From contig ML133383.1 in assembly GCA_003864495.1 (NCBI GenBank), positions 8,354,880 to 8,418,879 on the forward strand: a DNA stretch of 64,000 nucleotides. The letters are read 5' to 3'. Origin of the DNA: Nemopilema nomurai (Eukaryota; Cnidaria; Scyphozoa; Rhizostomeae; Rhizostomatidae). The notes below the pieces were generated by a model that saw only the letters and a list, made by a program, of their open reading frames with translations, was not told the origin of the DNA and made no database searches. This document shows positions 1-64,000 of the stretch, in pieces (the first letter of the stretch is position 1; each line of letters starts with the position of its first letter). The translations under genes were made by a program, and so were the position numbers.

Positions 1-95
1 CATACCAAACCATACCATTCTTTGAAGTTTTTTCTTGTTCCAAGTGTTAAATCATGTTAAAATGTACTGAAATGTTATTGTACTCCTTTTTGTAG

Positions 96-1265
96 CACGA
101 GAGAGGTATTTTGAAATGTCGTCGTTCAGTGAGAACTCAGCAACCAACTTGCTGAAGGAGCAGCCAATTAATTTTGTCAAGTATCCTTCAAATTGACTTA
201 CAGCATTGTTTGAACCTGCTGGTTTTCCCAAGTTAGTTGTATCTAGTGTTTTTGATGGTCTTAACTATTTGATTTAGAATAGACATTCCCATGGTAATTA
301 GGCCTCTATTTATAAGATAAAAATATTATTTTATATGCATTGTATACGTTTTATGCATTCATGCAATATTTGGTTTTCAGAAAATGAACTCGTTTGCAAT
401 TTTTCTTTTTTTTCGAAACAATTATAGAATGAGTTTTGGGTGTGGCAGAATCGTTTGTGTGTTTCCTTAATTCACTAAGCTACAACAAATTGCAGCTGAG
501 TCGAATTTACCCGAAGGGTGGAAGAGTTGGATCAGACAATTACATGCCACAGGTAATAAGCCGTTTTAATTGGCAAAGGTGTTTTGACCTGTGAGGGGAT
601 GGCCATTAACTTAAGGGCTTGGACCCACTCATGCACTGGAAACAACAACATAGAGGTGGGAGCAAAGGGGTGGATGCAGTTTTATTGAGAATCCAACAGA
701 AATTAGACTCAAATTGAGATTTTATTTGAATGCCTCGATGAAAAACATTTCCAATATCGAACACGAGTGCAGGGTTGCAGTACATTGATTTGGTTATGCC
801 TTCAATAATTATTTCACAAACTATGCTATTAAGCTTTTGCTTTATGGTCCATATAGTTTGTATCCTGAGTATGCATTTAAAAGAAAGTATCAGAAAAGAA
901 AACCCAAACAATTGTTTGTTTTCAGGTGTTCTGGAATGCAGGCTGTCAGCTTGTTGCTCTCAACTTCCAAACTTTAGGTAAGAGCAAACGTCATCTATTT
1001 CACTTACCAGCTATTATTCTTGTTTGTTTATTGATGTGTTCCTTACCTTTTTTCGGCTTTAATTCCCTTCACTTTCTCTTCAAAATATCCAATGCGTTGC
1101 ACTCATTTTGCTCATTCTGTAGATTCAAATTGATCAACTCCCTAGTCCAGTTTAGTCGGTTTATACTAATGCTCTAGCCTAATATTTTCTCAGTGCCTCT
1201 TTCCTTTTCGTAGATCTCCCAATGATGTTAAACCTAGGCAAGTTTGAGATCAACGGCCGATGTGG
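96..1265 (+). other. PLCB4: PLC catalytic Y-box end (exons 1-4 in window)
   Basis: These four exons encode the last part of the TIM-barrel Y box: FEMSSFSEN, then [20 protein letters not shown], then the [13 protein letters not shown] substrate-pocket strand, then [13 protein letters not shown]. Known PLC families keep the SFxE and YPKGxR motifs, and both are intact here, so nothing suggests a dead enzyme. The X box with the catalytic histidines lies outside the window and cannot be judged. Confidence 0.9.
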
Positions 1266-4200
1266 GTAAGTTTGGATTGCATTTTTTGTTTAGAGGCTTC
1301 CAATAGATTCTCTAAACCAATGCTGAGTCGGCATTGTATACTATTGCGCCCATTTCTATTTTTCCAGGTACCTTCTGAAGCCGGATTTTATGTGCAGAAG
1401 TGACCGAACTTTCGACCCATTTGTCGAATCAACTGTTGATGGAATCATAGCAGGGACAATTTCAGTCAAGGTATGTCAGGAATGTCTAATTTCTGTATGA
1501 AAAGATCCCAAAAAATTAGATTTTTCTGAGAAAAGCACAGAAACATGTTACGTTGTTTTCCTTGATCTCATTGGAGGTGAAGAAAGAAGAGACGGATAAA
1601 ATGTGTAACGGTAAAAGGGAAAAATATCAAATTAAAGTGAGGAGAGAAGACTAGCGTTACGCGGAGGAAGGGTGGAAAAGATAGACAGAGGCAAGAGGGA
1701 GGTTAGAGAGCGGGAGTTGATCAGGGGGATGTTGCACTTATACGTTGAGAGCGAAGTGTATTGATCAATAAAAACAGAGTGTGTAGTTTATTTAGCAAGA
1801 GATAAAAGTTCACAGAAGTTGATTATGATTTTAATTCAGTCAAGTAGCTTCAATCTATATGTCAGATATTTATGCATTTTGGCAAAGCTTGTTTTGAGGC
1901 CAGCGTCAAAAGAAGTCGAGTGATCCGATCAATGACAACAAGTATATTTGGATGTTTCTCCTTAAGCATTAGCAAGCAGGGCAAGTGACCTTACTTTGCA
2001 AGCTTTGCCGGCTAAGCTTTGTTTTTATGTCTGGTCATTTCATTGGCCACCAAGGCGAGGCCTATATTGAAGTGCTGTCGCAAACAGCTATCTGTATTAG
2101 GAGACCCGCACCTACTGATCTTAGCAGGAGCGAAGGCGGTACATTCACTGTTTACTTGGATAAAGTAATGAGGTTTTGCTCTTTTAACGCACTCTAGCCA
2201 GGACACATTGTAGGTCACATTATGAGTTTACATGAAACTCAGGTAATATTCCGTCTAATTACGTAAACTCAACGGTAAAAGAATAACGCATTGTGCAAAG
2301 CCACTGGCAATCAACTGTCGGTGGATCGCAGTATTTATCACCAACAGAGTACAGGCGACGTCATGGTTCTCAGTGGTGAATAAAAGTTAAAAATTAAAAG
2401 TGTCGCAATTGAAAATTGGCAGCAATCCAGTTTATTCATAACCTAACTATCCTGATTCGACTGCAATTATGAAAGTTAGGTCAAATCTAATATGAGATCG
2501 CCTTTGAATTAGCAAGGAAGCAGCGTCAAAACAACAGGGTCGCTTCCTTGATGCAATGACCTCCAATTATCGAAAGTAAAGAAGTAGCCAAAGTGCGTCT
2601 GCAATTTTGACTTTCTAGTCAATTTGTCTCCTTGCGTAATGTCAACCTTGACCCCGCTAGCAGTTTCTGCTTGATCTTACTGACTTCAAGAATAATTTCA
2701 TTTTCCAGTTTTCGTTGAAGAACAGCAATTATTTTATCGAGTTGAATTGCCAAGACGCATAACTTGAATTTTGGCTGCAGTAATAGCTATTGCTCGATTC
2801 TAGTTTTTTCAACTTTCGAATGTATCTGATATAAAAGTTAATCAAAGATTCTCTAAAACACGATCCTAAATAGTTTCATTTCGTAAACAATTTCATTTTG
2901 TTCCCAATCAAAATACATCTTTTCTATGATGTTTTATTTCAATTTTCCCGAAAGTTTCCCTTATATTACCCGATTAAATAGACCTGAAATCTTCTTGAAA
3001 TAATTGCTCTCTATATGAAAAATGTTTACAAAAAATAGCCTGTCTGATATTGCAGGTGATATCTGGTCAGTGCCTCACGGAGAAGAAGACAGGAACCTAT
3101 GTCGAAGTCGACATGTTTGGACTCCCGGCTGATACAGTGAGGAGAAAGTTCAGGACCAAGGTTATCCCCAATAATGGAATTAATCCAATCTACGATGAGG
3201 AGCCATTTGTCTTCAAAAAGGTATTTTTCACTTTCCCAGTAGATGGTTGTTTCCCTCTGTTATTATTGAATTTTTGATGTACCTCATATTAACTGTCTCT
3301 CTTATTGATGCTACAAAGGGCTACTTGAATCAAAATGAGGAATATTTTCTACTGGGTATAATTAATGTCAGTAACTTAAGTTCCATATAAACACCGAAAT
3401 AACACAAAAATTGCTATTTTCTGCTTCTTTCCCTTCAACAAACAAATCTTTGACAAATCATCTAACCACGACAAAAACATCAACCCTCTTCTACGAGTTT
3501 ACAACCAAAAACTAAAACGCCCCCTTAAAACGAAACGAAAGATCGCCTCTAGGTTCCAGTACGCCATACGTTACGTCATCACAAATGTGCCAAGTAAGGT
3601 CCTTTATGCCTTTTAGCAGTGCAGTTTCTTCAATGCAAGGGTTTTCTGATTTCCACTAACATTGTTTGCTTTGTACTAGCTGGTAAATCAGCCCCTATCT
3701 TGCTAGCTAGCCGTGAGATCTCTTCTTCGATAGTGGAATACCGGTTTAGATTTTGTGTTAGATTTCGGTGTTTGTTTCCAGGTAATCTTGCCAAGCCTTG
3801 CAGTCCTTCGCATTGCTGCCTATGAGGAAGGTGGAAAGTTCATAGGCCATCGCGTACTTCCCGTTCATGCTTTGAATCCAGGTGTGACTGTGTTTAGATA
3901 CGTATTCAGTAAACTAGAGTATTGCCATTCTTTGCAACTAAACAGCCAAATTTAACCAATGTATTTCGGCGTGTTTAACCAAGAGGTCTCAAGCTTACTT
4001 CTAAAAGAATAGTGTAGGCTTCCCATTTAACGTCCAATGTTTTTAATCGAAACATATTTGACCTTGTTGTTAATCATCTAAAAGACGAAATTGTTCAAAA
4101 TTTCCGTGCACCGTGCCTGCTTAGTTCGATGTTTTTTTTATTCCAATTTCCTCTATTGGTGCAGCTTTGTTCTGACACATGAACTAATCGAGTGATTGGT

Positions 4201-7200
4201 TGATAATAAATCCTGTTTTTTGTTTGCAGACGCCCTTTTTTCTGCTCTGTGATTTCAAATGCTCGCTCCTTGTTCGCAGGTTACAGGCACATCAAACTTA
4301 GAAACGAGTCCTACCAGCCACTTTGTTTACCATGTATTTTCGTGAACATTGTCACCAAAGATTATGTACCATCAAACTTCGCGGGTAAGCATCTTTGCGT
4401 CACATGTCCTGTAATGGTGCAATGTTGTGTTTTAGATGACTGATATGAACTGTTCATGGATTTGATTTTCTAGACCTGTAAAGGAAGCGCGAAAATGCAA
4501 GGCTACTATATTGCTATACATATTCCAGAAACAAGCATAATTTTTCCAATGCTGTAATATTCCAGGCAGGGTCAGTGATTTACAAGCGGTTCTTTTGCAT
4601 TGCCAGATTTTGCAGATGCTCTCGCTAATCCAATTCAATATTTGTCCGAAAACGAGAAGAGAACCCAACAGCTGGAGGCCTTGCTGATGGACGAGGAAGC
4701 CGCTGCGGAGAATTCCACCGCAGAGCAAGCTACCCAAAAAGTAAGCACAAACTTTATAGCAACAAGTTGCCAATGTTCAGGGTTCTTCGAGGATATCTTT
4801 ATCTTTTGGGGCTATATTGATTTCAAGGAGTCTTTCAAAAGCTTTTATTGTCTAGTCCTACTCTCGTTGTTGCTGAACACTACTTGGATCCATTGTTATA
4901 GGGTAATATACCTTTTTTCAAGGCAACCACAAAGCAATAAGTAGCAATATACCTATCTACAGCATGCCTGCTAGTTTGGTTTTTTTGGTTTCTCAAAGTT
5001 TTTTGTTGACTGCTAAAATGCTTTTGGATGAGTGCCTTCAAGCGTATACGCCTTTTTCTGTTTTATCTGAAAGTTTTTCTACTTCTTTCATTTCCGTGTT
5101 AATCGAATGCTGGAATTGTCTGTTCTTGTAGCAAGATTTGAAGCCCCCGAAGCAACAAGGCAAAAGGGGAAGTATGATTTCGCTGACCTTCGGAAGCTCC
5201 AAACCAGATCACAGAGGTCAGTCCAAAATATTCAGTTTGGTATCGTCTGTTTCTTTCTAATCCAGATACATTGTTCACGGAACAGTGATGTAGGACTATT
5301 TCAAGGACAAATGCACTGAGACTTTTGTCTTGATTTTTTCATCTACACTATCTTATCTCAGCTGACTTTTTCATATTTATCAAATGCATGTATTTTTAAT
5401 GGAAACTAATAGAAAGAACCATCTGGAATTGTAATTAGGTCTTCGTTGGTCTGCTTGGCACAGTTATTTTTTTGGATCTTTAATGGAAAGTTTCTATTTT
5501 TGAAGATAGACAGTAAATCGCATTTTCTTCACAACAGGTTTTTTGGCTTGTGCCTCTAGGGTTGTCAGAATAAGTTTTCAAACACAACTATCAGTATTTT
5601 TCTACTTGTTTTCGACATTTTTTATATCTGTCATTTTTCTTTATACATCCTTCTGTCAGTATTCTTCAAGAAATTTCAAATTTGTTTTAGACTCAGTACC
5701 AAACTTGAGGCCAGTCGTGAAAAGTGCCTCGGATACACTGAACCGGAATACAGAAAGGGACTTGTTTCCAGCCGGTAGAACGAAGTCTTTGCAGCCAATA
5801 CGGCCGACCTCTGTTGACATGAAACCGTCGAGATCTAAAAGCACGTCTGGAGAACACATGAAAGGAATCCGGGAAGGTAGAAACGTTCTCTGTTTTTTGA
5901 GTCACATAGTAAGACCGTTTCTTGTGAATATTCCTTTAATTTGTCCTAAGCTATGCACCTACTTTGTGTGATAAGCATGTGTGACAAGCATGTGTGATAA
6001 TTGGTTGAAGATTGGCATAATGTTGTTTTTTTGTTTCAGATTTACTTGAACTCAAGCCGCCATCCCTAGAAGACATCAAGCAAGGAAAAGTACGAGCATA
6101 TTTGATCTCTTTAGCTGTTCTAGTTGCTTCCATCTTTGCAATCTTTGCCTTATACCATTAAATTCTACTGGAAAGAATTTCAAGAATATTTCTATATTGA
6201 AACAATTTATTCTTTTAGTCTTACGGCAAGATGAGGATGAAGTTTGAAAGCGAAATGGGTATCATTTTACAAAAACAGCTCAAGGTAATGATTCGTTTCC
6301 CTTGATTTGGGCCCTTCTGTATTTCTCTTACTTAGAATCAGCGGCCTATGAAATTTTTCTTCTATCCTCTTTGCTTTAAGCATTTTCCAAAATTTATTTT
6401 GTAAGTGCATTACCAGTAGGCTCTATATATTTTAAGCTCATGAAACAGACTTTAATTGACTCACATTTAGCAAGACGCATTGGAGGTAGTCTATTGAAAA
6501 AATTGTCTTTTAATCTTAAAGTACATGTAGGAAGCGAAAGCTTCTTCTTAAATTTGTTTAATGAAGAGAGTCGTTTTTAATCTTAACAGTGTTTTAGAAA
6601 CATATTAGGTGATGGCCTCACACTTTGTCTCCCTTTTGACGCCATTTACATGAGCAAATTGTGTGTGGTGTCATGAATCAAGCAGGTTTTGTCTAGATGT
6701 TGACGTTTAATCAAGATTTATGTTATAGGAGAAAATGAAAGCTGCAAAGGATTTCGATTCACAGCTGCGAAAAATCAAATCGGGCATTGACAAGGACAAG
6801 GCCAGTTTACAAAGACGACATTCAAAAACCTTGAAGAAGGCCGAAAAGAACGGGCAAGCCACTTTACTTGTTTAGCAAGATATTCAGTCATAATTATTTT
6901 GTTTGAAAACCTTCTAGCAAGGGCAAGGAGTTTCTGGGATTTCTAGAGGTGTGATGACGTGTAAGGTTAAAACTGAGGACTGGAAACGAATAGAAGTTTC
7001 GCAAGAATGATTTGCTCACGCGTTTGTTGGCCTTTATTTGGGGACTCTATCTGTGTGTTAGGCCCTATTCCATGCCACTGCATGCTTAATTTGTAATTTT
7101 AAAAAAAAATTGCAAGAAACTTCTTTCGTCTGAATCATCCATTTCGTCACGTTTCACTTGGCCACTGCGTCGTGGTACGTCTGCCATTGAACCTGACTGC

Positions 7201-10200
7201 ATGTCCCCTCTGCCTTATTTTAAACACAGGTAACTGCTTACATTTAGTGTTTTATTGAAATCATTTTGTCAACAGGAACTACGAAAACGTTTACAAAGTT
7301 TGTTTAGAAGAAATATCTGAACTGAATTCACAGCAGGAAAGTCAGGTGTGTGGTAATCGGTCAACGTTTTGTTGCTCTGCTGATTCTTTGCAGCTTTAGA
7401 TTTTTCTGTTTTGAAGAATCATTTATCGAAAACTTCTGGTCGTGCTGGGCATAATCCTTGGCTTGGTACTGCTTGCTATACCGCTATAAATGGTTGTGTC
7501 TTTCATTTTATATGCTTCTCTATACACAGATCTCTCAAATTATGAACAAGCAAAAGGACAAACTCAGAGCATTGTACAAGGAGCATTACTTTGAGCAGCT
7601 TAACTTTGCAAAAGGGAACGTAGTTCCTGTAAGTAGCTGGAGCCGTTTATGTTATCTACAATGAAACATTTTCAAAGTTCTAAGTCTTTAGTAAAGAGGA
7701 TCATGTTACGCTTCGATATATTAACAATTCAGAGTGATTATTCAAAAGGCCTAAGGTAAAATGTTCTCTCTAGTAAGACGTTGATTTGTGTTTTTAAAAG
7801 GATGGATATTATATGGTTTTGGTTTATAACATCGTATAATTTACTTAGGTGTTATATAATGCTCAACAGTTGTAAAGACTTATCGATCTCGCCATTTCTG
7901 AACTGTCTGGAAATATTGATAAGAAATCACCAAAACATCACCAAAACATTTCATTTGCCAATTCGCTCAATAGAGTTCTAACGTGTAACTTCACCAAACA
8001 CCTATTTTAGAATTTTTGAGCTTTAACCACATAATATAAAAGATTACCATGAAGTTTGAACAGTTGACCAAATACGTCTAAAATCAGTTGGGATGTGACC
8101 AATGAGAGATTTAATGTTTGCGAACAAATCACTGCTATTTTTGGTCTGTTCGTTAATTTTTCAACAGAGACCGAAATAATGAGGTTTGATGGGGAAAGAG
8201 CCAATAGACATGTGGCCATATCCCTGCCAATTTGTAACACAATAAACTAGTTTTGCCGACTTAGAGGTATTTCATGAAGCTATGGGTTCAAATGAAGATA
8301 AAGAATTCCTAGAGTAGATTCTTGTGACGTCATCACTTTAGATCTCTATTGGTAAAGAAGGCGAATATGCAGCAACTAAGATTATGTTAACACTGCACCT
8401 TTTTCATTTCTAGCGTCTTTAAATGTCTCTATTTACAACATAACGCTGAAAACGTATCGTCTGCAAAGCGCATAGATTTCGGATTTATACGTTTTCATTA
8501 GCGCTTTTGGAACGCTCCACTTTCATGGCAGTGTCGGTCAAGTTTTGAACCGTTTAATGTGAAAAGGGAACAGTGTGAGCCAGGCCTAAGAATATGGAGC
8601 CATTTGGCGAAAAATGGTATCCCATTAAGACTTGAGCTGGAACAAGTCTGTAAGACTAGAACGCCCCTAGTTATCGATAAATTCCGGTTAAATCGGTAAG
8701 TTCTTCCTTTGTTGGATATTCAAGCCAATGTTTCTTGTCAGTCTCATTGTTTTCACAGTCTCTTTACTTTTTTGTCTTAATTTGTTTCAGGAATTTTCAG
8801 AGCTGCGCAAAATTGTTGAAGCTTCAAAAGTAAACGACTTAAAGAAGATTCAAGATAGACATACAAGGTTTAGTTTTTATGAAGTACCATTTTGAGCTAC
8901 CACTGGTAAAAAGGAGTGAAGAATCCTATAGAATCTCAAATCGTCTCTTTTAAATGCAGAAATGATTAGTAAATTGATAAAATCTTGAAATCTAACCACT
9001 ATTTTCATAAAATAATTAATTAATGCGTTTAATAGCTTCAAACTTGAAACTATAATGCATGTTTGTTTTGGAAACGTATGAAGAGACTTTGTAGAGTGAG
9101 CCTCGAAGCGTTCGTAGATAAGCTTTCAGCAGAAACCATAGTTTCTTGCATTCGGTCTTTAAAGTAATTGTTTAATGTCACCTCCTTTTCAGAGACATGC
9201 AGATCTTGAAGAAGGACCAAGATCGTTACAATCGCGGGGAGCTCAAGAAACTTGGAAAGGAGTATAGGAACAAGGGGGAACTGCAGAGGTAAATAAACAC
9301 CATCGGAGACACTGAAGCACGGTCGAATAAAATTTGTTTGAGCTCAAGTAACAAGTTTCTCGTCAAAAAATTTACCGTCAAACATCCTAGCTTGTTACGA
9401 TTTCTTTTTGATCAAAAAAAGCTAGGCATGAGAGTTGTTGATGGACTTGAAGAGATTCGATTTAAGAGAAAATATCAGGCTACTCTTAACATTTAATTTT
9501 GGTACATCGTTTACGTTTTCTTCTGTATTTATCAGTTATTTTTCTCGGTGTGGCTTTTTTGCTTGGGTTCCAAATCAACTGACTTGGAAATTCACTTGTG
9601 GCTAATGCAAAATTCTGTGACGTGCTATCTTTCTTTGCCCCTTAATGAACTCCCTATTTTCCAGGATGAAGCGAGAGCACAACAAAAAGCATATAGAGCA
9701 AGCTGTGATTGAGAGGCAGAAGGTATTATTTATACGAAATACGTAGTGCTGGTCGACTCACTTATAGGGGAAGGGTGACTTGTGTAAATTATTAAACATT
9801 TTAGACATTTTTCCACAGGTCGTTTTCTGGAAAACCAGTTTGGCGAAGATTGAGGTTAATTGGAACAGCCGATACTCTTCGGGGCTGGTAGCGAATTTTC
9901 GCCATTTAAATCCGGAATGCACTTCTTTCAGGCATTACCCTGCATGCAGTAGAAAACTACTAAATGTTAATAGATTTTCACTTGAATCAATTTTTCAGTC
10001 TTGCCTTTCAATTCTTCTTAAAATAGATGAAAGAGTATCAGGAGAAAGAAGTTGCTGATTTGAAAAAACAGTACGATGATTTCATGCAAAGCATTACTGA
10101 GCTTCAAGAGAAGGTATTGCATTTGAATTCATCTGAAGTTCCGATGCATGTATTTTCAACCAGTCAGCTACATTTTCCACGGGCTATTCAATGTGAAAAA

Positions 10201-10728
10201 TGGTATAATCAGTTGCTTTTTGTCTTAAACAACAATAGGATTGTTTAAAAAACACTTCAAGTCTTGATGATCTTTGAGGTTGATGCTTTTGCTGATTTGT
10301 GGAGAGCAATTACACCCAACCTCTTGCGTCACAGTTGTCCTATTGGAATGACATCCTGGAGTAATTGCTTTGGCCCTCCCTCTAAGTTTCATCGATTTTC
10401 TCTTTACATTGGGTTTGTCAATGGGGCTAAAAATGACCTATGCTGAACTTTTTCGTCTGTTTTTAACCGTCTTGTCTTACTCATTACAATATCCTACTCA
10501 AAGTATGCGGTTAGCTCATCTCACCAGCATTGTTTGCACGAGCTGTGATCGCGTCTATTCACGATTCGTTCCATCTAGGCCCCGTCTGAGCTGGAAACCC
10601 TCTATGACAAACGCTGTAAAGATTTGGACCTTGATCACCTGGACCTGACGAACTTCACCCCAGACCTCCTCAAGCACAGCGACGCGTCCTCCTCCTCAGC
10701 TAATCGCAGCCCCAGTGGCTCGGGGTAA
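96..10728 (+). CDS. PLCB4: Phospholipase C-beta (PLCB4/norpA type), 3' part, 21 exons, 5'-partial
   Basis: PIP2-hydrolysing enzyme that acts downstream of Gq at the plasma membrane. Exons read: 96-180, 480-552, 926-977, 1214-1265, 1368-1470, 3056-3220, 3782-3881, 4280-4384, 4607-4740, 5132-5216, 5691-5876, 6040-6089, 6219-6284, 6729-6853, 7276-7345, 7530-7628, 8791-8867, 9193-9288, 9665-9722, 10027-10113, 10579-10728. All phases agree and give about 671 residues. The start and the X box lie upstream of the window. Visible landmarks are [24 protein letters not shown] and [15 protein letters not shown] (end of the Y box), then [34 protein letters not shown] and [18 protein letters not shown] (C2 domain), then a charged helical C-terminal domain. 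The wording ([16 protein letters not shown]) is closer to PLCB4/norpA than to PLCB1-3. One intron uses a GC donor. Confidence 0.93.
1368..4384 (+). other. PLCB4: PLC-beta C2 domain (4 exons)
   Basis: Exons 1368-1470, 3056-3220, 3782-3881 and 4280-4384 encode [11 protein letters not shown], the C2 beta-sandwich beginning [61 protein letters not shown] and [11 protein letters not shown]. In PLC-beta enzymes this domain packs on the catalytic core and takes part in Gq contact. The 1.6 kb intron between 1470 and 3056 contains a purine-rich stretch near 1570-1720 and no coding signal I can support. Confidence 0.88.
5691..10728 (+). other. PLCB4: PLC-beta C-terminal coiled-coil domain exons
   Basis: From exon 5691-5876 on, the protein is rich in Lys, Glu and Gln with heptad-like helices, for example [53 protein letters not shown] and [19 protein letters not shown]. 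It ends in a serine-rich tail ([13 protein letters not shown], stop 10726-10728). This corresponds to the elongated distal CTD of PLC-beta used for Gq binding and membrane orientation. The final residues do not form an obvious class I PDZ ligand. Confidence 0.85.
6854..7275 (+). other. Probable GC-AG intron in PLC-beta
   Basis: The upstream exon reads in frame to AAGAACGG and is followed by GCAAGC. No GT gives a compatible phase nearby. The downstream exon after TCAACAG continues phase 2 as [12 protein letters not shown]. Reading through instead reaches a stop (tag) within about 20 bases. Confidence 0.7.
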
Positions 10729-12044
10729 TGCCTTGATTCGCGATTTTTGATCAATCTGGCTATGGTCATGGTCTCTTTGGTGCATTGCCGATTGGATCGC
10801 TAACAGCTGTTAGTAAGAAAGACACCTTGAAGAACTGAAGTCCCTTACACGAAGCAGCCCCCTTTGACTTGCCGTACTTTATAGCACAAGTGAACAGTAA
10901 TTTTTTGTACCTCCTTTTGCAACTTCAGTTACAACTGTTTTCCGTATATCGTGTATTTGGTCTGTTGACAAGTAAGGTATGATTTTAGTTGACGTGCAAC
11001 AGCAGAGTTGGTGGGAAAATGAAAGCCTTGCAATCTTTGATGCTGTTAAAAATTTCTTCGATATTGTAGTTTCGACTGAGTGCTATCTAATTATGCATAG
11101 ATTTGGTTTAGTATAGGCCACGAGGGAATAGTTTCAGTATTTTAAATTTTAATGTGCAAGTATTTAGCTATGAATTCCTATTTTATTCTAAGATATAATC
11201 CATCGTACAATTTTATCTGGGAATTAGGTTTATTGTTGTTTTTAACTTGTTAAAGCACCTTGCACGATAAAAGACACGTTTACCTACGTTTAATATTTAT
11301 TACCATAAAGGTATAACATGCATTTTGTATATAATATCCATTATTTGCTTTTTTTAGTAAATTTCCTGAACTGGTTGCGTTTTTGTTTTGAAAGACCCGT
11401 TAATGAATCAGGTATCTTTCTAGAGCCCCAACAAGAGTTTTTAATTCTCCCCGTTTGCTCCACTTTGTTTAAAAAGTTATTTTCTTATGTGCAGTCCGAA
11501 TACGTTTGTTTAGCGAATTGGCAACAATTCCCCCAAACCTAGCTGATATTCCAACCCCAACGGACATTGTTACATGAAACTTTTCGACAATAATCGAGCG
11601 AGTAACATTTTCTAGTATATCCCTCTAATTTGTTTTGACCATGAATTGGCACTTTGAGGACAACTTGTCGCAAAGCTACTCACCTCCAGTATTAATCAAA
11701 CAGTCACACCAATGTCTTATATTTCGTTATTTGGGGTCCCTTTGTTAAGAGCATTTAGCCCTGATTAGAATCATCTTTCAGGGTGATTAAGAAACGTTTG
11801 AAGATAATGGTTTTTTCGTGAACACCAAATTGCATATTGGATGCTCTTCCAAGAGCACCCTTTTTAATTGAAATAAATTTAACTCTTAGAGTTTTTAAAT
11901 GTTGTATTGGTTGTTTTAATGCACGTTACTCATATATAAATGTCTGTTTATGTATAACTTTAAGCACTGGAAAGTAGAGGACTATATTCCTTATCAAAGC
12001 AAGCCTGAGTATTTAATTTTACGTTTCTTTTTCTGCTTCCAAAG
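10729..12044 (+). other. 3' UTR and flank of the PLC-beta gene
   Basis: About 1.3 kb of AT-rich sequence after the stop. A canonical AATAAA lies near its end. I see no other gene or repeat. Long 3' UTRs of this size are common in such genes. Confidence 0.6.
11872..11877 (+). terminator. Polyadenylation signal AATAAA, PLC-beta
   Basis: Canonical AATAAA about 1.15 kb after the stop codon, in a T-rich context. It is the first exact AATAAA I find in this flank. Weak variants also occur, so earlier alternative sites are possible. Confidence 0.5.
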
Positions 12045-12080
12045 TCTTCAGTACATTCGTTTGCATGGAAACGGCAGATG
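12045..12080 (+). other. Candidate cassette exon, 36 nt, frame-compatible with PLC-beta
   Basis: A T/C-rich tract ending TTCCAAAG is followed by 36 bases and a strong donor (GATG|GTGAGT). If the last PLC exon is spliced at its internal site (TCGGG|GTAATG, just before the TAA), phase 2 is kept and this exon reads LQYIRLHGNGR. The length is a multiple of three. Alternatively it belongs to an unrecognised gene. Confidence 0.4.
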
Positions 12081-12358
12081 GTGAGTCTCACCGAAGTTAT
12101 TTTCAATTTTCAGCTTCCTACTTTATGCAAAAGCTAGTGCCCCTTGGGTAATAAATGACCCTATGCCCCGCCCTTACCATCGTGTTCTGACAGCTGGAGG
12201 ATTTCTTGCATACATCAGCACTTGGCACTGCGCATCTCCCTTGGATGTCCCATCATGGTGGCGCGAATTTCAAATAGGCCCATATTAGCTCTGCATGCCC
12301 ACCAAATACTCCCAGTTGAAATATCTTCACCATAAAGAAAAGAGAAAACATATTGCAG

Positions 12359-12457
12359 TATTGGCAACACGATGGATCATACATACAGCGCGATACAAGA
12401 ACATCAGATGACTCCTAATAACAACGATTACCACAAAATGCTTCAAGAGCGAGAATG
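12359..12457 (+). other. Candidate coding exon, 99 nt, same phase as the 12045 exon
   Basis: Acceptor ATATTGCAG and donor GAATG|GTGAGT enclose an open frame including IGNTMDHTYSAIQEHQ and NDYHKMLQERE. Its 99 bases keep phase 2 from the 36-nt exon. It could be part of an alternative PLC-beta C terminus, or a first coding exon starting at the ATG at 12372. I found no convincing following exon. Confidence 0.4.
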
Positions 12458-15400
12458 GTGAGTGTGTACCCTATCCCATCATTCCATTCCATGTCAAATC
12501 AACCAGTGCCTGTCACATATTTAGAATTTTTGCCTATCTCTTTGGTTTCGTAAATTATGAATAATCCATAAGTTTGAGTGAAAATCTCAAACCGTTTCTG
12601 AGACATTTACTTCAAAAGTCCTGCTACTTTATTTAGGAAAGGGGCGTGACACTTTACGAGGTGATTCGGCTAAAATTCTAATAACTTCCATGTTCAACCT
12701 ATTGTAACAGTGAAAAAATGCCCTATACCTTTTTTGTGGGTGCTGACTCAAGATTTGCTATTAAAAACCCCATAAGACATAAACAAGTTGCGTTCAAGCA
12801 ACATGAAACTTTCGCAAGTTGCTCTAAAAGGTTTCTCATTTTTTGGTCACCAAATTTAGGGTATGGATGCGTCTCCTCAATTTTAAGTGGTGGTACCTAC
12901 TTGAAAGTACAATAACCACCCTATTGATATAAGCTGTTTTTGTTCCTAGGGCTTCTTAACCTTAAGATCTATGCAATCTTACTTTGCCAAAACAAAAATT
13001 ATTGCCAAAATGTCACAGCGAATAAGAGATGAATAAAGGGGAAGCTGAACTGCATTATTTTTTAATTTACAACAGTATAAGAACTGAATAATTTACTGAA
13101 TAAGAATAAATGAAATGGACAGTACTTCCCAACCCTCCCCCTGAATATTTATTTGTTCCACTGGTACTGAGAATTGCTATGCTTTGGCCAGTGAAAAAAT
13201 GTCCTTGTACCATGAAGGTGCATAAGCATTATCTTGATGTCATTTAACTGAAAGTCAATTTTCTGATCAATCTTATCCACCAAAAATTTTCCTACAAGGA
13301 CAGCAATGAATTTCTTGTTATCTTGCATTTAATACTGACATTTTCAGGAACTGGGTCAATGTAATGATAGTTTCTGGGTCATCAGAATTGTACAAGAATT
13401 CTCATATATCATCCCCTTTAATGTGTTAAAAATATCCACCTTCCTTTTTGGATAAGTTAAAAGTAAATGGCTAAAGCTAGTTTCGGAAAACTGAAGAAAT
13501 GGTCATTCAATGGATATTCTAGGCTGGCACTAGTGGTCAATCGTTTATGGTTCCACAAATGACATTTTACAGAGATGTGCCATGCAAAGAATGTCAAGTC
13601 AATAGCAACACAAAAACCTGTCTTGTGTTATCACAGGCTTGTTCAAGGAGACATTTCCTGTTCTTGCAAGTGCAAAGTTTCTGTTGTTGCTAAAAGTTTT
13701 TCTTCAAAACAAATATCACAACTGTTACACTGTTACATGAAATTCATTTTTGAAAGCCATGTAGCTATTTGGGCGGATCGAATTAGGAGTTTAGACTGCT
13801 AAGTAGCCATACTGTCTGTTGGGTGCATTCAGGGTTGGTGCAATTTATAGATACAGCTTTTCACTGTTCTATTAATTTGCCCTCTCACAGCATTGGAAAC
13901 TAGGAAGAGCTAATAAGGTGATGGATTGCTTATTTCTTAAAAAGCACTGAACTATTTTTTTGAGGATTTAACAAGGATCCACAAAAAAGGTTCTTTAAAG
14001 AGAAGAAGCTGGGAACTATTCTTCATCATTTTTATGAAGAAATAAAATAAGCTTCCTCTTTTAGCAGATACATACCTTTATGATTTTAAATGTAAACAAA
14101 AGTTTAAAAAACAATCCAAACTGAAGAAACAGTAATCACTGAAGATACAAAGAAGTTAGGTTCACATGTTTCACACTGTGTTAATCAATTTTTTGAAACA
14201 GTGGCCTTTTTTACAACAGTGACTTGGTGGGCATCAACCTTGACCCTCTTTTTAAAATGCTTTTGTCTGCCTATAACCTAGTGCTATCAATAACAATGAC
14301 TTGAAAATATATTTGCTGTGAATATTTACTAACCCAAGTAAGCTGAAAACTCTCATTCTCTTTCACAAGTGACTATTTGTCAAAATTGTCTAACCTCCAC
14401 CCTCTACCCCAACATCCATTAGCGTATTTCCCCTTATACAAAACGCATTCCTGTATGCGACTCTGCCTTAAATTAATTCTAAGTAATTCTAAGAAAACAT
14501 TTGTTACCATCTCTTGCTTTGTATAAGACACACCCCTCTTTTCCAGTAATAGTAATACTTTCATACTTAAGTGAAATATTGAATGAAATTCAAGGACTCT
14601 GGAGTAAATTATTCACAAAGAGGTTGTTACACAGCAAATTTACTGATTCTTAACTGTATATTGCCACGAAGAGAGGGGGAGGGAGGCAAGGGAAGGGGGA
14701 GGGAGGCCGTCAAAAAGTGTCAGGTTCTGTTCTACTTTTTCATGAATAAAGATAACATAGAGATATAAAAAATTTGGACATTACTCCTCATATTACTGTT
14801 ATCAAGCAACAAGAAACGACTCATTGGAAAAGACTTTTCCTTTTTCAATTGAACAACTTCCAGCTAAAAACCAACAGGGTAAGATTTGTCTGGATGCTTG
14901 ACAACTTTGACGAAAAATTCTTTTCCTCAAGCCCCTTGGCGCGTTATAAAAAATATCGTGTAAGCTGTTTATAGTTACAAGTAAAATTTGGCAACGAAAG
15001 AGAATATCACTATCACGAAGCCAAATCAGATTTCTCATTTTACGAACATGGATTGAAGCTTAAATCCTCATCAAGCTTTTCCCTTCGAATAAAGTTTTAC
15101 GTATTTAGTTTGGGACTATCCAAGTAATTACGTTTTGTAAGAAACCAACCACAATAGTGAGTACCCCAGCGTCTTTGAACTTTTGATGACTAAAGGTCCT
15201 TAAGAGTTCTTAAAAGAGATATTATCTCAGAAGTATCACGTGAGAGAAAAGCGATGAGTAAACACGTAGCAAGATAAATCTGGTTTGTTTTGCCAGGGTT
15301 TTGCCTCGAATAATGGAGTACTTAACAGTCTCTGGTTATTGGCTTCTGGTTTCAGACTGGTTTCAGAACCAGGAATCAGACATATTTGAAGCGTTTTTAT

Positions 15401-17700
15401 TTTACCATAAATCAGCTGTTGTCGACACAATTTATCTTCAGGATAATCAACTCCAGGCTCAACAAGCACTTTGAGGAGGTCGGTTATGATAAGGTTGTTA
15501 CAAGACATTCCAGGTTTATCAATTAATTAGAGAAGGCTATCGATTCAAATTGGTTTATCCAACGGAGTTGTCTGAAAGCATTCAAGTTTGTCTTTCCCCA
15601 ATTAGGATGATTTACAATCAAAGTCTTAAACAAAGGAATATTGCGAGCATTTTTGTCGGCTGTGCCAAGAAATTATTTTGCACTGGAAAAGTTTGATTGA
15701 ATCAAAACAATTTTTTTATTCAAAAATTCACGGTCAGTTATGTGTTTGATCGGTAAACCCTCACTAGAATGCAAATACACATTCTAAGTATTATCATAGT
15801 ATGCATAATATTATTGATCAATTTTTATACATTGCGAAAGTTGGGTTCCTAACAGGATAGGTTTTTTATCACTTTTTACCTTGTAATATTTGTTAAAAAT
15901 TATTATTGTGAATAATGTATATTGTAGATAGTAGGCTTTTATTTAGCTAAATTTATGAATATATGAATACTTTAAATATATGATTAGTAATGATGATAAT
16001 AAAAATAATAGTATTTTACTTACTATGAACCCAAATGCAGTTCCCCAGTATTTCTACTAGTAGCGTTAAAGATGCTGAGATCGGGATTACATTTGCAAAG
16101 AGAATCAAAGGCCTCAGTTAACGAAGCCCTAGTAGGAATATCATTTAAATATATGTGAAGCTTTAAATGCTTGTTTAGGGCCAGGCTCAATGTTAAAAAG
16201 GAAAATAAAATATTCAAATGATAAACAATTACTTAAGTGTAGGATATCTGAAAACGTGGAGGTAATAGCGACATGTAGCATCTTTTAGGGAATAACTAGG
16301 GGCTTTATGGCAATATCACAATTTCAAAACAAATGAAGAGAATTTTATGATGCTTACCAGAGCGTACCTGTTGCATCGGAAGCTGTTTACATGGAGAAAA
16401 ATACAGGATCATGCAATTCATATCTTATCATGATAGGTAGGCGGAAAGAAAATCGAAGCAATTAGAAGCATGGCTTATTCTACAAGGTCAAGTTGCTACT
16501 CCTTCAAGGTCATGTTTTCTGATGAATATTTTATAGAAAACCTGTCTTCTTGCTGAATCAGCTTAAAACTTATCTCTGATTTGGAAACTTTGTTTTCATA
16601 AGATAACTTGCCCCAGTGCCATATGGCGATTCCAATTTAACCCTTGAGGTATTTGTTTTGTTATACAACAGAACACGCGCTTTCGCTTTAGAGGAAGAGT
16701 TTTTGAAAGGCGTTAGATGACACTCTGACATAAAATGTCTTTAAAGAAATCAACATGATTGACAATCCTTCTGCACAGAGATTTTCGTTTGGCTTTTCAA
16801 AAGAATTTCCGTGTCTGCTACAACAAGAGAGACAACCTGACGGAGAGGACTTAGACGCACTTATCAAGTGATGGGACGATTTTCTATGTAAGTGATTCTG
16901 AATTTCCTTAATCATTTTTACTTGGGCACAGTCATCGATGAGTTTGTAATGCATCTGTCACTAATGCAGTTGCTGTCGCAAACACAGAACTTGGTCACCT
17001 TTATGGTACTTTGAAGTCTTTGACATTTGGTGGACAAATTCAACATCTATGGTCAATGGGAGTCTTTAAAAGACCAAAAAAGCATGTTAATTCTCTTTTT
17101 GATTTTTGAGATTCACTTGAAATTTTTTGAAGCTTTGGAAAATAGCACATGCTTCAGTTTAAGTAAAGAAAGTTGTCGTCTTTTTGCATGTTACCTACTC
17201 AGATAAAATATAGACTGAGTAGTCCAACTGGACAGCCCAAGAAATGGTGGCCCGCATCCAATTTTAATAGACCGACATTTAACGAATAAATAGAATCAAC
17301 TTTGGTCATAAAGTTGACGTCGAATGCTAATGTCGCCTTCTTCGTATAGTGGCTTTTACGGGCCAGAAAATGACGAACCCATATCACTAGATTACTGTCT
17401 ACAATAGTATTAGAATACTGCTATTGATAACGGTGGCATTCTCTTGCCGATATCAGGTATCATATAATCAAAAAGGATCTAAGCAGTTGTGTTTGAAGAT
17501 AAATCGGTTGGTTGGTGTATTTTTATTTGGCTACAGTATTAAAGTGGCGCTCAAGGCGTTGCGTGAGAGTAATGTAATGCAGCTTTTGACCTCCATGGTA
17601 TTGATAAAAATACAGTTTCAATATACCGTGCAAAAACTTTGTTACAATATCTTGTACGAGACAGAAACATAAAATTTTCTATCATAGAAACTGTTTTATT
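12458..17700. other. Region without a supported gene
   Basis: AT-rich non-coding sequence. Open frames here are short, lack domain signatures and have no consistent splice partners. One purine-rich block (GGGAGGG repeats) sits near 14670-14710. The 15.7-16.0 kb part is very AT-rich. It may be intergenic or a long 5' intron of gene 2. Confidence 0.6.
14670..14710 (+). repeat. Purine-rich G/A tract
   Basis: About 40 bases of nearly pure G and A with repeated GGGGGAGGGAGGC units. Simple low-complexity DNA. Closely spaced G-runs could form a G-quadruplex, but this is not shown. Confidence 0.6.
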
Positions 17701-17940
17701 TTATGCTCTTATTTTGTTAACACTTGTAGTTCTCAGTGCAAGAGAAGCCATGAGTTTTGTTGCTTCGACAACTTGTCGCCCACTTTGCTCACCAATGCAT
17801 TTAATTGTCTGGCAAAACACCATACCCCCTAAAGCCGCCTTCATATGCTTTGCTAATTCGATGTATATACTGGTTAACGACGAAATCGCTAGTTGCAACA
17901 GTAATTGCGCCAGTTGAGTGAGCCGTTCAACTTTAGCGAG
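17701..17940 (-). other. Possible minus-strand terminal exon or retro-fragment
   Basis: On the minus strand, an acceptor-like ACAGACTAG is followed by 80 open codons ending in TAA, and AATAAA begins immediately after the stop. The peptide (LAKVERLTQLAQLLLQLAIS, ending TTSVNKIRA) is amphipathic and protein-like, but I recognise no family and found no upstream partner exon. It may be a fragment of a mobile element or chance. Confidence 0.2.
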
Positions 17941-18371
17941 CTAGTCTGTTAGCAAAAACAATCAAATGCTAGCTTCAAATATCTAGGCCGCATTACCAAT
18001 GATTACATTTGAACAGGCATTTAAGCGTGTAAGCGCGCGCCTTTCTGTTTGACGGAAGGAGGATCACATGAAGCGATGCGTGAAAGCAGTTATTTCCATG
18101 CCTGGTAGGTGATGTAATGGATGGGGCTTTGCGCTGGCCAGAGTCTAGGCTTCGTAGAACCGTAGGATCAATATGCAGCAACAAATACAAAAATAACAGA
18201 AAAAAACACACGGAGATTTGTGGCAGAGAACCGTCAACGGCAGGAGCGCTCGAAGGATTGTACAACCGGAGTCGGGCGGTATTTGCTTCAAGGCTCTATG
18301 TGGATGACTTTGGTTTTGGAAGGCACTTGATGACGCGCTGATGTTCGCTGCCGAAAACCGACTCATTACAT

Positions 18372-18468
18372 ATGTACGCATTGACATCGGATGTGAATCT
18401 TCCGAAGCCATGGATAATACTGGCGAAATTCTACGTACTGTTGGCTGCACTTGTGGCATTGGCATCCG
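18372..18468 (+). other. Gene 2 exon 1: signal peptide
   Basis: The ATG at 18372 opens a frame with a hydrophobic core (WIILAKFYVLLAALVALAS) and a small-residue cleavage site ALASA. The exon ends GCATCCG|GTAGGG in phase 1 and joins exactly to the MANSC exon at 20091. Nearby ATGs are in other frames. Confidence 0.82.
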
Positions 18469-21400
18469 GTAGGGAAAATAGTTTTATTTCCGGCCTCGTA
18501 TATCCTAGCGTGTATGTGCTAAGACCGACCTGTGATCGTACCATATCCAGCCTATACGCGCCTGGATATTATGGTCCCTGGATTAATTTCAGCATATGGT
18601 GCTAAAGTACCTCGATGTTTTGTCGATAATTTTCACTCAATCTTGCAAAATCCAACATATAGTTGTTTATAAGACGCATTCTTTTTTCAGCTGTGAGGTA
18701 TACTAGGCGAACTAGGGAAACTATAAGTCAATTTTGCTAATATAAATCTCTCTAGTATTCTAGAAAGCAAGAATTTTCACCTTAGTGATCGTTAACCTCG
18801 GAGAGTGTAACCTCGTCCTTGTTTTGATTTAGAGCGCATGAAAAGGTCGGGTTCATTGTATTAACCGGTCACTCACAAGTAATCCTCGCGTGAGTATTGG
18901 AAACGTGGAATCATAAATTGTAGCACAAACTACCGTAGGTTTGACGTCTACAAATCCGGTTTCATCCATCCACAATATTATTTTTATGAGTCGTAGAATC
19001 GACAAAAGAAGTCTAGGGTTTAAAGATGGATACAGAGAATATTTTTACCCCCTCTATAGGCGCTCTGATTTGACTGATATAAGTCAAAAGCTCTCATGAA
19101 ACTGATCATCGTATTGTCAGTGGCTGGGGAATTTATTATTGTTTCATTCAAACGATGGGATTCCTACCAAGAATCAATCTAATGAACCTAAAGAAGGTGC
19201 TTACATATTTGATTTTTTCCACCTACAAGCTGTGGAATCATCTGCTTCTACTTTCTCAAGTACCATTCTCCCATTCTCTCCTTCTAAGACTGGATGAAGT
19301 GATCGGAAGCCATGTTTTTAAGCAGAGTATCCACCACTCGATCCACATGCTTCTGTCCTCAGTCTTGTCTAGGCCACATGCCCGGGCGATAATGGATACC
19401 AGTCTGTTTATCTTCATCTTTTTGTGAGTTCTCTACTTTCCAACCGGCTTGAAGCGTCGCTGTATTTGATCGTTGGCTCCAGCCTTCACTTTCAGCACTT
19501 TGTATAATACAGTTTTAAATCATGCTATCATCACTGTATAAACACCACTTGTTCAATCAGCATAGCATATAATTTGCTAGTCTGCTTGTTACATTTTGCT
19601 GTCAGTTCTCTGATCAAGTTGCATTGATATCAGTGAAGCGTTCATCTGTATATTCCACTAGTGTAGCAGTATTATTTTATGTATCAGATGTGAAAATTTA
19701 GCAGTTAGTTACATTGTAATATATGTTTATATTAGTATGTATATTATTTCAATTAGTACCTGTAAGTGTAGTGGATGCTTGTTTTACTTTATTGTAGCTC
19801 TCTAATACTATATTGTAGCTATATTACGAGTTAAAGCTATCGATTATTACGTGAATTAAGCACTGTTTGATGCTAAAAATTTCATAACCAATAATGTTAT
19901 CCAATAATGTCGAATCTCATCTACCATTGTTATAATGTCCAAACTACCTTTTAAAATGATTTGATGACTAATTTGTAAATTTCGTTTTGAACTTGAGTGA
20001 CGAGCTTTGTCATTTGTGCTTCCTTCAATGAACTGATATTGCTGATTACTGAATGCTCCTGTTAACTGACTGCCTCTCTTCTCTTTGCAGCCTACCCACT
20101 ATATCCACACTCAAGGGAATGGGCGTGCAGTGCAGGAAATGTCATCTACAACGTCACTCTCCAAGGAGGCATACACGCAGGGAAGTTCAAGAAAGTAGGC
20201 CCTACCAGCGACATGAACGCCTGCTCTCAGTATTGTTGCGAGGATCGTCATTGCGATGTCGCGTTTATGGCGAAACAGAACTGTTACTTAGTAGGTTGCC
20301 TGTCGAAAAACCTTTGCAGGTCCGTTACGACTCTTTCACCGAAACTTTTCCCGCGTCTTGTTTACGTTACAAGGACGTATTTTCACGCGAATTCCAGGAC
20401 GATATCGAACGAAGCGCCGCTCGAAAAGGGTCTCCAGCAAGGTTCGTTTGGCGATGTTGCTGATGAACGCGAGAGTTTGCCCTCCGCCGGGTCAAAGGAC
20501 GTCGGAATGCCAAAGATACCCTTTAAAACTATCGATAACGTGGAGTCGAAGAATTTAAAAGAGAAGCTGAGATTGTACGCGGAGGGCTTAGATAGTTCGC
20601 GTGTTATCAAGAGCAGTTTAGGAACTAGTAATTTATCTACGCGGGGCCACGTACCCGTTGCGAACGAGGATGAATTGACGGTGTATGCGCAAGGGTGCTA
20701 TCCGGCGAAGGTACACAAGGACGTTTCGTTGCGTTACGGCACACATTCCGGCGAATTTTATGATTACGGGGAGATCGGAGACATTAGGATGTGCGTTGAC
20801 TTGTGCTGCAAGGACAAGAAATGTGACGTCGCTTTCATGGTGGGAAAGACTTGCTATACCATATCTTGTTCGAGCTTTGATTTCTGTCAAATGACGAAAG
20901 CGACCAAAGCACACAGTCTGACCACGCAGCTAGCGTATGTTGTGAAGAAGCGGAGCAGCGAAGGGAAGAAGAAGCTGATGATATCCAAAGACAACGAGAG
21001 GCTTCTTAGTCACCAAATCTCTACCAAATCGCACACCAAGATGCCTACCAAGATTTCTACCAAGTCTCATTCTTCGCTGCACCCACCGACTTCAAGGTTC
21101 TTGACTAGCGAACGACAAGATGTCGAAATCGGGACTCCGAAATCTGAGATATTCTCGTCTGAGGATAACATACCAAAGAAGTTCACAAAGGGATGTCGAA
21201 GTAACAAGATTCTCAGCGATTACGGTTTGATCGGCGGACAGCGTGCTGGCGTGTACACGCTTCGTGGAATAACCCCGAATTTTGATACTTGCATCGGACT
21301 GTGTTGTGCTGAAATGATGTGCGACGCTGCGTTTCTGCTGGGAAGGAGATGTTTTTCAGTGCAGTGCTTCAGAAACGGCGCATGCGCAGGGAGGCCGGCC

Positions 21401-24400
21401 ACGTCACATGGGCTGCGTTCTAAGCTTGCGTTTGTTGACCGGAAAGATGACGACATTGGCGAAAGTGAGTATCCCCATCATTCCATAAAACATGCAGTGT
21501 CTGGTTTTCTTTGATCGCTTCTGAGAGAATAGTTTTTAGCAAGTTTTGAGTTACAATTACATAACATCGCCTGCAAAAATTTAGCATTTTATTACTCTCA
21601 ATTTGCTGCATCAAAAACCCCTCTTTAGTTATCAGAAAAATGAGAATTGTTGTGAAGTTCGCGATTTGAAGTCTTGCTGTATTTCCTTAATATCTATGAG
21701 TGCCTTGAATATCCAAATAAAGGCTATTTTGGCAAGAAGCGGGAGAGCTTTTCTTGCACTCATCGATCCTTGGTCTTATTGATTCACGAATCCGTTTGGA
21801 GTATTAACATGAACCAGCTTTGTAATACCCTACTTTATTGCAATGGTTTTTAAGGTAGTGAAATGCTAATGGGAATTTCTTGTGATTTTTAGAGAGAGCA
21901 TCGATACCTGGTTTACTGCCAACGGGTAAGACTTTCTTTCAGTTGCTCGTAAGCTATCAATCACGTTTGGTCAGTCACTTATACAACTGCCACAACATGG
22001 ATTATGTAGCTGCCATCTGTGTAATGCAATTATATATTCTTTACCCTTGCCATTAATACTTCACTTCTTTTTCTTTTTCTGACTGTCTTTTGAAGTCACA
22101 CTGTAAATTCTTTGATATTAGCTAAGCATTTGGTGGCTTCAAATTTTGCTTTGCACAAACTGCCAATGCGACAAGTCATTCAGACCAAAGAAATTTCACT
22201 TAACAATTCGTCGCCATGTTTGCTCGTTTGTCATATCTTCACTACAAATGCTCACAGTAATTTCACTCTCTTACAGATCGTCAGTACACCGTACACTTGA
22301 ACATTACTAATGAAGATTTCAAGGAAGGTTTACGGGACCACGAATCTTTGGAGTTTCTCAACTTCGCACAAGCTGTTCGAGCCGCTGTTAGTATCTTGAA
22401 TAATATTTAGGCCATTGTCTCAGAATTTCTACTTTCTAAATACCAGTTCTACTAGACTTGAATTTCTACCTCAGGTAAATACTCCTTGAAAGTCATTTAA
22501 AGATGCCTAGCGACAAAGATACAATCAGGAGTAAATCATGTATCTGAAGTTGAACCTGCTTTTGATAGTATGTAAAGTGAGTTCTGCTGGTATCATCTAC
22601 AAGATGATGCAAAGCAGGTTTGCAGTATTGTACTTTTGAGTGCTGCAATGTGCTGCAATGCAATACAAAGTTGAGTAGCTGCTAAAGTGTGGTTAATTTC
22701 TTGATCTTTCTGTAAATCTGGTTCAGGGTTTGCTTGTTAAAGCAATGAAATCTCATGCATTGTTTTTAAAGACTTCTAATGCTTCTGTTAATTCCAAACA
22801 TAATGTTTTCGAATAGTTTCTAGAGTTCTTTGTATTTTGATATCTCGTTGTTCTTCTAATATATTTTTTCTGTGTTTTAGATTAGTGGGATACTTGGAAA
22901 TGTAGAGGGATTCAAAAATATCGAAATTTTGGCCTTCAGGTTTGTACTTCATGTCTCGGTCTTCCATTAGGATCTAGGATTAGGATTCTTTAGTTTTGTC
23001 AGTGAATTTAGCATCATTCGATAAGACTTTTTAAACTTTTGATAAACGTAGATGTGAAGAAAGATAAATTGAAAGTTTTTATAGATATAGCAGCGATTGC
23101 ATGTTGCAATAAGTATGCATGTTGGCTGGTTTCCCATTTTCATTATGTATCGAATCAAATTTGCAGGCCTAACAAAGTGATTGCCATCTTCAACATCACC
23201 ACTGACCAGGCCACCCACCCCAAAGTTCTGTTGCAGTTGATTGTCGATTCTCTGAGGAAAGGCGAGGTCAAAACATTTGACGAACCAGTGTCAGGGAAAC
23301 TCACGTTGGACGTCAGAGGGTTCAAGTTCCTCAACAACAAGGGTGAGTAGGGTTTTTAGGAGACCAGTCCAACATTTTAAGACTTAACAATGCCTTTAGA
23401 GGTTATTTATTCAGTATATTTGATCAACCGTTGTATTACCCTGATCATTTCCATTCTGACATTTACATGTTCACGAATGTTTGTGTATTTGCATTTTGGG
23501 TAATACAGCCCTTATATGATTCAAGTGACATTTGTAACATATCCAAAACCTTTGCATAAAGCTTCATCTACAGTATTCATTTTTTGTCCAATGTCTGCTT
23601 GCAATGTTTCAATGTAGCCTCATGTCTGATTACTAAAACGACCACGTTTTTTTCGACTAGAATGTTTCCCTCTCTAATATAAATTTTGTTATTGTTAAGC
23701 CTTCAAGTCGATCACTTACTACAACAACCGATAATCAAATGAATATATCTTATCATCAACCATTTTGCAGCATATGTTCAAATATAAACCAGATCATGTC
23801 TTACTAATTCAGCTCTACAAAGATTATAAAAAGTTTCTGCATTTATTTGAAATTGTCTTTTGATCTAAAAATTGCTATCAAAAGGGTAAGATACTGACAA
23901 TTCAAAGCGTTCCTTTCAAAGTTCTTCAATTGCTGTGAGAATGAATTCGTGTCCTAGATCCAATTGATTCGAAGCTGTTGTTTTGATTTTGAATTTGATG
24001 AGATCGTTCTGCTATTGATTCATGTCACTACCTTTCGCATCTAGGTGACAATCTGATCTGTCCACCTGAACACAACTATGACGCCCACTGGCCCCTGGCA
24101 ATATTCGGTACCTCTGTCAACATCCCTTGTCCACGTGACGCAAAAGGTGAGTCACGATTTGCATCCCTTATCTGAGTCCAGACAACGCTACGTTTTAACG
24201 CAGACTATTACTAAAGAAGGGTAACATTGATGCATTTTTTACGTAATTTTTATGGACTCTAATTCTGTTTTGTCATGGGTTAAAGTGGCTTTTTCTCCTT
24301 TTGATAATATTAAACAATTGATTTTAGATTTTTTTATTAACGTCACTGCGTCTTGTACAGTTCAACTTTTTTACTTGAACTTTCGTTTAGTAAAGTTATC

Positions 24401-27400
24401 AAAATAGTATTACTAGGTTTTATAACATCGCATACTTTTTCTGAAAAATTGTCAAAATTAATCATTATAAGCTGTGAATAAACTCTTCCCGTAGGCCTAT
24501 CCAACAGACGTTGCATCGGAAGTGAGGATCTTACTGCCAAATGGCAAGTGCCAGATTTTAGTGACTGCGTCTCTCAAAAATATGAAGATCTTTTCAAAGA
24601 AGTAAGTCCTCCTTTCCCATAATTTATGTTGTTTCTTTCCTATGATCTTATTTCTACCCCACTATGTACATGATTGCCATTTTTACTTAATTGGGATATA
24701 GTGACTGCATGATGTTTTTTTCACTATATTGGTATACTTCGTTAAAACGAAAACTTAACTTCTACAAATGATTCAGATGATGTTATGCACAGTTGAAAGC
24801 GGTACGGTGGTCTTTAATAGGGATGATGGTTTTATCGTGATATAGAGGACTTCAACTATGTTTTCTGCGGCAAGACTTTCAAGAACGTGTTTGTACGTTA
24901 ACATTTTGGTGGCCCTAGCTAAACAACAGTCTTTGTGCATAGTCAATTCTTCCACTGCTGCAGCCTGCACGCGATCTCGCGGTATTTGCTTCCTAGCTGC
25001 AGGTCCCAAGGCTATTCCACCATGTAGGGACCTAACGAAGTGTAAGATATGTCCTGTGCAGTGGACCATGTCGTTTGGTATGATTCCGATCCAACCGTAA
25101 AGTAGTTCACTGACTGGGCAGGCAAACCGACAAATGACAATTACCATATTGCAGCTTTATCGTCTGTGCGCTCCTCGAATACCTAGACCTGTTTCTATGA
25201 ATACCTAGGCCTTTTATGTTTAAAATGTTTCTTCAATCGGATGGTTGGAAATGTTTGAAATATTTTAACCCCAGGTCTTCTCTTTGAAAAAGACCGTTGC
25301 TCTCTAAAGATAGTTTGAAATACGCCATGTTTGAAATAATCTGAAAAAGTTCCCGTCTTTGAGCCATGAAGTTGGAAATGAGAATCCAGTAATGTAGATT
25401 TTAAGAAGTTTAACGATTAAATCCGACATTTTTAGTTCAGCTGCAAAAAAGTCACACTTGTCTATAATTATGATTTTTATAAACGCGTAGGTACGGTATT
25501 AATTTATTATCCTAATTAGCGACATTGAAGAGGCTATTTGAAGTTTGAGAATGAGTACTTCGAAAGTGACATGATCAAAGTTTATAAGACGATTTTGTAC
25601 CCTGTATGAGTGAGGTTTTCATGTTGTTGTCTGGCTTTTTCGTAGGCCCAGCTTCTAAACTCGGCCTCGGTGCACTCGCCCGAGCTAACGCCCGCGTCCG
25701 TAATCGACCGCGTTTTACAGCTCATCACGACAGACACCTACGGCTCCAACCCCCCAGCCCCCAGGAGCAGTGCCCGGTCCACTTTTCATCATCACCACTT
25801 CAGAACGAATGACATTCACCAAGATCCGAGCAGCCTAGGAAGCTTGCATACCCCGGAGATCGAGGAATTTCGAAAGCTTGTCGCAGAGCGGCGAAACCAC
25901 GAGAAAAAGCAGCAAAAGGTCGCGAAACCCGCGAAACAGAAGCCGAAAGCATCCATAAACTTGGTGTCTTTCTTCAGAGGACCTACGGCAAAGTTGGTTA
26001 AGACGGAGCCACTTTCTCAAATAAAGCCTCATAGTGATGATATTAAAATAACGAGTGTCAGCTTTACCCCCAATTCTAAGCAGGTTTCCGGTCCTAACCC
26101 GCCGGCAGCTCAAGCTCCTAATAAAATCTTTGGCCAAAATGAAGCCCCGCAAATGTCACCAGGGGTTAAAGGCCAAGACCCCACCAAGCGACGTCTCATG
26201 CATCCTTTCGATTCTCGACCCAAGCCGTCCTCGATTTTGCCAGCGCAAAGGTCGCCTCCGTTTCAAAACGAACAAGCTACGCAGCCCCAGTCAAACGAAC
26301 AGGAATATAACCAGGGCGCCCTCCAGAGTCCTCCCCCGGCACCCCTACAGCCACCGATGCAACAAGGTATTCTACGTAATATCGACAGGACATACAGCCA
26401 AGACCTTCGCAAGTTCAACGGCAACCCGAAAGTCGATCCGACACTGCTTCTCTCTCAAGGCTACTGGAGCCGGCAGCAGAAGTATCACCCGCAAACGAGG
26501 TCAGTGCCTTTGCAGCATCAAGACGTCACTGGCGGGGTGTATCCTACATTCTCATTGCCGATGGGTGTCAACCAAGGGCAGCGAGAGGTCAACTGGTCAT
26601 TCCAAGGAAACAAGCTGGCAAGCAGCGATCGAACGCCAACCGAGAGATCGTTCCTACCGGGCGCTGCCGGTCAGGTCAACCAACCGGCGTTGCGACTCGT
26701 CCAGGCGCCGGAACTTACGTTATCGTATGACCGGAATGAGCGCAAGTCAGTACCGAGTCAGGACCAGTATTTTATCGGGCCCAGAACAGCAACCAACCAG
26801 CTAAACCACAATGTTAATGAAAGAAACTTCGGTTATGAATCCGTGAATCCTGCAGTCTATGGGAATATGCAGCCGCTCAATGAAAACAGGGTTGTTAATG
26901 CAAATGGAAAGAACTATGTTGTCAGTATAAGGAAAAGGAGGTCAGTCAATGATGGCGGGAGTGACGGGTCAGTTACATCGCCAGATGTTTACAGTGCAGC
27001 AAGTTTGGGTGTCTTAGCAGAAAATGTTACAAAGCGAGAAGCAATTGGTGATTATCGAAAAGCCGAGGATAAAGATTATCAGGACAATCTTTTGGAGTCG
27101 CTTACAAATGACGAGTCAGACGGAGAGAGCCTAGACCAGCTGGGTCAGTTTCAACGTCCGAGTTCAAGGGCTTACAAGGCCGTCCCCGGCTTGAGGCTCT
27201 CTGGCACGGCTGTGGCCACGGAGGCAAAAGGGCCTTCATTGTCAGCAAGCACTAAAAGCACCCTGAGTAAAGTGAAGGACCCTTTTAGGTTAATAGAGAA
27301 AGCGAGGTACCGACCAAATGACGATTCAGGTGCTGTTAGGCCCGTTGTTGTGAACCTTCCTCTTGTAAATGGCGACGGAGTGTCAGAGAGTGCTGCGCCG

Positions 27401-30400
27401 CAGCGAATTGCTGGCTTGAAGAATCCTGTAGTGCTGACCGCTGATGGAAGCTCAAACAACGAAGAGCAGTCATACACTCGGACTGGCGCCCAACAAGGAA
27501 CGCTGCTCGACCTGGATAATAGCAGGATGAATCTTCCTGATCCGAGAGAAACCTCAAGTTACACTGAAGCGCACGTCGACAATCCAAAGATCAATGCTGT
27601 CGCAAGTGCCAAGATTCTCCACGGCGACAATCCGAACAGTGATGGCAAAACGTCTACGAATATTGAAATCACGGGGGGTGTTGAAGGGGGGCCTGCGAGT
27701 GGACCCGCGAGTGGACCCGCTGCACAGCCTGGAGAATCGACCACTGCACAAGAGCCTCCACCTGAAGAGCCAAATGCTGTCGATGCACAAAAAGAAAACA
27801 GTCAATCGACCGAGACTAAGCCAGAAGCTCCCGATTCGAACATGAAAGGTCCGATTTTTAATCCGATATTTCTTGATCTTCCTATTGATAGGGATTTTGT
27901 TTTAGAATGAAACTTCTTCTGTATTCATGTGGACTTACAATACCACTTCCAAATAAACGACAAAGTACGTCTTCCAAAAAGACAGCACTTACCAAACTCC
28001 ATATCAAATCAACATAAGGACATCGTTGATATTATAGACATGCCTTTGTGCTATGGATGAAAATTGATTAATTCATTGATACGCATTCGTGACTTTTCAT
28101 TTTTGTACTTGAAGGCGCGAAACGTTAGATAAGTGACATTTAGCTTTTAAAAACGTTTCAGCAAAGTAGGAAATATGCTGATAAACAACCGTTGAATGCA
28201 TGACATCTCCCTCTATTTTCATGATTTCATTTTCTATTTCAGGTAATGAACAGAAGGTTGTCGAGGAGCCCCGAATTTCCGTTGAAGATGAGAAGAAAAT
28301 TGAGCAAAAAGTGCCTGAAAATGGAGAAGATGTCCCTAATGTGCCCCTTGAGAATAGGAATGACACTGCTGATGACATGATATCGAATGGACAGGGCGAT
28401 CAGGATCAGGAGGTACCGCTGGTTACTCTTAAGAAGCTGACGGTTAATGAAACTGAAGAGAACGCGCACAAATTCGCGGGCAAGACGCATGATTCTGAGA
28501 GAATCTTCACATTCGAGAAAGAGCACGGTGCCAACAGAGCAGCGATGTTCGGAGGAGATATTTTATTATCAGCAGATATATTTGAGGAATTGTCCAACTA
28601 CATGCAGATTCAGACGGAGGCTCCTAGTCCTCAAGAAATCAAGGCATGTGACTATCTTTCTTTACAGAAATATTATGAGACGTGTCAATTCTAGAGTTTG
28701 AGAAAGAGAATATTCAGAAAATAGGAGAATATGGATCTATCAGTTATCCAATATTTAAAGTATTGTTAAAAGGCTTGTTGTTTTCCCAAACCTTTGAATT
28801 TCCTCAGTTGATTAATCTTGAGATTATCAGCTGTTGCGTTTTCTAAAATTTTGAAGAGTAGGCTTACTTGCCATGATATTGCAATTGTTTGGTCGCTATG
28901 ATTAAACCAATAACTCCATGTTCATTGAAAGCTACACATTTTTCCTGTTTTTCAGTATGCGCGCGAATTTGTTTTAATTCTCTGTTTCTTTTTGAAGGAA
29001 TTCATCGAGGCAGCGAGTAGTCTATTAGATGAAAAGAATGCCCAAGAATGGAAGAATGCACAACGGGTACGCTCTATACCCTTCAAATGACAATTTCGAA
29101 CTCATCCTTGCGATCACGGCAAAAATGGCCTTCATGTTTATCAAAATCAATAAAGATTTAATTGAGGAATTTTTAGTAAAGAAAACTTTATGAAATTTTG
29201 TTGGTAAAATTCAGAAAGCAATCAGCTATTAAAAAACAAATTGAATTTGTTTAATCTTAATTTATAATATTAAAGCACCAATGCATTTAACGAATGATTG
29301 ATCACAAATTTTATAGCCAAGCAGTTCGCTTTGTTCCAAAATCTCATGAGTTTTGCTTACATTACTCTTACAGCATCTCAAGGTCGTAGCAAATGAAGGC
29401 GAATTAAGCCAAGGGGATATTGATGTCCAAGACTGGAAATCGCTTCGTAAAATGCAGGTACGTCGATCATAATCATGCGATGGTTCAATATTCAGTTATT
29501 TGACACATCAAGCAAGGGTGCATTTTGTGCGCATTTTCACACGTTTTATCAAGCTTATTCCACGTTCATTTCACTTAGTTGTGGCTCGAACGAAATTGCG
29601 CACCTTCTTCAAGTAGAATTTGTCCGCGGAAGTATATTTTTCCTTTTGAACAGAAGGCAAGGGCTAATAAGCTTCATTATACCAACAACGTGCATTTTTC
29701 CAAATATCGACCACTATTAGTGCTAATTATAAGAATCATTCTGGTTTGAATCTTTTTAAAGCTGTGCTGAGAATAAGTACTATCCTTCGTAATTCGCTAA
29801 GTTTTTAATCAACTTTTCTCTCGCAGAGCAAGAGGAAACCAAATGTGCTGCTGGAATTCATTGATGACGTCGAAGAATATGGCAAAGCGGCGTCCAAAAT
29901 GATCACCAAATATAACTCTGTCTTCCAGAAGCCGATTATCACACCCAATATCAGTACGTTTTCAGCACTTCTTTCCAAAACAGCAACTTGAGCAACTATC
30001 TAAAGACAGAGTCTTCTTCACCTGAATCAAGTTTATCCTGAAACCACACGATAGTTTTATTTTTCTTAATTCAATTCGAATAATAATTGTCTTTTTGTTC
30101 AGATAACAATAATGATATTTGGTCATGAAAACAGAATGATTTATTTTCAAGATTATTTAATGTTTAGTGCTGCAAATTTTTTCAATAGTACTGGTTATAA
30201 CTGGGTTTGTTTTTCCTAGCATTTTAAAAACTTTCAAGGATTTCAATAAGCTTTCAAATGTTTCTGATTAAATTTATGTTTCTTACATTGCCTCTCCCCT
30301 GTTTTCATGATTTACAATGCTTTTGTAACATCATATGTTTTATGCCCTTTATTATGGTACTTTATTTCCTCATACCTTAAGCTGGCAAAATATTATTCAG

Positions 30401-33400
30401 TATTTTTTTCTTTATTTAGTAATGGAAGTCCGTATTTTACTGGTTGAAGACCTTGACGATAAACAGTCAGATGACAACAGAATAGTATTCCCGAACTATT
30501 TGGATCCAGTCATTGCCAATTGGTCGAACACAAGGAATCAAATTTCACTGCCAGCTTATCAGTTGGCTGAGAATATTCGTGAGTGCCTCGTAAATCATTT
30601 CACCTTCTCCTTAATTAGGCGAAGGCATTTGATTGTCTCATACCCGCCAAAAGTATCAATGAAATGAATATAATTTTAGCCTTAATGTTGATGGCAATTT
30701 TAACACCTCTCATGTAATGTGTCGTACATCATCACCGAAATATCAGCTGCACTTTAAATATTCTACACATAAAATTGAAGTATTGATTATATGAATCATT
30801 TAAAATTAAATCTGAATTTTTGTCTAAAATTTTTGATCGCAGCAAAACTGTTGCTGTAGCAATCTAGTACTAGACTGGCAGAAAAACCATACCTTCTAAG
30901 TTAATACCATACTTTCAATCATGATGAATTCTAAGTTAATCTTATTAATAAGGCTATTTATAATACTTCCAAGCACTAACAATTTTGCATGTGATTGTGA
31001 TTTAAGACTTCTGATGCATGCTTTTTTCTTTCAATTCTTTCTTTATTTTTTTCAGAGCCAACTTCTACAATTCACATTACGTTGTTCTTATTTAAAACTG
31101 CACACAAGTTGCAAAGACTCCAAGAAGACATGGATGATAAGTATGCAGTCTGCTATGAATCTTCGAAGGGACAAATAACAACACATATCTTTTGAAAACT
31201 ATTTCGTTTTTCAACTAATTTTGTGCCCTTCATGGATGAAGAAGCTACTCTTTATAAATTTGATTACGCAGTATCTGCGGGTTTTGACGAAAATATGACC
31301 AAAATATGTATGTGGATGCTTACAAAAGTTTTTGAAGGCCAACAGTAAACAATTTCGAATGCATAACTCATATGCATCTTGCTTATCCATTATTTTTCTT
31401 CGACAAATGGGAAAAAACTAGAGAAGAACATATTTCCTTTTTCTTCATTTTACTAAGCATAATCTCTTTCGTTTAATTTAGAATAAATTTACTCATATGC
31501 CTCTTGTTTTCATCATCTACCACTTTTCTAAAACATGTTTGCAAGTATGAGAGAAGATAAATCATTTTGTCTTTGAGTTCAGTGAGCATAATATATATTT
31601 ATTTTGTTTCAGTGATGATCAAGAAGTTGTCGATGAAAATCCAATGAAAGTTGGCTCTGGCCTGATTTCAATGGCCATTGATCCGCCACTTCCTGATCAC
31701 CTCCGTGCTCCTGTCGCTCTTAACCTACAAAACACAAATGTACGTACCTTGATAAACAAGTGAAAGTTCTTGAGGAACGATGACAGCATCATAATCAAAA
31801 CTTACCAAGTGTTAGACAGCAAAGACTCAACGAACCAACCTGTGGCTCTTACCAAGAGAACTGCTCTATAAAAGGGTTCAGTGTTTTTGAGAAATTAGAA
31901 ATAGGTCTTGTAATCAAATTATGCTAATTCCTTATGTAAACTATATTGAATTATATATCTTGTTGAGAAGGCATCCCGCCTACTGGATGCGTGTTTTGTA
32001 AAGTTTTCTTCTTCATCCCAGTTTGATCCAAAAGCCAAACATACATGTGGATTCTGGAACAGCACGTCGTGAGTAATTGTTTCCATTTTCAGAGCCAATC
32101 TACTTCTCTGTCTTTTGTTAAGCCAAAATACCTTGTTAGACTCAGTTTTCGGATTCAGTTTGATATATCCAGCGGCATCTATTTTTGTAGTACTTACCTT
32201 TAGGTTCTGGACTTAGTTATTTTGAAGACGGCTGGGCTAGGGCAGGTTGTGGAATGATCGATCTATGCTTGGAAACTTCTTTGAAACAAACAAACTGATC
32301 AGACAGCAGCGCTGATACGATAATACAAGGGGCTTAGAAGTTTGAAAGTTACTTGCTTCTTGTTATCTACTTTAATTTCTATGATTTCTATTTGTAAGAC
32401 AAGTATCTTTTAGATTTGAGAGAATTGAAAATTATCTAATTCTGCGAATTTTCTTAAAGCATTCTTGATTACATCATTTCATAGTTCACAGTCAACACGT
32501 GCATTGCTTCTGATTGATCAATAACCAATTTAAAGCTTAAGTTGTATTAAATTACAGGGAAGATTGGTCATCCAATGGCTGTAACATGATTTCTCGCAAC
32601 GGGACTAACACGAGATGCGAATGTGATCACTTGACAATTTTCGGAGTTTTAGTGGACACCTCACAGCCACAAGTAGGTTCAACTTGATGCATCTACATCC
32701 AGTGGTTCTTGATCTATCTGTACCTATGTCAAAAAGCCACATCACTCATTTTGTCAACTTCAATTCTATGCCTCAAATTCTATTCGTGATTGCATTTTGT
32801 TGGTAGCTGTTTCTGATTTTCGTGCATTCTACTGATTGTCTACTTGTTCATTTCAACTTTTAATCGTAATTTTCATCATCAGTTAATGAACTAGATATTT
32901 ACATGCAGTCTTATTTTGGTTGGTACCACTCATAGGTGTCAACCTTTAACAAACAACTCTTCCTAGGATGAATTTGCCAGTCAACAAGGATGTCCATTGT
33001 GAATTTCTTTTGCATTGGCACGCCATGGCAATACTCTAGGAGCTATAATCGTTGATTATCACCTTCAACCGCATCAGTGATCATAATTTTGATCAGTAAT
33101 CATGACCACTGCTATCATGATCCACTATGATTCATGATCCAAAAAAAGATCTTGCCTCTTTATCTCCTTTCATTTCTTCATTTTTCAATAACAATTTAAC
33201 ACAACTCTTTTACCCAACAGGGAGCACTTCCCCCTAAAACGCCGGTTAAACCATTACCACCACCGGAGTCAAGCACCCCGGAAAAACCTGCGCAGAAGCC
33301 TGCAGGATCGTCTAGTGAGCAACCACCAGCTGTACTACCCCCTCCGCCACCTCCTCCACCACCGCCACCGCCACCCCCTCCACCCCCACCTGCGAAGGGG

Positions 33401-36400
33401 GCTCCGTCTCCAAAGCCATCGAAAGCGACACCGACCAAGAGTGGGGAGAACCAAGGAAATAAAAACAGCTTCCTGTTCTGGATCATCATAGTTCTGATCA
33501 TATTGATCATCATTTTGCTGCTGTGTCTCTGCTGCCTTTTCTGCTGGTTAAGATTGTAAGCTCTATTTTTTGCTACTTACTCTATTACGTCACACTAGTT
33601 TTCATGACTGTTCTGATAATCACACAGCGTGGTAATCGTAACTAATTACGATACCTCGTAACCATATATGTTTCTCGCAAGTGGCGCATTACCAAGAGTT
33701 GTGTTAAAATAAGTGGGCTTCTTGACTTATGACTGTATTTCATTCATTTGTAGGCGAAACAAGGAGGAAAAAGGAAAACCCAAAGGTCTGTAGCTGGAAT
33801 CATTTTATTGATACCTTTATTTACCTGCTTATTTTTATGTACCCTTTGGATGAATTCTTCCTCTTGTTGACAAATGTTCATCGAATCGAGTAAATTTTAG
33901 TAAAAAACCCTTTTTGGATATATTCTTGGAAACATTTTTCTTTGTAATATTGCAAAGTTCACTGTAAAAAGTAAATCTGCATCCTATTTGTGAAAAAATG
34001 ACCTGCAGTTCTCGAAAACTCAGTACTTTTAAGCCGAAGCTTTGAGAAAGCTGTAGAGAAACTAAGCATATTTAACATTTAAATATTTACGTTGAAGGGT
34101 CTACTTAGGAACATAGTGCAATTTTTTTATGTAAAATATTTTAAGCCTCGAATGAATCGTCGGCCTCTACTTGCAACAATTGAACACCTTTTACGGCTCA
34201 ATAGGCTCTAATGGCCCCAATCGAACACCTTATAAAGGTGGCACCAAATTATAGGTAGCATCAGCGCTTCAATTAGTCAATACGAAAACAGACCTGGCCT
34301 TGAGGTGTCAGCAGTAGCTTAGAGCTAATTATTTTCCAGCTTGTAGCTTGTTGATGCTGACGCTAATGAGGAGACACCTTAGCGAGTTGCTGCAAGCGCG
34401 TTATTTGCGAGCATTAGAACAGGTTTTGCTTGCTTTTATGCGTTCGTCACAAAGGACATAAGACTTGTGTTTGCGTACGAACTCCATCTTTGAGGCATCT
34501 CCTGTGATTTCTCTTGAAGCAAAACCGTGCCGCAATTTGGCAGCAAGGTGACGGTTTGTGCATTTCAAATGATGTGTCACGAATTTTCCTCCCTCCTGGG
34601 AATTTTCCACCTGGGAAAATTGGAATCCTAAAGCTAATGCAAGGAGAAACATCATATATGCTTTCGCGAAATGCAACAAAGATCAATGCTTTCTATCCTC
34701 TGGTTTGACTGTGATTGAAGCGCGGAATTTCTACTCAACAACCGATGTGTTTCCTTCTAGAAATCGTCAGCTCGTCTGGATCTGGCACGAGTGTTGGATC
34801 CGAATTGCTTGTTGATAAAAGCAGACTTGCGCCAAAGGTAATTATGTTCTACTTAATCAGGTTTATAGTGGTATCGTATCAGTCTAACGTACAGTTGAAG
34901 GGACCCACCCATTAAGAAAAGGACGCTAGCCCTTGTAATTCCGAGAACCTCCAACAGCTAGGCTAATGGTAGTTAACCATTTGAGAGTATTGCTCGATAG
35001 ACCCTATCGTAGGCTAAAGGTCAGCGAAGATGCTATCAAGATATGTGATTAAACCCTTATCTCTTTGGTCAGCGAAAGGGTATGAGTATTTTCGCTTTCT
35101 GTGCAGTGCGAGATGTTTGCCTTGAGAGATCAAACTACTTGAAATATTTTTTTTTCGCCGGTGATTTTTCATTCTATGAGAATATTGCAAAGTCTAAAGG
35201 TACCTTCGTCTTGGGTGTCTTCGTATGATAAACATTCTGGTTACAAGCGGTGAAGTCAGAATAATCGTTTTTCGTCTGACTCTTGCCTTAGGTTCATCTT
35301 TGTATTTGGCACGCCAATCCGCTAGAGATTGTATGCCATGCAGTTTTCGCTTTTCGTCAGCGCAAAAGCGTAATAAGTTTGCCCAATAGAGATTGGCCTT
35401 TTAAAGTGGTGGTATTGAAAGAAGTGGTATTTAAAGACCTATCATTTGATCTATGTACTCCTTTTTCAACGCTTATTGGTATTGGGGCGAACTATGGATA
35501 CGTTAAATGCTTTACTTTTTTTCTTGTTTGTAAAGGTTTAACTCACTAATCTTTTTTACTTTCTATCTACAGAAAAATCAAGGAAGAACGGTATGTTTGT
35601 TTTTAAGCATGTAATTCTTGGTAAAGTCGATTGCTTAGCACTAAATCCTGGCAAGGCTGTATTGCAATCACCACTAAGATGCTAGAACAGCTTATTCTTC
35701 GCTTGCTTCACTCGCACTCCTGTGCGAATCCGCGTATTGTCGCGTAGCGTTTTATGAGGTACTTCTTCAGGTGGCAACCATGCCACTTAACCAAGCCTTA
35801 AAGAGACAATTTCATGCGAAAAATTGATTTTTTCGTCACTTAACCAAGCCTTAAAGAGACAACTTCGTGCAAAAAATTGATGTTTTTCCTAACGATTGAT
35901 GTTTCATGCAAGGTTTAGAGAATCAATATGCAAAGCATCCAATTCCTGAATGTTAGGAGCACTGCAGTTAAGCAAACATACAACTTGAGCATATAACTTA
36001 AATTTTCAACTTGAGCATTTTGAATTTTCAACTGTGTTTCCTTTGCAGGATTCGCCCAGCCCAAGAGACAGCCCAGGCTGGCTGAAACTGAAGAGCAATG
36101 CTGAACACCAGGATGATAACCTGATGCGTGAAAAGGCCATGCTCTTCTCTGATTACCACCAACCATACCACTTTTTGACTCACGTGAAAGAGAGACCAAA
36201 TACTAGTTTGGAGTCGGTTTATGGTGGAAGTGACGTAGCTCTGCCCCGGTCGAGCGCCTCCTCATTGTCACAACCTGACCAGCTGCAATCAAGCAGCCTG
36301 GGCTCTGGGACTAGCGGACGAGCGCGCGACGACTCTGTGAGACCGAAAGCCCAAGTCTACCCAGGGCAAAGGGACAAGGATAAGCGGAACTCGTATCCTC

Positions 36401-37161
36401 CGCTGAATAAAAAGGCTGAGACCAAACCCACCAGGACTCCTCCTTCAAAGCCGAGTGACAAGCGGCCGGGACCTGCGAAGAACGGCAATGGAAATGTAGT
36501 GCCGAAAAATCTATCTGAGACTGGTGCAACCAGTATGGAGTGGGATCCCTATTTCCTTAACACAAAGAAAAACGAGGAGGAGCGACGCCGGCTGGAAAGG
36601 AAGCCGAGCAACGCGAGAAAGAAGTCGCGAAACATCTCTCCAATATCCGAGGAAAACACTCAAGAGCGGGAAGAGGACCAGCCCGTGGATAGTGTTGCAC
36701 CCCAAGTTGGCTCCGACGACGCCGACTCGGTAACTGCAGCTCCGTCTGAAAGTCTATATCCACTGAACACAAGTGATACGTCAGAGTCCGCGGCCCAGGA
36801 AGCGGCTGCCCCGAAGCGGAGGGTCTCCCCTCCAGATAGAGGCGGCTCCACACAGAGGCCATCTCCATCGCAGAGAACGGCGCCGCCGCAGAAGTCATTG
36901 CCTCCACAGAGAACGTCTCCACCGCAGAGGTCATCGCCTCCACAGAGAACGTCTCCACCGCAGAGGTCATCTCCGCCTTCAAAACACACACCACCACGGC
37001 GGGTTTCTCCACCCCAAGGAGCCTCGGCACAAGACACTTCACCGCCATTGCGAAATTCTAGAAGGACGTCTCCCCGTGATACGCTCGATTCTTCGCCTAG
37101 GACTAGTGATAATTATGAGAAATCAGATAAGCACACTCAGTTTAACAGTAGTCGTCGATAA
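18372..37161 (+). CDS. Gene 2: MANSC x3 - SEA - HRM - GAIN/GPS single-pass membrane protein, 23 exons
   Basis: Predicted cell-surface protein of 2,349 residues. Exons: 18372-18468, 20091-21464, 21893-21925, 22277-22386, 22881-22939, 23167-23342, 24045-24146, 24495-24601, 25646-27848, 28243-28643, 28998-29066, 29374-29457, 29827-29953, 30420-30578, 31056-31140, 31613-31739, 32022-32068, 32558-32672, 33221-33555, 33754-33785, 34761-34837, 35573-35590, 36049-37161. All phases close. Order: signal peptide, MANSC (Cys 45-108, 235-298, 401-464), SEA (about 502-616), HRM (617-686), disorder (687-1420), GAIN with GPS cleavage after Leu1812, proline-rich spacer, TM (about 1909-1936), tail of about 413 residues. 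The ectodomain resembles an adhesion GPCR but only one helix exists. Ligand and signalling are unknown. The weakest junctions are the GTCCGA donor at 27849 and the GC donor at 28644. Confidence 0.85.
18469..20090 (+). other. Gene 2 intron 1
   Basis: A 1.6 kb intron ending in CTCTTTGCAG. It is AT-rich with no open frame carrying a recognisable domain. Confidence 0.75.
20091..21464 (+). other. Gene 2 exon 2: three MANSC/MANEC domains in one exon
   Basis: Each unit shows the MANSC cysteine layout: one Cys, about 35-40 residues, C-x3-CC, C-D-[VA]-A-F, C, C-x4-C and a last C. Examples are ACSQYCCEDRHCDVAF, MCVDLCCKDKKCDVAFM and TCIGLCCAEMMCDAAFLLG. Each is followed by a LVYVTR / LAYVVKK / LAFVDRK strand. 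Linkers are polar, and the second is rich in Lys, Ser and Thr. Known MANSC proteins (KIAA0319, LRP11, HAI-1) are secreted or membrane-bound and carry the domain near the N terminus, as here. Confidence 0.85.
22277..23342 (+). other. Gene 2 SEA domain (exons 4-6)
   Basis: Three exons encode YTVHLNITNEDFKEGLRD, EFLNFAQAVRAAISGILG, FKNIEILAFRPNKVIAIFNI and VLLQLIVDSLRKGEV. This is the SEA order of strand, helix, strand, strand, helix. The usual self-cleavage loop (GSVVV-like) is replaced by RPNKVIAIF, so autoproteolysis at this domain looks unlikely. SEA domains commonly stand in the stalks of glycosylated membrane proteins and of several adhesion GPCRs. Confidence 0.75.
24045..24601 (+). other. 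Gene 2 hormone-receptor motif (HRM) domain (exons 7-8)
   Basis: Encodes ICPPEHNYDAHWPLA, NIPCPRDAKGLSNRRCIGSE and WQVPDFSDCVS. The paired CP, G-x-x-N/K-R-x-C and W-x-x-PDFS-x-C signature is that of HRM/HormR domains in family B and adhesion GPCRs. A phase-1 intron splits the domain after PRDAK, exactly as in gene 3. Confidence 0.85.
25646..27848 (+). other. Gene 2 exon 9: 734-residue disordered Pro/Gln/Ser-rich region
   Basis: One long exon between HRM and GAIN. It starts AQLLNSASVHSPELTPASVI and becomes rich in Pro, Gln, Asn and Ser, then in acidic and Ser residues. It holds a furin-type RKRR site and a short PASGPASGP duplication. The base composition is richer in GC than the flanking introns. 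No folded domain is recognised, and a flexible spacer role is inferred. The donor used to reach the GAIN exons (AAAG|GTCCGA) is weak, and the frame also reads on to a stop 62 bases later. Confidence 0.75.
26930..26941 (+). other. Furin-type cleavage site RKRR|S in gene 2
   Basis: SIRKRRSVNDG lies in the disordered region and matches R-x-[KR]-R. If cut in the secretory route, the MANSC-SEA-HRM part would separate from the GAIN part unless held by other bonds. Confidence 0.55.
27908..27957 (+). terminator. In-frame stop and AATAAA after gene 2 exon 9 (alternative 3' end)
   Basis: If the weak donor at 27849 is not used, the frame ends with FLDLPIDRDFVLE and a TGA at 27908-27910. A canonical AATAAA follows at 27952-27957. 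This is the layout of an alternative terminal exon. It would give a secreted product of about 1,440 residues lacking GAIN and TM. Confidence 0.5.
28243..32672 (+). other. Gene 2 GAIN domain and GPS (exons 10-18)
   Basis: Helical subdomain A: FGGDILLSADIFEELSNYMQ, FIEAASSLLDEKNAQEWKN and NVLLEFIDDVEEYGKAAS. Subdomain B strands: RIVFPNYLDPVIANWSNTRN, TIHITLFLFKTAHKL, VGSGLISMAIDPP and APVALNLQNTN. It ends with the GPS box CGFWNSTSEDWSSNGC and CECDHLTIFGVLV. The HL|T autoproteolysis triad is intact, with cleavage expected between Leu1812 and Thr1813 (32633/32634). GAIN domains are known from adhesion GPCRs and polycystin-1-like proteins. In those the cleaved halves stay associated. Confidence 0.88.
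28644..28997 (+). other. Probable GC-AG intron in gene 2
   Basis: GAAATCAAG|GCATGT joins to TTTGAAG|GAATTCATC in phase 0, giving the continuous helix SPQEIKEFIEAASS. The nearest GT would shift the frame. The paralogous gene 3 has a normal GT donor (CTACGG|GTAAGG) at the same place. Confidence 0.7.
33221..33555 (+). other. Gene 2 exon 19: polyproline spacer and single transmembrane helix
   Basis: Directly after the GPS comes PPKTPVKPLPPPE, then a run of about 18 consecutive prolines, then a basic linker (PSKATPTKSGENQGNK) and the helix FLFWIIIVLIILIIILLLCL. Four Cys follow at the inner face (CLCCLFCW), which are possible palmitoylation sites. About 95 residues separate the new N terminus from the membrane, against 20-25 in gene 3. 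Confidence 0.88.
35784..35887 (+). repeat. 53-bp direct repeat, two copies, in gene 2 intron 22
   Basis: CACTTAACCAAGCCTTAAAG begins at 35784 and again at 35837. The copies then stay similar (GAGACAA, TGC, AAAAATTGAT). They lie in the intron before the last exon. Simple local duplication. Confidence 0.75.
36901..36972 (+). repeat. 36-bp tandem duplication in the gene 2 tail
   Basis: Two copies of a 36-base unit starting CCTCCACAGAGAACGTCTCC differ only in the last base (g/t). They encode PPQRTSPPQRSS twice. Near identity suggests a recent duplication or conversion. Weaker copies precede it from about 36820. Confidence 0.85.
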
Positions 37162-37815
37162 TTCAGCAGGTGAATTTTAACCTTAAGAAGCTCCCAAGAC
37201 CGATCGCAAGGTAATGGGGCGCATCATATCGTGCTTCCATTTAAAAAAGACCTCTCTAGCTTCCTTGACTAATAAGTAAGTGTTTTGACTTCCGCCAACA
37301 CAGACGTCCTGATGACGTAAAAAAGCAAGTGGATTTCATCTGCCTTTTTACCTGCAGCAAAACAAACATCACGGTTGTAAACAAAGCCAAATCGCGTGCT
37401 TTTTTAGCATTTTGAGGGATTATGTCAAACAGTAAACAAGGCATTTTAACTCTGTACTTCTAGTATTAAATCTTTGGCAATTGTTTGATTTCGCTATTTC
37501 ACGACTTAAAAAACTATTGGATTTAGCTATTGCTCGGCTTGAACGACTTTTGTTGGAAATTTTGATGAAATGGCGAGACAAATAATGGATGTTAGGTTTG
37601 AAGAACGGTTTAAGGTAAATGAGAGATTTGAAATAGGTAACATTCTGGCCAGACATCCATTCTTTTAGCAGGCATCTCATATATTAGCCGGCTGATCTTT
37701 TTAAAGCTTATCTAATTGTTTTGCAAACTTAAAGTCGTTATCGTCATATAAGAACCCTATACACGTGTCCACGTGAAGAGCATTTATATCAAGCAGAATT
37801 GCAACTTTGGTCAGG

Positions 37816-37821
37816 AATAAA
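37816..37821 (+). terminator. Polyadenylation signal AATAAA, gene 2
   Basis: Canonical hexamer about 655 bases after the gene 2 stop codon, followed by an A-run. It is the first exact AATAAA in the flank. Confidence 0.5.
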
Positions 37822-40296
37822 AAAAATGTTCACACGTCAATGGGAAAAACACAAGAGGTCATGTTCGTTCATCTTTGGAGCTTCCTGTGTTTTCATTCAC
37901 CTGAAGAAAAACTTGAAGTATTGTACTCCTCTTTAGTCTCATACAGTGCAGATTATCATTAAGGAAACTGTAATTAAATTTCATTTTCGCTACTGTAAAT
38001 TGTAAAACAACAATTAGTTGTCAAAGACAGGTTAAATTATATCTCTGCTCTAATTTTTGTATAGTTTCGATTTGAAGTTATTTATTAGTACGCAAATCGT
38101 TTTGACAAATGACGCTTATAAATCGCTAATTTTTGTAATACGAAAGTATCACTGACTACTCGCTGTTATTTGCTTTAATGTCTTTACATATTACCCGACA
38201 TACTGGCATCCCTCATAGGGCAGTGTCCAGAGAAGTTTGGTAGCCTAGATAGAGAATAGATTTTATTAGTTTGCTTCCAAAACAGTGGAAAATATAATTT
38301 TTTCTTAACTTCTGGTAAGGTCTATAGTTGAAAAGAGAAAAGTTGACAAGCAAAGAATGGACTCTTTCATGTCCACACGTTAACTCCTGTCCGCTCTTTT
38401 TTGATAAAAGTCCTAAAATCAAGAACAGCCTGTTGGCATGGTTGGCTTTAAATTAGGCCTTCGCTAGGAATTGTCTCGTTTTCAAATACATCAGCTGTGC
38501 CAAATTGAGGTAAAACCCTCCGCATTTTCATGGAAAGGTTAGGCAGCTGTGTGAAACTTCAATAATAAGCATGAAAATAAGGTTTCTGTGGAGTATTAAG
38601 ATTAATGGCTTCTACAAGACTATAACAAAAATATTTTTCCTATATTCAGATCCCTGTATTTTCTCTTTGAGATCCAGGATGCACCTCCAACAAGGTTGAA
38701 CACCATCATTTACCTACCATCAGAAGTGCATGTGTAATTCTCGCAAAATTCTGTGTTTTATCCTTGAGACTTCATAGCCCTTGTTGCCTGGATATCATGA
38801 AACTATATGTGCAACAATTCAAAATGCCTCATGATTTCCACTACGCATTTTCATTTGAATTTCCAAAACTGACTTTTCGAACACATCACACAAGATGTCA
38901 AAGGTACCTTTGATTTCAGTATCATCAGATTCCACCATACCCAAGCATTCCGTAATCAAATTAGACCTTTAAACCACCTTGCAGCTTTCCCCTCACTTAG
39001 GACAACTTCAAGTTCACTTAGGAGAATACGTAATATTTAACGGATTCTTCAAGCCGCTCTAGGAAGCTACAAATAGCAAGGATCTGGCCCGAATATAAGA
39101 CCTTATGACATTCAGTTACCTAAAAATTTACATCAAAATTTACTGAGACAACTGCTTTCGTGCAGTGGCTCAAAAGAGTCTTTCTCGCTATTTACAACGT
39201 CTTATGGAAGCGCACAGAAATCACAGTCTAGTTTTGCGTTGCACGTTGCTTAAAAACTCTGCACATGCTGCTCAAACTTTTTAGTGAAAAAGGCAAAGCG
39301 GTGCTATTGCATTATGCTTGTTCTTACCTTCAGCACTAGTTGACGAAAGTGGTACTTCGAAGCTACATAGAACTAACTTCAAAACTTTCAATGTTACCGA
39401 ATGTTATAAATGTTACGAAAAATGCTCCAGTAACGAGAAATAGTTTTTCGAGCAGACCATCATAGAACCAAAGGACATTTCAAAAGGAGTTTAATCAGAA
39501 AAGAAACATGTTTTGAACTATTATGACATTCTCCTGCTGATTATATGCCAAACTTTGAAATCTATTCCCTGGAGTTTAAGAAAGAATACACTTTGTCACG
39601 GCGTGTGGTGGACTCAACGAATTTGAAACGCGATGTATCCGACTTGCTTTTGAAAGCGAGTGACTCCAGAGACAAATATTTTAGCAAGGACATTCCAGTG
39701 GGATTAGCTTATTCTGTAATCATTTGATCTTTCTCCCAAACCGGGTACAATTCTGCCTGGAAAGCAAAATAACGTACACTTGTATACAGTAGCAAAATAT
39801 CGCTTTAACATCCAACTGCTTCGCACGCTCCGTGTCCCTGACTTAACAGCCTCTACCTCCCTTGAAAGCGCGAGTCGTTTTATACGCGCATGATCTTATG
39901 GATCGAGAATTCGGCTAGGCGTAGGGGACCAGCGCAGCAAGAAACCAATGGCAAATTGGCATGTACCTCGCTTGGCTACTCTGCAGTAAATGTACTCGTC
40001 ACGCTTCAGTGGCATTACGTCAGATGACCCATCAATGCACGGGCCTTTCACCGCACCTGGCTCAAATTCAAACTGCTGATTCTCAATAATTCGTTGCTTG
40101 AATTTATGAATTAAAAACAATATTCTTTATACTATTCAGCGATGGATTTCGGATAATTAATGCATTGTTTACATCGTGTTATTTTTACAATCCAGCAGAA
40201 ATTATGGATAGAGTTGAACGCGGTACAGCCTGTGCATTGCTTATGGGTATATTTTGATTTATCTGCAAAGCGGGACTCCTAAATGGATATAAGCGG
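37822..40296. other. Intergenic region between genes 2 and 3
   Basis: About 2.5 kb that must hold the gene 3 promoter and any 5' UTR. I see no convincing TATA box, repeat family or extra gene. The short open frames here have no domain features. Confidence 0.55.
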
Positions 40297-40375
40297 ATGG
40301 AGAAGAAATATGGAAAATCGTGGATGCATAGAACATTTCGATTTTGGACTGCAACATTTGTTGTGATTTTAGTCG
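40297..40375 (+). other. Gene 3 exon 1: signal peptide
   Basis: The ATG at 40297 gives MEKKYGKSWMHRTFRFW followed by TATFVVILVG. It ends GTCG|GTAAG in phase 1 and joins 42785 to read VGSFAVDG. An upstream ATG at 40284 is out of frame and soon stops. The hydrophobic core is short but typical in its position and charge pattern. Confidence 0.72.
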
Positions 40376-43300
40376 GTAAGTTCGACCTTGATTTCTCCAT
40401 CCAGAATAGCATTATCTTGCACATGGTCGCCACACTCTACTGCCTATCGTTCAGGCTAAAAAGCATTCGGATACCTCGCATGCAATGCAAAACAACCTAT
40501 GCAAAAGATGATAGAACGGCTAGTTTTTTATCCTCTACAGCCATTTCAAACTTTTCGGAAGAAAGTTATACGACAGGCAACTACTTTAGTGTTTGCAAAG
40601 CAAAAGCGAACTCAGATGCAACTTTGTTTGCATTTTAGAAATGGCGACTCTTAGATGCGTTTGGGATTCAGCGAGAATATTTAGGCCATTTTGCAGTAGC
40701 TAATTTGAAAGCTTTTTTACATAAACAAAGAAAGCTATCAGTCTTATCAAGGGGTTATCAGCCTTATCAACTCAGCCTGAAGCCCCAACTTTACAGGTTG
40801 CATTTTCGCTGCATCGCGAGGGTTCTGCATTTGCTCGTAAAAATTCTGCAATTACTAAATCTAACTTTTCCATGTTTTGGCGGCAATAACAGCTGCCTGC
40901 CTTTAGGCCAATATTGAAAAATGAAACTTTAAATCAGTAGGCTTTGTAAAGTCTAAGCTTTTGACAATCTTGTGAAAAACGTTTGCAAATTTCCTGGCTT
41001 TTAGGGACTGCAGAAATAGATTTTCAAAGCTGAAAGAAAGTTCAGCATCTTTACTCTTGTTAAGTTAGAAAAGTACTATTATCTAAATGATTATTATCTG
41101 CATATGCAAAGACGTTTCCATTTTTTTGAGCTCGCAATTAGATTTTTGGGATTACGCAAGTTGTCTCCTTCTAAATATGAGGTCCGTCTGCGATAGAATG
41201 AATAACAGTTGCCTAGAGAACAAAAGAAGACAGCATCGGTTCTGGATGATTCGAGTCTTTCAAACGCAAAGGCAGTCTCCAGGGAGATATCCATGAAGTG
41301 CCTCTGATACAATCTCTGGGAGGTATATGCAAAAATTCAATGCCATAATAGCCTTTAGACATTTGCCGTTGCTTCTTTTTGGAATGCATCCGTCAAAAAG
41401 TGATTGATGGCGATTGCTTTGCATCAAAGTTTAAGATTTAGGTTCCAGTTCTTTAGTGTCTTTGTGTATTTAAGAGAACCTCAAGAAAACGAAAATTTTT
41501 GAGACATCTTCCCACTAAAAGGCTAAAATCATCCAAAAGCTTCCAAAACTGTAATTTCCGATTGTCTATTTTTGTTCGAAGTGCGCTAGTGAAAATGGCT
41601 ATCAATAGATATCACATTTTCAGTTAAAGCATTATTCATTCGCACATTCATTTGAATTCCTTTCGTATAATTCGTCTAGACGAACCGCTTATACTCTTTT
41701 ATGTTTAATTGATTTAATCAAACTGGCAGCCAGGAAGGCCTAGGCCCTTAGGTAAAACTGCAAAACCGTGACAAATCCATTGGCTATTCATGCCCTTTTC
41801 TTATCCACACAGAAGCCGTCACACCAATTCACGACCCTAATTTTCCAGCCAACTGCAATTAGGCTATCAATGGCGACCACTGACCCCTGCCCAAAGCCAT
41901 TCAAAACCAGCCAGAATTGCTCGCTCTTATTTGCACAGACAACCCGCCGACGATTCGTGTAACCGTTTTAATCACAGCGCGAATCGTCATCAGCAACTGT
42001 TCTTTATTGCTGCAAGGAAAAACTTGTATCTAATATCTTAATTAGGAAAGTTAGCTGCCAATCTCAAATGCGCAGCATTCTAGATTTACCCGGAAATTGT
42101 TTTCAGCTTTTGTTGTTGTTGTTGTTGTTGTAGCTATTATGGCAGTGACGCCCATGCGATGGATATGCGCAAAACACTGAAGCAACAAAAGTTTTAAATT
42201 AATTATCAGTCTCGCAAAATTAAGCTAGAGTCTCACATTGAATCTCAAATTCCAAGCTTTTTTTCTTTTTTAAATAACTTTTTTCACAGTACGATCTACA
42301 TGGCTGACAAAAAAATCCAATGTAATACAGTTGTCAGCAGCATCAAAAAGCAAATTAAGAATATTTTTGGGTAAAGAGCTGGGCAATCAGAGTAAGAACA
42401 GCGCATAACGACTTACATGGGCATTGAAGTAAATATCCCCCTATGATAGGAGGAGCCCTTTCACTCCCTTGACATTGTACAGCCAATCAAAATCCCAGTC
42501 CGGGGTAGGTGTACAATATGGCATTAGGCATACAAAATTATTTTGAACTCGTACAACGTAACGTATAACACAATCATGAGCCGCCTGATGTTTTGGCATG
42601 AGCCGTAACAATTGACATGAAATCATCCTCTCACAAATAGAGATCCTCGCAGCATAAGTGTTTGGGGATTTTGAGCATTTTATCATAAATATCTTATAAC
42701 TTCGGGGCTTATTTTTAAAAACTGTAAAGAACTCCATGTGCTTGAAATGAAGAGTATTGCAATGGAATTTGTTGATTTATGCAGGTTCCTTTGCTGTTGA
42801 TGGTAATAATGAGATATGCAAGCAGCAAGAGGAAAGCTCTTTTCATTTGAGAAAACTTTCTTCATCGACCAAGTCAAGCCAAAAGTGCGCTGAGTTGTGT
42901 TGCAAAGACAGCAGGTGTACCATTCCGTTCCACACCAAGCATCATTGTTATGGTATAGCTTGCGTCAAAAAGGAACTTTGTCAGGTCATCTTCGAGCAAC
43001 TGAAAGACTTTCAAGGACATCGCGTGGACAAGAGAGAAACGGATGAGGAAGATGAGGAGGAGCTTAGCCAGAGTCACTGGCAGAATGATCAAGGGACAGC
43101 CTTGAGGATTTATCAAAAACGGGATGTCGATTCTTCTAACAGTACTGCGGAGCCTTTTGGTAATGGAATTGCGAGGAAGCTCGGTGAAAATGGCTTCCCC
43201 GCCTTCCTCATTACAAGTGAGAAAGACAATACGCTAAATTACACCGGTGGCAATGCAAGTAAAGTCAGTCAAGGGGAAAACAGTATGTTTATAAAACTAG

Positions 43301-46300
43301 ATTGCTTCTTGGTATTCCTAAAATTTTACTTTTTATAACAGGGGACTGATCTTTGGTAAAAATGCCTGGAAATAGTCAGATTGTCAGATGTGAAGTTACT
43401 CTAGAGAAACGGACCTCTTGAACTTGTACTGCACCTATTCAGTCGGTTCCCTGAGGTTTAAAAAGCTATAAATATATTCAATGCACAAGTTCCTTTGGAA
43501 CTGGTACATCACATAAAACATTCTAGTAAAAATGAGCTAATGGTGAGCAGTGGGCTTTTATGGCTGTTGCCAGCGAAAAGGGGTGCGTAGGAATTAAAGT
43601 TTTATCACTATTTACCGACTTTTACAAACATAACAAGTGAAGCACCAATTTCCTGCTCATTAAAAATAAGCACTAAAATGGAACATCAAAATGAAATCCC
43701 AATATTGGCCCAAATACGAAAAGGGCTCCTTTATTGGTCGATTGGTATGTGGGTTTTGCCAGTCTGTCACTGATGTTGAGATGTCTTTCTTGTAGACACC
43801 TCTAGTCAGACTGCAGAAAACCAGTTCTTCGTCGCCTTGAATGATTCAGTCTACGATGCGGATGTGAAGGGCCAGAATCTGGTGAAGCGCTCAAACGCCG
43901 ACGAGAATGAGGAGGAGCTCGGTGAGGGAGAAGATCAATACAACGAAGAAGATTATGATGACAGTGACGAAGATGACGTTGATAATGAAGACGACAGAGA
44001 TGCACCCAGGACATCTTGCTCTAAAGACTCCAATTTTCAAAAGTCAACGATTCCAAATAGAAGAAAGAACTATCACTTCAAACGTCTTGCGAGGAGGTCC
44101 ACTTCCCTGAAATCTTGCAGCAGAAAGTGTTGCAAGACAGACAACTGTATTCTGTCATTCATCGTGGAGAAAACCTGCCTAGGCATTCTTTGTAAGGGGG
44201 ATGGAGATTGTCATACGAAGCGAGAAAGATTGCCAGGGATGCACTTTGCTATTTCGACAGTGCAACGTAAAGGTAAGACGTCGATTAATTATGTACCAGG
44301 GTCTCAGACGACATGGAGGGGGCAAGGGGGTTATGCCTCTTTCCGCCCCCATTCATTTTGTTCCTGCCTACACTTTGGTGTGTCAAAGTTTGCTTCCCTT
44401 TTCTTTCTTGGTCACACCAAAGGCTTCGTGATATTTTGGTTTCATCATGAATTCTGACGAATCTTATAGCAACCACGATCTCAGGAAACTTTAAAGAGAG
44501 TGGATTCAGGAGAAAAGTTATCATTAATTCCTTGACCAATTAGCAATTAGATATCGTTACAAGATTGGACTGACATGTATTAGTTAACTTCAAACTATAA
44601 ACGGCTGCTTTTTTGAAATAGAGAGAAGGTGCTTGAGTTTCAAGTTGATTGTGTACCAAAGTATGAAATGATCATCCACCAATAGTAGAAAGAGTTCAAC
44701 TTAATGCAATTTTTCTTTGATTTCTTTTTTACTAATTCGTCTAAGTTTCTTACTAACTTCACAAGAATGCCGCTCTGACTAACAGTTTGAAGATTTTTAA
44801 GGAAGTGAAATACACTTAAAAACGAGTTCTTCATTAACTGCCATCTATCAGTTGGCCATCTAAAATAGAATATCAAAATAGAATGGGCTTGAATCTATAT
44901 TTCAGAAAATTTGGATGAAGATGGGAGCACGGAAAATGACGAGCAGAAAAGGAGTGCGGTTCAGAGTAAGGATGATGAAGACGTTGATGGGGACATTGAT
45001 GAAGATGAGGAGGAAGAAGATGGAAAACTGGAAGAGGTAAAGAAAGAAAAGAAGAGCAAGAAACGAAAGAAGCATAGTAGTACAAAATCACACCAGAAGA
45101 AGACAACAACACGCAAGAAATCTTCCAAAAAGCACAATAAAGACACGGAAAAGGAGCACAGAAGACGCAAATCAAAGAAGCGTCACCAGCACACTAGTGC
45201 CAAGAAGAAAAGTCATCATGTCCACGAAGCAAGCAATGTTGAGGATAGCGAAGAAGAAGCATCTGGCTCCGGGGAAACTGAGCTACCCAGCAAGCGCCAT
45301 GAAATTGACAAAGGCGAAACTGGGGAAGAACTTGATGCCAGAGAAACTGTGCACAGCAGGAAGAATGAAGATTTAAAAAGCAGGGATGATGAAGGCGAGT
45401 CGGACTTTCATCAGGAGAACAACGGTGAAAATGAAAGGAAGAGTGAGTACAGTGATGATGTAAAGCATCTTATTTACGCGAAGAAACCAATGAACAGTAC
45501 GCTATTTGACGATACTGTAGTAGGAGCTGAGAAAGAGGCAAACGATCCAGATGGGCCTGATTCCATAATCAGTAATGAAGAACAGGTTCAACGCAGTGAC
45601 GTAGAGGAGCCGGAAGATAACGACAGGAAGCAGGAAGAAGTGATTCATTTGCCAAATCGTGATGAAGAGCAAGCTGGTAGGGGTGATGAGTCGATGAAAA
45701 TGAGAGAGTCGTCTGTTGAAAACGACAAGAGAAGTGACTTGATGGTCGAGCATAGCCAATACGAGGATGTAGAGGACAGACCGACTAACGACAGGGATGA
45801 AGCTGAAGACGAGGCTGCCAGAAGATGGCATCATCTTCATAGCATCAGGCATAAGGAGCATCACAAATCGAAGCACGGCAAACACTGGACTGCACACCGT
45901 GCGAAAGAAGACTGGGGAAGATATGGGGATTCTCATCACCGTGAGTTTGGCCACAGGTCTGAAAGCGAAGACTATCTACGTCGATTTCAGGGTGAATTTG
46001 AAACACCAAGACATGCTTATCGTGTGTATGATCACAAGGATCACACGGACTCTAGGAGGTACGAATCTTTCAAAGGGAAAGAAGATAATGCAGAGCACTC
46101 AGGCATGGGAGAGAAGGTTATTGAGAGAGAGAAAGACTTCGCAAGTGGCAACTACCCAGGTCATCATAGAAGCAAAGAAAGCAAAGCAAAGTCAGTTAAA
46201 AGTCTTGAAGCAAAAGAAACCAAACAGCACCCTGGAACTTCACGAAATCATGACAAAGATTCAAGGGCATCAAGAAAAAGCCACATTCATGGCTCAAAGA

Positions 46301-49300
46301 AACATAGTCACAAAAAGAAGAAGAAATCCAAAGAGAAGAAGAAGCATTCCAAAATGAACAGAGAAGAAAAGCTGATTGAGAAGCTCGAACATCTTGAAGA
46401 GAAGATTGAGAAGAAGCAAAAAAGTGAACTCGAGCATCGGAAGGAGAAAATATTGCAGAAAGTAGAAAACTTGGCAAGTAACCTTGAGAAGAAAACAAAA
46501 GCTAGCCAAGGAAGCAAGAAAGAGGAAAAGTCTGAAAAGAAAGCAAGTAAAGAACATTCAAAGAAATCAAAGACTGTGGAAGAAAAGAAAGAGGCACAAG
46601 AGATGGAAGGCAGCGGAGAATTGACAGGGAGCGAAGTTTTGAAGCCTGAAAAGATAGTCATACCGCCTGCAAGCAAACACCACAAAAAGTCAAAGAAGAA
46701 GAGTTCCAAGAAGAAACGAAAGAAGCCACATCATCAAAAGAAAGAAGCAGTGAAGCTGAAACCAAGTTCTCTTGAAAGCATTGCTGTATCAGGGGAAGGG
46801 AGTTCAAATGGCGCGATGCATCACCAATCCGAGGCAAGCGGAATGGGTGAGGATGGGGATGGTGTGGAGGCGCATTACTTAGGATTCGAGCGAGACCATC
46901 AGGTCGAAGACACAAATTGGTCGCAGCGTAATGTAGTCATACCTTATATTAATAAGAAGTCTCACCACGGATCTCATCACAGCCACGATACCCACATGCC
47001 TGTACTAAATGAAAACATATTGGACGGGCTGGATAAGATGAGGTATGAAAAGAAAGACAAGATTGCCAAGCCATCGAGTGCCGATAAAGCTAAGCTCAAG
47101 AATGAAATACAAAAGGTTCATAGCTTCAAGGAGTTTCTTGAGATGAAGGCTCAAAAGTCTCATGAGAAGTCGAAGCATCATAAAGAAAAGGGCAGGTCAA
47201 AGTCCACACACAAAAGTAAGGGAAAGAAAGATAAAACGAAACATAAGAAGAAAAGTAAAGAAGATAAGCTTATGAAAGAGTTTGAGAAGTATAAGGCGTT
47301 TGTCAAGGCGCAGGATCTGGCCATTAGCGGAGAAGGATCAGGGGAAGGGAGGGAAGGATCGGGATCAAAAGAAGCTATGGTGCCGGTGTCTACAAGTAAG
47401 AAAAGTAAGTCACACAAGAAGAGTGAATCGAAGAGCTCAAACAAACATAAAAAGCATAAAAGCAAAAAGAGTCATAAGGACAGCAAAAGCTTGCAGAAAT
47501 CAGCTTTGCATTCGGAGGGCTCCGGGAATGCTGAGCATGCAATTATCGATGAAGAAGGGTCTGGGACCCATGCACAGAAGATCGACCACGGCAAAGGCAA
47601 GCATCATGGTAAGGTTAAGGGCGAGCGAGTTGCACAGAAAGAGACCTTGAAACGAAACGAGACTTCTATTGAGGGTGAAGCGATGAAGAAGTCGAGTTCT
47701 AATACTACCAACAGTGCAGGGGGCAATGATAAAAAGGCAGTTGAAGAGGGCAAAACTGAGAATAAGGAACCGAAGATGTTTCTAGATAGGAAAGCATCAG
47801 CTACTGGTGAATTAGGGAGCGATAATGTGACAGCGCATGTCAAGGACCACGTTAAAGTTCCACCGAATGCTCATTCCGACAAGGGTACTTTAGGAAGTCA
47901 ACACAAAAGTGAGGTGATATCGGAGAAAAATACAACTTGGAAGAATGCTGATTCAGACTCGTCTAAAAATGCAACCAAGGATGCGGATGTCGAGGAAAAG
48001 CACAGCAAGAAAGGTCACGAATCGCCAAAGCCGAACAAAGAAGTCGGCGCTGACCAGCAGAAGAAAGCCTCTGCGGTGGCTCCAACCAAGAAGGACTTGC
48101 TCACCACAAAGCCTACCACGACTACTCAACCTGTGGTAAAGATGCACATAACAACAACAGCAACGCCAAAAACCACGATAGCTACCACCACTCATAAGCA
48201 GACTGTAAAGGCGAAGCCCTCGAAGAAGAAGATTGCTGCCAAAAAGAAGATACACAAAACCACCCCTCCCCCTACGAGAAAGCTTTCCACGACCGGTGTT
48301 CCCACGCTAAGCATTTTGACAGGCGATGAAGATGTGGAAGAAGAGAAAAGGCCGCCAACACCCAGGAGAAAGACGCCATCTACGCATCATAATGCCAAGG
48401 CAAGTGAGAGCACGAAGCTGAAGAAGGCAAAGAAGAAGATCAATGTTGACATAAGTGCTGGCAAAGCAAACCACATTAAAGAACCTTCTAAAGATACGGG
48501 TAGACCAGCCCTTGTTGCGACGCAAAAGCCAGCTGTGTATGTGCCCCCGACGCCAATGCAATCCTTGAGTCCGACTGTCAACATTTTCAAGAACAGAGCC
48601 ATGTCTCAGCAGATGGCCGGGCCCGGAGGCTCTACGGGTATCCTGGGGGACCTTCAGCTACCCGAGCCACCTGGCAACGGGAACGTCGCTTCTGGGCCCC
48701 CCTTCTACGGGCAGCAAGGCACCCCTGCTAGGTTGCCCATTCAAGGACCGCTTGGTGAGATGCAGTACCATAATGGACAACAAAGCGGCCTGGTTCAAGG
48801 AGGAGGGCCTAGAAATGATTTCAGCAACAGGCAGACAGGCATCAGTGTACAACCAATGCCGGCAACAGTAAAACCGTTTCAGACTTCTGAGTACGGGGGC
48901 AGTTCGCCTTTGCCTAGGCCGATGAGTGCACCTCAGAATTACATAACGACCACAAAGCCCCCTGTGGCTCCTTCACAGAAGCAGCTCTATAATAAAATAC
49001 CCGAGTCACCTCAGACCGTAATAAACCGAATATTGGGGCCAAAAAAGGCTTCCCCAGTTCAAATAATACAGCATATTCTCAACCCAAAGCAGAAGACAAA
49101 CGATTTACACGCTGGAAATTCGAAACCAGAGACCAATAATAAGCCCAATGTTAAAGGGCCAGTGGCACCCAATATCAAAAACAGTGCACCCGTCCAGAGT
49201 CAAGGGAAGGCGAAACCCGCGCCAAAGCTCCCAACCATACCCCAGAAGAAGCCATCTACGGTGGGAAAGAAGCCAACCAATAAACTCAAACCTTCCAATA

Positions 49301-52300
49301 AGATTGGGAAAAAACCACTGGCAAAGCTGAACGACTTTTTCAATAAGGTCGACGGTCAACCACCCAAGAAACCTTCAGGTAATCTTTCATTGCAGCTCAA
49401 TCAAATCTTTCTCATACCAGCTAGGAAAATGCAGTAAAAAAAGTAAACTAATGCTCAAAAAATGCTCACGAAAGCAACAGCTAAACAATACACGAAGTTG
49501 AAACCGGGAGCATATCAATGGTGATTCAAGAACGGGAATCTTGAAGAAGTGGGGGATTAGTTATTAGTAAAAGATATAATTGTGATTAGAACAGAAGCCA
49601 AGGATAGAATTTTGCTTGGTGAAAAGCTTTGCATTTCCTTAAGGCAAACCGTGCCATTATGATTTTTTACTAAAAACTTTATAGTTATCGACCAGGTTGG
49701 CTATGCAAGCCTGATAGGAATTTTCCTTTAGTGCCTGAAAATATCCCTAAAAACATTTAATACAAGATTAATTATATTTTGTTAATTTATTAGAATTGAA
49801 AATAAGATTCAAGAATACCTTTTTCCTTGACACAGGAAAAGCAGCAACAAAGGCTTTACTGAAACCAACCATTCCGAAGAAAAAGGTTCCAGAATCAACA
49901 GCACCCATTGCACCGAAAGGAAAGCCAGGTAGGTCATTAATTATCCAAAAATAACTCAAAAGAACAGCATACTTTAAAGAGATCACAGCCTGATTTAGCT
50001 CTTCTCCAAAACATGTTCTTCCAGGAGATCATGTAGTTTGTGCTGTTGAGGTTAATGCTAAAGACTTTAGAAGTAATTAATGGTCTTGCATTCCGATTAA
50101 CCCTTTTTCATAAATAGAGCTTCAAAAAGCTATGCAATCTAAGCTTAGTTAAATGAAGGGAAACAGTGGTTGGGGATACGAAATACCCATAATGGATGCC
50201 GGCCAATTTTTGTTGTTTTCTCAAACGCCTCTTACTGGGGTAGAGGCTACTCACCGCAGAATCTTGCCGCGAAATTCAACATAAAGAGTTAGGTCTGACG
50301 CATCTGAAGTCTATGACTTTTGTGTGTATTGTACCTCATTAACTGTAACTGTGGTGTTGTTTCTTCTTGGGATTCAAAAGACGATATGGTAATCAATTAA
50401 GACTACTAAAACAGTTTCAAAGGAAGTGATGCTCGAGCTTCGGATATCTTCGATTCTCGAGAATTTATTGGACTGTTGACCCGATGTAGCCCTCTGTACA
50501 ACGCGTAACATTTCATTTTAAATCAAAATCTTTATTAGAGAATTATACGGTGGACTAATCCATACGGTGGTTTCTTTATTGACAGAAGCTAATTCATGCC
50601 CTGTACGGCAAAATTTGGAAAACATGGTTCTTGCGAAAGGGAGGAAGTCAGGGGAGTTTACCAGGATGCAAGGTTACCCCACTCTTGATACTTGCATCAA
50701 ACAATGCTGCAAAACACCAACTTGTGACCTTCTCTTCAAATCAGGCGAGGTACTCAATTAATCAAATCTTCGAATCTGTAATGCTAATATAAACAGTTAG
50801 ACCATTTTTTAAATTTTCTGTGTTTTTGATTGTTTCTTAACCAGTTTCAATTTAAATAAATATCTAAGTAAGAATAAACAAGCCCAAACATACTATTTCA
50901 TCAGTTTTGTAATTTTTCGCTTTTTGAAGGTCTGCTACTTGGTGCATTGCCATAACCTTGAATCCTGCAAAACTGAACCACTGAAAGAGCCAACAATAAG
51001 GACAAGAATTGTCTTTGTGAAGAAGCCTGAAGTTGCTCCACAAGGAGGTACATCATGCATAATTATGATCATTATATTAAAGGCAGAATGATTGATGATA
51101 TTCACAAGTAAATAATTTGCTGACAAGGATGACAAAGAAAATAGTTGAGGGTCATTTAACAAGCCTTATGCAGAGCAATTGTCATAAGTATAAAACAAGC
51201 ACCTGAAAGCATTTATTTTTGCCAATTGACAATTTTTGACCCTCTTTGATAGTATTGGTTCTTTAAGATGAGTAAACCAAGGTCAGAGTGGTGAGAATAG
51301 AAAATTTAAATCAATTATTTTCTTATATTTGTTGAGAAAGATTGACATTCTTTATAGCCTTAAAGTGTCATTACTCCTGTTTGGCTTTTGTAAGGTTTTC
51401 ATGTTGCATGATTTTTTGCTTAGATTTATAGGTAATGTATACCTTTTTACAGGTAAACCAGCTATCTGCCCAGGTGAAAATGCATTTGGAATTTTGTGGA
51501 AGGAAACAAAACCTGGACATTTTGCTACTCGTACATGCCCAAGGGAAGCAAAAGGTATGAAATTGATTGCTGTAGGGTTAAACTAAGATATGAGATTATA
51601 ATGGTGTCAGATTCCTCTTTCTATAATAACAGTTGCACTAAAAACTGCTGTGAATATACTCCAGCCTATTCATACTAAAGCTCTTTGAATGGATGTTGAC
51701 TTAATGAGTTAGTGTAAGTCACCTGAATAATTTTCTCTGATTATTTCTCTTTGATCAAATCTGTGTTTACTGAGATACTTATTGAGTGCATGATTATAGG
51801 TTTTGCCAAAAGACATTGCAATGACCATTCACGCTGGCTGATGCCTGATTTCAGTAGCTGTGTATCAGATCAGTATACCAATCTTGATGAAGAGGTAGGC
51901 ATTCCTTCACTTCAAATATGGCAAATGGCTTGATAAGCTAAAAGGTTCTTTAAGGATGTTTGTCCAGAAACCATTAAGTTATATGGATAAAGAAAATATT
52001 CAAAATGTGTGTCACCCATCTTAAAATGAGCCTTGGGAAAACCCGGTGCCCATAGAGCACCTGCAACAGGGAACTTGGTACGAATAAAACAGGGAGGAGG
52101 TAATAATAACCAATAGTCTCAATTGAAAAACCTTTGGCAATCATCAAATCATTTTTCTGATGCAAAAAATAAAGTTTTCTAAATGTTGATGTCATGGGAG
52201 ACAACTTGAGCCTTTCCTGTTTATATTTTTCTTGTGGATTCCCGAAAATTTCTTTGCATCTTTGTGTAGGTAAAGCACCTTGGATTCACGATCAATGTCA

Positions 52301-55300
52301 AAGATGTTCTTGCCAAGCTTGAGGAAATTACAACTCAGACAATTGACAATTCAATGATATTTGGTGGAGATATCATTAAGGCATCTAGCATTTTGGATGA
52401 AGTTTCCAAATTTGTTGTTAAAAATAGTGCCGAGAGATTCGGATTTGGCGCTCTACGGGTAAGGCATTCAACTGAATTTGTATTACAACTATAATGTGTA
52501 ATCGCAAAACAATCACCACCTTATAGTGGTCATTGCTAAATATTGTGCTAGACATTTTAAAAAGAGGAATCTTGAGCCTTACTTGGTACTAACTAGTGTG
52601 TTGGTCATTTTTAGAACTTCGCTCGATCCGCTAGCAATCTGATTGATGATACCAATAAACAGGAATGGGAAAATGTCAATCGCGTAAGTAGATTTACCAT
52701 TTCCGCGTGTGCTCAAACCTTCATTTGGGGTTTTATGTATATGTTTCCTTCTGAAGCAAGGCAACAGAGTTTGTGATTTTCTATATGAAAATCTTGCGTG
52801 TTCATAAAAAATGTTACATATGAAAATTAGGACATCTCTATATATTTATTCTCCGCCATCAATTTTCGTGATAAAAAGCCAGCCCAGTTTTGTTTCCTTT
52901 ATCCTCAACACGTTTTCTGCCTACAAACCGTCTACATATTTCCTTTTTGATACAGTCACTAAAAGGACCTGGAAAAATAATGAGAGCTCTTGAAAATTTT
53001 GGTGCAATGACGGCTGGGAAGATACCTCCGATAAACAACAATCAACCGATCATCACACACAACATGGGTAATTCAGTAATTCAAATTGCGATTTATTTGC
53101 ATCTAGCGTTTTAATGATTAATGATTGATGATACTTACTTACTGTCTGTGAATTATTGCATCGGGGATTCAGGTCTGTATTTCCATTCTCCATAACGGCG
53201 ATCTTTCTTATCAAAGAGTTCCTGCGTAGTTTCAAAGAAGCTTAAACTAATTTAATGATTTTTTCAACTTCATTTTCAGTCATGTCTGTCGCGCGACTTT
53301 CCAAAATTCAGAAGTACGTCTTTCCAAACTACAGTGTGCCTTTGCTCAAGAGATGGACAACTAAAAAGGACCAGATTATTTTGCCTGGACACTTGTTCAA
53401 AGGCGGTGAGTATCCGGTCGTTGGGTCACGTGTTCCGCAGTTTATGGTTGCGCAATGCTGTATACGCCCTCGAAAGTCTCCCTCCCCATAAACAACATTA
53501 CGAATTTAGAGCGTTTGAGATCAAAGTTTGACCTTGTCTTGATTTTTTGTAGAAAATTTCTGTAACATTTCTATACAGTATTTTGAAAAATGCTTTGATT
53601 TTAACTACTAGCAATACAAATAGATAGGCAGTAATAATCTTAAAAAATTGTTCCATAGGTTCTGTAAAGGTATCAAGTATCAACTACAAAAATTTAGCCC
53701 CCCTTCTTCCTCATCAATGGAATTCTAACAAGTAAGTATGCCAAAACCCTACTAGTTCCTTTGCTTTTAAATAGTCTTTATTGGATATCTTCATAATGCC
53801 GCTTGGAAAAGAATATCTAGCTTTTATATCTTTCTCTTCATATGAATCATGTACTGATTGGTATATCTTTAGAAGAACAAGAAGTTATGGGAAATTAATA
53901 AATGTAGCTTCCAGGTTGTTCCAAAGATGATTATGAAAAACTGTTTGGTCCAAAGCAAACACGTGTAGAAGGAAACTATTCCTTTGTTAACGTGAAGTAG
54001 CATCCAAAGAACAAAGAGATCTTGCATGTATTTTGAAGCCTGAAGAATCGTAACATGTTGAGTCCCGTCTACCTATAAGTGACTAAATGCAAATGCCCTT
54101 TTCATGCTTTTCTGTTCCTTATATCGACTCCTAGATCACACATCGTGTCCAGTTATGCTGATTCTCTTACCAGCGTCGTGTCTCTCCTTTCTTCCAGTCA
54201 TGTGACCTTCACAGATGGCTTTCGTGTGAATAGCAAAGTTATTGCCACCACGATTCGTCCAGAACCAACTAGGAAGATTGACCCGCCAGTAACAATCATA
54301 CTGCATCACTTAAAGGTACCCATTTTAGTAATAGACATGCGTCTTTTTTCGATTTCAACGAATCATATTCTGTTTGCTATGATGCAATTGTCTTATTCTA
54401 TATTCAGCTAGTGCCTACCAGTGAGACTATACGATGTTTAATGGTACAGAAATCTTCATCTTTGTAGAAAAGCTCGCTATGACTTGGTAGACCATGTTTC
54501 TGATGCATTTTTGTCTTCATTTTCTACTGCATAGCAGCTTTTTCTAGTCAGCAATAGAAACAGCTCGGCAGTGGTTATAATATAGAAAGCAAAAAGAGCT
54601 AGAGGAACTATATTTTTACATGGGTAAAAAATAGTTGTAAAATCTCTATGCTATGTAAAAATTGATATTCAGAATACATTGTTCATATATTGACTGAACT
54701 ACCATGCTCTGTTTGTTACGAAACCCTTTAAGAGTGAAAAATTTTATTCCCCAACTTTCATTTTAGAAAAGCAACTCTGCTAGAACGAAATGTGTCTATT
54801 GGGATTTTAACACAAAGTAAGTTGTTTAAAAAGTTGTAGTTGAAATTTGATAAAACTACATTCTAAATTAAACATCATGCTCATCTTTGATTTTCACAAA
54901 GCTGATAGAATGATATCGCTAGTTGTATAGTGGTATCCAATTTAGAGCATCACAAAATGTTTTAAAATGTCCACTGTCTCTGTTTTTGGCATTTGGAAGT
55001 CACAATGTTATTGGGGGATTTTACAGTTTCGATAAAGTTTTTGCAAGTGGAAGTGATTTATATTTATATAAAGAGGAGGAAACATGTCTCGGTTTAGGTT
55101 CCAAAGAATTTTCCGAAACTGAGAGTTTTAAGTGAGCTTGTCTCTTCATCTTTGTTTGAGAAGCAGTTGGTTGTGAATTGAATCTGTCGCTATGTTTCTG
55201 CTGTGGGTAGCTGGCATCCTACTTTTTATCATCTTACCATGGACCATTTACTTTCCACATAGCCCTTCAAATGGTGGAAGCTGGTCATCAAATGGATGCT

Positions 55301-58300
55301 GGGTGGTTACAAGCAACTCGACAGTGACTGTCTGTCAGTGTGAACATTTGACCCATTTCGCCGTCCTGATGAACCTTAGTGATGAAGATAGGGTGCGTAA
55401 AATCATCCTGCCATCTGCTATCAATGGCTTAATTCTGTTTCAAGGGTTCCTTAAAATAGTTGATTTGTATATTTGTGCCTACTCATCTGTTTGAATAAAG
55501 TCAATATTAAAGCTTGGTCGTTTTAGTTAAGAAATAAACCATGCGGATGTTTTAATTTCTGTGACATTTCCCGTCGTATCATGACACTTTTAGACCCTTG
55601 TGATTAGACCATTTTAAACGTCTGGTTGTCTGGTAGGAAACGCATATAACTCTTTGGTTATAATTATATACGCATAGGAATCTTTATTGCGGTTTCCATG
55701 GCATGTTTAGATTCAAAATTACAAAACTTTTTTTGAATTAAATTGTAAGCATATAAGTTATTCAGTGTGTTTTTGGCAAGCTCAGATCGCAGTGTATTTC
55801 CTGCCATGGAAATGATTCATACTCTGATTGACAGGTGTCAGCAAAAGAACAGGCCAAGGAGAACACGTTTGCTTTGATGTGGCTTGGCATCCCCGTGCTC
55901 GTAGTGCTCTCTGTCGGAGCTATGTATACTTGCTTTGCTTGGTAGGTGTGGCAACACGGTGTTAATCTTCTATCTATCTCTACAAATGTGCATCCCTATA
56001 TGATTTCATCAAGTGTAGCTAAGTTCAGAACAGTGTAATATTCCTATGTTGTCAGTGACGTTTCTCTCTATGAAAGTCAACTGAAAGTAGATTGTGAATA
56101 CTGAAGCAGTGGCTTTAGATGATGTATGTATACTAACCACAATAAAATGTAAATATTATTAGCAATAGCAATCTTCAATTCACAAGCACCATCTAGCAAT
56201 TAAGAGAATGATATTTTTATGTTCAATTAAGGAGTTTTCGTGGAGTTTTTTTTTCTTTAATGACGCACTCTGCGTATCAGAGATTCTCTTGTAAACTTCT
56301 TAATTTGAAATTTAATTTAATTTTGAAATATAGAATGTTAGTAAACCCATTTTATTTCAATATTTCACTTATCAGCGTATTGCCCTCTTTCAAAATGACG
56401 TGTTTTTCGCCTTAGGTCGAAAGCTCCAAGAAGACGTCACGTGGGTAAGTGTTTGGGTTTCTGCTACTCATTGCAATTTTCAAACAAGCATTTTTGCCAG
56501 AATAATTGTCAATGATATTAACCGAGAATACAGGGCTTTCTTTGATTTTATATACATTTGTGGCATTATTCTTAATACTTGCAGCTTCTGGCTCCTGATG
56601 TATAGATTAATATTTTCAAATAACTTTAACATAAATTGCTAATTCGCTATATATAGACAGGATCACACATTGGGACTTCGTAATGAAAATCTAATGCCCT
56701 TTATCATTCATTGTATGATCTTCTAGGGCAATCTTTTACGGTCGTTCCTCTGTTCTCTTTAGTTGTGAAGGATGGCAAGCCAAAGCTACCTGAAGACGAG
56801 GTTATTGTGACGAAAACTGTGAAGGAGGATTTCCCAGGCTCCCCTAACCGCTACCTGTACTCCTCCTATACGTCTCCGAGCCCTTCCGATTTAGAATGGG
56901 AACACGTGTGGGACTTTCTGACGAATTCAGAGTTTGAGAACTGGCAGTGCACGGAAAAGTTCAAAAGAAAACGACCCAGGAGGCGAAGGCTAGACCTGCG
57001 GCCTACCAGACTTCTGCGTGGGCGCAAGAAGAAGCTCAAAGACAATTTCGAAACAAGCGAGTATTTTTCGGAAGGGGACAGTTCTTCTACAAGGTGGAAG
57101 CACCAGGATGACAACGAGTGGTCCCGAGAGAGAATTAAATGTCGTGGCAAAGATGTGATCGACATCAGCAGTGAGGCATCCCAACCAGTTGATTCACTAG
57201 TAAGTGTTGCTCTTCAATTTCATAGTGTTGGAATTCAAGGGTAATGTATTGAACTACTAGCCTGATAAAGTGCTCCAGTTTAAGCAGTTGTGGGGACCCT
57301 AGCATTCCAAAAAAACCTCATAACTATTTTGACATCTTCTTATACGGAGCAAAATAAAGTCGTTGTGCAATTGTTGCTGTAGCTCAAATGCTTCTCTAAA
57401 CAGAAAGCAATACCTCAAGTGAATTCCGTCAGTTGAAGCATCTCTCTTTGTGAACAGTATTATATTGAATGCTGACATTACCAAATGGCTTGATTAGATT
57501 TGTAGTTTGCGCAATGATCCCTTTTGTGTGCCTTTGACTTTATGCTTTTTCAAGATATACCACTTCTTCCTCTTTTGCTTTTCTTTATGTATGTACCAGG
57601 TGAAAATTTCTCGTAGACTAAAACCTCACTTTTAAAATGTTGACTCTGTGTCTCTACTAGGAAGAATTTTCTGACGACACTTCGGTTGCTGATTCTAAAG
57701 ATGGCGACAAATGCAGCAATAGCTTTGACAACTTCGCACCAGACGCAGTTAGCTCGCCACACGCAGGGTACAACTCCGAGTCTAAATACTACAGCTTTGT
57801 TTATCGTTCGAATCTGAACTTGAAAGAACGGGAACAAATTCACCTCTCGTTCAACGCGGAAAGCAGACTTTCTAGCAAGCGGGAGCCCATGTATTCGTCA
57901 TGCTCGTCTCTTGAGACACTACACAGAATGCAGCCGTCCAGAATACAGAAGACAAAGTATGCATCGACTACCTGCCTCGTTACAATTGGGAGGAAAGGCA
58001 AAACGAGGCTTGGCGATCGCAAATGGAGCTCGAAAATTTCACTTGCGTCATCGGCAAGGACAGTCATGTCATCAGGGTTTTTGGACAAGACCTGGAGCTC
58101 TAAATACGCGTCCAGCTTGTCAATCAGCACACTGACTCGGTCAGTTTCTACAAAGACAATTAACGATGATATCGACTCATATCATTCTGGTTTCGAGAAT
58201 TCAGTTTGCGAGAACCTGTCCTCGGAGCAAGGTTACGGGACATTCGAATCTAGTGGCGCATTTAGCAACGACGTCATGGATATGAATATAACATCAAGTG

Positions 58301-60780
58301 ACACTGGCGTGGCAAATGATTGCGCTAGTACGTCAAATAGTTTGATAAGCACCAATGTACCAACCTATGACATGAATCTGCTGACACCGAGCAGAAAACC
58401 CACGGGAGTTACCGGGAAACCCCTAGAGTCATCCTCTTTCGACACCTCGTGGATGGATGATTTGGAAAAGGACATGGAAAACTTTGAAAGATTTCTGTGC
58501 GATGGCCCTCAAACTCCTGCTCTAGATCATGTCTTAAATGATTGGAGGGAACAGAGTAAAGCTTTTCTTGAAGATACCTTCATTATGAACATGGACCTTA
58601 TTGGTGAAAATAGATTACTCAGAGCGATTGATCCACTTCCAGACGCCAATAGAGTGGTGGAACAAAATTACTCTGAAGTGAAAGCTAAGGTAAAGGCATT
58701 GAGTCATTCTTCATTTGGATCGTCTTTAGAGGACCTTGGTATCGACATGCGGACCAGTAGCTTCGACGATACATCTTTAATACCTGCAAGCATCAAGTCC
58801 GTTGAAAAGCAGACTTTGACATTGTCCCAGCTCGAAATGAATTCAGTGGTTGAAAACTTTGGAGACATAGAGACCGAATCAGAGTATGAAACGAATATGT
58901 ATGATGCTGATCAGCGGAAAACACCCACCAAAGAAAGGCTAGCTACATCCAAAAGGGGCGGTCATCAAAATCGGATAGTCAGCATCCCACGAACATCTGC
59001 GATCAAAAAGAAGACAAGAGTTCTGAAAAAGAAAATTGAAAGGTCTCCAACGGTCGCCACAGGACTCAGTACCAGGTCCCCTACCAAGCACATGCGCAGT
59101 TACATCGTCTTGCGACAGCAGTCACGTTACACTGATAATGAAAGGCACATGGCCACTCTTGAAAGGCAAGAGAGCCTCTCTGGGAGTGAGAGTAGAAGCA
59201 TTAAGAGAGTGAATAGAACGGTTGCAAGGAAGGCTGCACGACATTTGACTGCAACTGACACGGTCGACAATAAGGAAGAGGAGCCGAGGCCTGAAGACAC
59301 TGCTCCATGCGGAAGCATCCACGCCTCGAGAGATGTGAGTGAATACGAAGAAGGCTCTACGAAGATAACTGTGGAAGATGAAGTCCAGGCCAGTGGGCTT
59401 GAGGAAGCCCTGACGCCGGGAGCGGTAGAGATTGCTGACAGAGAAGCTGAGGCTGAAGAGAAGGCAGACCTTGGCAATGAAGTTGACAACTGTCTTAAAA
59501 GTATCAAAGGAAAAGTAAGTAGATTTATTTTGTTTAAAGGTTTCGTTGGAATAGTGTCATTAAGTAGAGTCTTGCGCTAATACAGAATTCTTTCTCGTTT
59601 TCAGTATCTTCACATGTGGCACGAAGGCCGCAATGGTATTTCTTAATCAAATGAATGAGCTCCTAGATTACAAGGCCATCCGGCTTTGACCAAGATTTTA
59701 CGCTCGACAAAAACGTTCCTCTTCAACATATCAAGATATTTTCTCTCCCAAACGATCTGTAAAATAATGCCAAAATTTTCAAATTCCATGAGTGTCTTTC
59801 TTCTTCATGGTTTTTGACTTATCTCCCTTTTGTCACAGGGCTCCAAGGGCAAGGTGACGTTCAGTGGCGTTGATGACGTAACAATGACTGATGATGGTGA
59901 TGATTACATACGGAGGACTGTCGAATCAAGGTGAGTAAGGGTCAACATTGTACCAAGAGATCTCTTGCATACCGTAGAGGACGTTCCACGACCTATTGGT
60001 GGCTGCGGGTATGTTTGAAAGTCTCGTTGATTTAATAGTATTTTTGTTTTTGTGAGGATTTGAGGTTTCTGTGGAGGAGCCTTTGTAGCCCCACCGGACC
60101 ACTGCAAACCTATAATGAAACCTGTAGAGAGCTTAGTTGAACAACTGCCAGTCTACCCTGATGTACATGCCGTGTTCTGTTTATGGTCCATGTTGCCTAT
60201 GTTAATTGCTACCCTTAAAATCAAGCAAAACTAACATACAGAGTGTACTTGATATGGCGCAAGGGGTTATTTCGCCAATTACTTTCGTTTGTTGTTAATC
60301 CAGTCGGTGCAGAAATGCAACTTGTCGCAAAATGGTGGCAATTACATATTGCTATGGGGCAGTGGACTTTATCATAAAAAGCCCTTCACTTTTTCGAAAA
60401 AATAGAATCGTTGGAAAATTAAGCGAAAACAATTTGTTTCCATCAATATAAAGAAACTTGGAACCAAAACGTTTGACACATTCTATAGTGAAAATAATTT
60501 GTAAAGTATCAAAAGATTGTTGTTTCTATTAAACTAAAGTTAAATAGGAAAAATTAAGAAGAGATTATCCCAATGCATTGATGTTTTCAATAAACTTTTG
60601 AAGAACAAGTAAAACATTTCTAAATTGATCTAAAATTAAAATTTAATGAAGCTAATTTTTAACTGATAAGTTCTATAATTGACTATCTATAGCGTCTTTG
60701 GTTCAACTTTGAGAAGATGGAGAGGAAGATCAAGACTATATTCATTTCAACGTTCGGATAAAAGTTCGTTTAAAAATTGA
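40297..60780 (+). CDS. Gene 3: MANSC - giant Lys-rich proteoglycan-like - HRM - GAIN/GPS single-pass membrane protein
   Basis: Predicted cell-surface protein of 3,190 residues, paralogue of gene 2. Exons: 40297-40375, 42785-43282, 43796-44272, 44906-49378, 49836-49928, 50586-50749, 50930-51047, 51453-51554, 51800-51894, 52270-52458, 52615-52683, 52956-53067, 53280-53405, 53659-53731, 54198-54315, 54767-54816, 55263-55392, 55835-55941, 56416-56444, 56763-57199, 57661-59514, 59839-59930, 60693-60780. All phases close. Order: signal peptide, MANSC 1 and 2, low-complexity segment (352-1842), MANSC 3 (1874-1967), HRM (1968-2033), GAIN/GPS (2034-2322; cleavage after Leu2308), TM (about 2334-2358), tail of 832 residues. 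There is no SEA domain and no 7TM. The last exon and the first intron are the least certain parts. Confidence 0.85.
40376..42784 (+). other. Gene 3 intron 1
   Basis: 2.4 kb intron. Apart from a TTG microsatellite near its 3' end I see no feature. The open frames inside are short and unlike proteins. Confidence 0.7.
42110..42132 (+). repeat. (TTG)n microsatellite
   Basis: About seven to eight perfect TGT/TTG units inside intron 1 of gene 3. Ordinary simple repeat. Confidence 0.85.
42785..44272 (+). other. Gene 3 MANSC domains 1 and 2 with acidic linkers (exons 2-3)
   Basis: MANSC 1: EICKQQEE to CAELCCKDSRCTIPF and CYGIACVKKELC. MANSC 2: TSCSKDSNF to SCSRKCCKTDNCILSFIVE and CLGILCKGDGDC. Each has eight Cys in the same order as gene 2. 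Between them lie acidic stretches (DEEDEEE; EEDYDDSDEDDVDNEDD) and dibasic KR sites. In gene 3 each MANSC has its own exon, while gene 2 has all three in one. Confidence 0.83.
44906..49378 (+). other. Gene 3 exon 4: 1,491-residue low-complexity segment with GAG-type sites
   Basis: One uninterrupted 4,473-bp exon in phase with its neighbours. It is very rich in Lys, Glu, Ser and His. Parts in order: acidic start; Lys-rich blocks (KKEKKSKKRKKHSS); His-rich part at 45821-45972; coiled-coil-like helix EEKLIEKLEHLEEKIEKKQK; more Lys-rich blocks alternating with acidic Ser-Gly motifs; Thr-rich mucin-like stretch (TTKPTTTTQPVV) near 48100-48300; Pro/Gly/Gln-rich end with a KKPxxK tail. In a cytosolic protein this would look nuclear, but here it is downstream of a signal peptide and between disulfide-rich domains, so it is predicted to be extracellular. 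Confidence 0.82.
45262..47570 (+). other. Cluster of Ser-Gly glycosaminoglycan attachment-type motifs in gene 3
   Basis: At least six acidic Ser-Gly sites: EEEASGSGETE (45262), EMEGSGELTGSE (46609), VSGEGSS (46789), AISGEGSGEGREGSGS (about 47325-47370), HSEGSGNAE (47512) and EEGSGTHA (about 47554). Acidic residues beside SG or SGxG are the known context for xylosyltransferase. Addition of chains is inferred. Confidence 0.6.
50586..51047 (+). other. Gene 3 MANSC domain 3 (exons 6-7)
   Basis: Encodes NSCPVRQNLENMVLAKG, TCIKQCCKTPTCDLLFKSGE and, after a phase-0 intron, VCYLVHCHNLESC and RTRIVFVKKPE. The eight-Cys pattern and the terminal IVFVKK strand match the other MANSC units. The internal intron is unique to this copy. 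Confidence 0.82.
51453..51894 (+). other. Gene 3 HRM domain (exons 8-9)
   Basis: AICPGENAFGILWKETKPG, TCPREAKGFAKRHCND and WLMPDFSSCVSDQ carry the same CP, G-x-x-x-R-x-C and W-x-x-PDFS-x-C signature as gene 2. The first exon is 102 nt in both genes, with phase-1 introns on both sides. Confidence 0.85.
52270..55392 (+). other. Gene 3 GAIN domain and GPS (exons 10-17)
   Basis: FTINVKDVLAKLEEIT, MIFGGDIIKASSILDEVSKF, NFARSASNLIDDTNKQEWEN, YVFPNYSVPLLKRWTT, FTDGFRVNSKVIATTIRPEP and PPVTIILHHLK match gene 2 strand for strand. The GPS reads CVYWDFN, SWSSNGCWVV and CQCEHLTHFAVLMNL. The cut is expected at HL|T (55350/55351), exposing THFAVLM, which is very close to the tethered agonist consensus of adhesion GPCRs. 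The GPS is split by a phase-2 intron after the first Cys segment, as in gene 2. Confidence 0.88.
55835..55941 (+). other. Gene 3 single transmembrane helix (exon 18)
   Basis: VSAKEQAKENTFALMWLG and IPVLVVLSVGAMYTCFAW. About 25 residues after the predicted GPS cut, a spacing like that of adhesion GPCR TM1. The following exon is basic (SKAPRRRH), which fits an inner-face stop-transfer signal. No further hydrophobic segment follows in the tail exons. Confidence 0.85.
56763..59514 (+). other. Gene 3 cytoplasmic tail, main exons 20-21
   Basis: Two exons encoding about 760 residues, mostly disordered. Features: aromatic/acidic patch DLEWEHVWDFLTNSEFENW; a long basic cluster (KFKRKRPRRRRLDLRP, LLRGRKKKLKD); Ser/Thr-rich blocks; a SEQGYGTFESSG element; repeated SFDTSWMDDLEKDMENFE and SSLEDLGIDM acidic helices; an Arg-rich segment (KKKTRVLKKKIERSP); and an acidic end. 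No kinase, TIR or other catalytic domain seen. Confidence 0.8.
56951..57050 (+). other. Possible bipartite nuclear localisation signal in the gene 3 tail
   Basis: Two basic clusters, FKRKRPRRRR and RGRKKKLK, separated by about 11 residues, fit the bipartite NLS spacing. In a membrane protein this would matter only if the tail is released by intramembrane proteolysis. Confidence 0.4.
59605..59646 (+). other. Possible alternative terminal exon of gene 3
   Basis: TCGTTTTCAG precedes 13 codons (YLHMWHEGRNGIS) and a TAA. It is in frame if joined to exon 21 in phase 0. Skipping it to 59839 gives the longer main tail. Confidence 0.35.
59839..60780 (+). other. Gene 3 last two exons (59839-59930, 60693-60780)
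   Basis: The first reads GSKGKVTFSGVDDVTMTDDG and ends AATCAAG|GTGAG in phase 2. A matching exon after CTATCTATAG reads SVFGSTLRRWRGRSRLYSF and stops at TGA 60778-60780. Phase and the Arg/Ser style agree, but the 762-bp intron and the short last exon make this less sure. Confidence 0.6.
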
Positions 60781-63025
60781 GTTTTTACTGTAACTTAATA
60801 TTAAAATGCTTGCTATTTATAATGATTTTTTACGTATTTAAATATGACTTTTCCTAAACACTTAAAGAATTGGGCAAAGGAAAGAATTAAAAGATTAAGA
60901 TCAATCTATTTTAGAGGGACTTGTAGTTTATAATTGACGACAAATATTTCCACCAACCTACTTTTTAAGATTCGGAATGAAACTGCTTTTCTTCTAGCAA
61001 CACATGTGTTGCTTCTTTATCCCCTTTTAAACAAATCCATTCTACATTCAGTATATGTTTTAGGAACAAGTAAGGTTTTTGGTCTATTTGTGATCAGATC
61101 TAGATTTTAATGCCCTAGTTGGCTGTAAATAACCCATTTAGAGTTTTTTGGTGTTTCGATTTAATAGCATAAAGTATCTCTAAAGTCTTTATTTTTTGAC
61201 AATAAATTTACTGTTACCTCACCGTACGGGAAACTTGTACATGACATTAAATTTCACTCATTATCTAAATATTGCTCACCGAAAATAATTGGTGGCATTC
61301 ATTTAAATGAGAAATGAATTTTTATATTTGTGAAGTCCTTGATACCATAAAATGACATTCACGGCAAGATATTGCTTTTGCATCAACATTTGCAATTTTC
61401 GAGTGTGAAATTTTAATTTTTACTAGATAGTGTTTGATGTAAATATTAATTCTAAGAATTAGAGTACATAGTCCTAAAAATTGTTTGTTTATTTTGTTCC
61501 CTTGATGTCCTTGAAAAGTCGAGTTTATGATTTTTGTCGTTTAATGTAGTGGCCCTAATATGTAGGAATTTAAGGGAACAATTTTTTATTGAAGGACTTC
61601 AAATGACTTACACAGTTGCCACAGTTACAGCGGAGTTTAGTCGACATTTCACACTTGCCCTCGTTTTGAAGCCGAGGGTGTTTGATAGCCAGTGATATCT
61701 AGCTTCGATAGCAACTGTTAATTTGGTCTCAATGTTGTTTATTCGGTATGAATCGCAATTCAGCGAGGTGCTGCTTAATTGTGTTGCAATCAGTCTTGCT
61801 AAATGGACAACCTGCTAAAATAAGAATGGTTGCTAGTGTTAGGAAAACCGGCATTTAAATTGAGTTCTCACTTACGGATACTTCTATTTTGAGTGCCAAG
61901 ACATATGGCCGCCCTGTTTTGTAGCTAGATAACTCTTCTTTCAATTGGCACGAGCTTTCAGTTAAAATTTATAATGATCTTGTGCAAATGGTTGGTCTTG
62001 AGAGAACCATTAACTTTTATGAAGGGCCTTTGTGATTAGGCGACGATTCGATCGAAGAAAGCCTGGATTCTATTTTGATGCAATGCATCGACAGCATTTG
62101 CTAATCGTGCCCTTCAATCTATAACTAGCCTGCGCTCCAATAGCGTTAGTCTGATATTTTCTCCCTCTTCAAGTAAATATCATGTAGCTATTCCCAAATG
62201 TTGATGGATATCATGAGCGATGAAGCATTTCAATTCTCCTATCGGCTTACTGTCATTCTGGTGTGGTTTATAAGGAAGAGGTGTTTAAGGGGAAAATATC
62301 CATTCTTATATGCTTATATCATAGCCTAAATCTTATACATAAGGCTTGACTTCCATCTTTAAAATTGCTTAAAAATGCTGTTATATGATATGTGGTCAAA
62401 ATAAGGACATTCTAAAAATAGATTTTCGGACGTCATCACTTCGGTACTCCATTAAAACAGACCGGTATTTTCTCTATCTTCCTGTCCGGAGGTATTTTAT
62501 ATCTATCAGTTATAATCTAGCAATCACACGACCTGCTTCAAATATTTGTTTAGGCTGGTATATCTTCTTTGTCCAATATAGTTTTGGGATTCTTAAACAT
62601 GAGAGGAAAAGTTCTTGGTAGGCTTAATTTCTTATTTTGACTTTTTAATGACGTCAGAGAATAGAGAACACTGATTGGTTAAAAGAAGCCAGCCTGGTCA
62701 GAATTCTGAACTGGTTTTTCTCAATCTTCGTTCGTCTCAGTTGGTGTTCTGATCGGTTCTAAATACAATTGTGTTTTGATGACTATTACACTAAAGCCGT
62801 TTTTGATATGCTGCAAAAACGTCTCCACTTTTATGAAAACTTCACTTCTTCATCAACTAGCTCAACTACATTTGCTATCGTACAATTGCATCGACAATCA
62901 GGAATCAATGCACCTTCGCACAGGAAGTTCTATGCTTATTTCGATGTCATTTGCTTTTAATTTCTCAATCAGTTTTGTCAATTTAACTTCCTTCTCAACT
63001 TTGAACATTCAGTTGTATCAATGCG
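60781..63025. other. 3' UTR and flank of gene 3
   Basis: AT-rich sequence with ATTAAA at 60886 and canonical AATAAA at 61201-61206 as candidate poly(A) signals. No supported gene. The few open frames lack domain features. Confidence 0.55.
61201..61206 (+). terminator. Polyadenylation signal AATAAA, gene 3
   Basis: Canonical hexamer about 420 bases after the inferred stop. A variant ATTAAA lies closer. Confidence 0.4.
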
Positions 63026-63265
63026 AGAATGGCTCAGTGGTTAGAGGCGCTGACTACGGACCCAAGGGTCCGTGGTTTGAGTCCCTGGCATGACCAAACT
63101 TGCACACAGAGTGAGGAGAGTCGCTAGCTTCCTGTAATCCCAGGCATGAGGAATCACGAGGAGTGGTCGCATCGAGAGGAAGAACCAGTACACTGCTCGA
63201 TAAGCTTCTCAGTGTCCTAATAACTACCTTCGGAACCTAGGTAGAAATAAAAGCTAAATACTATG
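63023..63265 (+). mobile_element. tRNA-derived SINE-like element
   Basis: The head resembles a tRNA. TGGCTCAGTGG (63030-63040) fits the pol III A box, and GGTTTGAGTCC (63074-63084) fits the B box with one change. About 170 bases of unrelated body follow, including GTCGCTAGCTTCCTGTAATC, and it ends near an A-rich ATAAAAGC. The anticodon arm does not fold as a normal tRNA, so it is not a functional tRNA gene. Ends are approximate and no target-site duplication was confirmed. Confidence 0.6.
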
Positions 63266-64000
63266 TTGTTAAATTTGGGTCAACTCTTTATGTCAACGAA
63301 GATTTTGGTAACTGATTTTGACAGGAAACTTATGTCATCACACGAAATTAAATGATGACTCATCAGTTTTTCTGCAGCTGATTTTAAACATGCTGAGTTA
63401 TTAGCTTACTCAAATTATTTATCGATGACGTCATTGCATCCACCAGCCAAAATACGTGACCTCCTGCAATGGAGTAAGTCAGAGGCTGCTGGTGAACACA
63501 GGATTGTTTTGAACTTTGCCAAGCAATCGTTCGATCATTTGTGTTGAATTTTTCATTGACTTTCAGTGAAGAAAAGCATGGCTTACATAGTAATCATCCC
63601 ACATGGGCGTGCATTGGCTTGACAATCTTGTGAGCATCACTTACACTGCACAGCATGCTATAAATAACAGGAGCACGTGAAGTTGTAAATAGTCGTTATG
63701 AAATGATGATTTACCTGGGCTTCTAGTGATCATCTACTTGCACACCACGGCTTGATCTATAGATGTCGTATTGATTAATTATTAACAGAGCATTCACCTT
63801 TGAGCTGAATCGATCAGGTGCTATTGAAGGGATCAGGTGACCTACTAGCTTACAAGCTATTCTTACACAATTGATAAACAGCACAAACATCTATAAATGT
63901 CGCATTCATTGATGGCGAGGTATCAGTCTTCTTGAATTGGAAGAGTTTTGTTTTGTTTTAGTGGCAAGTGCTTCAATACTCTGGGGGTTTGTGGTCAGCT
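63266..64000. other. Flank after the SINE-like element
   Basis: Non-coding sequence to the window end. I see no gene, repeat family or RNA here. Confidence 0.55.

Follow-up and report, generated by a model that had tools for sequence, protein, structure and literature searches.

Tandem jellyfish genes with a predicted self-cleaving adhesion-GPCR ectodomain on a single transmembrane helix

Most work on GAIN domains concerns adhesion GPCRs and polycystins, where they cut the chain and hold the agonist. Other combinations of the modules considered here are also established: KIAA0319 and KIAA0319L (AAVR) have a KIAA0319_N/MANSC N-terminal domain and a single transmembrane (TM) segment, and ADGRG6 and ADGRF carry a SEA domain ahead of GAIN in a 7TM receptor. 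We know of no GAIN/GPS in KIAA0319L and, to our knowledge, adhesion GPCRs of the ADGRG6/ADGRF SEA type have no MANSC domain. In Drosophila, a 1TM isoform of Cirl/latrophilin carries the latrophilin ectodomain on one helix and, according to PMC13197933 and the work cited there, results from intron retention in a 7TM gene. Self-cleavage on one helix has a precedent in EMR2-1TM, described in PMC12488864 as cleavable (amount not quantified) and as reaching the cell surface.

Here we describe two neighbouring genes in a window of 64,000 nucleotides from the jellyfish Nemopilema nomurai (GCA_003864495.1, contig ML133383.1, positions 8,354,880 to 8,418,879); positions below refer to this window, and all gene features lie on its + strand.

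Gene models and domain order

Gene 1 (18372-37161) and gene 2 (40297-60780) are tandem neighbours, each modelled with 23 exons in consistent phase and closed by a stop codon, and encoding 2,349 and 3,211 aa, respectively. The limits proposed by an earlier sequence-only reading, 18372 and 60780, coincide with the gene 1 start codon and the gene 2 stop codon. Both genes have the same order: three KIAA0319_N/MANSC domains, HRM, GAIN, GPS, one TM segment and a tail. That reading had listed these domains correctly, and Pfam matches to HRM, GAIN and GPS were obtained from spliced pieces of both genes, but in gene 1 it overlooked a SEA domain, an insert of ~800 aa within GAIN, a 100-residue stretch between cut and helix, and a conserved basic cleavage-like site. 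The domains it called MANSC are present, although the gene 1 triplet fits PF23597 (KIAA0319_N, 1.9e-32) better than PF07502 (MANEC, 5.4e-11). The models were built from genomic sequence and relatives, and the proteins are known here from their genes alone.

In gene 1, exon 1 (18372..18468) supplies the start codon and a signal peptide with a hydrophobic start, and the alignment to P0008 begins at residue 1. Exon 2 (20091..21464) holds the three KIAA0319_N/MANSC domains, matched by PF23597 over three stretches and with homologues in P0001, P0002 and P0003, and is followed by a small exon (21893-21925). The SEA domain (22277..23342; exons 22277-22386, 22881-22939 and 23167-23342; Pfam SEA 2.1e-9) is shared with P0007 and P0008 and was located via these two proteins, while the HRM exons were found by reading a gap in the model. 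This HRM (24045..24601; exons 24045-24146 and 24495-24601) matches Pfam at 7.2e-6 and the BAI2 structure 8OEK at 3e-6; its score is near the Pfam cut-off (26.8 bits vs 26.2, and 24.5 bits in a longer piece).

The next exon (25646..27848), which has consistent phase, a weak GT donor (gtccga) and counterparts in P0007 and P0008, encodes the presumed first GAIN helix and most of the disordered insert. No Pfam family scored above its cut-off in the insert. It carries the basic site RKRR|S, shared with P0007 and P0008 with an identical flank in all three; neither gene 1 nor P0007 has another basic site of the searched pattern ahead of the GPS, and P0008 has no second cluster of this kind. Nine exons (28243..32672) encode the end of the insert, the remaining GAIN and the GPS (CDHL|TIF; Pfam GAIN 2.9e-14, GPS 4.1e-12), and the GAIN region matches BAI2 (8OEK) at 7.5e-12 in the PDB. 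A Pro-rich stalk and a TM helix with a Cys cluster follow (33221..33555; hydropathy 3.91), and then a Ser/Pro/Arg-rich cytoplasmic tail of ~410 aa (33754..37161; four exons, stop at 37161), whose main exon has no Pfam match.

Exon 1 of gene 2 (40297..40375), a candidate signal peptide with donor TCG|gtaagt, was the top-scoring phase-1 ATG exon between 37200 and 42784, and no homologue among the relatives found confirms it. Two exons (42785..44272) encode KIAA0319_N/MANSC domains 1 and 2 (PF23597 5.5e-6 and 1.2e-8), the first being marginal (26.5 and 28.0 bits in separate scans, cut-off 27). An extracellular region rich in Lys, Glu, Ser and His (44906..49928) then extends in open frame and consistent phase through a main exon of 1,491 aa and a small exon (49836-49928); it has no Pfam family. 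A proteoglycan role for gene 2 was considered and left unsupported, as its 14 Ser-Gly pairs compare with a shuffle mean of 9.9 (maximum 20). The third KIAA0319_N/MANSC domain (50586..51047; two exons; PF23597 1.7e-12 in a spliced piece) precedes HRM (51453..51894; two exons; Pfam 1.4e-8), GAIN (52270..54816; Pfam 1e-22; BAI3 4DLO 5.9e-35) and GPS (55263..55392; CEHL|THFAVLM; Pfam 7.9e-16), with HRM-GAIN matching 8OEK (BAI2) at 1.1e-24. The TM helix (55835..55941; hydropathy 2.24), which is kept in P0004, leads into a cytoplasmic tail of ~830 aa (56416..60780; five exons, stop at 60780). The start of one tail exon was set at 56763 rather than 56727 from the P0004 alignment, and no Pfam family scored above cut-off in the main tail exon. 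The distance from cut to helix is 25 residues in gene 2 vs 100 in gene 1.

The joins in these models can be compared with relatives of each type. P0008 (gene 1 type) has GPS, TM and tail in one predicted protein, matching gene 1 at 55% over 2,125 aa including the TM (21 of 31 TM residues identical) and, in the tail, at 168 of 298 aligned residues. P0004 (gene 2 type), from a JGI contig whose RNA or DNA nature is not stated, reads from GPS through TM to tail in a single frame and is colinear with gene 2 from the end of GAIN to the C terminus (278/812 aligned residues identical). Because both relatives keep the GPS-TM-tail order, the exon joins of both genes are supported. P0007 is 75% identical to gene 1, yet its model lacks a TM segment (6/31 TM residues identical) and has part of the tail repeated; together with the proximity of the gene 1 HRM to its Pfam cut-off, we count this model against the explanation favoured below. 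In homologue searches that covered a limited length range, and part of which scored only candidates sharing most words, the named matches to the N-terminal domain were cnidarian. Further KIAA0319_N/MANSC arrays occur on other contigs of the genome (for example, L032-L034 on C77).

One transmembrane segment and the GPS loci of the genome

The earlier proposal of an adhesion-GPCR-type ectodomain with added MANSC domains on one helix held when the final models were scanned: besides the signal peptide, each has one hydrophobic segment past the GPS. The same type of scan recovered all seven helices of zebrafish BAI3. No convincing hit came from tblastn searches of the window and 20 kb downstream in which four 7TM sequences served as queries (best E values 0.051 and 0.061, on the opposite strand), and these queries recovered 7TM regions at C56, C90, C127 and C62 as positive controls. 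Pfam found no 7tm_2 domain on the contig carrying the pair, C19, and the locus gave no 7TM match good enough to suggest that the same gene also makes a 7TM form, as for Cirl.

Across the genome we found 20 GPS loci: 16 with 7TM, one PKD1-like (C61), one doubtful, and the two genes described here. An initial count of 7TM-less GPS loci based on Pfam only was dropped after C56, C84 and C90 turned out to be 7TM. In both genes a phase-0 donor stands directly after the Stachel, as it does in three of the four 7TM loci read at this position (C127, C62 and C90; not C84).

Predicted cleavage and competing explanations

PMC13062082 names an HL|T-type site, an aromatic residue at S10.49 and Gly-Cys as determinants of cleavage, and also emphasizes the flap regions. 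Each of the five family proteins carries HL|T, an F or Y at S10.49, and a Gly preceding the GPS Cys, so cleavage is predicted; the HL|T site, which the sequence-only reading had reported as intact, is unbroken in both genes. In contrast, the zebrafish BAI3 site reads RV|S, its S10.49 position is Leu, and only the Gly before the GPS Cys is shared with the family. As EMR2-1TM is cleavable, GAIN cleavage on one helix is possible. However, in the same source a spacer cut EMR2 cleavage from 45% to 10% (PMC12488864), and given this effect the 100-residue stretch, which sets the gene 1 GAIN far off the membrane, counts against our preferred explanation.

The exon structure, domains, single TM segment, lack of a 7TM match and conserved determinants are read directly from the sequence, and we consider it probable that the tandem paralogues encode dedicated, self-cleaving, two-fragment single-pass adhesion receptors in which the 7TM half has been replaced. 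GAIN would cut its own chain at HL|T in the ER, and the long MANSC-(SEA)-HRM-GAIN fragment would remain seated non-covalently on a short fragment, which comprises the Stachel strand, a single TM helix and the long tail. Ligand or pulling force could then unseat the outer fragment, which would make the protein a mechanical fuse and a switch acting via its tail or partner proteins, without a 7TM of its own. We infer, as the most likely route of origin, a BAI-like adhesion GPCR whose 7TM half was swapped at the phase-0 intron directly past the Stachel; the name receptor is our guess at function.

Alternatively, the ectodomain may pair with a 7TM adhesion GPCR that does the signalling, as for the Cirl 1TM isoform, which appears, according to PMC13197933, to heterodimerize extracellularly with the 7TM form and signal via G-alpha-o. 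The 16 7TM GPS loci offer possible partners, but the long alignable tails (as in P0004 and P0008) suggest a role of their own, and we regard a partner subunit as unlikely. Somewhat more doubtful is a structural adhesion protein that does not signal, its GAIN being no more than a folded stalk or a shear-off joint for matrix or glycocalyx: the very long extracellular stretches that match no Pfam family and the KIAA0319_N/MANSC arrays elsewhere in the genome would suit it, whereas the alignable tails and strictly kept cleavage residues argue against it. We also give a small chance to a new family outside the GPCRs in which GAIN is a tension fuse and the chain receives two cuts, one of its own making at HL|T and one, in the gene 1 type, from a furin-like protease within the ~800-residue insert; once the outer part is unseated, the intact Stachel would stay behind on a Pro-rich rod of 100 residues, where it could serve neighbouring 7TM adhesion GPCRs in trans, either as an agonist or as a decoy. 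That these are incomplete or decayed genes, their 7TM exons lost, misassembled or too distant, is very improbable: weak 7TM exons at C56, C84 and C90 did escape Pfam until recovered by reading or tblastn, and some GPS-plus-TM1 loci weakly match P0004 into the TM region, but here TM and tail exons stand directly behind the GPS in consistent phase and end in stop codons in both genes, P0004 and P0008 show the same order, and nothing convincingly 7TM-like lies within 20 kb downstream.

On the dedicated-receptor explanation, the self-cutting GAIN module seems to have been put to new use as a receptor in its own right. Genes that lack 7TM and keep the cutting residues would mean that self-cleavage and fragment release serve a purpose even when the chain holds no tethered-agonist pocket. 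The pair would be a natural setting in which to examine GAIN function independent of 7TM, the effect of membrane distance (25 vs 100 residues), and how a disordered insert affects the GAIN fold.

Comparison with known systems

In the portion of the open-access literature consulted, we found no described family with this architecture, and accounts there of non-GPCR GAIN or HRM proteins from other eukaryotes do not describe HRM, GAIN, one TM and MANSC in combination. The KIAA0319 family shares the KIAA0319_N domain (1.9e-32 in gene 1, 1.7e-12 for the third domain of gene 2); KIAA0319L differs in having PKD domains, whereas Pfam found no PKD repeats in full-length P0007 and P0008 or in the scanned exons. 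Polycystin-1/PKD1-like and REJ proteins place a self-cleaving GAIN/GPS outside adhesion GPCRs (PMC4810088 among others), and polycystin-1 has 11 TM segments and PLAT, compared with one TM in genes 1 and 2 and no PLAT domain on C19 by Pfam.

By sequence match, the HRM-GAIN region is nearest to BAI/ADGRB, with BAI3 (4DLO) and BAI2 (8OEK) the best solved relatives. ADGRB1-3 share HRM-GAIN-GPS but have seven TM segments and thrombospondin repeats (Pfam list of P0005), in contrast to the one TM and MANSC domains found here; Pfam found no thrombospondin repeats in P0007, P0008 or the scanned exons and spliced pieces, which cover all but a few small exons. The zebrafish BAI3 cut site also differs from the HL|T and S10.49 aromatic of genes 1 and 2. 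The closest precedent is the Drosophila Cirl 1TM isoform, from which the pair differs in that no 7TM exons were found, and in having different N-terminal domains and tails of its own.

Gene models and domain order

Exons were read off the sequence (G000:C19:8354880-8418879; genome of 212.9 Mb in 226 contigs) and joined into models on the basis of splice sites and phase, giving two tandem genes on the forward strand: gene 1 (18372-37161) with 23 exons and 2,349 residues, and gene 2 (40297-60780) with 23 exons and 3,211 residues. All splice sites are GT-AG except that gene 1 has a single GC donor, which follows 28643. Three further donors of gene 1 are weak (gtccga, gttagt and gtttgt), and all four unusual junctions are bridged by both P0007 and P0008, predicted proteins related to gene 1. 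Exon 1 of gene 2 is a candidate, and the backing of this gene by its relative P0004, a predicted protein, starts only at the end of GAIN. Upstream of gene 1, exons at 3000-5100 resemble the C2 region of a phospholipase C beta.

Gene 1 encodes a signal peptide, three KIAA0319_N/MANSC domains, SEA (Pfam, 2.1e-9), HRM (7.2e-6; in a longer piece, 24.5 bits vs a cut-off of 26.2), GAIN (2.9e-14), GPS (4.1e-12), a Pro-rich stalk, one transmembrane helix (TM) and a Ser/Pro-rich tail. The gene 2 product opens with a signal peptide, followed by MANSC domains 1 (a marginal match) and 2, the Lys/Glu-rich product of an exon encoding 1,491 residues, MANSC domain 3 (1.7e-12), HRM (1.4e-8), GAIN (1e-22), GPS (7.9e-16), one TM and a tail of ~830 residues. 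The Pfam matches thus bear out the N-terminal MANSC domains and the HRM-GAIN-GPS order of the sequence-only reading in both genes, and the HL|T site it had called intact is read in each. HRM can be aligned between the two genes, as can the GAIN-GPS regions. The Lys/Glu-rich exon (44906-49378, 4.5 kb) encodes extracellular sequence also rich in Ser and His.

In gene 1, what is presumably the first helix of GAIN (from residue 701), so assigned by its likeness to gene 2, is parted by ~800 residues from the remaining GAIN (from residue 1516); a PDB search with the piece holding the 701 segment matched HRM only. The insert contains the sole basic site of the searched pattern before the GPS, and a furin-like cut is predicted at this basic site; in the same flank P0007 has a matching site and P0008 a cluster. 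No Pfam family scored above cut-off in the long exons of this insert, the Lys/Glu-rich region of gene 2 or either tail. The GAIN of gene 1 also has an additional 28-residue exon (29374-29457), with a Trp motif resembling that of the preceding exon; P0007 and P0008 keep this 28-residue stretch.

A single membrane helix after the GPS

When the final models were scanned for hydropathy, gene 1, gene 2, P0004 and P0008 each showed one segment behind the GPS and P0007 showed none; in the control, zebrafish BAI3, the scan recovered all seven helices. We searched by tblastn with three 7TM pieces of the receptor at C84 and the BAI3 7TM; these queries recovered the 7TM at four other loci (C56, C90, C127 and C62), and the strongest hits within the window and the 20 kb following it had E values of 0.051 and 0.061 and lay on the opposite strand. 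The earlier proposal of one TM rather than 7TM therefore stands.

P0008 (EukProt, 2,284 aa) matches gene 1 from the first residue into the tail, TM included (1,172 of 2,125 aligned residues identical). P0007 (EukProt, 2,395 aa; 1,719/2,283 identical) lacks the TM and repeats part of the tail, which we take as a model fault; the form without TM is possibly an isoform. P0004 (886 aa, from a JGI contig of 2,936 bases) covers the end of GAIN, the GPS, the TM and the tail in one unbroken run, and 278 of its 812 residues aligned with gene 2 are identical. Judged from these sequences, the ectodomain architecture is real, because that of gene 1 is repeated in P0007 and P0008 and the GPS-TM-tail part of gene 2 in P0004.

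The genome holds at least 20 GPS loci, 13 of 20 with a 7tm_2 match within ~11 kb. Reading and tblastn show C56, C90 and C84 to be 7TM as well, and C61, which carries PLAT, is PKD1-like; the window genes are the two loci left after these 7TM loci, C61 and C37. At C37:1512975-1513103 (L027), a degenerate GPS-like motif without the histidine is followed by perhaps one TM helix, and this is perhaps another non-7TM GPS protein. P0004 had nine genomic matches, its tail beyond query residue 104 matching at gene 2 only. Weaker matches at C127, C62, C84, C60, C122 and C35 covered the GPS and, at all but C62, the TM region in part or in full. Separately, KIAA0319_N has 62 genomic matches, 47 of them clustered densely in arrays of 19, 19 and 9 on three contigs (C1 3.15-3.21 Mb, C77 1.43-1.47 Mb and C136 1.81-1.83 Mb); some fall within open frames reaching 2,014 aa, and these contigs carry none of the 20 listed GPS loci. 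PLAT-domain matches form a dense array on C9 (0.61-0.65 Mb).

Predicted cleavage and origin of the membrane half

Beyond H-X-S/T, efficient cleavage is reported to require an aromatic residue at S10.49 stacking on the histidine; cleaving receptors keep a Gly before the GPS cysteine, and flexible flaps matter as well (available text of PMC13062082). We located S10.49 by back-counting from the BAI3 numbering given there and compared S10.49, Gly-Cys and HL|T. The residue at S10.49 is Phe in gene 1, P0007 and P0008 and Tyr in gene 2 and P0004, and Gly-Cys and HL|T are present in all five. According to the accessible part of PMC12488864, a one-helix EMR2 is cleavable (not quantified) and reaches the surface, and distance from the membrane lowers cleavage. 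By analogy, the 25 residues between cut and helix in gene 2 would favour cleavage, and the 100 in gene 1 would argue for less. The best reading of both genes is a receptor mechanism with two fragments and no 7TM, and we consider it fairly probable.

In both genes a phase-0 intron lies immediately behind the Stachel. Among the 7TM loci read at this point, C127 has a phase-0 intron (donor and acceptor), and C62 and C90 have a phase-0 donor; C84, read at the same point, shows no phase-0 donor. The simplest route would be for the membrane half to have been exchanged at this intron. The helix of gene 2 could be a remnant of TM1.

Comparison with described receptors

As the sequence-only reading had suggested, no named family with MANSC-HRM-GAIN-GPS and one TM was found in the open-access PMC literature, as far as its text was available, including the accessible parts of PMC12716839, PMC13197933, PMC12488864, PMC4890752, PMC11039983, PMC4302439 and PMC13062082. 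Of 16 proteins in one homologue search, P0007 and P0008 alone have a GPS in precomputed Pfam lists; the lists from this and one other search give none for the named cnidarian proteins that have the N-terminal domain (from Pocillopora, Nematostella, Acropora, Actinia, Actinostola and Desmophyllum). Human adhesion-GPCR transcript variants give membrane-anchored N termini (PMC11039983, in the part available), and GAIN on fewer helices is therefore already known as an isoform. Zebrafish BAI3 shares Gly-Cys with gene 1, gene 2 and their three relatives but has Leu at S10.49 and RV|S, in contrast to Phe or Tyr and HL|T here.
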